Positions 1-64,000 of a stretch of DNA of 64,000 nt are shown here, in pieces. Under the pieces are notes generated by a model. That model saw only the letters and a list, made by a program, of their open reading frames with translations. It was not told where the DNA came from and searched no databases. The DNA is taken from contig NZ_VKDC01000021.1 in NCBI RefSeq assembly GCF_007097395.1, forward strand, positions 1-64,000, in the 5' to 3' direction. A program made the position numbers and the translations under genes. The stretch is from Fulvivirga sp. M361 (GTDB lineage Bacteria; Bacteroidota; Bacteroidia; Cytophagales; Cyclobacteriaceae). How positions within the stretch are numbered: position 1 is the first letter of the stretch; each line of letters begins with the position of its first letter.

Positions 1-315
1 CATCACACCCACAATAGCTTCATCTTCAAGCCCCTGGGAAAGTAAATAATGCGCCAGTTGATTAGAACGTTTGTCCAGCTCGCCGTAAGTCAGCTCACTA
101 TCTCCATAGACCAACGCCACCGCATCCGGACGCAAAGCAACATGCTCATTCATCAGCGAAAGCGCCGTGGTATCTGAAGGTAAAGCGATACGGGAAGCAT
201 CAAACTGATGGACCAGTGAGTATTGCTCCTGGCTGCTCATAAGGTCCAACTCAGCAAGTCTTTGATCCGGGTTGTCCAGAACAGATTCTACCAACGTCTT
301 AAAGTATCCCGAAAA
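1..315. repeat. Near-identical direct repeat, copy 1 (C-A linker region)
   Basis: Bases 1-315 match bases 3115-3429 with 7 mismatches and no gaps (97.8 percent identity). The repeat encodes the end of a C domain, the C-A linker and the start of an A domain. It ends sharply at base 315 and runs off the left edge, so its full length is unknown. Confidence 0.95.
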
Positions 316-3300
316 TCGCTCTATAGTAGCACGATCAAACAAGTCCGTCGCATATTCAAACGTTAAAGTCAAACAATCTGAATCCTCAAAGGCTGTTAGG
401 CTAAGGTCTACCATCGATACCTTATGGTCTACCTCATAAGCAGACAGCTTCAAGCCCGGAATGGCCAGTGATGTCGCCTCGAAGTTCTGATAGGAAAACA
501 TTGCATCAAACAATGGATTCCTGCCCGGGTCTCTGGATACCTCCAGCGCATCCACTAAGGCTTCGAAAGGATACCATTGATTTTCAAAACCCTGGATCGC
601 ACCGGACCGGACCTCTTTCAGAAACTCTTTGAACTGCTTTGACCCCTCAGGGTAATTACGGAAAGCAAGCGTGTTGATGAATACTCCGGTAATGTTTTGA
701 AGGTCCGGATGATCCCGGCCGGCTATGGGCGTGCCTACTACCACATCCGAATGATTACTCAACTTCGATAAAAATACATTGAACAGCGATAAAAACAGCA
801 TATACGGCGTAGCTTCTGAGGCAAGTGCCAACGCTTTTAATCCTGAGAAAGTCGTCGCATCAAGAGAAAAGGTATAGGTATCCCCCGAAAAAGAGCTTTG
901 CTGAGGACGGGGACGGTCTGTCGGCAACTCCAACACTTCTGGTAATTCTTTATATTCGGAAAGCCAAAATGATTTGTGAGAAGCTATAACCGACTCATTG
1001 GAGGCTGCATGCTGCCATACCGCATAATCTTTGTAGTGGAGTTTTACCGCCTCAAGTTCCTCTCCGTTATAGAGCGACATGAAATCATTCACCAGCAGGT
1101 TTTGGGACACACCGTCGGTAATGATATGGTGCATATCAAAGATCAACAGGTAACGTGATCCGTCCTGATCTCCTGTGTCAGATGTCAGTGTGATCAATCC
1201 AGCTCGCATCAACGGGGCTGAATTTAATGCAAAGGGACGCAAAAAAGCCTTAATCAACTGTTGCTCCTCTCTTTCCGCCACTTTTCCAAAATGAATAAGA
1301 TTGAAATCCATCTGATCATGAACTACCTGAACAGGTTCTTCTCCCTTCATTATAAAAGAGGTACGTAAGCTTTCATGACGGGCAATCAGTTTATTAAATG
1401 CACCTTTCAAGCGAGAAATGTCCAGTTCACCTTCCAGTACAACGACTTCCGGCATGTTATAAGCCAAAGAAGACGGGTCAAAACGGTGAAGAAAATAAAG
1501 CCGCTTTTGAGCAGACGAGAGCGGATAATAAGCCTGAGATGGCGCCGGCAAAATAGCCTGATATTGCTTCTCTTGAAGCGTTGACATGTAGCTCCCCAGA
1601 CTACGGATGTCCTGGTGCTCAAAAACTGACATTAATGGAACATCCAGCGAAAACTCCGACCGTATGCTATTGATCATGGTGATCGCCCGAAGAGAGTGCC
1701 CGCCTAACTCAAAAAAACTTCGGGTCACACTGATCTGTTCCCGGTCCAACTTCAATATTTCCGACCAGATATGGACCAACTGTTCTTCCAGCTCATTTCC
1801 TGCAGGAGTATAAGAGGATGTGAATGTCAGATCAGGTGCCGGAAGCGCCTTACGATTGAGTTTACCGCTCGCCGTCAAAGGCATTTCTGCCAGATGAACG
1901 TATGCTACCGGGACCATATAGGCCGGTAAACGACTCTTTAGATACTCCTTCAAATTATTTTCATCCTGCTGCTCATCAGAAAGATAATAAGCCACCAGTT
2001 GTAACTCATCCTGGATCTCACGGGTAACTACACTTACCTCATGCAATGAGGGATGGCTCGCCAGTTGCTGGGTAATTTCCCCCAGCTCCATGCGGAAACC
2101 CCGGATCTTGACCTGATCATCACACCGCCCCAAAAACTCCAGGTTACCATCGGAACGCCATTTCACCAGGTCACCCGTACGATACATCTTTTCCCCTTCA
2201 AAAAACGGGTCAGGAAGAAAACGCTCCGCCGTCAATGCTGCATTGTGAAGGTAGCCTTTTGCCAGGCAGGAGCCCGCAATGTACAGTTCTCCCCGTACTC
2301 CTTTTGCCAGCAAGTCACCCTCGCTACCCAAAACATAAGCACGAATGTTACCAAAGGGACGCCCTATGGGTACACGGATATCTGTTATTTTATCCCGGAC
2401 CCTATACTGAACGGAGGTCACCGTAGCCTCGGTCGGACCATAACCATTGAACACTATGTATTTATCATAGAGCTCATTAACTAAAGCCACATTACACTCT
2501 TCTCCCGCAATAACAATGCATCTCAGTTCCGGATGGAAACCTGTTCCTATACTTTCCAAATAAGTAGGTGTAACATCAAGATAAGTTACTTTTTTTGTTG
2601 CTATATAGCTCATAAAAGCACCCTGATCCAGTATAATATCACGAGATACTAAAACTGACCTGGCCCCATTTGCCAAAGCCAGCCACAGTTGCTCTACCGA
2701 TGCATCGAAGACCAGGTTAGCGAATTGTAACACACGATCATGAGCACTAATATTCAGCTCCTGTGTCTGAGAAACAATCAAATTCAGCAGCGTGGCATGA
2801 ACAATTTCAACGCCCTTGGGCACGCCGGTAGAGCCGGAAGTATAGATCACATACGCACGCTGTGAGGGAGATGGCATTAAATCAACTGCTGTTGAAGGAC
2901 AGCCGCTTAAATCAAGTGATCTTACAGCCAAACATGGTACTGCAGCTTTGTAGAGGTCACACGACCCGGCTTCGGTTAGCAGTAACCTGCAACCGCTTTC
3001 TTCCAGGATAACCACATTGCGTTCCCGGGGTTGCGTTCTGTCTAACGGAAGATAAGCCCCACCCGCCTTCATAATACCTAAAAGGCTGATCACCATTTCA
3101 AAAGAACGATCTACCATCACACCCACAATAGCTTCATCTTCAAGCCCCTGGGAAAGTAAATAATGCGCCAGTTGATTAGAACGTTTGTCCAGCTCGCCGT
3201 AAGTCAGCTCACTATCTCCATAGACCAACGCCACCGCACCCGGACGCAAAGCAACATGCTCACTCATCAGCGAAAGCGCCGTGGTATCTGAAGGTAAAGC

Positions 3301-4827
3301 GATACGGGCGGCATCAAACTGATGCACCAGTGAATATTGCTCCTGGCTACTCATAAGGTCCAACTCAGCAAGTCTTTGATCCGGGTTGTCCAGAACAGAT
3401 TCTACCAACGTCTTAAAGTATCCCGAAAACTGCTGAATCGTGGATTCATTGAATAAATCCGTAGAATATTCGAAATTTAATAACACTCCCTGGTCCACTT
3501 CCCCTGCTGTTAATGTAAGGTCAAACTGGGAAATATTCGTTTCAGAAGGGTACGGAGATATCGTTACCCCTGGCAATTGAAAGGATGCATCTTCAAAATT
3601 TTGGTAAGCAAACATTATATCAAACAGCGGATTACGGCTGGTATTACGTTCTATACCAAGTTGATCAATGAGGTCTTCCAATGGATAGTCCTGATTACCA
3701 AGGCATTTGATAATATGCAGGTTTGTAGTTTTAAGGAACTCCCGAAAGGTCACTTGCCCATCAACTGAGCTTTTGATGGCCAACGTATTGACAAATAAGC
3801 CTACCATCTCTTTTACATCCGGGTGTTTTCTTCCCGCTACAGGGGTACCAATTACAATTTGCTTTTGGTTGCTGAGTTTCGCAATCAAGATGTTAAAAAC
3901 AGCTAATAGCAAAGTGTACATGGTAACATGTTCCCCTACAGCCAATTCCTTCAACTCTTTTAAGGTCGGAACATCGAGATAGAAATTCATGGAGTGACCA
4001 TGGTACTTTATAACCGGTGGCCTGGAAAAGTCTGAAGGTAAATTCAGTTCATCAATATCCTCTTTGAACTGATTGATCCAAAATTCTTTTTGGGCCTGAA
4101 GTGCGTCTTGCTGCTTTTCATTTTGTTGCCAAATGACATAGTCCTTATATTGAATTTCAGGAGCACTTAGCAAAGCATTATTGTAGAATGCCATAAAGTC
4201 TTTTATCAACACAACCTGGGTAATACCATCTGAGATAATATGATGCAAGTCTACTACCAGTAGTGTACTTGCTACATCCGTTTGTATCAATGCAACACGT
4301 ATTAGTGGTCCTTTTTGAAGATCAAAGGGTCGTATAAAACCATTGAATACTGCAAGTGCATCTTTTTCCGAACTATTAAATACTTCTATATTAAAGGTTA
4401 TGTCATCCGCTATTTTTTGTACAGGTCCTCCATCGGACTGGTGAAATGTCGTTCTCAACATTTCATGCCTTGCCATTAACTTTTGAAAAGCCACATTCAT
4501 TTTTTCCTGCTCCACTTTCCCTGTCAACCTCAATACTTGCGGCATGTTATACGCCAACGAAGAGGGGTCTAGCTCATGTAAAAAATAGAGCCTCTTTTGC
4601 GCTGGGGATAAAGGATAATAGGAACGTTCCGCTACCTGAGGTATTTTCTGATAGATATCCTTATCATTTACTTCTTTCAGAAAAGATATAAGTGCCTCTT
4701 TATTATTTCTAATCTGCTGGAGTAACCCATCTGCCTGGACTTCTTTGGGGATATCCACTTTTAACCTATCTTCTACAACTTCTATCCTAATGTTGTTTTT
4801 CCTCAGGTTATTGATCAACTCATGCAT
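1..4827 (-). CDS. NRPS, docking-C-A-PCP-C-A (partial, C-terminal part off the left edge)
   Basis: Non-ribosomal peptide synthetase, 1609 codons in the window; the frame is still open at base 1. Residues 1-52 resemble a TubC-type N-terminal docking domain (two short helices around a beta-hairpin). Then come a C domain (about 68-490, HHIISDG intact), an A domain (about 510-990), a PCP (about 1005-1075, GGHSL), a second C domain (about 1095-1510, HHIITDG) and the first part of a second A domain. The specificity residues of the complete A domain read D-A-E-D-V-A-G-V-T-K. I do not recognise this code; the acidic residues at the third and fourth positions suggest a cationic side chain such as Orn, Lys or Arg, but this is weak. 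The start ATG lies 2 nt after the TAA of the upstream synthetase, so the two are surely co-transcribed. The C-terminal C/A linker is duplicated almost exactly inside the gene (1-315 and 3115-3429). Confidence 0.95.
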   Translation of the reverse strand, partial: MHELINNLRKNNIRIEVVEDRLKVDIPKEVQADGLLQQIRNNKEALISFLKEVNDKDIYQKIPQVAERSYYPLSPAQKRLYFLHELDPSSLAYNMPQVLRLTGKVEQEKMNVAFQKLMARHEMLRTTFHQSDGGPVQKIADDITFNIEVFNSSEKDALAVFNGFIRPFDLQKGPLIRVALIQTDVASTLLVVDLHHIISDGITQVVLIKDFMAFYNNALLSAPEIQYKDYVIWQQNEKQQDALQAQKEFWINQFKEDIDELNLPSDFSRPPVIKYHGHSMNFYLDVPTLKELKELAVGEHVTMYTLLLAVFNILIAKLSNQKQIVIGTPVAGRKHPDVKEMVGLFVNTLAIKSSVDGQVTFREFLKTTNLHIIKCLGNQDYPLEDLIDQLGIERNTSRNPLFDIMFAYQNFEDASFQLPGVTISPYPSETNISQFDLTLTAGEVDQGVLLNFEYSTDLFNESTIQQFSGYFKTLVESVLDNPDQRLAELDLMSSQEQYSLVHQFDAARIALPSDTTALSLMSEHVALRPGAVALVYGDSELTYGELDKRSNQLAHYLLSQGLEDEAIVGVMVDRSFEMVISLLGIMKAGGAYLPLDRTQPRERNVVILEESGCRLLLTEAGSCDLYKAAVPCLAVRSLDLSGCPSTAVDLMPSPSQRAYVIYTSGSTGVPKGVEIVHATLLNLIVSQTQELNISAHDRVLQFANLVFDASVEQLWLALANGARSVLVSRDIILDQGAFMSYIATKKVTYLDVTPTYLESIGTGFHPELRCIVIAGEECNVALVNELYDKYIVFNGYGPTEATVTSVQYRVRDKITDIRVPIGRPFGNIRAYVLGSEGDLLAKGVRGELYIAGSCLAKGYLHNAALTAERFLPDPFFEGEKMYRTGDLVKWRSDGNLEFLGRCDDQVKIRGFRMELGEITQQLASHPSLHEVSVVTREIQDELQLVAYYLSDEQQDENNLKEYLKSRLPAYMVPVAYVHLAEMPLTASGKLNRKALPAPDLTFTSSYTPAGNELEEQLVHIWSEILKLDREQISVTRSFFELGGHSLRAITMINSIRSEFSLDVPLMSVFEHQDIRSLGSYMSTLQEKQYQAILPAPSQAYYPLSSAQKRLYFLHRFDPSSLAYNMPEVVVLEGELDISRLKGAFNKLIARHESLRTSFIMKGEEPVQVVHDQMDFNLIHFGKVAEREEQQLIKAFLRPFALNSAPLMRAGLITLTSDTGDQDGSRYLLIFDMHHIITDGVSQNLLVNDFMSLYNGEELEAVKLHYKDYAVWQHAASNESVIASHKSFWLSEYKELPEVLELPTDRPRPQQSSFSGDTYTFSLDATTFSGLKALALASEATPYMLFLSLFNVFLSKLSNHSDVVVGTPIAGRDHPDLQNITGVFINTLAFRNYPEGSKQFKEFLKEVRSGAIQGFENQWYPFEALVDALEVSRDPGRNPLFDAMFSYQNFEATSLAIPGLKLSAYEVDHKVSMVDLSLTAFEDSDCLTLTFEYATDLFDRATIERFSGYFKTLVESVLDNPDQRLAELDLMSSQEQYSLVHQFDASRIALPSDTTALSLMNEHVALRPDAVALVYGDSELTYGELDKRSNQLAHYLLSQGLEDEAIVGVM
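3115..3429. repeat. Near-identical direct repeat, copy 2 (C-A linker region)
   Basis: Second copy of the repeat at 1-315, in the same orientation at an offset of 3114 bases. It covers the C-A junction of the first module (residues about 467-571 of the synthetase). The C-domain sequences on its right-hand side differ clearly between the two modules, so the near identity is local. This fits recent duplication, gene conversion or module exchange. Confidence 0.95.
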
Positions 4828-4829
4828 AC

Positions 4830-7800
4830 TTATATAAATTCGGTCGTTGATGTTTCTTCTTGTGCCGGATTTCCTTTAATCCATAAATAATTATCAATAC
4901 ACTCACTCATCTGCCGAATGGTTGGACCGGACCACACTTCTTCCATAGTGATCTCTATGGCGAAAGTCTCTTGAATTTTCATTACCAGTGAAACAACTCG
5001 AAGTGAATGCCCCCCTATGACGAAAAAGTCATGCTCAGCACTGATTTGCCCTGCAGGCAAATCAAGTACTTCAGCCCATATTTTTAATAGCTTACTTTCC
5101 GTTTTATTAGAAGGTTTCACAACTTCCTGGTTTTGTTCTACCGACGGATCAGGCAACTTTTTACGGTCTATTTTTCCATTACTATTTAAAGGCATTTGTT
5201 TCAACCAGGTATAGTGTAATGGAATCATATAACCTGGAAGCTTTTCGGAAAGGGACGTTATTATCATATCCTTATTCACTTCTTGTCCAGTGTAGTAAGC
5301 CAGCAAGCATTTGTCATTATGGGTGCCTTTTACCAGTACTACAGCTTCATTTATATCGGCATGTGCCTGAAGTTCCTTTTCTATTTCTTCTAACTCTATT
5401 CTAAATCCTCTGATTTTTACCTGATTATCTGCCCTCCCTACAAAATGTATATTGTCATTGGGTAGCCACCTGGCCAAATCACCGGTACGATACAGGCGAG
5501 AAGTAGAAATATTGGGTAAGTCAATAAACCTTTTCTCCGTAAGTTCTTTTTGATTGAGGTAACCATTGGCGACTCCATCTCCGCCAATATAAATCTCACC
5601 TGTAATGCCTGATGGAGACGGGTTGAAGTTTTGATCAAGAATATATACCTGTGTATTTGAAATCGGCTTACCAATAGGAATGGCATCCAATGAGTCATCA
5701 ATATGATCCACCGGGTGGAAAATGGAGAATACAGTAGATTCGGTAGGTCCGTATATATGAACCAATTTACCCGGCCCCAGCGCTGCCAGAACTTTTTGCA
5801 TATGTTTAATGGATGATTGTTCACCCCCCGTTAGTAGCTTTCGAATGCCTTTAAGACTATCGAGATTATGATCTGCCAAAGTGTTAAAAAGGGCAGTGGT
5901 AAGAAAGAGTACGGTTACTTTTTCAGAGCATATAACCTCTCCTAATTTCCTTACATCTTTGACTACTTCCGGTGAGACTAAAATGAGGGTAGCTCCGTTA
6001 AGTAACGCTCCAAAAATATCAAATACTGATCCGTCAAAGGCTACGTTAGAGGACTGGATCATAACATCATCATCAGATATAGCTATGTAATTGGTGTTTT
6101 TTACTACTCTTGAAACATTACTGTGTGAGATTACTGCTCCTTTAGGTTTACCCGTAGAGCCAGAGGTATACATTACATAAGCGGTGCTCTTTCCAGCGCC
6201 CACCGCTAATTCGTGTAAAGGCTCCATGGTTTCTATCAGCTCACTCTTTTCATCCAACGTCAATACATGACAAGCATTCTGATCTAAGCGCGAGAGGTAA
6301 TCTTTTCTGGTAATTATCACCTCTACCGATACATCGGCTAAAATATGTATGACCCTATCCTGCGGGTACTCAGGATCTATAGGTACGTAGGCGGCGCCCG
6401 CTTTTAATATGCCTAACATACATGGTATCAAGTACTCTTCGCTTCCTAACATCAGACCAACAAAATCTCCGGGCAGCACTTTTTCTTCCTTCACTAAATA
6501 ACAGGCTATTTTATTTGCCTTGACCTGTAATTCATGATAAGTCAATTGGAACCCGTCTCCTTTTATTGCTATCGATCCGGGCGTTTGTTGTACCTGTATT
6601 TCAAAAAGCTCACTTAAGGTCTTTTGCTTCGGATAAGGTGTTTCTGTAAGATTCAAATCTTGTAACAGACGTGTTTTCTCCTTATCATCAATCATTTCAA
6701 CACTGCCTAGTTTCCTGCTTGGGTCATGCGTGATAGAAGCCGTGAGCTGATGGAAAAATGCAATGAACCTATGAATGGTTTCCTCTTGAAATAATACAGT
6801 CGAATACTCAAAATTACAGAGTAAGTGATCCTCTTGCTCTATAACGGAAAGGGTAAGATCAAACTTGGATATCTTATGTTTAGGATCAATTGGCTCAATA
6901 GCGAGACCGTCAATTTTTAACGTATTCTCATCAAAACTGTTAAAACCAAAAGCAACATCGAAAAGCGCATTTCGACTTATACCTGGGTCGGCACCCAATT
7001 CTTCCATGAGTTTTTCATAGGGATAGGATTGGTTTTCAAAGTACTCAGGCATCCTGATCTTTATCTGTGAGAGAAATTGCCGGAAAGTCAAATCACTGTC
7101 AACCCGGCTTCTTACAGGGATAGTGTTGACAAACATGCCGATGATGTTTTCCAGGTCCCGGTGTTCTCTTCCTGCAATTGGATTGCCCACTACTATGTCA
7201 TCCTGCCCACTTAATTTACTTAGGAAAACATAGTAAATACTGATTAACAGCATATACATGGTTACACCCTCTTTATGGGCAAGCTCACTGAGCTTTTGAC
7301 TCTGAATTGCTGATATTTCAAAGTTCATAGAGCTGCCTTTAAATGATTTTAGTTTGGCCCTGTGAAAGTCCGCAGGGAGTTCCAACGGATCAGGAAGTTC
7401 ATTAAATTCATTCCGCCAAAAGTTTCTCTGCGCCTCACTATTTTCGGTTAGGTTTTCCTCTTGCCAAACAGCAAAGTCTTTATACTGAAGGTTTAGTGGA
7501 GCAAGCTTCTGCTCATCGTACAGCGCTATGAAATCCTTGATCAATATACCTTGAGACACGCCATCTGATATACAGTGATGCATATCTGTCATAAATAAGT
7601 GATTTCCATCGGCAAGTTCTGCTAAACCAATCCTGATAAGTGGTGGCTGATTTAGCGAGAACGGCCTTATAAATTGTTGAGTAATCTCCTCTTGACTCAT
7701 TTTTGCGTCAAAACAGTCTATTTCGGCATCTATTTCCTGAATAATCTTTTGAACAATTTTGCCCTCCACCATTTCAAAGCCTGTTCTCAGGCTTTCGTGC

Positions 7801-10610
7801 CTGGCAATAAGCTGTTTAAAGGCATTAGCAAACTTTTCCGTATCGATAGCTCCTTTTAATAAAAGGAATTGAGGTATGTTATAGGCCAAAGATTGTGGGT
7901 CTAGCTGATGCAGGTCCAAAAGACGTTTTTGAGCAGCAGTTACAGGGTAGTGTGTTCGTATATCCGCTTTAGGGATGTTTAGATAATCATTATCTCCTAA
8001 GGCTTCCATATGTTTGGCAAGCGATGCAATCGTAGGGTTTTTAAAAACTTCTGAAACCGGGACCTTAATATTCAATACCTTATGGATAGTATTGATCATA
8101 GCCGAAGCTTTAAGGGAGTGACCTCCCAATTCGAAGAAACTATGCTCAGTGCTTATTTCACCGATGTCAATTGAAAGTAACTGCGACCAGATTGTGGCTA
8201 ATTCTTTCTCCAGCGTGTTCGATGGTTTTTTTATATTTCCATCGTGTAATGTTTGAGGGACTGGCAGTGCCTTATGATCAATTTTACCATTAATGGTAAG
8301 TGGTAGCGCCTGTAACTTAACATAGTAAAGCGGCACCATATATCCGGGAAGCCAATGGGAAAGAAAAGCTTTTAATTGTCCTTGATCCAACTCACTTTCT
8401 GCAACATAGTAGGCAACTAACTGCTTATCTCCGTCATCGGCCTTTACTACCACTTTTGCTTCCTTCACTTTTTCATGGGCCAACATTTGACTCTCAATTT
8501 CACCGGGTTCTATCCTGAACCCCCTCACTTTGATTTGCTGATCTGTCCTACCGATAAACTCTATCTGTTTTTCGGGGAGCCATTTTGCTAGGTCACCGGT
8601 TAAGTATAGTTTCTGCCCTTCTATAAAAGGGTGGTCTATGAACTTTGATTGTGTAAGTTCTTCATTGTTCAAATAGCCGCTGGACAACCCATCACCGGAA
8701 ATGGCAATTTCACCAGGTACACCAAGAGCAACCGGCATACGGTCCTTATCCAAAATATAAATCTCCGTATTAGCCACGGGTCTACCGATTGGAATCGTAG
8801 TCCATTGTTTGGTCAACTGATCAACCGGGTAGTAAGTGGCAAAAACTGTTGATTCCGTCGGTCCGTAAACATGGATTAACTTGTTTGGACCTAAATGGTC
8901 AAAGGCCCTGTTCAAGTGTTTTAAGGAGACACGTTCACCACCAAATAACAGTTTACGAATGCTTTTAAGGTTATTCAGGTCGCCGTCGACTAAGGCATTA
9001 AACAATGCCGTAGTACAAAAGGAAACAGTAACGTTTTGTTCCCTTATATATATGCCCAGAGTTGGAACATCCTTCGTTATAGCTGTTGATATCATCAACA
9101 GCGTCGCTCCATTTAACAACGCTCCATATATATCAAACACGGAGCCATCGAAAGCATAGTTGGAAAGTTGTAATACCCGATCCGTTTTTTGAATATCGAT
9201 ATAATTGGTTTGGAGTACTACCCTGGTAACATTGGCATGCGATATCTGTGTGCCTTTAGGCTTACCTGAAGACCCTGAGGTATACATGACGTAAACCGGA
9301 TCATCGCCTGTTAATGAAGTACTTTGATATACAGGTTCAAGGGTATTTATTTCTTCCTCAACGGAATCCAGCGTCACAACATCCACCAAAGAATTAATAT
9401 TTTCTCCTAAAAACTCATCTCTGGTGATTAACAATGACAAGTTTGCATCACGAATAATTGATACTATACGCTGGCCGGGATTGGTAGGATCAACAGGCAC
9501 ATAAGCTCCACCTGCTTTAAGTATTCCTAAAATGACGGGCATCATCCATTGCTCCCTATCGAGTAAAATCCCGATGAAATCTCCCTGACGTATACCTTTC
9601 ACCGTTTGCAAATAATGGGCTACTCTGCTTGAGGCTTCATTCAGTGTTTTATACGAAAAAGTAAAATCCTCACCTTCAATGGCCAGTGTATTTGGGTTAC
9701 TCAGTGCATGCGCCTCAAATAACTCAGGAATCCCTTTGTGTTTTGGGTAATCGGACTGAACGTCATTAATATTATGAAGTAAATATTGTCTTTCTGTGTC
9801 ATTTAATACACTGATATTCTTTAGGGGCAAGTCTATATACGCCAGGCAGGTATTCAGTACTGTCTGATAATCATGAATAATCCTTTCAACATCGCTTTTA
9901 GTAAAAACATTATTTTTATAAGTTGCTGAACACGTTAATTCTTGCGAGGTATGATTAAAATTCAAGATAAATGTGGCTTGTCCATGATCCAATAATCTAT
10001 GCAACTCATGTAATCCCTCCATGATGATTGCTGTATTGAACAACTTTTGTCCATTTCCGTCACTTAAGTTATCCATCAGATGCTGTACCGGATAATCTGC
10101 GTTTTCTGTGGCTTCCAGATAGGCTTCCTTGATAATATGCAGTAACTCTCTGAAAGTAAGGTTTGATGTTACCGATACAATAACAGGAAATAATTCATTG
10201 ATCATGTCCGTGGTATGATCTCCTTTTTCTATCATCGATCCTACAGCAAACGCTTCCACTCGATTTGCTTTGGAAAGCTGCACGAAAAACACTGCCATAA
10301 GTAGTACATAGAGGGATTGATCATTCGCACATGCCTTTTCTAATTTGGCAACGACGGGCTGTTCAAGGGAAAAATCAACACATTGATATGCACCACTTTC
10401 CTGGCTAAGGAAGCCTGGGTAACACGAAAGAAAATCACATTCATCCCTTTCCAATGAAAATCGGTCGGTCCAATAGATTTTTTCCTGTGTTTTAGCGTTA
10501 TATGCGATAAGGTTTTTGTCAAAAGGGGTTGGGGATATGTCTTGCATAATTGGAAATGTTGATTTTAATAGTATTCGTAGTACATTATTTTCAGGGAGGA
10601 CAAGGGTCAC
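4830..10610 (-). CDS. NRPS, halfC-A(Ile-like)-PCP-C-A(Ile-like)-PCP
   Basis: Two-module synthetase of 1926 aa. Residues 1-280 resemble only the C-terminal lobe of a condensation domain, and no HHxxxDG is present. Then follow A (about 295-790), PCP (about 805-875, GGHSL), a complete C domain (about 885-1310, HHCISDG), A (about 1335-1815) and a terminal PCP (about 1835-1905, GGHSL). The specificity codes read DGFFLGVVFK and DGFFLGIVFK, close to the known Ile code DGFFLGVVYK, so two Ile (or similar beta-branched) residues are predicted. There is no thioesterase: the chain passes to the protein encoded at 1-4827. The full C domain for the first A domain must come from the end of the protein at 13019-16963. 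A second in-frame Met (residue 22, base 10547) is an equally plausible start. The gene begins 36 nt after the hydroxylase gene. Confidence 0.95.
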   Translation of the reverse strand: MTLVLPENNVLRILLKSTFPIMQDISPTPFDKNLIAYNAKTQEKIYWTDRFSLERDECDFLSCYPGFLSQESGAYQCVDFSLEQPVVAKLEKACANDQSLYVLLMAVFFVQLSKANRVEAFAVGSMIEKGDHTTDMINELFPVIVSVTSNLTFRELLHIIKEAYLEATENADYPVQHLMDNLSDGNGQKLFNTAIIMEGLHELHRLLDHGQATFILNFNHTSQELTCSATYKNNVFTKSDVERIIHDYQTVLNTCLAYIDLPLKNISVLNDTERQYLLHNINDVQSDYPKHKGIPELFEAHALSNPNTLAIEGEDFTFSYKTLNEASSRVAHYLQTVKGIRQGDFIGILLDREQWMMPVILGILKAGGAYVPVDPTNPGQRIVSIIRDANLSLLITRDEFLGENINSLVDVVTLDSVEEEINTLEPVYQSTSLTGDDPVYVMYTSGSSGKPKGTQISHANVTRVVLQTNYIDIQKTDRVLQLSNYAFDGSVFDIYGALLNGATLLMISTAITKDVPTLGIYIREQNVTVSFCTTALFNALVDGDLNNLKSIRKLLFGGERVSLKHLNRAFDHLGPNKLIHVYGPTESTVFATYYPVDQLTKQWTTIPIGRPVANTEIYILDKDRMPVALGVPGEIAISGDGLSSGYLNNEELTQSKFIDHPFIEGQKLYLTGDLAKWLPEKQIEFIGRTDQQIKVRGFRIEPGEIESQMLAHEKVKEAKVVVKADDGDKQLVAYYVAESELDQGQLKAFLSHWLPGYMVPLYYVKLQALPLTINGKIDHKALPVPQTLHDGNIKKPSNTLEKELATIWSQLLSIDIGEISTEHSFFELGGHSLKASAMINTIHKVLNIKVPVSEVFKNPTIASLAKHMEALGDNDYLNIPKADIRTHYPVTAAQKRLLDLHQLDPQSLAYNIPQFLLLKGAIDTEKFANAFKQLIARHESLRTGFEMVEGKIVQKIIQEIDAEIDCFDAKMSQEEITQQFIRPFSLNQPPLIRIGLAELADGNHLFMTDMHHCISDGVSQGILIKDFIALYDEQKLAPLNLQYKDFAVWQEENLTENSEAQRNFWRNEFNELPDPLELPADFHRAKLKSFKGSSMNFEISAIQSQKLSELAHKEGVTMYMLLISIYYVFLSKLSGQDDIVVGNPIAGREHRDLENIIGMFVNTIPVRSRVDSDLTFRQFLSQIKIRMPEYFENQSYPYEKLMEELGADPGISRNALFDVAFGFNSFDENTLKIDGLAIEPIDPKHKISKFDLTLSVIEQEDHLLCNFEYSTVLFQEETIHRFIAFFHQLTASITHDPSRKLGSVEMIDDKEKTRLLQDLNLTETPYPKQKTLSELFEIQVQQTPGSIAIKGDGFQLTYHELQVKANKIACYLVKEEKVLPGDFVGLMLGSEEYLIPCMLGILKAGAAYVPIDPEYPQDRVIHILADVSVEVIITRKDYLSRLDQNACHVLTLDEKSELIETMEPLHELAVGAGKSTAYVMYTSGSTGKPKGAVISHSNVSRVVKNTNYIAISDDDVMIQSSNVAFDGSVFDIFGALLNGATLILVSPEVVKDVRKLGEVICSEKVTVLFLTTALFNTLADHNLDSLKGIRKLLTGGEQSSIKHMQKVLAALGPGKLVHIYGPTESTVFSIFHPVDHIDDSLDAIPIGKPISNTQVYILDQNFNPSPSGITGEIYIGGDGVANGYLNQKELTEKRFIDLPNISTSRLYRTGDLARWLPNDNIHFVGRADNQVKIRGFRIELEEIEKELQAHADINEAVVLVKGTHNDKCLLAYYTGQEVNKDMIITSLSEKLPGYMIPLHYTWLKQMPLNSNGKIDRKKLPDPSVEQNQEVVKPSNKTESKLLKIWAEVLDLPAGQISAEHDFFVIGGHSLRVVSLVMKIQETFAIEITMEEVWSGPTIRQMSECIDNYLWIKGNPAQEETSTTEFI

Positions 10611-10646
10611 GTCCTCCTGCAGCTAATTTGACCGAAGGCATTGGCA

Positions 10647-12275
10647 TTATGCCATCGTTTCTCTCAGTTCAATTTTGCTCTTATCATAAAGAAGTTCTTT
10701 TTCTCCGTACAGTCTTTCTGCAACAATCCCCTTTTTGGCACAAGCTTCCAGCAGTTTGTTGGATTGAACAATTGGATTCGACTCATCCGTGTATTTCACG
10801 CTGCTGATGAATTCCACCCAGGGCTCTTGTCCCATGGCATAAACATAGGCTTCCTTAGGGTTGAAGATATTGATCAACCCCATCCCTTTTTCACAATCAG
10901 AACCGGCTAGCCTTCTGCTACCATCTTTTTCTCTTGATATGTCCTCCAGCAACAATGGTCCGTATAACCAGGTAAGCGGAGCGCCGTCACACTCCATGCC
11001 AAGGAAAATAACATCCACATCCCCTACTATACTATGAATGTGCTCATAAAGACGTGCTTCGATGATTCTTGAATCTGCAACGAAGAGTAAGGAGAATTCT
11101 TCAATTTTGACCTGGTAGCAGATCTTGGTTTTGATATCAAGGTCACAATGTTCTCCGGTAAATGGGACGCCTGTTATTCTGGTATCGCCAAAGTCAATAG
11201 ACTCCATTTCGTCAATTTCAATTACATTATTAAAGCCAATATGATCAAACATCAGCTTAAGATTTGGATCTTGTAAAGCACCCGACCTGGTTCTTGGGAT
11301 GATGATTTTCCCTACCTTATGACGGAGCGGCAAAAGTGTTTCAAATAAAACATGATCCTGGTGATTGTGTGTAATCAGGATATAATCTATGCTATCAGGT
11401 AGATCTATATCGGAAAAATGCGATACGTCAGAATGGTAACCATAATAACTTATCAATGGGTCCACTAAAATGCTGACATCCTTTGTTTCAATCAAAATGC
11501 AGGCATGGCCCATGTATCTCATGCGGATCTTGTCTCCGGTATATTTCTCATATGTTGCCGGCTCTTGTTCTGTAAAAAGTGTACTGAAAAGCGGTTCATT
11601 TTCTGCTGTTATGTTGAGCAGCCCTTTAATATGATCAAAGTCCATAGCCGTCCGTTTCATACTGCTCAATACATCTATACCTTCATGACTAAAAGGAATG
11701 TTTAGCTGCAATACGTTAGGTTCGTTCAAACGAGGCGTGCTTAAGCAAAACGGTCTTTCGTCATTTTCAGTAATCCATAAAGCAATGCTTTGAGCGGACG
11801 GATCATAGTACCTGCTTCTATAAAGTAAAGGCTCAAAAAAACGAAAAGAGGGATTATGGTTAAGGTCATAAACTAACTCTACATACCCTTTCAATAGCCC
11901 GGGAACTTCCTCGTAGAGTGATTCAAGGGAGTGACCCTTATTGTGGGCTTTTAACATCTGATCCAGTTTTTTTACTGCTTCAGAAAATTCAATCATTTGC
12001 CGTCTTTTACTCAACGTATCTTCCCGAAGCTGTTTTACTTCTTCCAGACGACCTCCTTCATAGTCCATAAAAGGCCCTCCCAACATCTTTGGGTTTTTAA
12101 CGGCAGCTGCATGAATGTGTGGTGCCTGAATGTAGGAGTTCATAATTTGCAAATGACGCCCCGTAATGTTCATAGCAGCTGTCGCCGGCGAAACCAGGTG
12201 GGGCCATGCATACCATTGGTCTACCAGAGGTTCGATCACTACATTGGGCTTTAAATACACTTTCTTGTTAGTCAT
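10647..12275 (-). CDS. CmlA-like diiron beta-hydroxylase (metallo-beta-lactamase fold)
   Basis: Protein of 542 aa with a unique N-terminal half (about 1-245) and a metallo-beta-lactamase fold (about 250-500). The metal motif is H303-N-H305-Q-D307-H308, with E375 and D401 further on. Spacing between these residues matches the diiron ligands I recall for CmlA, the chloramphenicol-pathway monooxygenase that beta-hydroxylates an aminoacyl group on a carrier protein. A Glu where hydrolytic family members have His, the length close to CmlA and the N-terminal domain all argue against a lactonase or beta-lactamase. I could not locate the last His ligand. The likely role is O2-dependent beta-hydroxylation of a carrier-bound amino acid, perhaps one of the Leu residues; the substrate is an inference. 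Its start overlaps the thioesterase stop by 4 nt, so the two are translationally coupled. Confidence 0.88.
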   Translation of the reverse strand: MTNKKVYLKPNVVIEPLVDQWYAWPHLVSPATAAMNITGRHLQIMNSYIQAPHIHAAAVKNPKMLGGPFMDYEGGRLEEVKQLREDTLSKRRQMIEFSEAVKKLDQMLKAHNKGHSLESLYEEVPGLLKGYVELVYDLNHNPSFRFFEPLLYRSRYYDPSAQSIALWITENDERPFCLSTPRLNEPNVLQLNIPFSHEGIDVLSSMKRTAMDFDHIKGLLNITAENEPLFSTLFTEQEPATYEKYTGDKIRMRYMGHACILIETKDVSILVDPLISYYGYHSDVSHFSDIDLPDSIDYILITHNHQDHVLFETLLPLRHKVGKIIIPRTRSGALQDPNLKLMFDHIGFNNVIEIDEMESIDFGDTRITGVPFTGEHCDLDIKTKICYQVKIEEFSLLFVADSRIIEARLYEHIHSIVGDVDVIFLGMECDGAPLTWLYGPLLLEDISREKDGSRRLAGSDCEKGMGLINIFNPKEAYVYAMGQEPWVEFISSVKYTDESNPIVQSNKLLEACAKKGIVAERLYGEKELLYDKSKIELRETMA

Positions 12276-12982
12276 AGGGTGGGGATTTTTGAATTCACTT
12301 TTTCAGTTAAGATCTTCATAATGATTTTGGGATGATCAAAAATGAAGAAATGATTTCCTTGCAACATTTTCACATCTATTTCTCCTGTTGTCTCCTTTTG
12401 CCAGGCCTGGGCTTCTTCAAAAGAAGCTTCCTCTTCGGAACCAATCAGAATGGTCATATTTACATCAAAGCGAGGCCTTTCTTTATATTGAAACTCCGCA
12501 ACCGCTTGAAAATCTGCGCGAAGAATAGGGATAAAAAACTCCATCAATGCCTTGTCATTCAAAATAGCGTCAGGACTGCCTCCCAGTTCTTTTATTTTTT
12601 GTATGAATTGTTCTTTGGGCAACAAATGATCTACCAACCCTCGATATCGGACAGAAGGCGCCACGCAACCGGTAAAAAACAGGTGCAATGGTATGGAAAG
12701 TCCCGCCTCTACAATTTTATGCACGAGTAAATACCCTAACAGACCTCCTAAGCTATGTCCATATATTACGTATGGAGTCTGAAGGCCATCTTTTATTTGT
12801 AAGAATATGTCATCCACTATTTTGTGGATATCTGTCAGTGATTCTTCACTGGCACGCATACCACGGCCGGGTATTTCCACGGGAATCATTTCAAACGTTG
12901 GTGGTGCTATTTTGGCATATTGTGCATAAGAATATTTGCTGGCACCGGAGAATGGAAGGAGGTAAATTTTCGTTTTTTCCAT
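12272..12982 (-). CDS. Type II thioesterase
   Basis: Alpha/beta-hydrolase of 236 aa, the usual size of stand-alone (type II) thioesterases that remove stalled or wrong acyl groups from carrier proteins. The nucleophile elbow is G75-H-S77-L-G, and the general base is H211 in a GNHFF motif near the C-terminus. The acidic triad member normally follows the sixth strand; here that segment carries consecutive Glu residues (183-185) rather than Asp. No signal peptide is present, so the protein is cytosolic. It lies between the NRPS genes and overlaps the hydroxylase gene by 4 nt. It is not the chain-releasing enzyme, since that would normally be fused to the last module, which lies beyond the left edge. 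Confidence 0.93.
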   Translation of the reverse strand: MEKTKIYLLPFSGASKYSYAQYAKIAPPTFEMIPVEIPGRGMRASEESLTDIHKIVDDIFLQIKDGLQTPYVIYGHSLGGLLGYLLVHKIVEAGLSIPLHLFFTGCVAPSVRYRGLVDHLLPKEQFIQKIKELGGSPDAILNDKALMEFFIPILRADFQAVAEFQYKERPRFDVNMTILIGSEEEASFEEAQAWQKETTGEIDVKMLQGNHFFIFDHPKIIMKILTEKVNSKIPTL

Positions 12983-13018
12983 GTTTGTCAGTTTACTTCA
13001 TAAAAATCATTTCGTTTA

Positions 13019-16000
13019 TTACAGGTCAAAATCAATGCTCGCATTGGTTTTTTTAATCTTTTTGACATTAAATCTTTCCGCACCAAAGTCTATTACTTCC
13101 TCAGATTGTGCCATTATTTTTTCAAGGGCGTCTTGAAACAATTCTGCCAGGTAGCTTAGTAGTTTTTCGTCAACCTGGGTGCTTTTATAGAAAATAAGCA
13201 GGTTAAATTCATTCAATGTAGCATTGACAATAAAATTGAGAAAGGTGTTATTAATGCCTTGCCCATTGGCTTCAATTTCCTGCTGTTCAAAAGTTTCAGA
13301 GAAGCCCTCACCTGCTGTGATCAAGTCTTGATATACATGAAAATCCAGGTAGCCAAAGAGGGTATCAAAAAAAGGATTTTCATTTTGAGCGCCTCCTTTT
13401 TTAGCATGAATTCGAGCTATTTCCATCAGAGACAGGTGGTTGTAAGCTCCCAGTTTTACCACTTTGTCATTGACCGCCTGCAAGTGGTCCATCCAATTCA
13501 GGCCTTCCGGGAATTGATATTGGAAAGGGACAGAGTTCAGAAAACAACCCAGCATACGATCACTATCGCTATGCAGTGGCCTGTTATGCGTATGTAAGCC
13601 AATAATAGACGTGTCGTTAAAAGATATCGTTTTTATAACGCGGAGGTAGGCCGCCAGGCAAACTACACGGGGGCTGGTATTGTGCTCAGAGGCAAATGTT
13701 ACCAATCCATTCTTCAAAGTGCTATCAAACGGTGCGTTGAACACCTTGGTAACCGATCCCTGGTCATCCAACGGAAACATGAACCTGATCTTTTCATAGT
13801 GTTCGAACTCTGATTGCCAAAATGCCTTCACTGCTGGGTCTCTTTTGGCCACTAACTCATCTACAACATAATTACGATAAGAACATCCTGGTTTTTGAGG
13901 TATATAGTCCGGTTGTTTATCAAGTGTATGGTAAATATTATTGAGCTCCGTACTGAAAGTAGCGTCGCTCCACCCATCAATAATGGCATGATGACATACG
14001 AGCGCCACCACCACGCGATCATTGTTCAAAGTAAACGTGCGCACCCTCCATAAACCGGGTTTATGATGATCAAAGGGCTGTTCTCTGTCTTCAACCAACC
14101 AGTTATCAACTGCTTTCTTTTGTTCATCCGTATGCTTGCCTGTTAAGTTCGTATGTACATAGTCTATAGCAATGGATTTATGTACAAGTTGTACGGGCGG
14201 CTCATAACCCAGATCAAACGATGTTCTTAATATTTCATGTTCATCAGCCATTAACTCCAGTGTTCTCCGCATACGCTTTTCATCGAAGCCTGCATACTTC
14301 ACCTGGTGTACAATTTGGTCGTGATACATGGCTTTCGTTGCGCTGTGGGTGCCATGATAAAGCATACCCAGTTGAATGTCTGCTACAGGGTATACATCTT
14401 CAATGAGCTCTTTATTTGATGTTTGCTGTAGGTATTCCTCTTTTCCGGCGGCTATAAATTGCTGTACGTCATCAAGGATGGCTGTGTCCGTAGGTAAAAC
14501 ACTCAACTCATTCATTCTGGCCAGCAACTTGACAGGGGTATCATACTTGAAAACATCCATTAGTTTAAGGTCAACCCGGAAGGCATTATTCACATCATAG
14601 ATCAACCGGATAGCTTTGATGGAATCTCCTCCTAACGCAAAAAAGGCCTGTTCCAATGCTACCTGCTCTACGCCCAATACTTCTTTCCATACGGATATCA
14701 TTTTATCTTCATCAGCACTCAAGATCTCCGTGACCTGACTTTGCTCATGGTTAACAGCCCATTTGAGTAATACCTTTGAATCTATTTTGCCATTAGCCGT
14801 CAATGGAAATTCATTAAGCCTCGTACTAACAGAGGGTATCATGTAATCCGGTAACCGTTTCATCAAAAAATTATGCAGACTCTCTTCACTTACTGCCTCG
14901 TTGGCAACGTAATAGGCTAAAATTCGCTTATGGTCTTTGTCGAACAGGGCAATAGCATCTTGCACCTCATCATACTGTAACATTCGCGCGCGAATTTCTC
15001 CAAGTTCTATCCTGTTACCTCTGATTTTTACCTGTTGATCGTTCCTTCCTTTGAACAAAACATTACCATCGTCTGTCCAGCAACCAAGATCTCCGGATTT
15101 GTACATCAACGTATCTTTTTGAAAAGGATGTGGCAAAAACTTTTCCGTGGTCAGTTCATCCCGATTGATGTATCCTAATGCCAAACTAACTCCGGATATA
15201 TATAATTCACCTTCTACTCCTACAGGAACACGACGTAGCTGCTCGTCCAGTATCAAAACCTCCACATTATCAATAGGCTTCCCAATAGGAATAACAGGTG
15301 TATGTTTATTCTCTTTTAGCGCAATAGAAGTAGCCACCACCGCGGCTTCCGAAGGACCATAGTTATTCACTATGTTCAATGACGTTTCTTTGCCCAGTTG
15401 CAACTCATCTCCACCAGTAAGGATAAGCAACTGCTCACTCACGGTTACTTCCTGGTTATTTAATTCAGAACATATAGGAGTCGGCAAAAAAGTATGTGTT
15501 ATACCTTTATCATTAAAAAATTTAACGATAGCTGTTAAATCCAACTTCATTTCGTCATTGAGTGGATAAAGACATGCGCCTGCCAGCAGATAAGGCCATA
15601 TTTCCCAAACGGACGCATCAAAAGCAATCGTAGAAAATAGCGTCGCTTTGCTATTTGTATCTACCCGGAAGGCTTGTTGGTGCCAATGACATAAGTTCAA
15701 CAATGCGGAATGCCGGATCATAACCCCTTTAGGTTGACCCGTAGAACCTGAAGTAAATATGACATAAGCGAGGTCGTCGCCATTTAAGAAAATACTTCTT
15801 TCCAAAGGGGTGTCAAGCATATCAAGCTGAATGTCTAATGCGAATAGCTCCCCATTGAAAAAGTCAATATCAAAAAGCGAGTCCGAATCCGTTAATAATG
15901 CTTTTGCTCCGGACTCTTCCAGCATGAATTGCTTACGCTCTTTAGGGTATCGAGGATCAATAGGTAAGTAGGCGCAACCTGATTTCATTATGCCCAGCAA

Positions 16001-16963
16001 ACCGATAATAAAACGTGGAGAACGATCCACCATAATACCGATCACATCTCCTTTTTCAACATGACAATGCTCCAGCAGATAGCGGGCCAGTTTCCCTGAT
16101 TCCTGGTTCAATGCTTCATAGCTCAATGACTGATTTTCCATTACTACAGCTATAGCTTCAGGAGTTTCAATCGCCTGACGTTCAAATTGGCTAATGACAC
16201 TATCTGCTATTTGGGCCTCAGGAAAAGTACTGGTGTTGAATGCCTTAAGCTGCAGGTATTCTTCAGCCGTAAGTATATCTACCTGCTGAATACATGTATT
16301 CAATTCATTGTAATAGGTTATCACCTTGTCAAGGTGATGTTGGAACCTTTGCACAAAAGCTTTGTCAAAATGGGCTACTTTATAATCTATAGACAGATGC
16401 AAGCTTGTATCATTTTTTTTGATATCAATGTAAAGGTCATAGGCGCTAATATCCGCCGGGGTATTGAATATCCCCGAGTAGCTTACCAATACATTGGTTT
16501 GAGTGGTATTTTGCTTGCCCTTCAGATCATACTGATGCAGGTATGTCTTACCTATTGTGTCTTGTAGCCGGTTCAAATAAGCACGGATCGGCTCCTCCTC
16601 CCGAATTTGAAAAAGAACAGGTACGGTGTCTTCTGCGGTTGTACTCCGGTCCTGTGCATTAAAAAGTGGGGTATCTATCACCAGGGAATTACGCTGAGCA
16701 TACCTACTCAGAACCAGTATAGTAGCAGCCATAACGCAATTAAATATGCCGGTATCCGCCCCTTTGGTTAATTCCAGGATACTATCATAGGCTAATGGAT
16801 TCAATTTCCATTCCAATCGTGCATTAGTCTGTCTGCCCGTTTCCAATTCATTTTTTTGTGTATAAATGAATGTGTTGTCATGCCCTGACAATATTTCTCC
16901 CCAAAACTCTGGCGCTGATGGTTCCGCGTGGTCTTGGTATTTTAATGTCTCTGATTCATTCAT
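13019..16963 (-). CDS. NRPS, halfC-A(Leu)-PCP-C
   Basis: Synthetase of 1314 aa. Residues 1-255 match the C-terminal lobe of a condensation domain without HHxxxDG. The A domain (about 265-745) has code DAWFLGNVVK, the classical Leu code, and an ordinary P-loop (TSGSTGQPKG). A PCP follows (about 760-830, GGDSI), then a complete C domain (about 850-1290, HHAIIDG). That C domain opens in the style of C domains that accept a D- or modified donor, although no E domain precedes it, and it diverges from the other C domains in the cluster. Because the hydroxylase gene is close by, the donor could be beta-hydroxy-Leu; this is an inference. The upstream PKS ends in a full C domain, which would join its polyketide to this Leu. 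The gap to the upstream gene is 8 nt. Confidence 0.95.
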   Translation of the reverse strand: MNESETLKYQDHAEPSAPEFWGEILSGHDNTFIYTQKNELETGRQTNARLEWKLNPLAYDSILELTKGADTGIFNCVMAATILVLSRYAQRNSLVIDTPLFNAQDRSTTAEDTVPVLFQIREEEPIRAYLNRLQDTIGKTYLHQYDLKGKQNTTQTNVLVSYSGIFNTPADISAYDLYIDIKKNDTSLHLSIDYKVAHFDKAFVQRFQHHLDKVITYYNELNTCIQQVDILTAEEYLQLKAFNTSTFPEAQIADSVISQFERQAIETPEAIAVVMENQSLSYEALNQESGKLARYLLEHCHVEKGDVIGIMVDRSPRFIIGLLGIMKSGCAYLPIDPRYPKERKQFMLEESGAKALLTDSDSLFDIDFFNGELFALDIQLDMLDTPLERSIFLNGDDLAYVIFTSGSTGQPKGVMIRHSALLNLCHWHQQAFRVDTNSKATLFSTIAFDASVWEIWPYLLAGACLYPLNDEMKLDLTAIVKFFNDKGITHTFLPTPICSELNNQEVTVSEQLLILTGGDELQLGKETSLNIVNNYGPSEAAVVATSIALKENKHTPVIPIGKPIDNVEVLILDEQLRRVPVGVEGELYISGVSLALGYINRDELTTEKFLPHPFQKDTLMYKSGDLGCWTDDGNVLFKGRNDQQVKIRGNRIELGEIRARMLQYDEVQDAIALFDKDHKRILAYYVANEAVSEESLHNFLMKRLPDYMIPSVSTRLNEFPLTANGKIDSKVLLKWAVNHEQSQVTEILSADEDKMISVWKEVLGVEQVALEQAFFALGGDSIKAIRLIYDVNNAFRVDLKLMDVFKYDTPVKLLARMNELSVLPTDTAILDDVQQFIAAGKEEYLQQTSNKELIEDVYPVADIQLGMLYHGTHSATKAMYHDQIVHQVKYAGFDEKRMRRTLELMADEHEILRTSFDLGYEPPVQLVHKSIAIDYVHTNLTGKHTDEQKKAVDNWLVEDREQPFDHHKPGLWRVRTFTLNNDRVVVALVCHHAIIDGWSDATFSTELNNIYHTLDKQPDYIPQKPGCSYRNYVVDELVAKRDPAVKAFWQSEFEHYEKIRFMFPLDDQGSVTKVFNAPFDSTLKNGLVTFASEHNTSPRVVCLAAYLRVIKTISFNDTSIIGLHTHNRPLHSDSDRMLGCFLNSVPFQYQFPEGLNWMDHLQAVNDKVVKLGAYNHLSLMEIARIHAKKGGAQNENPFFDTLFGYLDFHVYQDLITAGEGFSETFEQQEIEANGQGINNTFLNFIVNATLNEFNLLIFYKSTQVDEKLLSYLAELFQDALEKIMAQSEEVIDFGAERFNVKKIKKTNASIDFDL

Positions 16964-16971
16964 GGCTATGA

Positions 16972-19900
16972 TTAATATTTGTGGTCAAAAAAGCTGTCTT
17001 TTATAATCTTATCATGTGCTAAGGTCTGTTCATTAACCTGCTCTAATGCATTACTTATCCCTGATAGTTCAATTTCCTTTAGTTTGATATCCGGTCGAAC
17101 TGTTGCCTGCTCCAGCACTTCTTTAAGGTGGGTGAAAAAGCTGGCCATGGTTTGTTCCTGAAACAGTAGTGAAGCATATTCAATCACTATGGTAATACGG
17201 TCTTTCTTCTCCACTGCATTTACGTCAATATCAAACTTGGACGTATTGTCAAAATGATCCACATACCTCTTAAAAAGCCTGACTTCTTCGCTTTCTGACT
17301 GATCGATCAATGAAGATGAAACCAGTGTCACCGCTACATTAAAAAGGGCTTTGTTTTCCTTGGTTTCATTATAGGGTAAATGAGTTATGAGATCTTCGTA
17401 AGGATAGTCCTGGTTTTCCAATGCTTCATTTACACTATGCTGCACTTCCTGACTGAACGACCGGTAGCTTTTTCCTTGTTGAGGTTGTGACCTGATGGGC
17501 ACAGTATTGACAAAATTGCCAATGATCTGGTCCAAATGAGGAAAATTTCTACCTACGGTACCTGTACCTATCACAATATCCTCCACCTGTGCATATTTGG
17601 CCAGTACGATGTATGTGATGGTCATCAGCTGACCAAAAAGCGTCGTGTTAGTGTTTCTGATCAGTGCCTTGGTAGCTTTAAAGAGGTCTTTTTCAATATC
17701 CGCTACATAATGTTCTCCTACGGGTTCCGTATACTTTTGCTTTTCAAAATCGTATGGCAATTTTAATATTGGAGGCTCCTGGCTGAACTGTTTGTGCCAA
17801 TACTGTTCATGCTCTTTATGGTAATATTGATAGGATTCTGAGTTTTGCCATGTAGCGTAATCTTTAAATTGTAACTCTAACGGGGCCAGTTCATTTCCAT
17901 TATAAAGGGCAGAAAGTTCCTTTTTCAAAACATCTATAGAAATTCCATCGCATAAAATATGGTGTAGGTCCACCATAAGGTATTTGCTATCATTATCCTG
18001 CGCCAATGCTACTCTGAAGCATGGTTCTTTTAATAAGTCAAAGGGCTTTATAAAGATATTCATAGCCTCATGCACATCTCCCTTACAAATGTCGAAATGA
18101 TCTAACGCCACTTCATAGTGGTCAAGGACTACCTGACGGGGTTCGCCACCGGAAAGTATAAAGATGGTGCGCAAAGTCTCATGCCGCTCTATTAATTCAT
18201 TCAAACCGATAGTGAGCCGTTCAATATCTATACCTTTTTCCAATTCCATCACCTGCGTAATATTATAGGAGGTCCCTTCAGGGTGAAGGAATTGTAAATA
18301 AAACATGGTTTTTTGAGCTGAAGTGGCTGGGTAAGAAGGCTGTAGCGTTGCTTTTTTAATTTCAACAAAGTGTCCACCTTGTTTTGAAGCAATCACTTTT
18401 GATAAAGCAGCTACTGTAGGATGGTTGTAAAACTCTTTTACCTTGACTTTGGTCTTGAACGTTTTTTCAATTCTGGCAATCACTGCCACCATCATGAGGG
18501 AATCGCCTCCTAATTCAAAATAGTTATCGTTCCTGTTGATATATTCTGTTCCAAAAACTTCGTTCCAAATGGCTGCCAGTTGTTGTTCTATCTCCGATTT
18601 AGGTGCATCGGATATTGCCACCGTACCATTTTCAACCTGTTTATTTTCTTCCTGATTGGTATTTCCAGCCAGCTCCGTTGGATTACTATTGGATATGATG
18701 ATGTTACCGGATAGTACACCTTGCAAGAATTGATCTATAATGGTAACATATTCATGCCTGGATAATTGAAGCTGTTCTTTGAAACTCACTGCCTCCATTT
18801 TTGTCAAATGAGTAAAGCTAAAATGGCTCCAAAAAGTACTGTGAGAAAGGTTCAGCAAGTTTATAGTTGAAGGCAACAATGACCTCACACCTGCCGTTGA
18901 AGCACTATCGTCCACACTCAGGTGATGATCTGCTCCTGCAATAAACAGGCAATTATCTATCCCTTTTGTGCTGGCAAAATCACCGATAGTCCAAAGCTGA
19001 TGCAATATATGCACTGCCTGAGTTTCATTACCTGGCAGGTAAATAATATCGTCTGCTTCAGAGAGCCATTCAACAGCCTGCTCCAACGCAGGCTTTAGTG
19101 TATTCTTTTCAGAAAGTTGCCATATAGAAAGCTGCCCATCACACTTCATTTGATTCACTTCCTTTATAAGGCCGGTTACTCGTTCTAATTTTGGTTGGTG
19201 TGTTTTCAATAAATGATGTTGATAAGCTTTAAAGGTATCTGCCTTTTTCGCCTGCATCAGAAGCAGGTCATGGTCGCTGGTTGTAGTGATTTCATCCAAT
19301 GTAACATTAGCAACCACTTCAAAATCCATCATTTCCATTACTTTCAGCCAAGTGGCGGCATTTACCAATGGCGTGGTAGTACGAATTTCGTGATCAGTGA
19401 ACTCCCACCAGCCATCGGCTAATCCCCACACAAGATTGACCAGTCTTAACGAAGATGTATTCTCGATGAATCCCATCCAGCCACCGGGCACTAACAAGTG
19501 ATGTAGATTTGAAATAGTGTCAGCCAGCGATGGGGTGCTATGGATTACATCAAAAGCCAGGATAAGATCAAATGAAAAAGGTTCAAACCCCTGACCTGAT
19601 GGATCATCGCATATATCAAATTGCTTAAAGCTTACAAAATCATAAGTATCGGCCCATTTTTTCCTGGCGTTCTGAACAAAAGTTTGTCCGATGTCTGTGA
19701 AGTAATAATGTACGTTGGCCCCTTTAAGCATGGGCAACAGGGCTTGTGTTAACTCCCCCCTGCCGGCACCGACTTCCAATATATTGATCTGCTTCTTATC
19801 TCCAACTTCATTGATGTACTTATCAACGAGACTTTTAAGGTTCTCGAAATAGCGTTTGGTAGATGAGACAAAAACATCGTTTTGAGCTACGGCATCCAAC

Positions 19901-22900
19901 AAATCCGAGCTACCATCAGGAAACAAAACACCAATAGCAGGTATTTGTCCCGAAAGTGCCTGACCATAGCTGGAAGTACAGTGAATAACCAGATCATAAA
20001 TAGGCATGCACGAAGGGAATTGCTCCTGCAGTTGGTCCCGGATAGCATCAATGGTTGCCTCCGCTGATAATTCTTTGCGGATGGTTACAATATCTCCTGC
20101 AAAGCTCATTAAACCGTCCTCCTCTAAAATGTGTATGAAATAGTCAAAGAATTTATAAAACCGCGGTAAGATTTTCAGGGTCTCTTTCAGTTCTGTCAAG
20201 CCATGTTGAGCACCTACATTCATAGATATACCTGACGTTTCAAAATAATGATAAACAAGCGCCGTACTTAACGTTTGGATCGTTTGAACAAACTCCTGTT
20301 CCCATTCGGCCACCTGCTCAATCGGTTTCTTTCTTTCATCATCCAGCGCCACTTCCAGGCTCACATGATTATTTTTGGTTTCATCGGAATGAAGCAGGTA
20401 GTTGATCTTATCCTTATCAGTGAGTGAATCCTCCAGCCATAGAGGCCACTCCTTTTCCGGAGGGAAACAGGTAGTATTGACCCACCCCACCGGGTTATTT
20501 TTTTGCTGCAAATGGCCAATCGTTTGAATGACTTCAGCGTTAAGCGCCCCTACCAGTAAGTGGTTTTTAACCGGCAAGCTTGTGGGTTCTGTATCTAACG
20601 GTTTAAGTGAATAATCCCGCCTGAAAGCACTGCGCGATCCTGACTTTATACACACAAAATCATCGGCAGTATGGTCAACAAATTCTTTTGCCAATAATGC
20701 CGTGTTCTTCTTTGCTATCAATGCATTGGTGAAATCTGAGATATCCAGTTCTACCCGTCTGATATACAGGTTCGGCGTATGCTGAGCTATCCACCGGGCT
20801 TTTCCATACAGGGAGGCATTAAGTGCGTTAACCCCGGTAATTGGAGCATCTGTGGATTGTTGTGTATACCAACAAACCATGGTTTCCAGCCTGCTGCTTT
20901 TCAAGACCTCCAGCATATCACTGAACCCGGAAGTATCATCTTGCACAACATTAAATTGTGTGGTTTTCATGGCATGGTCCAGCAATCCTGCATACCCTAT
21001 ATGAATAGGTTGGGTGTTACCTACTTCATCAAAAAAACGCCTCCAATCCGCTGATATTTCAGTATTAAAAGCATAGTTAAATGCATCTGCTTTACTAAAG
21101 TTATCATTTTTCCTTACCATAATAATGATGGCATAATGGGATTTCAAGGCGTCACGGAGTCCGGTCATAACACCTGATTTATCGGCTACCAATATGCAGG
21201 TAGTCTGGCTTAAGTCTGCCCCGGTAGATCTCGCGTTTTCCTGTATCCAGGTGGGTTTGTATAGTTTACTTACTGCACTTGAGGTGAGTTGACCACTTTC
21301 AAGCAGTGATCTTTTCTCTTTAAACTTCACTTCATCCAGCCAGCTTTTGGTTTTGTTAAAAGCATAGGTAGGCACAGAAACTCGTTTTCTTTCTTCTTGT
21401 TCATAATAGGCATTCCAGTTAATATCTACTCCCTTTAGCCATAGAGCACCCAATTTTTCAAGAAAATAATGTTCGTCAGAGTGTTCATCTTTCGGATGCC
21501 TGATCAGGTTAATTGCGTAAATCCGGTCCCCACCTGCTCGAGCCTGGTTCACAAATGTAGAAAGCGTAGTACCAGGCCCTATTTCCAAGAAAACCACATT
21601 AGGTTTATCTATCAAATGCTTCAAGCCAGACTGGAAGTTGACCGTTTTTCTAAGATGATCCACCCAGTACTGAGGCGATTGGATGGCTTCTTCAGTCGCC
21701 CATTGCCCTGTCAAATTGGACATAAAAGGAATTTGCGGTGGGTTAATTTGGATGGTATCAAATTCCGCCCTAAACTCTTCCAATATAGGCTCCATTATCC
21801 GGGAGTGAAATGCATTTGATATCCTGAGCTCACGACACGAATAGTTTTTGGCTTCCAGTATAGATTTGAATGACTGAAGCTCTTTTATTTCTCCGGATAT
21901 CACACATGACTGATCGCTGTTTATGGCTGCAATATCTATTGTTTCAGGTAGAAGCTTTATTAGCTCGTTTTCTGAAATGGCTATTGACATCATACCACCT
22001 ACTCCTTCCGGCAAGGATGCGATCAGCTCACCTCTTCTTATAACCAGTCGTAGGGCATCTTCCAATGAAAAGACACCTGCCAAACAGGCCGCTACAAACT
22101 CTCCAAAGCTATGTCCAATCATAGCATTAGGCTGAATACCCAGTGCCATCATGGTCTTACCCAGGGCATATTCAAAAGCAAAAAGTAACGGCTGAGTATT
22201 TTGTGTTTGGTTAATCGGGTTTTGCTCAAATGAGTCCAGATCTTCTGCATTGTGCATAAACCAAATGTCTTTCATATCTTGTTGGGTATGCGCATTAATA
22301 ATTGCTAACCCACGATCCATCTCGGTTCTGAAAACCTTAAAGTTATGGTACAGGTCAAGACCCATATTATTATATTGTGCCCCCTGACCGGGAAACATGA
22401 ATACCACGAAGCGATCTTCGTCAGCATCTGTCTCGCTTTGATTTCTATTGTCAATATCTTGTTCCGTCAACGCCTGGGCCGCTTCACCTTTCGTGCTACA
22501 AACCAGAAACTGACGTCGCCTGAAGTCATGCCTTCCTACTTGCAATGTGAAGGCAATATCACGTAGGTTTTCATCGGTAGTTGTTATAAAATTGGCTAGT
22601 TTACTACGGTAGGCTACCTGTGAATCAGCATTATGAGCTGAAAACCTAAGTAATACCGGGCGCCCCTGCAGTACGTCACTCTTGATGTCAGGGCCTTCTT
22701 CAATAATGGCATGAGCATTTGTGCCTCCAACGCCAAAAGAGCTTACTCCTGCCCTTATCGGGGAGATGCCGGTGAGTCCAAGCGGCTCGTTCAGCACATA
22801 GAAAGGGCTGTTATCAAAATTTATCTTTGGATTAGGCGCTTCAAAATTTATAGTGGCTGGTATAAACCGGTTTTTAATCGCCAATACTGTTTTCAAAAAG

Positions 22901-23976
22901 CCGGCTACTCCTGAGGCAATATTAGTATGTCCCAAATTGGATTTGACGGATCCAATAGCACAAAAATTCCTTTTCGTAGTGTTGAACGCCTGCTGTAGTG
23001 CTTCCACTTCGATAGGATCGCCTATAGCTGTAGCAGAGCCATGTGCTTCTACATAACAAATTGACTCAGGACCAATTTCAGCAATTTGTAAAGCATCCTG
23101 GATGACTTCTGCCTGACCTTTCACGCTTGGTGCAGGATAGCCTACTTTACGGTTACCGTCATTATTCACGGCCGTACCTTTCACTACCGCATAAATATTA
23201 TCCTTATCTCTGATCGCATCTTCCAAAGGCTTTAAAACCACTACACCGGCACCATTGCTAAATACAGCCCCGGTTGCATTCTTGTCAAAAGACCTGTTGT
23301 GTCCGTCTTTGGAGAGTATCATTCCCTCATGATGATAATAGCCGCTGACCTGTGGAAGCTCAATAGAAATACCGCCAGCTATCGCCATATCACATTCTCC
23401 TCCCAATAAGCTGCGACAGGCCTGATGTATAGTAACTAATGAGGTGGAACAAGCTGTGAAGACTGTGTAACTTGGCCCTTTCAAATCCAGTTTATACGAA
23501 ACCCTTGTACTTAATAAGTCTTTATTGGCAAAATCGCCGATATCCTCTTTACCTGAAAAATGCGTCCCGAAAGTCCAATACAAATTGGGATTGGCACCTG
23601 CAAACATACCGATGCGCTTTGAGTACGAATGAGGATCGTAACCGGCATCTTCCAACGCTTCCCAGGTACATTCGAGAAATATTCTCACCTGTGGGTCCAA
23701 CAGTTCGGCTTCACGCGCAGAGTATCCGAAAAAAGCATGGTCAAAACACTCTATATCATCAATGATACCTTTTGCAGGAACAAAATTTTCCGCCCCTATG
23801 GACGCTTCATCTACTCCGGCAGCTCTCAATTCATCTTCGTTGAAAGAGGATATACCTTCCTTACCTGATTGAAGCAAATCCCAAAACTCCGCCACATTCC
23901 GTGCCCCCGGAAACTTTCCCGAAGCACCTATTACGGCTATTTCAAGGCCTGTATATTCTTTTGACAAGTCGCTCAT
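16972..23976 (-). CDS. Hybrid PKS-NRPS, KS-AT-MT-ACP-C
   Basis: Protein of 2334 aa. The KS (about 1-430) keeps the active Cys (TACSTS) and both His (EAHGSAT, NLGHTN). The AT (about 520-840) has GHSFGEF and NAFHS, indicating malonyl-CoA. Residues about 895-1130 resemble the structural half of a ketoreductase. A SAM-dependent methyltransferase (about 1280-1620) has the glycine-rich motif LEVGAGRGE. I see no Rossmann motif or catalytic Ser/Tyr of an active KR, so the beta-keto group is probably kept and the alpha-carbon methylated. An ACP (about 1815-1885, GGDSL) and a complete C domain (about 1900-2310, HHILCDG) follow; the C domain links the polyketide to the Leu of the next protein. The gene starts 3 nt after the upstream PKS stop. 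Confidence 0.95.
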   Translation of the reverse strand: MSDLSKEYTGLEIAVIGASGKFPGARNVAEFWDLLQSGKEGISSFNEDELRAAGVDEASIGAENFVPAKGIIDDIECFDHAFFGYSAREAELLDPQVRIFLECTWEALEDAGYDPHSYSKRIGMFAGANPNLYWTFGTHFSGKEDIGDFANKDLLSTRVSYKLDLKGPSYTVFTACSTSLVTIHQACRSLLGGECDMAIAGGISIELPQVSGYYHHEGMILSKDGHNRSFDKNATGAVFSNGAGVVVLKPLEDAIRDKDNIYAVVKGTAVNNDGNRKVGYPAPSVKGQAEVIQDALQIAEIGPESICYVEAHGSATAIGDPIEVEALQQAFNTTKRNFCAIGSVKSNLGHTNIASGVAGFLKTVLAIKNRFIPATINFEAPNPKINFDNSPFYVLNEPLGLTGISPIRAGVSSFGVGGTNAHAIIEEGPDIKSDVLQGRPVLLRFSAHNADSQVAYRSKLANFITTTDENLRDIAFTLQVGRHDFRRRQFLVCSTKGEAAQALTEQDIDNRNQSETDADEDRFVVFMFPGQGAQYNNMGLDLYHNFKVFRTEMDRGLAIINAHTQQDMKDIWFMHNAEDLDSFEQNPINQTQNTQPLLFAFEYALGKTMMALGIQPNAMIGHSFGEFVAACLAGVFSLEDALRLVIRRGELIASLPEGVGGMMSIAISENELIKLLPETIDIAAINSDQSCVISGEIKELQSFKSILEAKNYSCRELRISNAFHSRIMEPILEEFRAEFDTIQINPPQIPFMSNLTGQWATEEAIQSPQYWVDHLRKTVNFQSGLKHLIDKPNVVFLEIGPGTTLSTFVNQARAGGDRIYAINLIRHPKDEHSDEHYFLEKLGALWLKGVDINWNAYYEQEERKRVSVPTYAFNKTKSWLDEVKFKEKRSLLESGQLTSSAVSKLYKPTWIQENARSTGADLSQTTCILVADKSGVMTGLRDALKSHYAIIIMVRKNDNFSKADAFNYAFNTEISADWRRFFDEVGNTQPIHIGYAGLLDHAMKTTQFNVVQDDTSGFSDMLEVLKSSRLETMVCWYTQQSTDAPITGVNALNASLYGKARWIAQHTPNLYIRRVELDISDFTNALIAKKNTALLAKEFVDHTADDFVCIKSGSRSAFRRDYSLKPLDTEPTSLPVKNHLLVGALNAEVIQTIGHLQQKNNPVGWVNTTCFPPEKEWPLWLEDSLTDKDKINYLLHSDETKNNHVSLEVALDDERKKPIEQVAEWEQEFVQTIQTLSTALVYHYFETSGISMNVGAQHGLTELKETLKILPRFYKFFDYFIHILEEDGLMSFAGDIVTIRKELSAEATIDAIRDQLQEQFPSCMPIYDLVIHCTSSYGQALSGQIPAIGVLFPDGSSDLLDAVAQNDVFVSSTKRYFENLKSLVDKYINEVGDKKQINILEVGAGRGELTQALLPMLKGANVHYYFTDIGQTFVQNARKKWADTYDFVSFKQFDICDDPSGQGFEPFSFDLILAFDVIHSTPSLADTISNLHHLLVPGGWMGFIENTSSLRLVNLVWGLADGWWEFTDHEIRTTTPLVNAATWLKVMEMMDFEVVANVTLDEITTTSDHDLLLMQAKKADTFKAYQHHLLKTHQPKLERVTGLIKEVNQMKCDGQLSIWQLSEKNTLKPALEQAVEWLSEADDIIYLPGNETQAVHILHQLWTIGDFASTKGIDNCLFIAGADHHLSVDDSASTAGVRSLLPSTINLLNLSHSTFWSHFSFTHLTKMEAVSFKEQLQLSRHEYVTIIDQFLQGVLSGNIIISNSNPTELAGNTNQEENKQVENGTVAISDAPKSEIEQQLAAIWNEVFGTEYINRNDNYFELGGDSLMMVAVIARIEKTFKTKVKVKEFYNHPTVAALSKVIASKQGGHFVEIKKATLQPSYPATSAQKTMFYLQFLHPEGTSYNITQVMELEKGIDIERLTIGLNELIERHETLRTIFILSGGEPRQVVLDHYEVALDHFDICKGDVHEAMNIFIKPFDLLKEPCFRVALAQDNDSKYLMVDLHHILCDGISIDVLKKELSALYNGNELAPLELQFKDYATWQNSESYQYYHKEHEQYWHKQFSQEPPILKLPYDFEKQKYTEPVGEHYVADIEKDLFKATKALIRNTNTTLFGQLMTITYIVLAKYAQVEDIVIGTGTVGRNFPHLDQIIGNFVNTVPIRSQPQQGKSYRSFSQEVQHSVNEALENQDYPYEDLITHLPYNETKENKALFNVAVTLVSSSLIDQSESEEVRLFKRYVDHFDNTSKFDIDVNAVEKKDRITIVIEYASLLFQEQTMASFFTHLKEVLEQATVRPDIKLKEIELSGISNALEQVNEQTLAHDKIIKDSFFDHKY

Positions 23977-23979
23977 AGT

Positions 23980-26900
23980 TTATCGGTTTGATAACTGTTT
24001 TAGCTTGCGCAGCTTCTTTTTCCCTTTTTCTATTTCCTGCTCCGAGCTGATGATCTTTTCCTCACCGGCATCGCCCTGAATGTGCTTGACAAAGGAAAAC
24101 AGCGTTGGGTATTCAAAGTAGGTGGTGACGGCAATCTCCAGGCCTAACTCACTACGTATGGTATTATTTACCTGTATTACATCCAGAGAACTGGCACCTA
24201 TTTCAAAAATATTGTCGTGTTTATTGATATGTTCATGCCCCAGATAGTCTTCCCATATCTTCAAAACATTCTCCTCCAATGTGGCGGCTTTATCAATAGC
24301 AGAAACTTTCCTTTTTGACTCGCTGGAAAAGAAATTGAATTTATTCTCCAGGTATTGATCGTAGTTACTGAGTGCACGCTCTCTTTGATTTAACCTTACT
24401 TCCAGGTCTGTAGTACTAAGGACTATTCTGGTCAGGTCCGTATGGCATATTGTAGCAAAAACCTCCACACCTTCTTCAGGCTTGATGGCTAGTTTTTGAA
24501 AGTTTTCATTGCTTTCAATTTGCTGTTTATCGTATAACGATTCCATTGCTTTCATGGCCATACCTACTTGCTGCCAGTCACACCAGTTAATAACAATCTT
24601 ACGTTGTTCGCAGAGTTCATATTGAGCATATGCATCAATGAATTCATTGGCTGCAGCATATCCAATCTCACCGAACTTCTCTTCAAACAATTCACTGCCC
24701 AGTGAGGAAAAAAGTATGAGGAAATCGAGTTTTTTATGCTGGAGAATATTGGCTATGATGAGAGCACCATGTAACTTACTTTTGATCGCATCTGTAATAG
24801 ATTCCTTATCCCTTTTTTGTACCATTCCTCCGCGGTCTATCACACCAGCCCCATGCACCACTCCATCAATAGATCCAATCTTTTCTTCCACCTCTTGCAC
24901 AAGTCTGCTCATGACCTGGAGGTTCGTGATATCCCCCTGCATCAAATGGATCTTACCATTACCGCCTTGCTCAACTTCTTTGAGCATTTTCACTTTAGTA
25001 ACTAACTGATCATCCGATCCATTTTCAATTACCACTTGCCAATCTTTACTCTCAGGGAATGGTGACCGGTGTACAATTACTATGTTTGATTTGTACCGGG
25101 TGGCAAGGTGTTTGGCTACATATGTAGCCATTCCACCAAAACCAAGAATGAGGTAAGTCTTACCATCTGCCAGTAAGCTTTCATTTTCCATATGTTTTTC
25201 TATGGATATCGGTTTGATCTGTGGTTTCCACTGATACAACCCTCTGAGTGCAGCAAACCGGTCAATACCTTTTTTACTTACAAAGTGCATCAGATTTGGG
25301 ATGACCTGTTCATTACCCGTTAGATGTTCCAGACCCAGGTCGAATAATTTACAAGTGACATTCCTATACTCCAAAGGAAGTATTTTAGCCAAAGCAAGGT
25401 TTACTGCATTTTCCGGAAAAAGTAAGTCCCCACCGGTGACATCGAAAATGTTATTAGTCAATAATGTGAGATTTATTCGCTCATATCTATCGGCGGCTTG
25501 TTTGATAAAGTCTATAACAGTATAAAAAGAACGGTCTAAAAGTTTCTCACTCCTGGCCAAATCAGCCCCTTCTCCAAGATCGTCGGTTAGTGCCCAGGCA
25601 TGTATGACATTCACGGGTATTTTCTTATCATGATTTAATTCTTCCAGTAAGTACCTGTAATGTGTTGTGTCAGCAGGATCAATCACAAAATGGTTCTGGG
25701 CAATTTTTATAAAACTGTTGCCCGATTGTACCACGGTGACGTCATATTCATTTAAATACAAACTGAGCGCCTCTTTAATGGACTTATTATTTACAAAAAG
25801 CAACCAGGTATCCCCTTCCACCGGATGTTTAGCAAGTACAGCGGATTGGCTTTGCTCCCAAACCTGTCCGTAAAACCACTCCGACATTGGCTTTCGTGGT
25901 TGGTCACCGATGTTTTCCGTGTTGTTTTTATGGCTGTGATCCGTTTCTACCTGCTCAATTTTTATTGGATCAAAACAATATGGTGGTAAAGTCACAGTAC
26001 GTCGCTCTTCCTGCTGAAAAAAACTATCCCAATCTATCTGAACATCATTCATCCACAGCTTCCCCATCCCTTGATAAAAGAATGCATCATCTGGCACAAC
26101 AGCTTGTTTAGGGTGCCTTATCAGGCTTATCGGTTTATGCGTAGCATTCTTTCGTTTATGTCGTGCGGCAAATGTCACCAGTGTGTTGCCAGGCCCTACT
26201 TCCAGGAGCACGATATTATCATTTTCCAGTAGTTTGTTCAGCCCGTCTGAAAACCTGACGGTGTGCCGTAGTTGTTTGGCCCAATAGGTCGGGGATGTGG
26301 CTTCTTCTTTACGGATATAGTCTCCGGTTAAGCTTGAGACAAAGGGAATCGATGGTTCATGCAAAGAAACCTGCTCAAAACACTTTTCAAATGCTTCTAA
26401 TACGGGTTCCATCATGTGTGAGTGAAAGGCATGAGAAGTTTTCAGCGCTACCGAGGCAATACCTTCTGAAGAAAGCCTTTCCCGTAAAGCTGTTATCCCT
26501 GAGTTGGTGCCGGAAAGCACACAGTCTGTGGCTATGTTTACCGCCGCCAAAGCGACCTCTTCATCTATATAAGGAGTGATTTCTGCTTCTGTTATTGCAA
26601 CACTGAGCATGGTTCCTTTTGGCATATCCTGCATTAACTCTCCCCGCTGTGCTACCAGTCGTATGGCATCATCCAATGAAAATACACCAGCAAGGCATGC
26701 GGCCACATACTCTCCGATACTATGTCCGATCATATGGTGGGGGCGAACGCCCAGCTCTATTAAAAACGTTGCTAACGCGTACTCAAAAGCAAAAAGTAAC
26801 GGTTGTGCATTGGCCGTCTCATTGATGACCGTTTCATCACTATCCTGGTGTGTACTGAATAATACTTCCTTTATATCTTTCCCGGTAATCGCATGATAAC

Positions 26901-28575
26901 GGTCCAGGCATTCATCTAATTTTTCCTGAAAAAGTGGTTCATGACGATATAAGTCTATTCCCATATTCATATACTGTGCCCCCTGCCCGGAAAACATAAA
27001 TACAACGGAAGGTTCGGTCAGATTGGAACTGGCATTCTGAGCTGAAGCTTCAGTACTCAAGTCATTCACCTTAGTTAACAGCTCCTCTTTACTACCTCCT
27101 ACTACAAAACCTTTATGACTGAACACTTCTCTCTTTGTCAATAAGGTATAACTTATATCTGCCAGTGAAGGAGACGAGTGTTTTTCAAGGTGAGTATAAA
27201 ATTTATCCCGCCAATTATCATAAGCAGTCGAAGATTTGGCCGATATTGGAAATAGAAAGTTTCGTCTTGAGGTAGATGCCGTTACAAAGGAAGGTGCTTC
27301 TTCCAGTATGGCATGAGCATTAGTGCCGCCTATACCAAATGAACTAACACCGGCTAAGCGCAGCGTTTGACTTGTCCATTCCTGCAATTCATTTACTACA
27401 TAAAACGGGCTATCCCGGAAATTGATCTTAGGGTTAGGTGTCTCAAAGTTTAAGCTGGCAGGTATTTTTTTATGATTAAGTGCCAGTATAGTTTTGATGA
27501 GCCCGGCGACTCCCGCGGCGGCATCTAAATGTCCAATATTGGTTTTCAATGAACCTATACCGCAGAATCCCTTTTTATCCGTATTAAAAGCAGTTTTCAA
27601 CGCTTCAATTTCTATTGGATCACCCAGTAATGTCCCCGTTCCATGCGTTTCGATATATCCGATATTTTCAGGTGCTACCTCTGCCACCTGATGCGCCTGC
27701 GCGAGAACTTCAGCCTGCCCCATAACACTAGGCGCAGTAAACCCTACTTTACGCTTGCCATCGTTGTTAATGGCTGTGCCTTTAATCACCGCATAGATAT
27801 TGTCGTTATCTTCCAGAGCATCTTCCAATAATTTCATTGTGACAACCCCGGCCCCGCTACCATAGATGGACCCTTTGGCTTTTGCATCAAAGGCCCTGCA
27901 GTGTCCGTCCGGAGAGAATATAGAACCTTCCTGGTAAACATACCCCTGGTCTAATCCACTAGCCAGGCATACACCACCAGCCAAGGCCATATCACATTCC
28001 CCATTTAGTAGTGCCTGTGCTGCCAAATGAACCGCTACCAGTGATGTGGAACAAGCTGTTTGCACATCATAACTTGGTCCTTTTAAGTTTAAATTGTAAG
28101 AGATAAGTGTAGTCAGGAAGTCTCTCTCGAGGTACTGCATAGAAGACAGCCCTTTGCGCTTTCCATATTTATCAGAATCTGAAAGGGTCTTTTTCCACTG
28201 AAAATTTCCGGAAGCACCTGCATATAAACCTATGCTGGCATCCGCTTTTACATGTGCATAACCGGCATCTTCGAGTGCGTGCCATACACATTCATGAAAT
28301 ATTCTGAATTGAGGATCCATTATCTCGGCTTCTTTTGGATTGTACCCGAAAAAAGCGCGATCAAAACGATCTTTATTTTCAAGAAAACCACCTTTCGAAT
28401 TCACATAGTTAGAATCACTGCGTAGCGCATTGTCTACCAACGCTTCAAGTTCTTCCTCTGTAAGAAATTTCACAGACTCTTTACCTGATTGTAGGTTACT
28501 CCAAAATTCTTCTATGTTATTGGCATCCGGGAACCTCCCGGACATCCCTATAATGGCAATCTCAGATCCATTCAT
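23980..28575 (-). CDS. Type I PKS, KS-AT-KR-ACP
   Basis: One-module polyketide synthase of 1531 aa. The KS (about 1-430) has Cys in TACSTS and His in ETHGTGT and KTNIGH. The AT (about 530-850) has GHSIGEY and HAFHS, the malonyl-CoA type. The KR has a structural half (about 880-1130) and a catalytic half (about 1150-1380) with Lys (KSKLHG), Ser (LFSSL) and Tyr/Asn (GYAAAN). Its cofactor loop reads LGFGGMA instead of the usual TGGxGGIG, one residue shorter and lacking the last Gly, so KR activity is likely but not certain. The ACP (about 1430-1500) has IGASSL, and the C-terminus is a Lys/Arg-rich tail. It receives a peptidyl-Leu from the NRPS encoded upstream; Leu plus one reduced malonate gives a statine-like gamma-amino-beta-hydroxy unit. 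Confidence 0.95.
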   Translation of the reverse strand: MNGSEIAIIGMSGRFPDANNIEEFWSNLQSGKESVKFLTEEELEALVDNALRSDSNYVNSKGGFLENKDRFDRAFFGYNPKEAEIMDPQFRIFHECVWHALEDAGYAHVKADASIGLYAGASGNFQWKKTLSDSDKYGKRKGLSSMQYLERDFLTTLISYNLNLKGPSYDVQTACSTSLVAVHLAAQALLNGECDMALAGGVCLASGLDQGYVYQEGSIFSPDGHCRAFDAKAKGSIYGSGAGVVTMKLLEDALEDNDNIYAVIKGTAINNDGKRKVGFTAPSVMGQAEVLAQAHQVAEVAPENIGYIETHGTGTLLGDPIEIEALKTAFNTDKKGFCGIGSLKTNIGHLDAAAGVAGLIKTILALNHKKIPASLNFETPNPKINFRDSPFYVVNELQEWTSQTLRLAGVSSFGIGGTNAHAILEEAPSFVTASTSRRNFLFPISAKSSTAYDNWRDKFYTHLEKHSSPSLADISYTLLTKREVFSHKGFVVGGSKEELLTKVNDLSTEASAQNASSNLTEPSVVFMFSGQGAQYMNMGIDLYRHEPLFQEKLDECLDRYHAITGKDIKEVLFSTHQDSDETVINETANAQPLLFAFEYALATFLIELGVRPHHMIGHSIGEYVAACLAGVFSLDDAIRLVAQRGELMQDMPKGTMLSVAITEAEITPYIDEEVALAAVNIATDCVLSGTNSGITALRERLSSEGIASVALKTSHAFHSHMMEPVLEAFEKCFEQVSLHEPSIPFVSSLTGDYIRKEEATSPTYWAKQLRHTVRFSDGLNKLLENDNIVLLEVGPGNTLVTFAARHKRKNATHKPISLIRHPKQAVVPDDAFFYQGMGKLWMNDVQIDWDSFFQQEERRTVTLPPYCFDPIKIEQVETDHSHKNNTENIGDQPRKPMSEWFYGQVWEQSQSAVLAKHPVEGDTWLLFVNNKSIKEALSLYLNEYDVTVVQSGNSFIKIAQNHFVIDPADTTHYRYLLEELNHDKKIPVNVIHAWALTDDLGEGADLARSEKLLDRSFYTVIDFIKQAADRYERINLTLLTNNIFDVTGGDLLFPENAVNLALAKILPLEYRNVTCKLFDLGLEHLTGNEQVIPNLMHFVSKKGIDRFAALRGLYQWKPQIKPISIEKHMENESLLADGKTYLILGFGGMATYVAKHLATRYKSNIVIVHRSPFPESKDWQVVIENGSDDQLVTKVKMLKEVEQGGNGKIHLMQGDITNLQVMSRLVQEVEEKIGSIDGVVHGAGVIDRGGMVQKRDKESITDAIKSKLHGALIIANILQHKKLDFLILFSSLGSELFEEKFGEIGYAAANEFIDAYAQYELCEQRKIVINWCDWQQVGMAMKAMESLYDKQQIESNENFQKLAIKPEEGVEVFATICHTDLTRIVLSTTDLEVRLNQRERALSNYDQYLENKFNFFSSESKRKVSAIDKAATLEENVLKIWEDYLGHEHINKHDNIFEIGASSLDVIQVNNTIRSELGLEIAVTTYFEYPTLFSFVKHIQGDAGEEKIISSEQEIEKGKKKLRKLKQLSNR

Positions 28576-28606
28576 TTGTTTTGGGGGCTTAACATGTTGG
28601 TCACTA

Positions 28607-31600
28607 TTATTTTCTTTTATTAAGTAGTCTTCTTCTATCTCTTTGTTGTTGTCTTTTATTCTTCACTTCGGATAATGATGTTCTAAGCCTCAATGTCACA
28701 TCCTCCTTTTGATTGTTATCCACGTATGCTGCATAAGAGCCTACTGTTGGATACTTAAATATCATGGTTACTATATCGTCTGAAGTGTAAGCATCAGACA
28801 GCACCTCTCCCAGCCTCATAACATCCAGTGACGTCCCTCCCAAATCGAAAAAGTTATCATCCATCCCGATCTGTTCCACCTTTAACACTTCCTGCCACGC
28901 TGCCAAAATCCGAACCTGAGTATCGGTCATCTTTTTTGGTCTTATTCCAGCCGTTGCCGGCATAACACATAGCTTTTCTAAGGCCTTTTTATCTACCTTT
29001 CCATTGAAGTTCATAGGTAATTCTTCCAATTGAGTAAAGTGAGAAGGCACCATGTAAGCGGGCAGTTTATCCATTAAAACGAGCTTTAAATCCTCCGCAT
29101 TAAGGTTGGGCTGTATGGCCGTGTAGAACGCAAACAAAAGACTATTTCCAGCCTTATTTTCGGAAACTACTACGGCAGCCTCTTTGATAACTTCATGTGC
29201 AATTAATGACGATTCTATTTCTTCCAATTCGATTCGATGTCCTCTTACCTTGACCTGGTTATCAATTCTGCCTAAAAATTCAATGTTACCATCAGGTAGC
29301 CATCGTGCCAAATCACCTGTTCTATATAATTTGGTATCATCATGCGGGTTTTCCACAAACTTTTTGCGGGTCAGCCCTTCGTTGTTTAGGTACCCCCTGG
29401 CTAATCCAACTCCTGACAGGCACAATTCACCCGGAGTCCCTAGCGGCTGTAACTGCAGGGTAGATGGATCAAGTATATAGACATTTGAGGTATTGATTGC
29501 CTTACCTATTGAAATATTATCGTTCAAAGCAGTCACCTTCCCCGCTGTGGAAACCACCGTATTTTCTGTGGGGCCGTAATTATTATGCACCTCGTACGAA
29601 AGGTGCTCCTGCATTTTTTTCAATTTATCTCCACCTACTAATAATTTCTTTAAGCCAGTGGTCTTTAGCTCCATAAAGCGCTCACCTACCTGGGTTGGAA
29701 GAAAGCTTACCGTAACACTATGCTTGAGGTAATGTGCACTCAATTTTTTCAGGTCATGTCTAAGCTCATCTTCGATGATGTACAAGCAACCTCCGCATAT
29801 AAAAGGTGGAAATATCTCCCATACAGTAGCATCAAAACCAAAGCCGGCATACTTTGTGGAAATATCTTCACTCAACAACTGGTAATGCTGATTATGCCAG
29901 GTGCAGAGGTTGACCAACCCCTGGTGTTCAATCATTACACCGTTAGGCTTGCCTGTGGTACCAGAGGTATAAATGACGTAAGCAAGGTCATTTAGTGAAG
30001 GCGCTTCCACACTTTTAAAGCTTGACGAGTCCGGCAGATCCTCTACAAAAAGGATGTCAGTTATGCTGTTCAGTTTGCTTTGGTACTTTCCTGAAGCCAC
30101 TACTATACGTGCCTGGCTATTTTCAAGTATGTAATCTATCCTGTCTTGTGGATATTCCGGATCAATAGGTAGAAAGGCAGCTCCTGACTTTAAAACTCCG
30201 AGCAAACTAACTACCATATCTATGGACCGGTCAATGATAACAGCTACTACCTGTTCTTTCTGCAGACCTATCGCTGTAAGTCTGGCAGCCACGGCATCTG
30301 ACCTTCTGTCAAGTTGCTTATAGGTTATTTGAATATCCTGATGAATTAATGCTCTTTGATACGGCGTTGACTTTACTTGTTTTGCAAAAAGATCCAGGTA
30401 GGTTGCTGTAGTGAAAGAGGTTAACGGCTTATTAAACTCACGTTTAAATTTTTCTTTTGTGGTTACCGGTATTAGCGATACATCTCTTATCAGCACATCT
30501 GTATTAGCACAGAACTGATCGATGGCCTCTTCAAAGCTTTCTTTCAGCCCTTTTATGAAAAACTGATCAAAAGTATTGGCATTGTAACTGAATGTTATTC
30601 TCAACTGTTCGCCTGGTGCGGCTACAATATTCAGGTTATAATTGGTTTGCTCAAATGCTCGCAGGTTTTCCAGCCGAAACTCTCGTTCAGCCATTTGCAG
30701 GTTATCAAGCGGATAGTTCTCATAAGTGAATATATGATCGAACAGCCCATTTCCCAGCGGATGATCTTTCTGAATTTCCGATAACCCATAATATTGATGA
30801 GGTTCCTGATGAATATGATCCTGTTGTGCTATCTGCATAAGTTGGATCAACTTATCATCTTCTTTATATCGAAATCTACACGGGATTGTATTGATAAAGA
30901 GACCGATCATTTGATCTACACCTTCTATTTCCAACGGCCTGCCAGCTACTACCTTTCCAAAAGTCACATCGTTACTATTCGTACATCTACTGAGAATTAG
31001 CGCCCAGATCCCTTGTAAAACAGCACTCAATGTAAGTTGTCCGGCTACTGACGCCTGCTTTAGTATTTCTAACTTTTCAGAGGTTAATATCAGGCACTCC
31101 TGAGCTACTTCATAAGTAGCCGTTATCCCTTTTTTAAACTGAATAGGTGTTACCTTATCAAAGCCCTGTAAGTACTGGTTCCAATAGTCTCTTGATTCAT
31201 CGCGATCTCTTTGATCAAGCCATTGGATATAATTTTTGTAAGGTTTAGTAATGGGTAAATTGACAGCACTATCCGTAAGCAGCGCTTTGTAAATGTGGTA
31301 AAACTCTTCATAAATTATACCTACACACCATCCATCCATAAGGATATGATGGTATGACCAAACAAAAACATGTTCTTCGTCTTTAGTTTTGAAAACAGCT
31401 AATCGTATAAGACTATCTTCTGAAAGGTCAAATCCTCTTTGCTTATCTGACACCTCATATTCGTCAATGGACTTTTGTATACTACTTTCAGCACTCCCGG
31501 ATAAGTCGAAATAGTTAAGCTCAACACTCCTCCTACTTAATACAACTTGAACAGGCTTATGCAGATTTCTATGAATAAACGCTGTTCGCAAAATATCATG

Positions 31601-34600
31601 CCGTTGTACCAAGCTCTCAAAGGATTTCTTCAACAGGTTTTTGTCAAAAGGAAAATTAACTTCATAGCTTATCTGCGTGTAATAATTAGCTGATGATCTG
31701 TTCATCATACTATGAAAAAGCATGCCTTCCTGGGTCGGGCTTAGGGTATAAATATCTTTTAAAGGATGCTTGTCAGACAGTTCGTCAATTTTCTCCTGTT
31801 CCAAGTGTTGGTAGGTAAAATCACTGGCGGTAAATACCCGTTTTTGCTGTAACATGCAATGCGTTACGATATGCCGTAGTGTGGATTCAAAGTTTTGGGC
31901 AAAGTCTTTTAACATCGCCTCATTCAAGCGACTTGGATTATATTTTATAGTTATTGTTAAACATTGGCCGGCAATCAATCCGGTAATGTCCACTTCACTC
32001 TGCGGATGATTATTGACATCTACCACGTCTCCAACCAGTGCATTAGAAACTTCAAACGAGGCTTTATGAATGTCCTGATCAAATTGTCCCAGGTAATTAA
32101 ATGTGATCTCTTCGCTCGCTTCAGAGGTCATTCCGCCACCTAAATACCTCAACATACCATAGCCAATACCACGATGCGGTACCTGATGATATGCTTCTTT
32201 AGTTTCTATAATTTGCCTTCCTATATCATCTGCATCTACAACAGGTAACAGTATAGGATAAACTGTAGTGAACCATCCCACAGTCCGCGAGACGTCAAGG
32301 TCCTCAAATATCTCCTGCCGCCCATGTCCTTCCAGCCATATTGGGACACTCTGACCGTTATTTACTTTAGCAAGACTTATGGATAAGGCGGCAAGTAACA
32401 AATGGAGCACTTCCGTTCCGTAGGCTTCATTTGCTTCGTACAAAAGCGATTGTGTTGTCTTCTTATCAAAAACAAGATCAATTGAGGTCAGGCTACTGAT
32501 AGTATTGGTGACGTCTTCTGACAGATACCCAAAAACAGTGGCATCCAGATTTCGTTCTACTTCAAGCCAGTAGTTTTTCTGCCTGGCCAAGGAAAAACCC
32601 TGCGTATTATCGGATAATTTTTGATCCGGATATACTGACGTTTGATACTCTGATGTATAATCCTGTAATTTTTGTGCGTAATGTTGAAATGAATCGGACT
32701 TCAGGGGCAACTCATCCGCTGTATTCAATTTGCGTTGCTGAAATAAGAAATCAATGTCTTCCAGTAAAATCCTCCACGAAACACCATCTATTACTAAATG
32801 ATGAATAATAACGGCTAACTGACTCTTGCTGCGGCCCTGGAAAAGGATAAGCTTTAATAAAGGGCCTGTTTTTAAGTTAATAGATCGCTGAAGGCGATTA
32901 CACTGTTCTTTAATGGTATGGTCCGTTCCTTCTTCATCCTGACATTCTACAACGGTAAGGTCAAGCTCTGAGGTCGACTGGTTATATGGCGTAATATTTT
33001 CTCCCCCGGTATCGAATGTCATTCGCAAAGCATCATGGTGTGCTATTATCTTCCGGAAAATATACTCTACCCATTCTACCGCTACTATCTCTTTCCATTC
33101 AAGCAACACGGCCTGATTGAAGTAAGACTTGTTTATCAATCCATCATCTTCGAAAAACCGGCGTTGTATAGGAGTTAAAAGCACAGGTCCGATTATATTC
33201 TCCTGCTGCTCTGTCCTTTGTTTATGGTCGATTACACCAGAAAGCGCTCTAACAGAGGGGAATTCAAAGATACTCTTCGCCTTCAGTGTATACCCCTGGC
33301 TTAGTAACCTTGATTGGATCTGGATAGCTTTAATAGAATCTCCTCCTACCTGAAAGAAGTTATCTGTTACGCCAATCTCTTCCACACCCAATACAGTTTT
33401 CCAAACCTGTAAAATAGTTTTCTCGAGATCATTGGCAGGAGCTGCCTGTGCTTTTCCTCCTCTGTTTTCCTGTTTATCGGTAAGCCACCTACGATCAGTC
33501 TTATTATTGGGCGTTAATGGTATATGATCCAATCTGACAAACATAGATGGGACCATATACTCCGGTATTTTTCTTCCCAGGAAAGCCGACAATTCTTCTG
33601 AAGAAAGTGATTGTTCACCAGTATAATAAGCGCATAAAAAGGCGTTTTCCTTCTCCTTTTTTACCACCACAGCATCCCTTATATCAGGATGAGTGATCAT
33701 AATGCTTTCAATTTCGCCCAATTCTATTCTATAGCCCCTGAGTTTTACCTGGCTGTTTTTTCTTCCCATGAAGTCAATACTTCCATCCGGACGCCATCGG
33801 GCCAGGTCTCCCGTAACATACATACACTGACCTTCTAACAGCGGGTTATCAATAAACTTCTCATTGGTAAGGTCAGGTCTGTGCAAATAACCTTTCGCCA
33901 GACAAGGACCGGATATGCACAACTCACCGGGAACACCAACAGGTTGTAAATGCCTGTAATCCTTTGAAAATATAAATACCTGAGACGTAGCTATAGGTTT
34001 TCCAATAGGTATAAGCGCCTCATTTTTCTTCACCCTGCCGGCAGTAGTCACCACTGTATTTTCAGTAGGACCATAATTATTATAGATCTCATAGGACAGA
34101 TTATGGCCTATCTGCTTTAACTTATCTCCACCCAGCAACAGTTTTTTTAATGTTGTATTACCAAGTGTCATAAATTGTTCACCCAACTGTGTGGGTAAGA
34201 AACTGCATGTAACACCGTATTTTATGTATTGATCATTCAGTAACCGGATGTCGTTTCTGGCATCCTCTTCTACGATATACAGGCACCCTCCATGAGAGAG
34301 GGCAGGAAAGATCTCCCAGACCGAAGCATCAAATCCAAAGCCAGCATATTTAGTTGAAATATCTTCCCCCGACAGTTGGTAAAAGTTGTTATGCCATACG
34401 CAAAGGTTTGCAAGTGCCTCATGGGTGATCATTACACCATTCGGGGTGCCGGTAGTACCTGAAGTATACACCACATAAGCCAGATCACCAGGAGTTGCGG
34501 ATGCGGGCAAGTGCATAGTGGGAAGTTGAAATTCAATGTCTTCTATGCAAAGTGTATGTACTGATCCGGGGATTTTATCAATACAGGATCTGGCGGTTAG

Positions 34601-35650
34601 TAATAAGGGAGCTTTACTATCCTGAACCATGTATTGTATCCGTTCTTCAGGATAATTCATATCAATAGGCAGAAAAGCCGCCCCTGACTTAAGGATACCC
34701 AACAAACCGATAATCATTCCAGGTCCGGGCGCCATCAATATGGGTACAATCATGCCTTTATCTATACCATATGCGGTGAGTCTGTCGGCAACATGTTGTG
34801 ATCTGGAATCCAGGCATTTGTATGTGATACGGTGATCATCAAATAGTAAAGCGGTATGAAACGGTTTACTATTGACCATTTCGGCAAATAGTGCTAAAAA
34901 AGTGGTTAGTTGTGATGGTCGGAAATTATCATTAAACTCACTCAAAAGCTTATTTTGATCACTTTCCGTTAACACATTGATCTCCTTCAGGCTGAGCTTC
35001 AGGAAAGATTTAGTGTTGATCAAAAGGTGTTCAACAGAGGCTCCGAACCCTGTCAATACTTCCCGAAATTCTAATGAAATGGCCGACCTGATAATAAATT
35101 GAAACCGCTCTTTTTGGACGATGTCTATAACGGTGTCAAACACTTGTTGATCACCAGAAGGTGTCTGGTCAAAATTGATCAATACCTTTTTGAGTATCCC
35201 TGTATCCGGGATCCTGCGACTGGATTCGATTTTTTCAAGTAATGCGCTATATAAAAAATCTGCAAAACCGGTTCCTTCTAACACCTCTCGTTTTACCTGT
35301 TTTAAATGTTCTCCATAGGTTCCGGAAGGGTCAATAGTAACTTTCAATGGGAGTATTCTTCCATTGAACCGGGTATTAATTACCAAATGGGTTTGACCCA
35401 CATATTTAGCCAGGGCCAGTGACAAGGCTGCCATAACATAAGCTACCGTAGTTTGTTGGGCGTTCTGGCAGATCTTCGTAATCTCACGAGAGCTCGACTC
35501 CGATAGCGATACAGCACATATTCCGTCTGACAAGTCCGTATCACTACTCCATGGAAATGTCCAATCGTTAAGTTCGCCGTCTGTTAACTTATTTAGCCAA
35601 TACTGCTCCGTGCGCTTGCTTATCTTACTATCTAACACCAGGCTGTCCAT
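28607..35650 (-). CDS. NRPS, halfC-A(Leu)-PCP-E-C-A(Leu)-PCP
   Basis: Two-module synthetase, 2347 aa from the start chosen here. The longer frame from 35701 would overlap the upstream gene by 50 nt; the ATG at 35650 lies 1 nt after that gene's TGA and leaves the usual N-terminal length. Domains: half C (about 1-250, no HHxxxDG), A (about 270-760), PCP (about 775-840), E (about 850-1280, HHLVIDG followed by SWRIL), C (about 1300-1730, HHILMDG, D-donor type), A (about 1750-2230), PCP (about 2250-2320). Both codes read DAWFLGNVVK, so D-Leu then L-Leu is predicted. In both A domains the P-loop motif has Asn where Lys is usual (TGTPNG, TGKPNG). The last residues form an Arg/Lys-rich tail, possibly for docking to the following KS. 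Confidence 0.94.
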   Translation of the reverse strand: MDSLVLDSKISKRTEQYWLNKLTDGELNDWTFPWSSDTDLSDGICAVSLSESSSREITKICQNAQQTTVAYVMAALSLALAKYVGQTHLVINTRFNGRILPLKVTIDPSGTYGEHLKQVKREVLEGTGFADFLYSALLEKIESSRRIPDTGILKKVLINFDQTPSGDQQVFDTVIDIVQKERFQFIIRSAISLEFREVLTGFGASVEHLLINTKSFLKLSLKEINVLTESDQNKLLSEFNDNFRPSQLTTFLALFAEMVNSKPFHTALLFDDHRITYKCLDSRSQHVADRLTAYGIDKGMIVPILMAPGPGMIIGLLGILKSGAAFLPIDMNYPEERIQYMVQDSKAPLLLTARSCIDKIPGSVHTLCIEDIEFQLPTMHLPASATPGDLAYVVYTSGTTGTPNGVMITHEALANLCVWHNNFYQLSGEDISTKYAGFGFDASVWEIFPALSHGGCLYIVEEDARNDIRLLNDQYIKYGVTCSFLPTQLGEQFMTLGNTTLKKLLLGGDKLKQIGHNLSYEIYNNYGPTENTVVTTAGRVKKNEALIPIGKPIATSQVFIFSKDYRHLQPVGVPGELCISGPCLAKGYLHRPDLTNEKFIDNPLLEGQCMYVTGDLARWRPDGSIDFMGRKNSQVKLRGYRIELGEIESIMITHPDIRDAVVVKKEKENAFLCAYYTGEQSLSSEELSAFLGRKIPEYMVPSMFVRLDHIPLTPNNKTDRRWLTDKQENRGGKAQAAPANDLEKTILQVWKTVLGVEEIGVTDNFFQVGGDSIKAIQIQSRLLSQGYTLKAKSIFEFPSVRALSGVIDHKQRTEQQENIIGPVLLTPIQRRFFEDDGLINKSYFNQAVLLEWKEIVAVEWVEYIFRKIIAHHDALRMTFDTGGENITPYNQSTSELDLTVVECQDEEGTDHTIKEQCNRLQRSINLKTGPLLKLILFQGRSKSQLAVIIHHLVIDGVSWRILLEDIDFLFQQRKLNTADELPLKSDSFQHYAQKLQDYTSEYQTSVYPDQKLSDNTQGFSLARQKNYWLEVERNLDATVFGYLSEDVTNTISSLTSIDLVFDKKTTQSLLYEANEAYGTEVLHLLLAALSISLAKVNNGQSVPIWLEGHGRQEIFEDLDVSRTVGWFTTVYPILLPVVDADDIGRQIIETKEAYHQVPHRGIGYGMLRYLGGGMTSEASEEITFNYLGQFDQDIHKASFEVSNALVGDVVDVNNHPQSEVDITGLIAGQCLTITIKYNPSRLNEAMLKDFAQNFESTLRHIVTHCMLQQKRVFTASDFTYQHLEQEKIDELSDKHPLKDIYTLSPTQEGMLFHSMMNRSSANYYTQISYEVNFPFDKNLLKKSFESLVQRHDILRTAFIHRNLHKPVQVVLSRRSVELNYFDLSGSAESSIQKSIDEYEVSDKQRGFDLSEDSLIRLAVFKTKDEEHVFVWSYHHILMDGWCVGIIYEEFYHIYKALLTDSAVNLPITKPYKNYIQWLDQRDRDESRDYWNQYLQGFDKVTPIQFKKGITATYEVAQECLILTSEKLEILKQASVAGQLTLSAVLQGIWALILSRCTNSNDVTFGKVVAGRPLEIEGVDQMIGLFINTIPCRFRYKEDDKLIQLMQIAQQDHIHQEPHQYYGLSEIQKDHPLGNGLFDHIFTYENYPLDNLQMAEREFRLENLRAFEQTNYNLNIVAAPGEQLRITFSYNANTFDQFFIKGLKESFEEAIDQFCANTDVLIRDVSLIPVTTKEKFKREFNKPLTSFTTATYLDLFAKQVKSTPYQRALIHQDIQITYKQLDRRSDAVAARLTAIGLQKEQVVAVIIDRSIDMVVSLLGVLKSGAAFLPIDPEYPQDRIDYILENSQARIVVASGKYQSKLNSITDILFVEDLPDSSSFKSVEAPSLNDLAYVIYTSGTTGKPNGVMIEHQGLVNLCTWHNQHYQLLSEDISTKYAGFGFDATVWEIFPPFICGGCLYIIEDELRHDLKKLSAHYLKHSVTVSFLPTQVGERFMELKTTGLKKLLVGGDKLKKMQEHLSYEVHNNYGPTENTVVSTAGKVTALNDNISIGKAINTSNVYILDPSTLQLQPLGTPGELCLSGVGLARGYLNNEGLTRKKFVENPHDDTKLYRTGDLARWLPDGNIEFLGRIDNQVKVRGHRIELEEIESSLIAHEVIKEAAVVVSENKAGNSLLFAFYTAIQPNLNAEDLKLVLMDKLPAYMVPSHFTQLEELPMNFNGKVDKKALEKLCVMPATAGIRPKKMTDTQVRILAAWQEVLKVEQIGMDDNFFDLGGTSLDVMRLGEVLSDAYTSDDIVTMIFKYPTVGSYAAYVDNNQKEDVTLRLRTSLSEVKNKRQQQRDRRRLLNKRK

Positions 35651-35651
35651 A

Positions 35652-38600
35652 TCAGTTAAAATCAAATTCCGGTGCCTCTTCTTGTGAAACGGGTGTCCCA
35701 TTGAAAATGGTAAGGTCGCTTAATGGAGTGCCAGTATCTTTTAAAACAGTAGAAATGAGTTGCAGGAAGCTATCTCTCATCCATTCTATTGTACTTTTAT
35801 CAAACAGTTGTTGGGCGTATTCCAGCTTAAATCGAATCTCAGTTTTGCCGGGATATACGCCCAGCACCAGGTCAAACTTGGCCCTCTTGGCTATATCAGG
35901 CAGTATTTCTACTTCAATACCACTTAATTCAGGCTCAGGCATGTCCAGGTTATCAAATTCCAGCATAACATCGAATATGGGATTGCGGCTAGGGTCACGC
36001 TGAGGCTCTACATGACTGATCAATTCGGCCAGTGGGTATTCCTGGTTTTCCAGCACTCTCAGAGTATACACTTTTATTTTCCTGAGAAACTCCAGGAAGG
36101 TGATGTCCGGATCTACCTCCTGCTTTAAGACCAGTGTGTTTACGAAAAAACCAATGGTATTCATAAGGTCATTATGCGGTCGATTGACAACTGGAATACC
36201 TAAAACTACCTCTCGTTGATTGGCTATTTTGGCTAAGAACACTTTATAGAATGCCAATACAACAGAAAATAAGGTCGCATCAGTAGTACTAACCAAGTCA
36301 TTAAGTTTTGCAAATTGATCGGCCCCCAGCTTAAAAGTTATGTCATCTCCCTCATAGGTCTGGTTTTTTGCTCTGGCATAATCACAAGGCAGGTTTAACC
36401 GCTCAAAACCATCCTGAAATTGGGCCAGCCAAAACTTCTCTTGTTTTGCTATCCGCTTTTTATAAAACTGGCTGTTACACCATTCCGCATAATCCTTGAA
36501 TTGAAGCTCGGGGCTTTCAATAGCCCCACCTTCATAAAGATTTACAAAATCACACAAAAACTTATTGACAGAAAGCCCGTCGGAAATAATATGGTGCATA
36601 TCCAGCAGCAGGTATTGTTCCCGGTCATTGATTTCTAAGAGGGTAAGTCGGAATAATGGTCCTTCAGCTAAATCAAAAGAATGTAAATAAGGGTCAAAAG
36701 TGGTGATCGGTTCATTTAAACAGTGTTTTTCAAGGCGAAACTCAACGGAAGGAAGTACCTTTTGAATTATTTCATTGTCTACAGTAATAAATACGGTTCT
36801 GAGGCTTTCTTGTGAAGCTATCATTCTTCTGATAGCAAGCTCTACCTTTACCTCATCAATCCTTCCGTCAATTTTCAAGCACCCTGTAATGTTATACACA
36901 GCATTTTCTTCATTGATTTTTTGTAAGGAATACATCCTCATTTGACCGGAAGTAACGGGGTAGTATTTTTTTGCTGCAGCTTTTGAAATTGTCAACACAT
37001 TAGCATTGGCCTGATCCACACATTTAGCTAAATCTGATAAAATCGGGTAGTTAAATACCTCTCTGAGTTGAATTTGGACTTCAAAGTTCTTTTCAATCTT
37101 AGCTTGTACTATAGTAGCATTTAATGAATTTCCTCCTATTTCAAAAAAGTTGGTGCTTTTTCCAATCTTACCCTGGTCGTATTTCAGTACCTCAGCCCAA
37201 ATAGCAGCCAGCCTTTTTTCAATTTTAGACTCAATTTCATCAGGTAAGTTATTATCGTACTCAGCTATTTGATCCAATAATACTTTTCTATCCAGCTTTC
37301 CATTTGGGGTGATAGGAAATCCGTCCACTCTAATAATGTGAGTCGGGACCATGTATTCAGGGAGTTCATTCAGCATAAATTGCTGTAAAAGCTCTTTATC
37401 TATAGTCTCTTCAGAGGTATAAAATACACATAACTGTTTTTCTCCCAACTGGTTTGTATGGAGTAATACCGCCTTATTCCTAATGCCCCTGTACTCATTT
37501 AAGCATGTTTCTATTTCTCCTAATTCTATTCGATAGCCTCGTATTTTTACCTGATGGTCTTTCCTGCCGATCAATTCAATATTTCCGTCATCAAACCAAC
37601 GGGCTAGGTCACCTGTTCGGTATATGCGTTCCCCGGCTACAAACGGGTTGGTAATAAATTTTTCAGCGGTTAATTTTTCTTCATTGTAGTATTCCTGAGC
37701 CAGACACTCACCTCCTATAAATAACTCACCGATCATCCCTTTAGGAAGTGGGTTCAGGTCTTCATCCAGGATATAGTATTTCGCATTTTGTATAGGCCTG
37801 CCATACGGTATACTGTTCCAGTGTTTCTCTACTTTATCAAACAGAAAGTAATTTGACCAGATGACTGCTTCTGTCGCTCCTCCAAGGCTCACTACCTGTA
37901 CGTTTTTAAACAGGTCTTTAGCAAGCCCGGGTAATTGTAAGCCTATCCAGTCGCCACTTAAAAGCGCTAACCTAAGTCTACTACCTGCCATATCGGCATT
38001 GAGTACCGTGCCGTATTGAACAATTCTATCAAAGGCAGGAGGTGCAGAATCCCAGAGTGTTATATTTTCTGATGAAATTATATCCAGCAAAACTTGAGGG
38101 TCTTCTATCTCCTGTTTAGTGGCCACTCTTATACTGGCTCCTGCTGCCAGCGTCCCAAAAACATCATACACGGAAAGGTCAAATCCAAGAGAAGTAACAA
38201 ACAATAGTTTATCTTCAGTACTTACCGAAAAGGTCTTGTTTATCCATTCCAGGATGTTAATGACTGGTTTGTGTTGTACCGCTACTCCTTTGGGTAATCC
38301 GGTAGAGCCTGACGTATAAATAATGTAAGCCAGCGCTTCATTGCTTAGTTCATATGTTGGGTTTTGTGTTGATAGTCCGGTTGAATTTAAGTCTAGTATT
38401 TCAGTGTATTTATTGACTGGTGTTTGTGCTTCAATACCATTGCAGGGCAAGCACAGCACACTTACCGGGTTTTCTATTAAGCTTAACACTTCTTGTGTAA
38501 AATTCAGTGTAACACCATCAACGATCAGTATGGAAGCATTGAGCGATGTAATGAGTTTTTGGATCCTGGTCTTAGGCAGGCTGGATTCAAACGGAACGTA

Positions 38601-40226
38601 AGCACATCCCGCCTTTAAAATACCCATAATAGCTATTACCATCTCAGGTGACCGATCCATAATAACAGGTACGAGCTCATTGGCTCCCTTGTAGATACTG
38701 AGCAGCTTACTGGCTAACTGGTTACTTTTTTCATTAACCTCCTGGTATGTCAAAGATGTGCCATTACCAATGATTGCTATCCGATCCGGACCGTTAACTA
38801 CCTGTTCTTCAAAAAGTTGATGAATCAATTTTCCCGAAGAGTAAACTTCCCGGGTTTCATTTAACCTGTAGACTACTTCCTGCTTTTCCTCTTTGGAAAT
38901 GATTTCAATTTCAGCGATATTTTTATCAGGCCGCGTTATTACTTCCTGTGTTATTTTTAAGAAATATGCCGCCAGTTTCTCAATCGTTTCAGCATCGTAT
39001 TTACCCTGGTTATAGCCAAAATGAATGTCGACCTCTTTTTCAAAATTTACGATACTTAAGGCCAGGTCAAAGTTATTGGTCTGATCAAAACTGAATGAGG
39101 CAATCTTACACAGTGGATCATTTTTAAAAATGGCTTTGTCCAACGGATAATTTTCAATAAGTACTACCGTATCAAAGAATTTCTCGTTCACATCACTACC
39201 TGCATACTCCTTGACCTTCACTAAAGGAGTTATTTCAAATTTTTCACGTTCTGCCAGGTGTCCGGAAATGCTTTGCACCAGATCCATTACCTTTTGCCCC
39301 GTATTTTTGACACGCAATGGAAGCGTATTGATCAAAAGCCCGACCATATTGTCCACACCTGTTACATCTACTGATCTACCCGACACGGTTGTTCCGAAAA
39401 CAACGTCTTTTGAAGCGCTGATCTTTTGAAGTAGAATCCCCCAAATAGTGTAAAACACAGTCGCTTTGGTCACTTTATTTTCTTTACAAAAGCGATCAAG
39501 CTCATTTGTCAGAGTGTCCGGCAGGTGCAGACAATAGCTGGAGCTATTCATCATATCTCCCGCACCCTTACTCCTTATCACCATTTCACTTTTTTCACCT
39601 GGCTTTTCAAAATAAGTGGACCAAAAGGCTTTTTCATCTACATTAGTATACCCTTTCAATGCTTTTACATAAGCTTTGAATTTAGCTTTCCGCCCAAAGT
39701 GGTAGTCTTCACCTTTGAGTAGTGCCTGGTAAGTACGAAAGAATTCTTTAAGAATAATACCATTACTCCAGCCATCGTATATGATAGAATGATTACTTAT
39801 GACCAGGGTAAATTCTGTTTCACTGAAAGTGACTACTTTAATACGAAAGGGCACTTCTTCCAGGTTAAACAAAGCCGCTTTGTCTTTGGCTTTTATTGTA
39901 TCAAAGGCAACGTTCCTTGCTTCTTCACCCTGTTTAGTCAGATCAATGTATTCAATATTGACAGGGTGCTCCTTTAATATGATCTGTACAGGTTTATTCA
40001 GTTTTCTCCATCGAAATACAGCACGCAACATTTCGTTGTGATGTACTACTAAATTCCATGCTTTTGTAAACAACTCCCTGTTCAGTACCCCTTGAAGGTT
40101 CAAACATATTTGTTCGAAATTTTGAGAGCTTGTTCCATTGTTTTTAAGGTAGTGAAATAAAAGACCGTCCTGCAAAGGGGTAATCTCAAAAATATCTTCG
40201 GTATTTTCTTTAGATAAAGTAGCCAT
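35652..40226 (-). CDS. NRPS, C-A(Cys-like)-PCP-C, first C with altered active site
   Basis: Synthetase of 1524 aa with C (about 10-445), A (about 465-975), PCP (about 990-1060, IGGNSL) and a second C domain (about 1070-1500, HHIISDG). The first C domain opens like C domains that take a D-configured donor, which fits the E domain ending the loading protein. Its active-site motif, however, is H146-S147-I-I-Y-D151-G: the second, usually catalytic, His is Ser. The A-domain code reads DLYDLSLIWK, nine of ten residues as in the known Cys code DLYNLSLIWK, and the LLSGDW and SLGGATEA motifs are typical of Cys-activating domains. It is not a cyclization domain, since DxxxxD is absent, so a free Cys residue is expected. 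The C-terminal C domain must serve the A domain of the next protein. The gene starts 11 nt after the permease gene. Confidence 0.94.
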   Translation of the reverse strand: MATLSKENTEDIFEITPLQDGLLFHYLKNNGTSSQNFEQICLNLQGVLNRELFTKAWNLVVHHNEMLRAVFRWRKLNKPVQIILKEHPVNIEYIDLTKQGEEARNVAFDTIKAKDKAALFNLEEVPFRIKVVTFSETEFTLVISNHSIIYDGWSNGIILKEFFRTYQALLKGEDYHFGRKAKFKAYVKALKGYTNVDEKAFWSTYFEKPGEKSEMVIRSKGAGDMMNSSSYCLHLPDTLTNELDRFCKENKVTKATVFYTIWGILLQKISASKDVVFGTTVSGRSVDVTGVDNMVGLLINTLPLRVKNTGQKVMDLVQSISGHLAEREKFEITPLVKVKEYAGSDVNEKFFDTVVLIENYPLDKAIFKNDPLCKIASFSFDQTNNFDLALSIVNFEKEVDIHFGYNQGKYDAETIEKLAAYFLKITQEVITRPDKNIAEIEIISKEEKQEVVYRLNETREVYSSGKLIHQLFEEQVVNGPDRIAIIGNGTSLTYQEVNEKSNQLASKLLSIYKGANELVPVIMDRSPEMVIAIMGILKAGCAYVPFESSLPKTRIQKLITSLNASILIVDGVTLNFTQEVLSLIENPVSVLCLPCNGIEAQTPVNKYTEILDLNSTGLSTQNPTYELSNEALAYIIYTSGSTGLPKGVAVQHKPVINILEWINKTFSVSTEDKLLFVTSLGFDLSVYDVFGTLAAGASIRVATKQEIEDPQVLLDIISSENITLWDSAPPAFDRIVQYGTVLNADMAGSRLRLALLSGDWIGLQLPGLAKDLFKNVQVVSLGGATEAVIWSNYFLFDKVEKHWNSIPYGRPIQNAKYYILDEDLNPLPKGMIGELFIGGECLAQEYYNEEKLTAEKFITNPFVAGERIYRTGDLARWFDDGNIELIGRKDHQVKIRGYRIELGEIETCLNEYRGIRNKAVLLHTNQLGEKQLCVFYTSEETIDKELLQQFMLNELPEYMVPTHIIRVDGFPITPNGKLDRKVLLDQIAEYDNNLPDEIESKIEKRLAAIWAEVLKYDQGKIGKSTNFFEIGGNSLNATIVQAKIEKNFEVQIQLREVFNYPILSDLAKCVDQANANVLTISKAAAKKYYPVTSGQMRMYSLQKINEENAVYNITGCLKIDGRIDEVKVELAIRRMIASQESLRTVFITVDNEIIQKVLPSVEFRLEKHCLNEPITTFDPYLHSFDLAEGPLFRLTLLEINDREQYLLLDMHHIISDGLSVNKFLCDFVNLYEGGAIESPELQFKDYAEWCNSQFYKKRIAKQEKFWLAQFQDGFERLNLPCDYARAKNQTYEGDDITFKLGADQFAKLNDLVSTTDATLFSVVLAFYKVFLAKIANQREVVLGIPVVNRPHNDLMNTIGFFVNTLVLKQEVDPDITFLEFLRKIKVYTLRVLENQEYPLAELISHVEPQRDPSRNPIFDVMLEFDNLDMPEPELSGIEVEILPDIAKRAKFDLVLGVYPGKTEIRFKLEYAQQLFDKSTIEWMRDSFLQLISTVLKDTGTPLSDLTIFNGTPVSQEEAPEFDFN

Positions 40227-40237
40227 GGGGGAATTGA

Positions 40238-42727
40238 TTATTCGTATTTAAGTGCTTTGATAGGGTTTTCTAAAGTGGCCTTTAATGCCTGATAGGTTAT
40301 CGTACTGATCACTACGATCACAATGAGAGCCGATGTGATGACAAAATCACTCCAGCCAATAGGGATCTTATTAGAATAATTTTGTAGTATCTCAGACATC
40401 ACCCAATAGGCCAAGGGGATGGCCATAGCGAATGATACCATTAATAAGTAAGCATACTCTCTCACAAGCAATGCCGTTACATTTGATATAGTGGATCCTA
40501 ATACTTTTCTAATCGCAATGGACTTTTTCTTTTGGTGAATTAAGAAAACACTAAATGCCAGCAGACCCAGGTAAGCAATTAAGATGCTGGTATATGTATA
40601 GATCTGCATGATTTTCTTAATCTGCTGCTCTATTTTGTATTGAGAGGTTATAAAATCATCCAGGAAGTTATAATCCAATTCATCTTTAGGGTAATATTTT
40701 TGAAACACTTCTCTTACAGATGCTATGCTTCTTTCAATATCGGCTCCTTTTTTGATTTTGATACTGTAAAAGCCCCTGTTCATTGGAAACAGGTGGTACT
40801 TTATAGGCGCCACTCCATTGGACAATGGCTCCTGGTTATAGTCCTCCAACACACCTATGATCTGATGCCCTCCGGGTGTTACATAATGAGCATTTACATC
40901 ATCTACGTATAGTGAATTACCTATAGCATCCTGAGGCTCTTCATATCCAAGCAGTTCCATCAATTTTCGATTGATCACTACATTTTCTTTTTCATTTTCA
41001 CGGTTATCCGAAAAGAAACGTCCAGCCAGCAGCTTTAATCCATATACATCTACATAATCCTGATCGGTAAAAATATTATTGGCATAAAACTTATCATCTG
41101 AGTTTCTCCAGACCGCCTGACTGTTGTTATAGAAAAAACCAGGAGTTATCGTAGAAAGGCAGATATTCTCTATGTCCGGACTTTTTCTGATTTCATCTTT
41201 GAAGGCATCCAGGTAATTGATCTCTACAGTTTCATAGCCACTTGCCATTGTATATTTCCGGATCACCATAACATTGTCCTTCTCAAAACCCAGGTCCGTT
41301 TTCAAGAAAAAGTCAATTTGCCGGTCCAGAAGTAGTGTACTACTAATCAGTATAAATGAAACCGCTATCTGGGTATTCATTAGTATTTTCCTTAACAACG
41401 CATTCCTTTTATTGGAAGAAAGGTTTTCATTTTTCTTCATAATAAGCTTCATAGAGAAAATGATCAGGAATAACAGCACTCCTTTTAAAAGTGCTACCGT
41501 AACGAGAAATGAAATGAAGAAAAGATAGAATTTGGGGTTGTCAATAATGGTAAAAGCTTTAGGTATGTCCAGAAACTCATAGAATGGATCCAGGAAAATC
41601 AGCAACAGGAGTAAGGACATTGAAGCTGCCAAAAAGGTAAGCATGAACGACTCAATCAAGAACTGAGTGAACATCTCCCATAAATTCGCCCCAAAGATTT
41701 TCCTCAGGTTGATCTCTTTGAACCGGTTTATAGAATTGATGTAGGTCAAATTAACATAGTTAAATATTGAGAATATGAGCAATACCAGGGCCCCATAGAA
41801 GATCCATTTAACCGTTCTCTCATCGATCTCATCGGATCGTATCAAAGACCTTCTTTCCATACCTCCCAGGTATTTCGGGTGTATATTTTTTCGCAGATGA
41901 ATGTCTGATATATGTTGCAGGTGCAGCTCACGAGAGCCATACTTTTTCATTATTCCCTCGGTTTTCGAAACAAGGAATTTGTTCAAATCAACTTCAAATT
42001 CATCTGCATTGGTACCATCTTTAAGCTTTAGATAGGTATCAAACATTGGATAATAATAGTTTGCATCGCCTCCATCAAATACCGTATACTGCCCCAGGTC
42101 AGACTCCACATTTATAGCAGAAGTAAGCACATCTATTCTGATATGGGTATTTTCGGGTAAGTCTTCCATCACGCCGGTAATTTTATAGAGCCAGGGATCA
42201 TGAAATCCGTAACCTAATCCCAATGTCTTTCCTACAGGGTCTTCCCCTTCATAAAGAAGCTCTGCCAGTGATGCTGTAATTACCGCCGTCCTCGGCTCTG
42301 ATAGTACCTGGTCACTTTCACCACTAATCAGTTTAAAATCAAAGAAATTGAAGATGTTATTGTCTGTACCAAAAACGGCCTTTTTAAAGAAAATATCCTC
42401 ATCACGATAGAGCAGCAATGTCTCAAATTCAAAGAGCCGGACGGCCTCTTCTACTGCCGTAAAGTTCTCCTCTACTTCCGGCCCCAGAAAATGCATGGCA
42501 AAGGCAAACTGTTTCACAAAATCCCCATCAGTGGAATAGGTATCTGTAAGGACACGATGAATGTTGGAAGATTTATACTGTGTATCAAAAGAATTGTGAT
42601 AGTAGACGTAAATGAATACCAAAAATGAAGAGGCAATACCCAGCGCCAGGCCTAAAAGGTTGATACCTGTCAACATTTTATTTTTCAATAGGCTCCTGAT
42701 AGAAACCATCACATAGTTTTTAAACAT
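40238..42727 (-). CDS. ABC transporter permease, MacB/FtsX type
   Basis: Inner-membrane protein of 829 aa with the two-repeat layout common in Bacteroidota: an N-terminal helix (about 20-42), a large periplasmic region, about three helices in the 305-430 range, a further helix near 455-480 that opens the second repeat, a second periplasmic region, and three C-terminal helices. The C-terminal AIRKVLGS segment after a transmembrane helix is a hallmark of FtsX/MacB permeases. It is embedded in the biosynthetic operon directly after the loading-module gene, which suggests export of the product or of an intermediate form, or self-protection. No ATPase partner is encoded in the window, so it would have to use one encoded elsewhere. 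The export role is inferred from context. Confidence 0.93.
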   Translation of the reverse strand: MFKNYVMVSIRSLLKNKMLTGINLLGLALGIASSFLVFIYVYYHNSFDTQYKSSNIHRVLTDTYSTDGDFVKQFAFAMHFLGPEVEENFTAVEEAVRLFEFETLLLYRDEDIFFKKAVFGTDNNIFNFFDFKLISGESDQVLSEPRTAVITASLAELLYEGEDPVGKTLGLGYGFHDPWLYKITGVMEDLPENTHIRIDVLTSAINVESDLGQYTVFDGGDANYYYPMFDTYLKLKDGTNADEFEVDLNKFLVSKTEGIMKKYGSRELHLQHISDIHLRKNIHPKYLGGMERRSLIRSDEIDERTVKWIFYGALVLLIFSIFNYVNLTYINSINRFKEINLRKIFGANLWEMFTQFLIESFMLTFLAASMSLLLLLIFLDPFYEFLDIPKAFTIIDNPKFYLFFISFLVTVALLKGVLLFLIIFSMKLIMKKNENLSSNKRNALLRKILMNTQIAVSFILISSTLLLDRQIDFFLKTDLGFEKDNVMVIRKYTMASGYETVEINYLDAFKDEIRKSPDIENICLSTITPGFFYNNSQAVWRNSDDKFYANNIFTDQDYVDVYGLKLLAGRFFSDNRENEKENVVINRKLMELLGYEEPQDAIGNSLYVDDVNAHYVTPGGHQIIGVLEDYNQEPLSNGVAPIKYHLFPMNRGFYSIKIKKGADIERSIASVREVFQKYYPKDELDYNFLDDFITSQYKIEQQIKKIMQIYTYTSILIAYLGLLAFSVFLIHQKKKSIAIRKVLGSTISNVTALLVREYAYLLMVSFAMAIPLAYWVMSEILQNYSNKIPIGWSDFVITSALIVIVVISTITYQALKATLENPIKALKYE

Positions 42728-42796
42728 AGGGGTAATCGTAGTTTATTTCTCCGCGTAAAGTATGTATATGTTAATTGACGAGTACGTGTATGGTGC

Positions 42797-43168
42797 TTAA
42801 ACCATATTGAGTTCACCTTCAGCTTCTCCCATGATCATGGAATACTCCTTTTCTTCAATAGCTGTAAGGTAACCACCTCCGGTACATGTGGCCAGGTCAA
42901 GCTGAACGGTACATTTCACCTTGATAAAGTCAAGAATGAGTCCTCCACTCAAGGTAACCGCGCCTTCCTCCGTTTCAAAATTGCCGGAAAGCAGATCACA
43001 TTGAGGTAGGAATAGCTTAAATCCGACTTCTGTTCCTGTTTTAGGGAAGTGAACACTGACATAATTTCTATCAATGCATTCTTTCAGGGCCTTGCAATGT
43101 TGCCTGGGGCGCTTAAATACAATTTGCTGTTCTAAACTTAGGAGTAGGATTAGTTCATTCGCAGGCAT
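42797..43168 (-). CDS. Unknown 123-aa protein inside the NRPS operon
   Basis: I do not recognise this protein. It has 123 aa, no signal peptide and no transmembrane segment. Hydrophobic and polar residues alternate in the second half, which suggests beta-strands, and there are five Cys residues (25, 31, 57, 86, 95). It sits 35 nt after the loading NRPS and 69 nt before the permease gene, in the same direction, so it is very likely co-transcribed with them. The frame is the only sizeable open one here and is flanked by normal short gaps, which supports a real gene. A cytosolic accessory role is possible, but no function can be assigned from the sequence. Confidence 0.7.
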   Translation of the reverse strand: MPANELILLLSLEQQIVFKRPRQHCKALKECIDRNYVSVHFPKTGTEVGFKLFLPQCDLLSGNFETEEGAVTLSGGLILDFIKVKCTVQLDLATCTGGGYLTAIEEKEYSMIMGEAEGELNMV

Positions 43169-43203
43169 TGGTTGGGGGTTTAGTAGTTCTGATGATTTGT
43201 TAT

Positions 43204-46200
43204 TTATTCAAAGAGTGCTTCCAGTTCTTCCTGATCCAGATCAGCTCCATCAAAATCCGATGGAGTGAAATGCACATTTCGTTCTGTTCTTATATGGTCT
43301 AACAACTCTAGTAAGTTATCTTTCAAGGTATTTCCAAGTTGCTTGATTGTCTGAGGCAGATAGGCTTTACCATTGTATATAATTTCAATCTGTAAACATC
43401 CTCTAACCACCATGGCATTAAACTCCAATTTAGCGCTCATGCGGTTTCTGGGATCGGTTTCTATCCCATGGTCCTGATCGGCGTAGGAGAATAGCTCGTT
43501 TTCAAGGTCATAATCAAACTGACCAATATAGTTTAGCCGTACTTCGCTCAGGTTTGTAGGTGATAACTCTCCAAGGCTCTTCAAAATGCCATAACCAATT
43601 CCGTTATTAGGGACAGACCTCACTTCCTCTTTTACCGTTTTGATATTCTCTGACAGTGAATCTGCTTTTATGGTCAGATTCACCGGGTACATGGCGGTAA
43701 ACCAACCTATGGTTCTTGAGATGTCAATACCGGCAAAGTGACGTCCGTGGTTCTCTAACTCCAATTTAATTTGGGTTTCTCCGGTCCACTTACTTAAGGT
43801 TACGGCAAGTGCCGTACTCAGTAAGATCGGCACATCAGTTTGATAGACACTATGGGCTTGTTTCAACAAATAATCGGTGTATTCCTGGTCAATGGTTACG
43901 TTTTCTTTTTTGGTATTGGCAACAACCCAATCAGATGGACCAGTATTGATGTCGTCTTTAAGTTTAAACTCTTGTTTTTCAATACTTTGCCAGTATTCCT
44001 TTTCACTTTCGGTAATTTCAGACTGACCATAGGATCTGACAAACCGTGACCACTGACTAATAGAAGCCGTTTTGAAGGGTGTATGTATACTTGATCCTTT
44101 TACCAATGAATGATAATTTCTCACAAGATCTTCTAATAGAATACGCCAGGATATGCCGTCAATTACTAAATGATGCATCGTGATAAACAGCTTATCGATA
44201 TGACCGTTAATCGAAATTAGTGCACTTTTAAACAACAAGCCATCTTCCAGGTTCAGTGCATGCTTCAGTTCCTGACATATTTCTAGCAACTCATGTTTAT
44301 CCGACACCTCGTGTAATTCTAATCGCAGGTTTAGTTCACCCTCTTCCTGATAAGTCAGAGAAGCGGTTGGCTGATCATATTTGATCCTCAATTCATCATG
44401 CTGGTTAATAGCTGCCGGTAAGGCCTTTTGTAATAAGCCGAAGTCAATATTTTCTTTCAAATCCAGCAGTAGTGACTGATTATAACAGTGCGGATTCACA
44501 AAATCCAACTCGGAAAACCACTTAGCCATGGGAGTGATAGGAAACTCACCTTCTGCTCTTCCATGATCATAACTATTTGACTGATGAAGCACTTTAGCTT
44601 GTTCACTTATCTGTACCAGGGTCTGGTAAGTAAGTATTTGATTTACCTCTAACGCTATATTTTTTTCTGCCAATCGATTGACGATCTGTATCGCTTTGAT
44701 GGAATCACCTCCAAGCTCAAAGAAATTATCGGTCATTGACAGATCCTCTACCGCTAATATATCACACCAGATCTCCTGCATAGTTTCTATTATTTCATTA
44801 GCGGGAAGTACTTGTTTCTGGCATATTGAATATGTTTTGGGGAGTAATGAATAATCTACCTTACCATTTTTTGTTAATGGAATCTCAGCCAATTGAACGA
44901 AATAAGTAGGGATCATATAGTGAGGTAACCTTCCAGAGAGAAACTTACGCAACTCCAACTCTGACACATTACCTGTTCTACTTTGATAATATGCCCAAAG
45001 CATATTCCTGCCTTTATCATTTTCCCATGCGGTGGCTATTGCAGCAGAAATAGTTTCAAACGCCTGCAGGCATTGTTCTATTTCAGAGAGCTCTATCCTG
45101 TAACCATCTATTTTAAGTTGATGATCTACCCGTCCAAAAAATTCCAGATTTCCATCCGCGTTTTTTCTTACGAGGTCCCCCGTTTTATACATTCTCCTGC
45201 CCTGCCCAAATGGATTAGGAATAAACATGGACCGGGTTAAATCTTCACGGCCTAAATAGCCCCTGGCTAATCCATCTCCCGCGACAAATAGCTCTCCTAA
45301 TACACCTTGAGGAACAGGGTTCATATTGGGATCAAGTACATGGACCTCTGTATTTGCAATAGGTCTGCCAATAGCGACTGTTTGTGATTCTTCATTTGGA
45401 GCATAGGCATGGATCATACAACCCACGGTGGCCTCTGTCGGACCGTATTCATTAAAGATCTCCACTTGCTCTCCAAACAATTGATAGATCTCCAGGGCAA
45501 GTTGGGTCTCCAGCTTCTCCCCTCCTACGATCAGTCTTTTCAAATTTGCTTTTGCATTTGCCGGTATAGACATCTCGCGCAGCTGTTTCAAATGGGAAGG
45601 AGTCATTTTTATAACATTTACCTTTCCATCATTGATCACCTTTTGCGTCAATACATAGTTTCCATCTTCGTAGATAAGCAGGCTGTTACCTGTAATTAAC
45701 GGAGTAAAAATAGAGGTAATGGTCAGGTCGAATGAAACCGAGGTATATAAGGGAAAAATCACCTGCTCTTTCCTCACGTAGTGATCTTTCGCCCATACGA
45801 TATAATTCACCAGCGATTTGTGTTCTACCATCACTCCTTTTGGACCACCGGTCGTTCCAGAGGTATAGATCACATAGGCAATATCATGAGAATCATTTGT
45901 ACCGGACTGATATTGATCTGTTTCTTCATGGTAAAATGTGTCAATGTTTATCAGACCCTGAGCAAGAGGCGCTTCAATATCTTCCAGGATCTTTTTCATA
46001 TGATCTAACCGCGACGTATCGGTTATAACATGCTTACAGTCACTATCTTTTAATATATGTTTTATCCTTTCTTCCGGCTGGTCGGTATCCAATGGAAGAA
46101 AACACCCACCTGACTTAAGAATGCCCAATATGCTCACAATAAATTCCGGGCAACGTGGTAGCAAGACACATACAATATTGTCAGAACAGACACCTTTACC

Positions 46201-49200
46201 GACCAAAACAGTAGCGAGATAATTGGCCTTATTATTAAGCTGTCTATATGAAATGACTTCGTTTCGAAATGTCAAAGCAGGGACAGTGCCATTTGCTATC
46301 ACTTGTTCTTCGAAAAGCTGATGTATGCTTTTTTGACTCGGGTAGTCACGTTGTGTATCATTGAAGATCGCTGCCTCTCTTTGATAAGCATCATCGGACA
46401 ATAAACTAATTTCACCTATTACCTGGTGAGTATTACTAAGAATGTTATCTATCAAGCGTTTAAAGCTCTCAACAAATCCCTGCATTGTTTCCTTCCGGAA
46501 TAATCCTGTAGCATATTCAACCCCACAGTTTAACACACCATCATTTTCAAAAATCTCCATTGAAAGGTCAAATTTTGAAAACCCAGGATCAAAGAAATGT
46601 CGATTGACTTTAACATCCGTGGCACTTACTACAGGGAAACCAATATTGTGGTAGTTGAACATCGTATCAAATAAGACATTTCTACTTACATCCCTCTTCT
46701 GAGCTACTTGCTGCCTTAGCAGGTCATAAGGATAGTCCTGATGCTCTAATGCATTGGCCAGATTTTGCTGTATTTCATGCAGGTATTGTATAAATGTTTG
46801 CCCGGAATCCAGGCTGGCTTTAATGGGCAGGTTATTTACAAACATACCGTGTACATCCAACAGGTCAGGATGTGTTCGTCCAGCTACTGGTATACCTATT
46901 ATCATCTCGTCGCTACGACAATACCTGTTTAGCGTTAATACATAGATTGAAAACATTAAGGCATGTATTGTGCATCCTTGATTTTTAGCCAAACCACGGA
47001 GCCGTTCTACTGTCACCAGATCTAACTCAAAAGGTATTCTTGCTCCCTTACCATCAAATACAGCCGGCCTGGCATAGTCGGTTGCCAAATCCAACAAGGG
47101 AACATACTTGCCTAAATAGTCTTGCCAGAATTTTCTCTGTCTTTTTAATCTGTCATTGATGATACTCTTACACTCCCATTCAGCAAAATCCTGGTAGTTT
47201 ATGCTTTTATTTTTTAACGGGTTTCCCTGATAAACATCGAATAGCTCATCGATGAAATTAAAAACGGATATGCCGTCTGAAATAATATGATGGAAGTCCA
47301 GAAATAAGATAGTAGTATCCACATCCAGTTTGAATAAATGGGCCCTGAATAAAGGTGCCATTTTTAGGTCAAAGGGCTTAACCGTTTGTTGCAATACTTC
47401 ATCTAATTCATCTGAATTACAATGACTCATTTTTAAATCAAACGAAACACTATCGGTGACCCTTAAGACGGGTTCATTATGGTATTCAAATGTAGTACGT
47501 AAAGAACTATGACGTGCAATTAATGTTTTCAGTGCTTTGTCCAACTCACCAAGCTCAATTTTTCCTTCCAGCCGGATAGCAATAGGAATATTGTAAGCTA
47601 CTGAAAGCTTATTGGCTTCCCAACTAGCATATAACCTACTTTGCGCGGACGACGTTTTGTAAACTTCTTTATTCCCCACTTCAATTATTGGAATATAGGT
47701 CTGTTTATTAAGGGATTCCAGTAGTTCTGCGAGAAGTGTTACAGTAGTTTTTTCATAAAGTGTGTTTAAAGGTAAATCGAGGCCAAACTCTTTTAAGACC
47801 AGCATACTTATTTCTGCCGCTTTTAAAGAGTTTATACCTATGTCAGCAAATACTTCATCAGGTGATATATAGTCTCTTTGTAGTACTTTCCTACAAATCC
47901 TGGTCAACCTGATTTCATAGGTGTTTTGAGATTCTTCCAGGCTTTCAACAGCTTGAGCGTTCAAAGTGCTGTCAGCCATTTCATTTAATGCATATTGTAC
48001 TTCATCGAATTCCCCTTTTCTGAATCTTTCAATCAGTTTATATCGCTGCAACTTTCCACTGGTAGTACGAGGTATGTCTGACACCGGTAAAATGTGATCG
48101 AATTCAACACCTGCACAAGCATTCACATGTGATTTAACCAACTGGGCCAGAGGCAAAAACTTATCTAGTGAGCCTCTATGAAAGATGAAGCAGATCACTT
48201 CTTCTTTCGCAAGAGATGCATTAAAAAAACCTCCAACTACTATTTTATTTAATTCTATTCCATCTACTTCCTGGCTTAACTGCTCTATATCATGGGGATA
48301 GAAATTTTGACCGTTCACAAAGAAAATATCCTTTGATCTACCCGTAACATAAAGGTTACCATGAAGCTTGAAGCCTAAATCACCCGTTCTTAACCAGCCA
48401 TCTTTAGTGATCAGAGCATTGGTAGCATCTTCATTGTTGTAATAACCGGAGGTAACACTGTTACCTGAAATCTGGATATGACCAATGATACCTTCTGTTG
48501 CCATGATGTCATTGTCGTCAACTATTCGAAGCCTGCAATTATCTATTGGTTTTCCCACATTAACCAAAGACAAGGAACGATCACCTTGTAACGAAATACA
48601 AACTTTATCTCCCAGATTAAGCGTATCACGATCCACATGGACGGATGTTATTTCATCCGATAGGCCGGACATGGTCACCGCTAAACTAGCCTCAGCCAAA
48701 CCGTATACAGGACAGATCGCTTCTCTCCTCAACCCAAAAGCTGATAAGTTATCAGTAAACTCAAATCCAATTTGTTCTGATATTGGTTCAGCTCCATTGT
48801 ATATTAAGCGAATAGTAGATAAATCCCAGTTTTGCACTTCGAGATTTACATGCTTTAACAGGTACCTGTAGCCAAAGTTTGGAGAACCCAAAATTGTGAC
48901 TTTATACTCGGTAGCTTTATCCATCCACAACGCCGGACGTCGCACAAATAAATTAGTAGGCATCAATATCTGATGCATGCCACTATATAATGGATTCAGA
49001 TGCAATCCAATTAATCCCATATCATGGGTTAAAGGCATCCAGCTCAACATCACATCTTCAGGCCGATATTGAGCAGATGCTGCAATAGCCGCCATATTTA
49101 CCATCAAATTTCTATGTGTGAGTATTACTCCTTTTGGATTACCTGTAGAACCTGAAGAAAATTGGATGTAAGCAATATCATCCGGTAAAGCATTATGAAC

Positions 49201-49665
49201 TTCTCCGTATTCTTGATCTATATCTCTTTCTTCTATAAAAACTGTCTTGCCTTTCTGCTCGCTATATAGAGATTCCAATGAATGACTGATGGCAAAAGTC
49301 TCAAATTTTATAAAATCACTTTTTGAGATGAATAAATAAGGGTCTTGTAGTGTTGACCAAACATTAAACAGTTTTTGCTTTCGATCATCATTGTGGCCTA
49401 GTGTTAACGGCACGGGAACCACCCCCCCTAAAATACAAGCCCAAAATGCCGTTACGAAGGTTTCATTGTCATCCATTTGAAGCACCAATTCCGACCCGGG
49501 CTTTAATCCCCGTGACTGAAAATAAGCCAATAGTTTTAAGGCATGCTCGTATAGTCGTTCATAGGAAACAAAAGTTGAGCTATCATTACTTTCTAAAAAT
49601 GAAAGACCTACATCTTTCAGCCGTTTTCTTACATCAATGACATCTACGAGGGTTTTCAAGTGCAA
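43204..49665 (-). CDS. Lipo-initiating NRPS, FAAL-ACP-C-A(Asn)-PCP-E
   Basis: Loading protein of 2153 aa. A fatty acyl-AMP ligase (about 1-570, FSSGSTGNPKG near residue 170) activates a free fatty acid and loads it on an ACP (about 590-660, Ser in INSL). A C domain (about 670-1100, HHIISDG) joins it to the amino acid chosen by the A domain (about 1130-1620). The code DLTKIGEVGK differs from the known Asn code DLTKLGEVGK only by Leu to Ile. A PCP (about 1640-1710, GGDSI) and an E domain (about 1720-2140, HHLVIDG then SWRIL) follow, so the product is fatty acyl-D-Asn. The start is a TTG at 49665: an in-frame TAA lies three codons upstream, and the first in-frame ATG would cut into the FAAL fold. 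It is the first gene of the operon, after an AT-rich spacer. Confidence 0.96.
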   Translation of the reverse strand: MHLKTLVDVIDVRKRLKDVGLSFLESNDSSTFVSYERLYEHALKLLAYFQSRGLKPGSELVLQMDDNETFVTAFWACILGGVVPVPLTLGHNDDRKQKLFNVWSTLQDPYLFISKSDFIKFETFAISHSLESLYSEQKGKTVFIEERDIDQEYGEVHNALPDDIAYIQFSSGSTGNPKGVILTHRNLMVNMAAIAASAQYRPEDVMLSWMPLTHDMGLIGLHLNPLYSGMHQILMPTNLFVRRPALWMDKATEYKVTILGSPNFGYRYLLKHVNLEVQNWDLSTIRLIYNGAEPISEQIGFEFTDNLSAFGLRREAICPVYGLAEASLAVTMSGLSDEITSVHVDRDTLNLGDKVCISLQGDRSLSLVNVGKPIDNCRLRIVDDNDIMATEGIIGHIQISGNSVTSGYYNNEDATNALITKDGWLRTGDLGFKLHGNLYVTGRSKDIFFVNGQNFYPHDIEQLSQEVDGIELNKIVVGGFFNASLAKEEVICFIFHRGSLDKFLPLAQLVKSHVNACAGVEFDHILPVSDIPRTTSGKLQRYKLIERFRKGEFDEVQYALNEMADSTLNAQAVESLEESQNTYEIRLTRICRKVLQRDYISPDEVFADIGINSLKAAEISMLVLKEFGLDLPLNTLYEKTTVTLLAELLESLNKQTYIPIIEVGNKEVYKTSSAQSRLYASWEANKLSVAYNIPIAIRLEGKIELGELDKALKTLIARHSSLRTTFEYHNEPVLRVTDSVSFDLKMSHCNSDELDEVLQQTVKPFDLKMAPLFRAHLFKLDVDTTILFLDFHHIISDGISVFNFIDELFDVYQGNPLKNKSINYQDFAEWECKSIINDRLKRQRKFWQDYLGKYVPLLDLATDYARPAVFDGKGARIPFELDLVTVERLRGLAKNQGCTIHALMFSIYVLTLNRYCRSDEMIIGIPVAGRTHPDLLDVHGMFVNNLPIKASLDSGQTFIQYLHEIQQNLANALEHQDYPYDLLRQQVAQKRDVSRNVLFDTMFNYHNIGFPVVSATDVKVNRHFFDPGFSKFDLSMEIFENDGVLNCGVEYATGLFRKETMQGFVESFKRLIDNILSNTHQVIGEISLLSDDAYQREAAIFNDTQRDYPSQKSIHQLFEEQVIANGTVPALTFRNEVISYRQLNNKANYLATVLVGKGVCSDNIVCVLLPRCPEFIVSILGILKSGGCFLPLDTDQPEERIKHILKDSDCKHVITDTSRLDHMKKILEDIEAPLAQGLINIDTFYHEETDQYQSGTNDSHDIAYVIYTSGTTGGPKGVMVEHKSLVNYIVWAKDHYVRKEQVIFPLYTSVSFDLTITSIFTPLITGNSLLIYEDGNYVLTQKVINDGKVNVIKMTPSHLKQLREMSIPANAKANLKRLIVGGEKLETQLALEIYQLFGEQVEIFNEYGPTEATVGCMIHAYAPNEESQTVAIGRPIANTEVHVLDPNMNPVPQGVLGELFVAGDGLARGYLGREDLTRSMFIPNPFGQGRRMYKTGDLVRKNADGNLEFFGRVDHQLKIDGYRIELSEIEQCLQAFETISAAIATAWENDKGRNMLWAYYQSRTGNVSELELRKFLSGRLPHYMIPTYFVQLAEIPLTKNGKVDYSLLPKTYSICQKQVLPANEIIETMQEIWCDILAVEDLSMTDNFFELGGDSIKAIQIVNRLAEKNIALEVNQILTYQTLVQISEQAKVLHQSNSYDHGRAEGEFPITPMAKWFSELDFVNPHCYNQSLLLDLKENIDFGLLQKALPAAINQHDELRIKYDQPTASLTYQEEGELNLRLELHEVSDKHELLEICQELKHALNLEDGLLFKSALISINGHIDKLFITMHHLVIDGISWRILLEDLVRNYHSLVKGSSIHTPFKTASISQWSRFVRSYGQSEITESEKEYWQSIEKQEFKLKDDINTGPSDWVVANTKKENVTIDQEYTDYLLKQAHSVYQTDVPILLSTALAVTLSKWTGETQIKLELENHGRHFAGIDISRTIGWFTAMYPVNLTIKADSLSENIKTVKEEVRSVPNNGIGYGILKSLGELSPTNLSEVRLNYIGQFDYDLENELFSYADQDHGIETDPRNRMSAKLEFNAMVVRGCLQIEIIYNGKAYLPQTIKQLGNTLKDNLLELLDHIRTERNVHFTPSDFDGADLDQEELEALFE

Positions 49666-50126
49666 TATTTTTTATTAGTAGGAAAACTTATTAAGGCACA
49701 AATAGAGTTGAATTTTGTAAAGCACTAATACATAGACAATTATCTTAAAGATAAATTATTTTTTAAATAAATTAAAAAAATTATGAAATAAAATGGATTA
49801 TTAATATTTATATAGCTGACAATGAGAGGGGTAATAATATTATTACATCAATAGTATTTAATCGCTTATAGGCATATGTTTTATAATCAAATAGTTATAT
49901 ATGTTCTAATAATTATATGATTAGATGTATATAAGCAGATGATTTTCTCTATACTATGTGATGGATTCGAGTTAAGTTCATGAATAACTAACTCCGCTTC
50001 GAAGAGCAGTAGAATTAAATTCCTCCTTAGAAAAGGAATCCTTACATTGGACCAGTCTATGGATTACTCCTTTCTACCTCACGATAGCTACTTTCACTGA
50101 AGCCGTGACATGGAAACTACAATCCC
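49666..50126. other. AT-rich intergenic region with the presumed operon promoter
   Basis: This 461-bp gap lies between the AraC-type regulator gene and the first NRPS gene, both on the minus strand. It has no credible ORF and no RNA gene that I can see. The part nearest the NRPS gene (about 49690-49960) is very AT-rich and should hold its promoter, but I find no convincing Bacteroidota promoter (TTG and TAnnTTTG pair). The other half (about 49960-50126) is of ordinary composition and contains only weak inverted repeats, for example ATTCCT/AGGAAT around 50019-50039. Confidence 0.6.
49740..49754. promoter_or_regulatory. Perfect 15-nt palindrome upstream of the NRPS operon
   Basis: The sequence TTATCTTAAAGATAA is two perfect 7-nt arms around one central base, about 75 bp ahead of the TTG start of the loading NRPS. 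Its place in the presumed promoter region makes an operator plausible. AT-rich DNA produces such palindromes by chance fairly often, so the call is weak. Confidence 0.3.
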
Positions 50127-50963
50127 TCAGCACACAGTCTGATTCATCCTTCTAAACTGCGATGGTGTCTGATGATAGGTACTTTTAAACACTTGATAGA
50201 AATGCCCTAAACTGGAATACCCACATTCTGTGGAGATTGTCTTGATAGGTGTATTGGTGATAATCAGTTGCCTTGAAGCAAAACTTAGTCTGAGTTCTTG
50301 TACTAAATTAGACAGCGTTTTATCTAAATGTTTTTTAACTACACGATTTACATGATTAGTATTTTTACCACATAATGCCACAAAGCCTGCCACTCCGGCA
50401 TCAAAATGTTTCGCTGTATTATATCCGTGCATTGCTTTCACCAGCCATTCAGGCATTTTCAAATCAATGCTGATTTTATCATTTGACTGGATCATTCTAA
50501 TGATAAAGAGTAATAAACTATCTAAATGCAGTTGTTCATTACGAAACATCATACTTTCTTTCGCACGTTGTGAAATACGATGTATAATGTTCATATCCAA
50601 TTTCACGCGATAGGGCAACTTTTCTGAGGTCCAAAAGAATAAGTTTGAATTGTTAAAATACCTATCTCTCAAGAACTCGAGTGTTTCTGTGCCAAAAGCC
50701 AAATTCATCAAAATTACTACTTCACGCGATGAGGTGAAGGTGTGTTCATCATCAGGGCGGATCATGATCAAATCCCCTGGCTTCAATCGTTTCCTTTCTC
50801 CATTGATAAGATGAACGCCTCTCCCACTTTCCACCCAGAATACTTCTGCATAACCATGTTTGTGTAGAGAAAGGTCCTGACGACTGTGAATTTGCACTCT
50901 GGCGATATGAAAGATCTCGTCGTTTATCAAAAAGTCACTTAGTTGAAATCGTTGAGTCTCCAT
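50127..50963 (-). CDS. AraC-family transcriptional regulator
   Basis: Regulator of 278 aa with an N-terminal cupin-like sensor domain (about 20-95, with the HKHGYAEVFWVESG segment typical of AraC sugar-binding barrels) and a C-terminal double helix-turn-helix (about 185-275, ending in the CGYSSLGHFYQVFK and P-x-x-F-R signature). It is the last gene of the N-glycan operon, 32 nt after the cutC-like gene, and most likely senses a released sugar such as mannose or GlcNAc to control that operon. It also lies directly upstream of the NRPS operon, so an effect on that promoter cannot be excluded. Both regulatory targets are inferences. Confidence 0.93.
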   Translation of the reverse strand: METQRFQLSDFLINDEIFHIARVQIHSRQDLSLHKHGYAEVFWVESGRGVHLINGERKRLKPGDLIMIRPDDEHTFTSSREVVILMNLAFGTETLEFLRDRYFNNSNLFFWTSEKLPYRVKLDMNIIHRISQRAKESMMFRNEQLHLDSLLLFIIRMIQSNDKISIDLKMPEWLVKAMHGYNTAKHFDAGVAGFVALCGKNTNHVNRVVKKHLDKTLSNLVQELRLSFASRQLIITNTPIKTISTECGYSSLGHFYQVFKSTYHQTPSQFRRMNQTVC

Positions 50964-50995
50964 TACGGTAGAAATACAAATGACACTAAAAACTG

Positions 50996-51631
50996 TTACG
51001 GAGTCTCTCTTCCCAGCTCTCCTACAATGCGTTTACCATGGTACGCTTTCGCCTGGATTATGTCGTGCACTTCAGTCAAATTTTCATCAGTGACTTTGCC
51101 ACAGGCAATGATCTGAAGGTAGTCATCTGCTTCGGATATCATTGATTTCAGACATTCTGTCCCTTCTATAGCAGTGGCCTCTTTTCCTGAAGTCAGAATA
51201 GAATCAATGCCTGCAATTTCTTTTAAACGTCGAACTTCATCCACCGGATCATCACAACTATCAATGGCCTTATGAATGGTTACCTTCAAAGGAAGAGTAT
51301 ATTCGGTTAACTCAGTAATGATATCAAGGTCCAGTGTTTCAGAAGAGGTACACGCACCAAAAACCACTCCTTCTACGCCTACAGACTTACAATAATCAAT
51401 AGCGTCTTTCATTTGAGACACCTCCTCTTTTGAATAAATAAAATTTCCAGGCCTGGGCCTGATCATGACCCTAATGGGTATGCCTAACTGATCGATCGCC
51501 AGGCGTATAAGTTCATGCGACGGGGTTAACCCGTCATGGATCAAATCAGCACATAACTCAATACGATCGGCACCTTGTGCCTGAGCTCTGACACACTGAT
51601 CAATGGTTTCTACACAGGCTTCTTTAATCAT
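50996..51631 (-). CDS. cutC: CutC family TIM-barrel protein
   Basis: Protein of 211 aa matching the CutC family along its length: an N-terminal EACVET segment, GADRIELCADL, the IRVMIRPRPGNF strand, and the KVTIHKAID and ILTSG motifs. It is somewhat shorter than the usual CutC (about 245 aa), with a shorter C-terminus. The family name comes from a proposed copper homeostasis role in E. coli that is not firmly established. Here it sits in an N-glycan degradation operon between the sugar transporter and the regulator, so a role in sugar metabolism is at least as likely. An inverted repeat ends 8 nt before its start codon. Confidence 0.9.
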   Translation of the reverse strand: MIKEACVETIDQCVRAQAQGADRIELCADLIHDGLTPSHELIRLAIDQLGIPIRVMIRPRPGNFIYSKEEVSQMKDAIDYCKSVGVEGVVFGACTSSETLDLDIITELTEYTLPLKVTIHKAIDSCDDPVDEVRRLKEIAGIDSILTSGKEATAIEGTECLKSMISEADDYLQIIACGKVTDENLTEVHDIIQAKAYHGKRIVGELGRETP

Positions 51632-51639
51632 TTTTAGTC

Positions 51640-51688
51640 GTGAGTCCTTAGTCTTTAGTCGTGAGTATACTTAAGACTAAGGACTCAC
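51640..51688. repeat. Perfect 16-bp inverted repeat with repeated GTGAGT units
   Basis: Arms at 51640-51655 and 51673-51688 are perfect reverse complements (GTGAGTCCTTAGTCTT and its complement) with a 17-nt loop. The loop contains a second copy of the unit TTAGTCGTGAGT that also begins just before the left arm. The element fills the 78-nt gap between the transporter gene and cutC and ends 8 nt from the cutC start. No T-run follows on the minus strand, so it is not a standard terminator. It may be a dispersed palindromic repeat or an mRNA-processing hairpin. Confidence 0.8.
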
Positions 51689-51709
51689 AACTCAAGACTA
51701 TAAGTTTAA

Positions 51710-53089
51710 CTACTCTCTTTTTAAAGGTTTATATCCTTTCAGGCCGAAGAACATGAGGTATACATAACAAACTACAGGAAACAAAAATGAAGTTTGCAGA
51801 CCGGCTACATCGGCTATGGCCCCTTGAATAGGCGGTATCAATGCACCTCCGAGAATAGCCATTACCAACAGTGATGAACCCTGACTTGTATCTTTGCCCA
51901 AACCAGCAATGGATAAGGTGAAAATATTGGACCACATAATAGAATTAAACAGCCCAATACCCAATATTGCCCACATAGCAATGTTCCCTTTGGTTACAAC
52001 ACCGACCACTAACAATACCGCAGCACTTAATGCAAATAGAAACAACGTTCTTGCTGGTAAACCTTTTCCGACAATGGAAAGAATAATATTAACCGCTACA
52101 CAGATCAGAAAGGGGTAGGTTTCCTGAAATGTAAAGCCGGAAACAAATGTGATCATAACATAGAGTACCATTGAAACAAGCACCATCGCCCCTATCTTCT
52201 TTATTCCTACTATAGAGTCACTCATAGATATGGAACCTACAAATCGCCCTACCATAGCTCCTCCCCAATAAAGTGCTAAAAGATTACTGGCTTCGGATTC
52301 GCCAATACCCAATATTTCTTTCAGGCCTAAAAAATTGACTAATAAACTTCCTATTGCTACTTCGGCACCCACGTAGCAAAATATCGCTCCAATACCATAT
52401 ACCAGATTATTATACTTTAATGCAGATCCCCCCACTTCAGTTTTACCCGTTTCCTGCTCTTCCATTAGTGTAGGCAACTTCACAAACCGGATCATCACGG
52501 CCAGCAGGAGAAAACTTGCTGCCAGGAATATGTAGGGTAGCTTCACCGAGTCAGCCCCACTGGTATCCGCCTGAAAATATTCAAATATGAGATACCCACC
52601 TATAACCGGTGAGATGGTGGTTCCAAAGGAATTAAACCCTTGTGAAAGATTTAATCTTGAAGAAGCTGTTTCCGGCCTTCCTAACAGGGCCACATAAGGG
52701 TTAGCGGCAATTTGAAGTAAGGTCAATCCAAGGCCCAGCGTGAATAATGCGAATAAAAAGAACCCATAGCTTCTAAACTCTGCTGCCGGAAAAAAAAGAA
52801 AACAGCCAAGCGCTGCTACGATCAAGCCTAATATAATTCCGTTCTTATAGCCTATTTTGGCAATTGGGTCTCCCTTGACAGTCGATATTAAGAAATATAC
52901 CACTGAACCAATAAAATAAGCACCAAAAAAGGCGAATTGTACCAATGTAGACTGAAAAATAGTCAGCTCGAATACGTTCTTCAGATAAGGTATTAGTACA
53001 TCATTGAGTGCGGTGATAAACCCCCAGGCAAAAAACAGTGAGGTTAAAATACCAAGAGGATAGGCGTAATTTTGTTGTTTATCAGACAT
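51710..53089 (-). CDS. Sugar MFS transporter, FucP/GluP family
   Basis: Membrane protein of 459 aa with about 12 predicted transmembrane segments. The N-terminal FFAWGFITALNDVLIPYLK segment and the LLQIAANPYV motif followed by SRLNLSQGFNSFG are characteristic of the FucP/glucose-galactose proton symporter family in the inner membrane. In Bacteroidota operons such transporters usually carry the monosaccharide released by the neighbouring glycosidases; here that would be mannose or N-acetylglucosamine. It lies 19 nt downstream of the ROK kinase gene, matching an uptake-then-phosphorylation pair. The exact substrate cannot be read from the sequence. Confidence 0.93.
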   Translation of the reverse strand: MSDKQQNYAYPLGILTSLFFAWGFITALNDVLIPYLKNVFELTIFQSTLVQFAFFGAYFIGSVVYFLISTVKGDPIAKIGYKNGIILGLIVAALGCFLFFPAAEFRSYGFFLFALFTLGLGLTLLQIAANPYVALLGRPETASSRLNLSQGFNSFGTTISPVIGGYLIFEYFQADTSGADSVKLPYIFLAASFLLLAVMIRFVKLPTLMEEQETGKTEVGGSALKYNNLVYGIGAIFCYVGAEVAIGSLLVNFLGLKEILGIGESEASNLLALYWGGAMVGRFVGSISMSDSIVGIKKIGAMVLVSMVLYVMITFVSGFTFQETYPFLICVAVNIILSIVGKGLPARTLFLFALSAAVLLVVGVVTKGNIAMWAILGIGLFNSIMWSNIFTLSIAGLGKDTSQGSSLLVMAILGGALIPPIQGAIADVAGLQTSFLFPVVCYVYLMFFGLKGYKPLKRE

Positions 53090-53108
53090 GTAGAGCTAGT
53101 ATAAGTTA

Positions 53109-54044
53109 TCAAATAATTGGAAGGTGTGGCTTTATTTTGTGCCAGTAATCGTCATCCAGTAAACGGGCGCTACCGATCATGGCTGCCTCTTCCATAAGTT
53201 CGGAAATTTCGATATCCACCTGAACATCGCAATTAATCAACCCCTTGAGAGCAGGTAAAAACAGGTCAGCAGCTTTCATAATGTTCCCTCCCATTACCAG
53301 GACTTCCGGTTCAAATTTTTTAAGCCAGGGCATTAGAAAGCTGGCAAGGTTATCAGCAAATTCCAGGAATATATTATTCGCTTGTGAATGGTTACGAGCA
53401 ATTTCAGCTATTTCTTTGACCCCCTTAACTGTTTCACCGGTGAGCTTTTTGTACTCCCTGATGAACCACCTGGTAGAAAAATAGTCATCCGCTATTCCAT
53501 CTTTAAATGTAAGATACCATAAACAGCCTTGATCCGGAACATCGCTTCGCTTGATCACAGGGAGATCATTATCAATAAATGCAGAGCCAAAACCAGTACC
53601 CAACGTTAGTGAAATGGATTTTTTGGTTCCCCATGCTTTCCCACACCAGGCCGCACCTACAGCAAAGGCCGATGCGTCGTTTAAAAACCTGATTTTGGTT
53701 TCATCTAAGTTAAGTAGTGGCATTATGGCCGGTTCGATAGCTATATTATAAAGGCTTTCATATTTATCCGTGAGTTCATAAATAGCCACCCCTTTTTGAT
53801 AATTAAAGGGTCCCGGGATCGCAAAACCAATCCCTTTCAGTTGGGATTTGTCAATTTTTTCCAGTGTGGTATTAATACAGTCAGCCCAACATTTGAGTAT
53901 TTGTTGGCTGGAACCTTTACTATCAACTTTACTAGTGGAAGTTGTATTTGGAATGGGTCTTCCCGAAGTTGTGTCAATCGCGGAGCAAGCAATGTGCCCA
54001 CCACCAATATCTACGCCCAGAGCAATCGTAGTATTTTGCATCAT
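53109..54044 (-). CDS. ROK-family sugar kinase
   Basis: Kinase of 311 aa with the N-terminal ATP-binding signature (GVDIGGGHI, about residues 10-18), the catalytic Asp in N122-D123-A-S-A, and the second phosphate loop (LGTGFGSAF). This identifies the ROK family of hexokinases. The usual ROK zinc motif (CxCGxxGC-like) is absent: the matching segment keeps only one Cys, in DQGCLWYL. It would phosphorylate the imported sugar, probably mannose, glucose or GlcNAc. It sits between a GH92 gene (57 nt upstream) and the transporter gene (19 nt downstream). A regulatory role is unlikely because there is no DNA-binding domain. Confidence 0.88.
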   Translation of the reverse strand: MMQNTTIALGVDIGGGHIACSAIDTTSGRPIPNTTSTSKVDSKGSSQQILKCWADCINTTLEKIDKSQLKGIGFAIPGPFNYQKGVAIYELTDKYESLYNIAIEPAIMPLLNLDETKIRFLNDASAFAVGAAWCGKAWGTKKSISLTLGTGFGSAFIDNDLPVIKRSDVPDQGCLWYLTFKDGIADDYFSTRWFIREYKKLTGETVKGVKEIAEIARNHSQANNIFLEFADNLASFLMPWLKKFEPEVLVMGGNIMKAADLFLPALKGLINCDVQVDIEISELMEEAAMIGSARLLDDDYWHKIKPHLPII

Positions 54045-54101
54045 TTAATTATAGGAATCATTGCTTTATTAATAAACTTATCTTTGTGCTCTACCTTTAT
54101 T

Positions 54102-56315
54102 TTATCTCTTCTTTTTTTCATTTAATTTCTGCTTATCTGTCATAGTAAAAACCAGCTCTCCGCCTGTCATAATTTGATCATGTCCAATGAAATACTCATC
54201 CATCAATCTGCCGTTAAAAGTAACTGATTTTACGTAAACATTGTCCTTAGATTGGTTTTTAACCAATACTTTAAATACTTTATGCCCGGGTAAATATATC
54301 GTTGCTTCCTCAACTTCAGGACTTCCAAAAACATATCTTCCATCTGAGGGGTTTACGGGGTAAAATCCCAGTGCGCTGAAGAGGTACCAGGCGGACATTT
54401 GACCACAATCTTCATTACCGCAAAGCCCATCCGGAGTGGTAGTATAAAGTTCATCCATAATTTGACGCACCTTCTGCTGGGTTTTTCCGGGAGCATCAAT
54501 GAACTGGTATAAATAAGGCACATGGTGACTGGGCTCATTTCCATGAACATATTGACCAATATATCCGGAGATCCATTCAGGCAAATCACTTTTCGGAGGC
54601 TCTAAAATGAACATGTTATCCAACTTATCTTCAAAAACACTCTCACCACCTGTAAGTGAGATGAGTTTCTCAATATCCTGGGGAACATACCAGTAATATT
54701 GCCATGCATTGGCTTCACAATAGTCTTCCGGATGATAGGCCAATGGATCCAGGTCAGGCTTAAATTCACCTGATATAGATCTGGCACGAAAAAAACCGGT
54801 GGTACTGTCAAAGTGATTTTGGTAGTTCATCGAACGGGTCATAAAGTAGTTATAATCTTCTTCTTTCCCGAGTTTCCTGGCCACCTGTGCAATGCACCAA
54901 TCATCAAATGCATATTCTAAGGTCAGGGAGACATTCCATCCCCTGTTTTCATAAGGGACATAGCCCAACGCCTTGTAATCTTTTAATTCAAAATCATCTT
55001 GCATGGCACTGGCTTTCATAGCTTTGTAAGCCAGCTCCAGGTCTATATCGGGAATTTGCTTCAGAATGGCGTCTGCAATCACCGCCACGGAATGGTAGCC
55101 TATCATCATATTTGTTTCACTACCCCACATGTTCCAGACAGGTAAAAGTCCTTCCTCTTTGTAAAAGTCAAGCATAGAATTGACCAGGTCCGGAACTCTG
55201 TCAGGGTCAGTAATGGTAAGCCAGGGATGAAGCGCCCGATAAGTATCCCACAAGGAATAAGTAGTGTAACGGGGATGTTTTTCAGACTTCCACACTTTGC
55301 CGTCTGTTCCTTTATATTCACCATTCACGTCAGAATATATGGTGGGAGCCAGCATGCTATGGTACATAGCTGTATAAAACTGGACCATATTATCCGGGGA
55401 GGCTTTGATCTGTACTTTGTTCAGGGCCTCTTCCCATACCGCACTGGCTTGATCTTTAACTTTGTCAAAATCAAAACCCTTTTGCTCAGTTTCCAGGTTA
55501 AGCGAAGCATTGTCAATACTTACCGAACTTAGACCCGTTTTGATCAACACTTCTTTGCGATTAAAAGACAACTCTGCCAACAGGTCCAAGCCTTTGATGG
55601 TATCCATTGCAGACATGATTTCACCATCACTCAGCTTATATTGGAAGGGGGCTGAGAATATGGTTTTGAAAAAGACCCTTTGGTCCCGGGCCCATCCTGT
55701 CGATTTTCTATAGCCTACCAGTGTAGTGTCGTTCACTATTTTGATGAAACTATCGGTGATCTTATCCCAGTTACGGGTGTAGCCCAAATGCAATCTCACG
55801 TTAGTATCTTCACCTTCGAACGTATATTTTTGTAACCCTGTTCTAGTGGTAGCTGTCAGCTCCACATTTACTTGATAATCTTCCAGATATACCTGATAAT
55901 AGCCTGGCTCAGCTTCTTCATTCTCATGACTGAAACGGGAATACACCGTTTCACCGGCATTCACACCATCCAATTTAGCTTGTTTTAAGCGACCTGAAAC
56001 CGGTAAAAATGAGATATCGTACAGATCACCCGCTCCGGTCCCTGACAGATGGAGGTGACTAAACCCGGCAATCACGGTATCCGGGTAAAAATAACCTGAG
56101 ATCCAATCCCACCCATAGCGGCCATTATCAGGACTAAGCTGTACCATTCCATAGGGGACGGTAGCACCGGGGTAAGTGTTCCCTTTTCCATCCGTACCAA
56201 TGAAAGAGTTGACATAATTTACCAATCGCGTATCATCCACTGGTTTTTCCTGACTTGAACAAGCAACCAACAAAAAACTTACGAATACTATGCTTAACTG
56301 TTTTCTCATTTCCAA
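54102..56315 (-). CDS. GH92 alpha-mannosidase lipoprotein
   Basis: Glycoside hydrolase family 92 exo-alpha-mannosidase of 737 aa. It has an N-terminal lipoprotein signal with lipobox LVAC (Cys19), so it is attached to the outer or periplasmic face of a membrane. The N-terminal beta-sandwich begins with VNSFIGTDGKGNTYPGA and YGMVQLSPDNG, and the catalytic (alpha/alpha)6 domain carries the conserved GNEDCGQMSAW segment near residue 630. GH92 enzymes are calcium-dependent and act on alpha-1,2-, 1,3-, 1,4- or 1,6-linked mannose; the linkage cannot be told here. The start overlaps the GH85 gene by 10 nt. It is very similar in layout to the GH92 at the right edge. Confidence 0.95.
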   Translation of the reverse strand: MEMRKQLSIVFVSFLLVACSSQEKPVDDTRLVNYVNSFIGTDGKGNTYPGATVPYGMVQLSPDNGRYGWDWISGYFYPDTVIAGFSHLHLSGTGAGDLYDISFLPVSGRLKQAKLDGVNAGETVYSRFSHENEEAEPGYYQVYLEDYQVNVELTATTRTGLQKYTFEGEDTNVRLHLGYTRNWDKITDSFIKIVNDTTLVGYRKSTGWARDQRVFFKTIFSAPFQYKLSDGEIMSAMDTIKGLDLLAELSFNRKEVLIKTGLSSVSIDNASLNLETEQKGFDFDKVKDQASAVWEEALNKVQIKASPDNMVQFYTAMYHSMLAPTIYSDVNGEYKGTDGKVWKSEKHPRYTTYSLWDTYRALHPWLTITDPDRVPDLVNSMLDFYKEEGLLPVWNMWGSETNMMIGYHSVAVIADAILKQIPDIDLELAYKAMKASAMQDDFELKDYKALGYVPYENRGWNVSLTLEYAFDDWCIAQVARKLGKEEDYNYFMTRSMNYQNHFDSTTGFFRARSISGEFKPDLDPLAYHPEDYCEANAWQYYWYVPQDIEKLISLTGGESVFEDKLDNMFILEPPKSDLPEWISGYIGQYVHGNEPSHHVPYLYQFIDAPGKTQQKVRQIMDELYTTTPDGLCGNEDCGQMSAWYLFSALGFYPVNPSDGRYVFGSPEVEEATIYLPGHKVFKVLVKNQSKDNVYVKSVTFNGRLMDEYFIGHDQIMTGGELVFTMTDKQKLNEKKKR

Positions 56316-58255
56316 TACACTTTCTGTAGGGCAGCTTTGCTTCTTGAACCGTCTTTGGCCGTAGATACTACCTGGATCATAGTATATTTCCGGTGACTCT
56401 CTTTTTCTATCACCGGAACATAATAATAGGTACTGTTGGTCTGTCCCAGCCAGGTTCTACTGCCATCACGGGCCAGCTGGTAAATGCTATGATATGCACT
56501 GTTATCCGCTCCCTTGATATGTACATACATTTCTGCCTGGTCACCATTCTGAAAAGTTTCCGTGGAGATCTCCGGCCTTGAAATTCCCGCCTGACGTTTA
56601 TTTACAATACTTAACTTACCGAGATAGACCGTATCCATATCTTTCCCTGACACTTTCACACCGATTTTAACGACTTTTCGGGAAGCAGCATTATCCAATA
56701 AGCCAGAGAACAAACCCCACTCAGCCCCCAAGGCCACAGGGTAATCCCGGCTCGTCCCATCTGAGAAGTCAAAAGAAAGTTTGATCGCTACGGCACCTTT
56801 GGCAGCTAACTCAAACTTTTCATTACCTGTAAGCTGCAGGTTGCTTTTGTACAAGGGTATATAAACTTCCTTTTCACCTTTTTGAATATCCATTCGAAGA
56901 GATGAGCCTCCTGTGTAACTTTCATTAAAGTCAAAAGTGATCTTCACAAGTGTTGTGTCTACATCCCACTGCCAGGAGGGTAAAATATCCTGACTACTTA
57001 GATTGTGCCACTCTTTTTCAAATAATTGCTTACCCTCTTCATTGTAAAATCTGCCTAGTCCGTAATTGAAATGCGTAATGAACGGGATGTTATTTATTGT
57101 AGAGCGAGCGGGAAAATAATTGGCAAACCCTTTCCATTCCCACCCGTCTAAATGTCCTATTTTTTGCTTGATAAAGGTGCCGTTCCAAAACTTTTTTTCT
57201 TCTCTGTAAACCGTTTCAGGTTGCTTATCTTCGGCAAGGTCAAAAGTGGCATTGGGCCAATAAAGGCCAATAGATGTAGTGTAAGGTGCATCGTCCTTGT
57301 ATAAATTCCCCCATTTGACGTAAGACTTATAGCCACGCTTTTGTACATCTACTCCTGAATAAAGCTGCCAGGGACTTCTATCCAATTCCAATGCTTTTTT
57401 ATGCGTGTCTTCTAACTGGGTAGCGCTCCAACCAAAATCAATGAACATGATATCAGACATCTTTTTATCTCCCTGTTGAAAATACATGGAGTTATGATGA
57501 TTGAGCTCTTCCTGCCATATTACACGACCATCTTCTATCATGGCATCGTACCACATGAGTTGAAATCGTTCCCGGGCTTTCTGTTGATAGTAGGCCAAAA
57601 AACCCTGCATATTCCGGGCATCTTCCTGGCTCAATCCGTCTGTCTCCTGATTGATGAACCACCCGTCAAAGCCATAATATGCAGCGACTTCCAATAGCTT
57701 GTCGGCCACAGGAAAATTACCATTATCATCTTTTTGTAACATTTCTATCACCCATTCCTTTTTGCCCCCATATACTACCGGAGGAAAAAACACCGTACCC
57801 AGTATTTTAACACCGTTTCTATGAGCAGCATCTATCCAGGGCACTGCCGGGGTAACAATGATCCCTTCTTGAGCAGCTCCTCCCCATTGCACAAAGTAAT
57901 CGATGTATTGCCAGTAAGGGAACGCATATTGCTGTACAGTTTGAAAACCTTGAGACGGATGATTTGACGTAGGATAAGAAGCCACCAAAGATGTGATGGA
58001 CGGGTCTACACTCAGTTCAGGGTTACGTTGTGTTTTAGGATCTGTAAATCGTTCTGCCAGTGGCGTATGGCTCACGTTAAACTTCGCATATGGGTCATTA
58101 TCCTTATCCCATTTTAACAATTCGTCCACAAACCAGTAAGACGAATAAGGTTGATGTTCACCATAATCGGTTTGTGCAAATACCCCATCCAAAGAAAGAA
58201 AAAAAAGTATGGTAAAAAAGCTCCTTAAATTCATTATTGTATTTCTCTTCAACAC
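56306..58255 (-). CDS. GH85 endo-beta-N-acetylglucosaminidase
   Basis: Secreted enzyme of 649 aa with an N-terminal signal peptide (residues about 1-27, or starting at Met8). The TIM-barrel domain carries the GH85 active-site motif GFDGWFIN-Q-E, with N202 and E204 matching the Asn/Glu pair (N-x-E) of Endo-A. Family members cleave between the two GlcNAc residues of the N-glycan core, leaving one GlcNAc on the protein. The C-terminal part (about 430-649) looks like beta-sandwich modules, one ending in a fibronectin-like fold. It lies between the PNGase F-type gene (71 nt upstream) and a GH92 gene (10-nt overlap), which supports action on N-glycans. Aromatic residues (several Trp and Tyr) around the barrel fit glycan binding. 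Confidence 0.92.
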   Translation of the reverse strand: MLKRNTIMNLRSFFTILFFLSLDGVFAQTDYGEHQPYSSYWFVDELLKWDKDNDPYAKFNVSHTPLAERFTDPKTQRNPELSVDPSITSLVASYPTSNHPSQGFQTVQQYAFPYWQYIDYFVQWGGAAQEGIIVTPAVPWIDAAHRNGVKILGTVFFPPVVYGGKKEWVIEMLQKDDNGNFPVADKLLEVAAYYGFDGWFINQETDGLSQEDARNMQGFLAYYQQKARERFQLMWYDAMIEDGRVIWQEELNHHNSMYFQQGDKKMSDIMFIDFGWSATQLEDTHKKALELDRSPWQLYSGVDVQKRGYKSYVKWGNLYKDDAPYTTSIGLYWPNATFDLAEDKQPETVYREEKKFWNGTFIKQKIGHLDGWEWKGFANYFPARSTINNIPFITHFNYGLGRFYNEEGKQLFEKEWHNLSSQDILPSWQWDVDTTLVKITFDFNESYTGGSSLRMDIQKGEKEVYIPLYKSNLQLTGNEKFELAAKGAVAIKLSFDFSDGTSRDYPVALGAEWGLFSGLLDNAASRKVVKIGVKVSGKDMDTVYLGKLSIVNKRQAGISRPEISTETFQNGDQAEMYVHIKGADNSAYHSIYQLARDGSRTWLGQTNSTYYYVPVIEKESHRKYTMIQVVSTAKDGSRSKAALQKVYWK

Positions 58256-58288
58256 GTTGTGATTATTATTTCAACTTATCCGTTTGTC

Positions 58289-58311
58289 TTTGACTTATAC
58301 ACATAGTCAAA
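58289..58311. repeat. Small hairpin between the PNGase F-like and GH85 genes
   Basis: Perfect 7-bp arms (TTTGACT and AGTCAAA) with a 9-nt loop lie in the 71-nt gap between the two genes. There is no T-run afterwards on the minus strand, so termination is unlikely. It may act in mRNA processing or be chance. Confidence 0.4.
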
Positions 58312-58326
58312 ATCAAATTCATTCTT

Positions 58327-59526
58327 CTACTCCTCGTACACCAGGTATGCAGATACCAACCAATGGTTGAATTTATTCTCTTCTGCTGCCTGTGCAGGGA
58401 TACTCACGCGGAGGGTATGACTACCTTTTGGCAGATCATTCAAAGAGATCTCAAACGGTGCCACTTTTGATCCCGGACACCAGTTAGAGCGTGAAAGATC
58501 TGAAGAAGCCTGTCGTTCTTCAATGTATTTGACCTTGTATTTTCGCTGTTCCCAGTCAATATACTGTGCTGAATCGCCGATGAGCCAAACGCCGGAAGAG
58601 GGGTTGAATCTTCTGAAAGATGCGCAGTCATCACGCCAGGGTATAGTATCCAGTACCTTTATGCCATCAAAAAAAACTTCATTTTTAGTTTTCACAAATT
58701 CATCCCCTCCTGAATGCCCTCCATGGCCCGTCGTGATGTATTTTAAAACGGCATTACGAACAGGTTTATCCAGGTCAAACCGGACTTCCAGGTCCTGGCT
58801 TGCAAAAAAATCAGGTAGCCGTTGCTTACGTCCATAGCTCACTGTATTCGCTAATGGCAGCACATGTTTCTCAGGAAGTATTCTGGGGTCATATGACAGT
58901 TCCATACTCACTTCATACCCCTCCTTTGTCCAGGAATCAATCCATATACCGATGTAAGTTTCTCCGGATAGTTCATTCCTCATATCTGTGACATCCATCT
59001 CCCAGGTAACTTCTTTCTCCCATTTAGGAATGTAGACCGGTCTCCTGTGGTCAGAGGAATCCTCTGTGCTGTAATGTCCTACCCCAAAGGGTGACATAAA
59101 GCGCAATAGTTCCAGTGCAGGTTTAAATTTTTCGGTGGCTTTAACACCTCCGTACCCATCTCCCACCACAGAACCTTTGGGATAATCCTGTTCCGATTGG
59201 TTAATATCTATCAGCGAATGCTGGCCAGGGTCAGTGATGACAAAACAAGAACCTGATTTATCCCAACGGTCGCCGGAAGATGTAAGGGTCAACTTAAGAC
59301 TAACCTCGGCTCCTTCGGGAAAAGCAGGAAGTACGATTTTTTTGATCGCCATCCGACCATTTTCAAGACGTATAACACCGGCATCTTCATTTATCTTTCC
59401 TCCAAAATTGATCGGCGTTTTTTTGAATACGGATACTGTTTGATTTGACTGTGCAGAAAGTAGGTTATTACCGAATACCAGTACGAGGACATACATCCAT
59501 ATTACTTGAGAAGCTGGTTTTCTCAT
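58327..59526 (-). CDS. PNGase F-family peptide-N-glycosidase
   Basis: Protein of 399 aa with an N-terminal signal peptide (about 1-26). Two beta-sandwich regions match peptide-N4-(N-acetyl-beta-glucosaminyl)asparagine amidase F of Elizabethkingia. Recognisable segments are GDRWDKSG (around the catalytic Asp), the MDVTDMRNELSG segment followed by WIDSWTKEGYEV, the GHGGH segment and SNWCPGSKVAP. The acidic residue matching Glu118 of the reference enzyme appears to be Asp in the IDSW segment; this alignment is by eye. The enzyme cuts the amide between Asn and the first GlcNAc, releasing whole N-glycans. The gene overlaps the upstream GH92 by 4 nt, so translation is coupled. A general glycan-binding protein is less likely because both domains match. 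Confidence 0.85.
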   Translation of the reverse strand: MRKPASQVIWMYVLVLVFGNNLLSAQSNQTVSVFKKTPINFGGKINEDAGVIRLENGRMAIKKIVLPAFPEGAEVSLKLTLTSSGDRWDKSGSCFVITDPGQHSLIDINQSEQDYPKGSVVGDGYGGVKATEKFKPALELLRFMSPFGVGHYSTEDSSDHRRPVYIPKWEKEVTWEMDVTDMRNELSGETYIGIWIDSWTKEGYEVSMELSYDPRILPEKHVLPLANTVSYGRKQRLPDFFASQDLEVRFDLDKPVRNAVLKYITTGHGGHSGGDEFVKTKNEVFFDGIKVLDTIPWRDDCASFRRFNPSSGVWLIGDSAQYIDWEQRKYKVKYIEERQASSDLSRSNWCPGSKVAPFEISLNDLPKGSHTLRVSIPAQAAEENKFNHWLVSAYLVYEE

Positions 59527-61886
59527 TTATCTTTATGATTTGACATGGAAAAAGGAATTGAACTTTTATTCGTACCCCAGTTTTTATTGGGGCTATCGGT
59601 CATAGTAAATTCAAGAACACCTCCCTTTTGCAAATCATGATGATCTACCCAGATATGATCTTGTGCTTTTCCGTTAAATTTGACCGATTCGATAAATACA
59701 TTTTTGGTATTGTTGGCATTTGCCTTGATGAACAATATTTTTCCATCCTCCATCGTCAACGTGACTTTCTTAAAAAGTGGGCTGCCTATTACGTACTGTG
59801 TCGTAGCTGGCGTTACAGGATAGAAACCTAAGGCGCTAAAAACATACCATGCCGACGTCTGTCCGTTATCTTCATCTCCACAATACCCATCCGGTTGTGG
59901 AGTATACAAAACGTCCATGACCTGTCGTATTTTCTGCTGTGCCTTCCAGGGTTGGGCTGCATAATTATAAAGATAGATCATATGCTGGATCGGTTGATTA
60001 CCATGGGCATAATTACCCATATTCACAATCTGCATCTCCCGTATCTCATGGATGGTGAATCCATAATATGAATCATCAAAATCGGGAGGCATTTCAAAAA
60101 CAGCATCCAGTTTTTGGGCAAATGCATCTTCACCTCCCATCAGACCTATAAGTCCCTGTATATCATGAAAAACCGACCATGTGTAATGCAAGCTGTTACC
60201 TTCGGTAAATGCATCACCCCATTTCAGGGGGTTAAACGGCGACTGAAAGGTCCCATCTTCATTTTTCCCTCTCATCCAGCCACTTTCCTTATCAAAAAGG
60301 TGCTTATAATTTTCAGATCTTTGTCTGAAGATAGTTGCATCTTCCGGTTTACCCAGTTCAGTAGCCACTCGCGAAATGGCAAAATCGGCAAAGGCATATT
60401 CCAGGGTACGCGCTGCATTTTCATTGATACTTACGTTATAAGGCACATAACCTAGTTTATTGTAATATTCTATTCCTTCTCTACCTACTGAGTTGATCAC
60501 CTGCCCTTTGCTGGAAACGGGTCTGCCCTCACTGGTAGTGGCATTTTTCAACATGGCTTCGTACAATGTTTCAATATCATATCCTCTTATTCCTTTCATA
60601 TAAGAATCCGCGATATTAATGGCTGAATTAGAGCCTATCATACTCTGCCTGTGCCCCGGACTCGCCCATTCCGGTAACCAGCCGGACTCTTTATAGGTGT
60701 TGACCAGGCCTTCCATAATTTGTGCATTGAGCTGTGGATACATCAAGGTGAAAAATGGGAACACTGCCCTGAACGTATCCCAAAACCCATTATCGGTAAA
60801 CATGTACCCAGGTAAAACTTCTCCATTGTAAGGGCTATAGTGAACGATACTGCCTGCTTTATCTATCTCATAAAACTTTCTTGGGAACAGTAGCAATCGG
60901 TACAGACAAGAATAGAAAGTGCGCACATTGTCAATATTATCATCTTCTACTTTTATCCGGCTCAATTCAGTTTGCCATGCCTTGAGTGCTTTTGATCTGG
61001 TTTGTTCAAAGGTGTCATTTCCAATTTCTCTGTCTAGGTTCAACTGGGCTTGTTCCGGACTAATGAATGAGGAAGCCACCTTGACATGAACCTGCTCTCC
61101 CCGCCGTGTTTTAAAACCAACAATAGCACCTACATGCTCTCCCTCACTTTCAAGTGTGTTTTGTTTAAGCTTCCAGTCGTCCTCCCATGTATGGATTTGT
61201 TCAAAATCCTTATCAAACTGTGCTACAAAGTAATTATGAAAATTTTCGGGAACGCCACCACTGTTATTCCTGCAATACCCGATTATCTTACGTTCTTTAG
61301 GAATCACTTTTACCATAGACCCCCTAAAAAAACCATCCAATAGAATAAAGGACGAATCTGATTCAGGAAAAGTGAATTTAAACTGGGCAGCTCTTTCTGT
61401 GGGGGATACCTCCACCTTCAGGTCATAATCCGCCAGGTAAACACTGTAATAATGAGGTTTTGCAATCTCTGCTTTATGTGAAAACCAGGAACTCCTTTCA
61501 TCTTCCTGAAACTTCAAAGAACCTCTTATCCCCATGAGTGAAAAAGCCGCATAGTCATTGATCCATGGACTGGGCTGATGGGTTTGTTTGATCCCCCTGA
61601 TCTTGTTTTCATCATACTTATACGTCCACCCATCCCCCATTTTACTGGTCATGGGTGTCCAAAAATTCATCCCCCAGGGAGTAGCTATGGCCGGATAGGT
61701 ATTCCCATTAGAAAGGTCAAAATCAGAATCCGTACCCATTAATGGATTAACGTACTGAACTAAATTGTCATCAGTAGTACTATTAGCAATTTCATTGCTT
61801 GTCGGTTGCTGGCAGCTATCTAATAGGAAAGCAATAACAACCAGGATGCTTATTACAACTTTAGGCGATTTCATGGCATACTTCAT
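59523..61886 (-). CDS. GH92 alpha-mannosidase lipoprotein (divergent)
   Basis: Second GH92 enzyme, 787 aa. The lipoprotein signal has the lipobox LDSC (Cys25). The N-terminal domain keeps VNPLMGT and NGNTYPAIATPWGM, and the catalytic domain has GDEDNGQTSAW instead of the GNEDCGQMSAW of the two neighbouring GH92 proteins. It also has GYMFTDNGFWDTFRA and GHRQSMIGSNS segments. The different active-site surroundings suggest another linkage preference or a position-specific role in trimming the glycan. The gene starts 3 nt after the GH92 at the right edge and overlaps the PNGase F-type gene by 4 nt, in a compact operon. Confidence 0.94.
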   Translation of the reverse strand: MKYAMKSPKVVISILVVIAFLLDSCQQPTSNEIANSTTDDNLVQYVNPLMGTDSDFDLSNGNTYPAIATPWGMNFWTPMTSKMGDGWTYKYDENKIRGIKQTHQPSPWINDYAAFSLMGIRGSLKFQEDERSSWFSHKAEIAKPHYYSVYLADYDLKVEVSPTERAAQFKFTFPESDSSFILLDGFFRGSMVKVIPKERKIIGYCRNNSGGVPENFHNYFVAQFDKDFEQIHTWEDDWKLKQNTLESEGEHVGAIVGFKTRRGEQVHVKVASSFISPEQAQLNLDREIGNDTFEQTRSKALKAWQTELSRIKVEDDNIDNVRTFYSCLYRLLLFPRKFYEIDKAGSIVHYSPYNGEVLPGYMFTDNGFWDTFRAVFPFFTLMYPQLNAQIMEGLVNTYKESGWLPEWASPGHRQSMIGSNSAINIADSYMKGIRGYDIETLYEAMLKNATTSEGRPVSSKGQVINSVGREGIEYYNKLGYVPYNVSINENAARTLEYAFADFAISRVATELGKPEDATIFRQRSENYKHLFDKESGWMRGKNEDGTFQSPFNPLKWGDAFTEGNSLHYTWSVFHDIQGLIGLMGGEDAFAQKLDAVFEMPPDFDDSYYGFTIHEIREMQIVNMGNYAHGNQPIQHMIYLYNYAAQPWKAQQKIRQVMDVLYTPQPDGYCGDEDNGQTSAWYVFSALGFYPVTPATTQYVIGSPLFKKVTLTMEDGKILFIKANANNTKNVFIESVKFNGKAQDHIWVDHHDLQKGGVLEFTMTDSPNKNWGTNKSSIPFSMSNHKDK

Positions 61887-61889
61887 TTT

Positions 61890-64000
61890 TTACTTACTCA
61901 TAGAAGGAGGAACCTGTGATGAAGCAGCAGCCCATTCTTTATTTGGAGCGCTTCCCATGGTAAGTACTAATTTCCCGCCTTCCAGTATTTCAGAATGCTT
62001 TATGTATGCTCTTTCCAGGGTACGCCCGTTTAATTCAGCGGTTTGTATGTATTTGTTGTCAGTGGAGCTCCCTATAGCTTCTACTATAAACTTCTTACCT
62101 CCTGCCACGGTTAACTGTGATTTTTCGAACACAGGACTGCCTATCACATAAATCCCTTCGGCAGGGTTCACCGGGTAGAATCCCAATGCGCTGAAAACAT
62201 ACCAGGCTGACATCTGGCCACAATCTTCATTTCCACATAAACCATCCGGTTGGTCACTGTATAAGGTAAGCAGTATATCACGTACTATTTCCTGTGTCTT
62301 CCACGGAGCTCCCGCATAAGAATAAAGGTATGCGATATGATGACTGGGCTCATTCCCATGTGCATATTGGCCTATTAATCCGGAGATATCAGCAGAAATA
62401 TTCTCCCCGGTAATATTTGAATCTTCTGAAAACAGTTGATCCAGTTTTTCAATGAATGATCCATTGCCTCCCATTAGTTCAATAAGCCCTTGTACATCAT
62501 GCGGCACAAACCAGCTGTGTTGCCAGGCATTTCCTTCAGTGTAATCGGTTCTTACACGGTGAGAAGAATGCTTTGGATCAAAAGGTGTTCTCCAGGAGCC
62601 ATCTGCTAACTTACCTCTCATGAATTTCGTTTCAGGGTCAAATAGTTTTCGATAGGCAGAAGCACGATCTATAAAGTATTTGTAGTCATCTTCTTTTCCC
62701 AGGGCCTTCGCTACCTGGGCAATACACCAGTCGTCATAGGCATATTCAAGGGTCTTGGTGACGGATTCAACCTCCAGTTCAGAAGGGATGTACCCGTATT
62801 CCTTCAAGAAGTTCACCCCTCTGATATCCTGCATAGCACTGGCTTTCATCGCTTCATATGCAACATTTATATCAAACCCTGTAAAGCCTTTGAGATATGC
62901 ATCACTTATCACCGGAATAGCATGGTAACCTGTCATAGTATTCGTTTCGTTACCCAAAAGGGACCATACGGGTAGCAAACCATATTCTTTATAATGGGCC
63001 AACATCGAGTTGATCATATCATCCACCTTGTCTGGCTGTAGTACGGTTAACAATGGGTTTGCCGCGCGGAATGTATCCCAAAGTGAAAAGATGTCATAAC
63101 GAGTATAGCCCTCGGCTTTATGCACATTTCCATCCACTCCTTTGTATTCATTATTCAAGTCCGAATAAATGACAGGCGCCAGGTTGGTGTGATATAATGC
63201 AGTGTAAAAAGTGCGTTTTAAAACTTCATCATCTGATGTAACAGCTACTTTGTTTAGTTCACCTCGCCAGGCAGCTTCAGCTTCCTTTTTAACCTTTTCA
63301 AAATCCCATCCTTTGATCTGATTCAGACTCTTTAAAGCACCCTCTACACTGGCGCTGGAAATACCTGTTTTTGCAAATAATGTTGAACTTTCCTCTTTAC
63401 TCTCAAAGTCAAAAACAGCTTTAAGCTTAATACCTTCATGCTTTACTCCTTTAAGCAGTGATGTACCATCAGCAAACGTATGTGATAGTACAGGTTGAGA
63501 AAAAGCGATGGCAAAGTAAACACGTTGGTCTTTGGCCCAGCCTGTAGAATAACGATACCCGGTAATTAATGTATCATTTACCAGATCCATTTTGGTCCTT
63601 ACCGGCTTGTCCCAATTATTCGTGTCAGAAAGATCCAGTACAACAGACTTCAATTGGCCTTTAGGGAAATCATACTGCTGTATCCCGGCATGTGTTGTGG
63701 CAGACAATGAGACGTCAATATTATGGTCCAGTAACTTCACATAGTAATAACCTGGTGAAGCTCGCTCGTCGTCATGAGTGTAAAAGGACTTATAGTCATG
63801 GTCCGCCCTGTCCGTGATCTTTTTAGTCAGATCAACTTTAGCAGAAGTTGGCATCAAACGAATATCAGTAAGGTCACCAATGCCGGTCCCGCTAAGGTGC
63901 ATATGACTAAAGCCGACGATGATACTATCAGAATAGTGATAACCGGAACACCAGTCCCAACCGGTTATGCCATTGTCCGGGCTTAGTTGTACCATTCCAA
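61890..64000 (-). CDS. GH92 alpha-mannosidase (partial, N-terminus off the right edge)
   Basis: Third GH92 enzyme; the frame is open to the right edge, so the 5' end is missing. By comparison with the GH92 at 54102-56315, about 56 residues including the signal sequence are lost: the first visible Met belongs to the internal YGMVQLSPDNG motif. The visible 701 aa include the FSHMHLSGTG segment, the SLWDTFRAANPLLT segment and the catalytic GNEDCGQMSAW motif. It is closest in layout to the GH92 at 54102-56315, suggesting these two arose by duplication. It is transcribed in the same direction as the rest of the N-glycan operon, whose promoter must lie further right. Confidence 0.94.
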   Translation of the reverse strand, partial: GMVQLSPDNGITGWDWCSGYHYSDSIIVGFSHMHLSGTGIGDLTDIRLMPTSAKVDLTKKITDRADHDYKSFYTHDDERASPGYYYVKLLDHNIDVSLSATTHAGIQQYDFPKGQLKSVVLDLSDTNNWDKPVRTKMDLVNDTLITGYRYSTGWAKDQRVYFAIAFSQPVLSHTFADGTSLLKGVKHEGIKLKAVFDFESKEESSTLFAKTGISSASVEGALKSLNQIKGWDFEKVKKEAEAAWRGELNKVAVTSDDEVLKRTFYTALYHTNLAPVIYSDLNNEYKGVDGNVHKAEGYTRYDIFSLWDTFRAANPLLTVLQPDKVDDMINSMLAHYKEYGLLPVWSLLGNETNTMTGYHAIPVISDAYLKGFTGFDINVAYEAMKASAMQDIRGVNFLKEYGYIPSELEVESVTKTLEYAYDDWCIAQVAKALGKEDDYKYFIDRASAYRKLFDPETKFMRGKLADGSWRTPFDPKHSSHRVRTDYTEGNAWQHSWFVPHDVQGLIELMGGNGSFIEKLDQLFSEDSNITGENISADISGLIGQYAHGNEPSHHIAYLYSYAGAPWKTQEIVRDILLTLYSDQPDGLCGNEDCGQMSAWYVFSALGFYPVNPAEGIYVIGSPVFEKSQLTVAGGKKFIVEAIGSSTDNKYIQTAELNGRTLERAYIKHSEILEGGKLVLTMGSAPNKEWAAASSQVPPSMSK

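Follow-up and report, generated by a model that had tools for sequence, protein, structure and literature searches.

The window analysed, 64,000 nucleotides from Fulvivirga sp. M361, was confirmed to carry a hybrid peptide-polyketide assembly line, and this line very probably belongs to an NRPS-PKS cluster of the prodrug type in a Fulvivirga-like bacterium, in which an acyl-D-Asn cap would be removed by a fused peptidase-exporter encoded on a second contig. Judged from domain order and conserved residues, the acyl-D-Asn most likely serves as a mask that is later removed, such that the 'lipopeptide' would probably be an inactive precursor and not the end product, and the final product probably starts with a free Cys. 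The preliminary description had taken the product to be a lipopeptide, which is not supported: an acyl-D-Asn head combined with a peptidase-exporter resembling ZmaM points to a mask that is cleaved.

Organization of the assembly line

Twelve genes, all on the minus strand and spaced by -50 to +69 bp, run from position 49665 down to the left edge of the window, and profile searches gave their domain order as that of an assembly line: FAAL-ACP / Asn-E / Cys / Leu-E / Leu / KS-AT-KR / KS-AT-cMT / Leu / Ile / Ile / X. The head gene (43204..49665) encodes FAAL-ACP-C-A1-T-E, with the Asn code DLTKIGEVG in A1; a promoter scan 5' of this gene returned 8 promoter-like sites, where shuffled sequences gave 7.1 on average. 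It is followed by genes for a 123-aa protein with no family match in domain searches (42797..43168), a MacB/FtsX (ADOP-like) permease (40238..42727), a C2-A2-T-C protein with the Cys-like code DLYDLSLIW (35652..40226), a half-C-A3-T-E-C-A4-T protein containing two Leu modules (28607..35701), PKS module 1 (23980..28575), PKS module 2 with a terminal C domain (16972..23976), a half-C-A5-T-C protein for Leu (13019..16963), a stand-alone (type II) thioesterase (12272..12982), a CmlA-type diiron beta-hydroxylase (10647..12275), a half-C-A6-T-C-A7-T protein with two Ile-like codes, DGFFLGVVF and DGFFLGIVF (4830..10610), and a TubC-type dock-C-A8-T-C-A9 protein (1..4827).

The codes extracted by alignment, which also included DAWFLGNVV three times and DAEDVAGVT in A8, were assigned to Asn, Cys-like, Leu, Leu, Leu, Ile, Ile and X, in agreement with the hand-read codes and residue order of the preliminary description. 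The order of the modules, the D configuration of two residues, and the one reduced and one C-methylated ketide were likewise borne out by the codes, domain searches and epimerase motifs, with HHxxxDG intact in both epimerase domains. The A2 code has Asp for Asn at position 278 of the published Cys profile, whilst that of A8 (X) matches the published arginine profile at seven of nine positions and is accordingly termed Arg-like.

Position 1 of the window is the start of its contig (G000:C63), hence the cluster is truncated at the left edge, where A9 is cut, in line with the earlier proposal that the line runs past this edge. The cluster appears to resume, across a gap of approximately 0.8 kb, on contig C80 of this genome, whose end encodes the remainder of an A domain, a T domain and a TE (L032:14668-16245), with the gene for the 1030-aa peptidase-exporter located 5 bp beyond (L032:11570-14662). 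We infer this join from the edges of C63 and C80, which have the same strand sense and each fall within an adenylation-domain repeat, the repeats being nearly identical (93% and 96% DNA identity). Assignment of the C80 tail to another line was considered and rejected: condensation domains occur in this genome only on C63 and C105, and those of C105 are 26 kb or more away from the ends of that contig. Between C63 and C80 the central part of A9 is lacking, and this, like the indirect nature of the join, counts against our explanation.

The CmlA-type protein matched CmlA_N (PF18456, 2.6e-95) and a metallo-beta-lactamase fold (PF12706), and the PDB search matched it over residues 4-528 of 542, with 8a90 as the best match (478 bits) and CmlA (395 bits) aligned over residues 6-525. 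The 8a90 entry, titled only 'Non-heme diiron monooxygenase', may be FrsH. FrsH is described in PMC7794379 as acting on carrier-bound Leu. This hydroxylase, the FtsX-type permease and the thioesterase II had been passed over in the preliminary description, which did not extend to contig C80.

On the basis of domain order and codes, the FAAL would load a fatty acid onto the fused ACP and module 1 would make acyl-D-Asn, after which two PKS modules and eight more amino-acid modules, the last of them predicted from the ends of C63 and C80, would extend the chain to approximately acyl-D-Asn-Cys-D-Leu-Leu-[CH(OH)CH2CO]-[CH(CH3)CO]-Leu-Ile-Ile-Arg?-X?. The CmlA-type enzyme would beta-hydroxylate one residue, most likely Leu or Ile, and the terminal TE would release the precursor. 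The 1030-aa protein would then carry the precursor across the inner membrane, where its periplasmic S12 domain would cut after D-Asn to leave a free N-terminal Cys and N-acyl-D-Asn; the mask would in this manner shield the producer until export.

The ketide unit and the C2 domain

A statine-like core had previously been proposed, and the part of this claim that stands is the Leu-malonate-KR unit, with PKS module 1 (KS-AT-KR-T) placed directly after a Leu module. The order that forms statine, in which Leu, one malonate and KR are followed directly by an amino acid, was not found, as the next module is KS-AT-cMT-T, a C-methylating module that extends the unit once more and in which neither Pfam nor PDB sequence searches detected a ketoreductase; free statine is therefore not the predicted unit. 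Among 295 family genomes, with two candidates scored per genome, PKS module 2 had no full-length relative besides itself, the best match having 35% identity over residues 9-1561. Pepstatin-type statine peptides likewise contain a Leu extended by reduced malonate, though not one that is re-extended in this way. Whilst Leu followed by KS-AT-KR-T would yield the Leu-derived hydroxy acid of statine, the second extension, and the difficulty of explaining a self-protecting mask if the target is rare in bacteria, make it quite unlikely that the line ultimately yields an aspartic-protease inhibitor of the statine type. Pepsin-like aspartic-protease targets are rare in bacteria, and an inhibitor of this type would hardly need masking inside a bacterium.

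The C2 domain, which is meant to join D-Asn to Cys, has the motif HSIIYDG, in which Ser (codon TCT, 39786..39788, minus strand) replaces the catalytic second His of HHxxxDG. The matching domain in relative loci reads HHILYDG in five instances and HHILHDG in a sixth, and the second His is kept in 177 of 180 condensation/epimerase rows, the two exceptions besides C2 being two readings of one domain. Without its catalytic His, C2 could render the line inactive, and a damaged cluster, in which the line stalls after acyl-D-Asn, would be consistent with this conservation and with the codon itself, as TCT differs from both His codons at two bases. However, the reading frames of the cluster are open, 11 carrier sites are present within the window, and some condensation domains tolerate the loss of the second His, so we consider such damage unlikely. 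A more speculative idea, to which we give very little weight, is that the D-Asn-Cys bond forms without the usual His: with Cys as the acceptor, its thiol would attack the thioester of acyl-D-Asn, and an S-to-N acyl shift of the kind used in native chemical ligation would follow, leaving C2 free to drift to HSxxxDG. Once the peptidase has freed this Cys after export, its 1,2-aminothiol could react with the unreduced ketone of PKS module 2, closing a ring, or with a target.

The peptidase-exporter fusion and its relatives

The 1030-aa protein combines a ClbP-like S12 peptidase with a TIGR01194 ABC exporter in a ZmaM-like architecture. It aligns with full-length ClbP, including both the catalytic and membrane parts (residues 41-474, 7mdc, 3.3e-50), and its exporter half scored 343.7 bits against TIGR01194 (cut-off 286.2). 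In ClbP numbering the fusion keeps S95, K98, Y186, E92, Thr at 188, Asn at 257, N331, W460 and W466, which is the set of catalytic, D-Asn-binding and tryptophan residues given in passages of PMC9889268 for N-acyl-D-asparagine prodrug peptidases. The SxxK and catalytic Tyr residues (S92, K95 and Y186 in its own numbering) and the membrane-part tryptophans (W455 and W461) were kept in all 12 aligned fusions. The D-Asn-binding residues are N327 and T188, with E89 behind the Asn (N331, Ser/Thr188 and E92 of ClbP); across the 12 fusions, position 331 is invariably Asn, and 188 is Thr in 11 and Ser in one. Position 92 is Glu in seven fusions and Gln in five, and as E92Q in ClbP is described as letting D-Asp through (PMC9889268), E92 does not strictly define the group. 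The pocket-network residue K235 of ClbP is Met in the fusion; this residue is not given as a class mark for ClbP-type peptidases in the relevant parts of PMC9889268.

As a control, all 16 other S12 matches in the genome were globally aligned. S95, K98 and Y186 were kept in 15/15 where covered, whereas E92 was found in none of 14 readable sequences and Ser/Thr188 and N331 in none of 15. By these residues, the fusion is most likely a ClbP/ZmaM-type prodrug-activating peptidase, predicted to cut N-acyl-D-Asn amides.

Fourteen other head genes read in family genomes (13 full-length, one in two frames) have an identical Asn code. In each of the seven relative fusion loci with a readable head, from a total of 13 (the other six being unreadable owing to contig ends), a FAAL-ACP-C-A(DLTKIGEVG)-T-E head lies on the same contig as the fusion, and this acyl-D-Asn head is constant whilst the cores vary. 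The Asn head adjoins the fusion in Chitinophaga varians; in our genome the two lie on separate contigs, linked by the presumed join described above. One of 15 named loci with a flank of 10 kb or less showed the Asn head. The fusion and the full head gene were each found in 12 of 295 genomes (own included), 11 of which had both (hypergeometric p 5e-18, or 8e-12 when counting only the 84 genomes that had a PKS match, values that are only a guide because the genomes are related). One genome (G176) has the head gene and no close fusion, and in another (G269) the fusion is present and no head gene was found. In a draw of 395 phylum genomes, our genome alone matched the fusion protein at E 1e-150, suggesting that the fusion is rare in the phylum at large. 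Two candidates were scored per genome in these searches of the 295 and 395 genomes, and copy numbers are thus lower bounds.

Could the acyl-D-Asn head instead be kept, with the product a secreted lipopeptide and the fusion either an exporter only or active on another substrate? The line does resemble an ordinary FAAL-started lipopeptide NRPS, and the C63-C80 join rests on the contig edges, but the fusion keeps the prodrug-peptidase residues, of which the D-Asn-binding ones occur in none of the 16 other S12 matches, and the Asn-E head accompanies varying cores in every readable relative locus. We therefore regard retention of the head as very unlikely and favour its cleavage.

A relative of the FtsX-type permease adjoins the head gene in five of the seven relative loci with the head read. 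Relatives of the 123-aa protein occur in 2 of 294 other family genomes, and that of G009 is flanked on one side by an NRPS gene and on the other by an ABC exporter matching the exporter half of the fusion. Neither the CmlA-like nor the 123-aa gene had a tblastn match at 1e-3 in the stretches around the relatives' fusions.

Significance and comparison with known systems

If the apparent lipopeptide is a masked compound, a chemist should seek the free peptide and free N-acyl-D-Asn rather than a lipopeptide; the calculated [M+H]+ of N-acyl-D-Asn is 343.259 for a C14 chain and 357.275 for C15. The published ClbP/ZmaM boronate inhibitor (compound 3 of PMC9889270) could be used to trap the precursors of such strains directly. 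Among the relatives, Bacteroidota clusters form a set that keeps the acyl-D-Asn head and the peptidase-exporter as the cores change, and the main text of the ClbP survey does not name this phylum (PMC9889268; 0 occurrences of 'bacteroid'). A literature search returned no report of a prodrug NRPS in Bacteroidota; this search also missed known reviews of the mechanism, and absence is not claimed.

The hydroxylase (10647-12275) resembles in sequence the beta-hydroxylase of chloramphenicol (CmlA) and may also be close to that of FR900359 (FrsH), its substrate residue here being only predicted. The chitinopeptins of Chitinophaga, which are cyclic tetradeca- and pentadecalipodepsipeptides, likewise come from an NRPS of the Bacteroidota that is accompanied by an ABC transporter and a CmlA-like hydroxylase; their conserved genes, as listed in sections of PMC9248904, include an S8 peptidase and no named prodrug peptidase.

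The N-acyl-D-asparagine prodrug pathways of zwittermicin, edeine, paenilamicin, amicoumacin, xenocoumacin and colibactin have the diagnostic S12 residues in common with our cluster. Their caps, too, come from C-A(Asn)-T-E modules. Our cluster differs in that the Asn module carries a fused FAAL-ACP for acyl loading, an FtsX-type permease and a CmlA-type hydroxylase are present, and the host belongs to the Bacteroidota; we know of no described N-acyl-D-Asn pathway with this FAAL-ACP-Asn fusion, permease or hydroxylase. Passages of PMC9889268 describe the N-acyl-D-Asn cap as being cut by membrane-bound S12 peptidases with diagnostic residues, and ZmaM, EdeA and PamJ as having a cyclic-peptide-type ABC half-transporter fused behind the peptidase, the same arrangement as in the C80 protein.

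Organisation and predicted specificities of the assembly line

The cluster comprises 12 genes, all on the minus strand from 49665 down to 1, at the start of a 102,953 bp contig (C63, of which the window covers positions 1-64000) of the 8.13 Mb genome; the AraC-type regulator, CutC, sugar transporter, ROK kinase and GH92 glycosidase encoded upstream of it, from 50127, were not counted. Domain calls with Pfam, and for the NRPS and PKS genes also with HMMs made from the window's own domains, gave, in gene order, the head gene FAAL-ACP-C-A1-T-E (43204-49665), a 123-aa protein without a family match (42797-43168), an FtsX-type permease (40238-42727), C2-A2-T-C (35652-40226), half-C-A3-T-E-C-A4-T (28607-35701), KS-AT-KR-T (23980-28575), KS-AT-cMT-T-C (16972-23976), half-C-A5-T-C (13019-16963), a thioesterase II (12272-12982), a CmlA-type hydroxylase (10647-12275), half-C-A6-T-C-A7-T (4830-10610) and dock-C-A8-T-C-A9 (1-4827), with A9 cut at the contig start. 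The three half-C pieces represent the C-terminal lobe only (profile positions from about 190), and in each case the preceding gene of the line, NRPS or PKS-NRPS, terminates with a full condensation domain; some relatives' genes likewise open with short C pieces. A second, smaller NRPS locus lies at about 565204-573254 of contig C105.

The specificity codes of A1 (DLTKIGEVG) and of A3, A4 and A5 (each DAWFLGNVV) are taken to denote Asn and Leu, respectively, and those of A6 (DGFFLGVVF) and A7 (DGFFLGIVF) presumably Ile. A2 carried DLYDLSLIW and A8 DAEDVAGVT. In PMC12283262, DLTKIGEVGK is treated in the Asp/Asn section, DAWFLGNVVK is among the commonest codes of the Leu/Ile/Val section, and DLYNLSLIWK is listed, with a Cys cluster having Leu236, Tyr/Trp239 and Asn278. 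A8 matched the Arg profile given there (Asp235, Ala/Val236, Glu239, Asp278, Ile/Val/Leu299, Gly301, Ala322, Val/Ile330, Thr/Asp331) at seven of nine positions, with mismatches at 301 and 322.

No ketoreductase was found by Pfam or PDB sequence search in the PKS module at 16972-23976, and its ketone should therefore stay. Its top PDB match (3.8e-47) being the C-methyltransferase domain of CurJ, the methyltransferase of this module is assigned to the C-methyl type. The AT motifs of the two PKS modules, HAFHS and NAFHS, are presumably malonyl type. The residue order of the preliminary description (acyl-D-Asn-Cys-D-Leu-Leu-reduced malonate-methylated malonate-Leu-Ile-Ile-X) agrees with both the domain calls and the extracted codes. 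As for the aspartic-protease inhibition that the statine-like core evoked there, the Leu-malonate-KR unit is present, but no other support was found.

The hydroxylase belongs to the CmlA family, its best PDB match being 8a90 (478 bits), ahead of CmlA (395 bits). According to PMC7794379, the family member FrsH acts on Leu bound to a carrier and will also take Ile, and by analogy beta-hydroxylated Leu or Ile would be the likely outcome. A relative, CrpA, is described in PMC12181424 from a Pedobacter cluster without hydroxylated leucine, hence the hydroxylase target is not deducible from family alone.

The probable contig join and the peptidase-exporter fusion

A DNA search of the genome revealed that the final bases of contig C80 (57651-58246) were 96% identical to window positions 1675-2270, within A8, whilst positions 1-366 shared 93% DNA identity with 3115-3480. 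Both matches therefore place the C80 end and the C63 start inside a second A8-repeat copy; the two edges are correctly oriented for this, and about 0.8 kb between them is absent. We infer that the split is an assembly break, likely caused by these near-identical adenylation repeats, and hence that A9 would resemble A8. Repeats of 93-96% identity are also a sign of recent module duplication. Onward from its edge, C80 encodes an adenylation-domain remainder, T-TE and, 5 bp further, a 1030-aa fusion of an S12 peptidase and an ABC exporter.

The fusion contains Beta-lactamase (PF00144; 6.6e-60), ABC membrane and ABC ATPase domains by Pfam, scores above the cut-off for TIGR01194, and aligns over residues 41-474 with full-length ClbP (7mdc; PDB sequence search). 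With positions counted by hand in this alignment (chain offset 30), the fusion retains E92, S95, K98, Y186, N331, W460 and W466 (ClbP numbering) and has Thr at 188 and Asn at 257; PMC9889268 describes these residues either as catalytic or as conserved among prodrug peptidases. The K235 position is Met. Global alignment with all 16 other S12 matches of the genome, two of which (L026 and L031) may be pieces of one gene, served as a control. S95, K98 and Y186 were present in all 15 covering them, whilst among readable matches E92 occurred in 0 of 14, Ser/Thr188 and N331 each in 0 of 15, and Asn257 in one only (L016).

Across 12 aligned fusions (our own and 11 of 13 others; L034-L045), N331, W460, W466 and Asn257 were invariant and position 188 was Thr in 11 and Ser in one. 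At E92, seven (including our own) carried Glu and five Gln, the latter in genomes whose head genes, where read, nevertheless carry the Asn code. ClbP E92Q admits D-Asp substrates (PMC9889268), and Gln-type fusions may therefore be less strict.

The 123-aa protein has a relative in another genome (G009), flanked by an NRPS gene on one side and on the other by an ABC exporter resembling the fusion's exporter part, which suggests that it is a small partner of such clusters.

Distribution of the fusion and the head gene

The full fusion was found in 12 of the 295 family genomes, including eight of the 15 of the genus (our own counted in both), with at least 13 further copies that were 43-59% identical. 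Thirteen fusion neighbourhoods besides our own were scored for domains and codes. The head was readable in seven (G072, two in G243, one in G262, G186, G160 and G275), all of which had FAAL-ACP-C-A(DLTKIGEVG)-T-E; in G275 the head gene is split over two frames and adjoins the fusion, behind it. The remaining six (G269, G286, G253, G262:C19, G142 and G182) stop at contig edges. Seven more head genes, each on a contig without the fusion, all carried DLTKIGEVG, and these 14 are all the full-length ones besides our own among the matches listed. Head gene and fusion each occurred in 12 of 295 genomes, with both in 11; in G176 the head gene was detected without the fusion, and in G269 the fusion without the head gene.

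The cores varied among the loci read, a similar one being common to G243, G262 and G186, and none of these loci repeated the module order of the window. An FtsX-type permease like that at 40238-42727 adjoins the head in five of the seven head-readable loci and lies elsewhere in a sixth (G160). G243 and G262 each encode two or more distinct fusion copies, so that either strain apparently has two masked pathways. The two heads of G243 were both readable, and two head genes were read in G262. In G072 (contig C5; positions 22236-35825 of L066+L098+L099), a second C-A(DLTKIGEVG)-T-E module follows KS-AT-KR-T, and a second D-Asn within one product is possible.

Long matches to peptidase plus exporter included named records of Chitinophaga ginsengisegetis, C. 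varians, Pedobacter suwonensis, P. cryoconitis, two Tenacibaculum, Aminicenantes and KSB1 MAGs and Caldalkalibacillus (two frames). Within flanks of up to 10 kb, 13 of the first 15 of the 80 loci retained had an NRPS or PKS domain besides the fusion, and C. varians was the sole case of an Asn-code head gene adjoining it. The MAG fusions (L113-L115 and L119), which lie outside Bacteroidota, were 43-48% identical to our own, with those of L113 and L119 adjoining NRPS or PKS genes. In a draw of 395 genomes of the phylum, the fusion query retrieved only our own genome at 1e-150.

Predicted product and relation to known pathways

On sequence grounds, the most likely reading is that acyl-D-Asn serves as a mask which the fusion removes on export, giving a free-Cys peptide-polyketide as the product. 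On this reading the two ends take on a meaning different from that in the preliminary description, which had a lipopeptide-polyketide pathway. The host belongs to the Bacteroidota, a phylum not named in the main text of the prodrug-peptidase survey (PMC9889268). Relative to zwittermicin-like pathways, in which the masking mechanism is already known, the cluster adds a member with an apparently new core.
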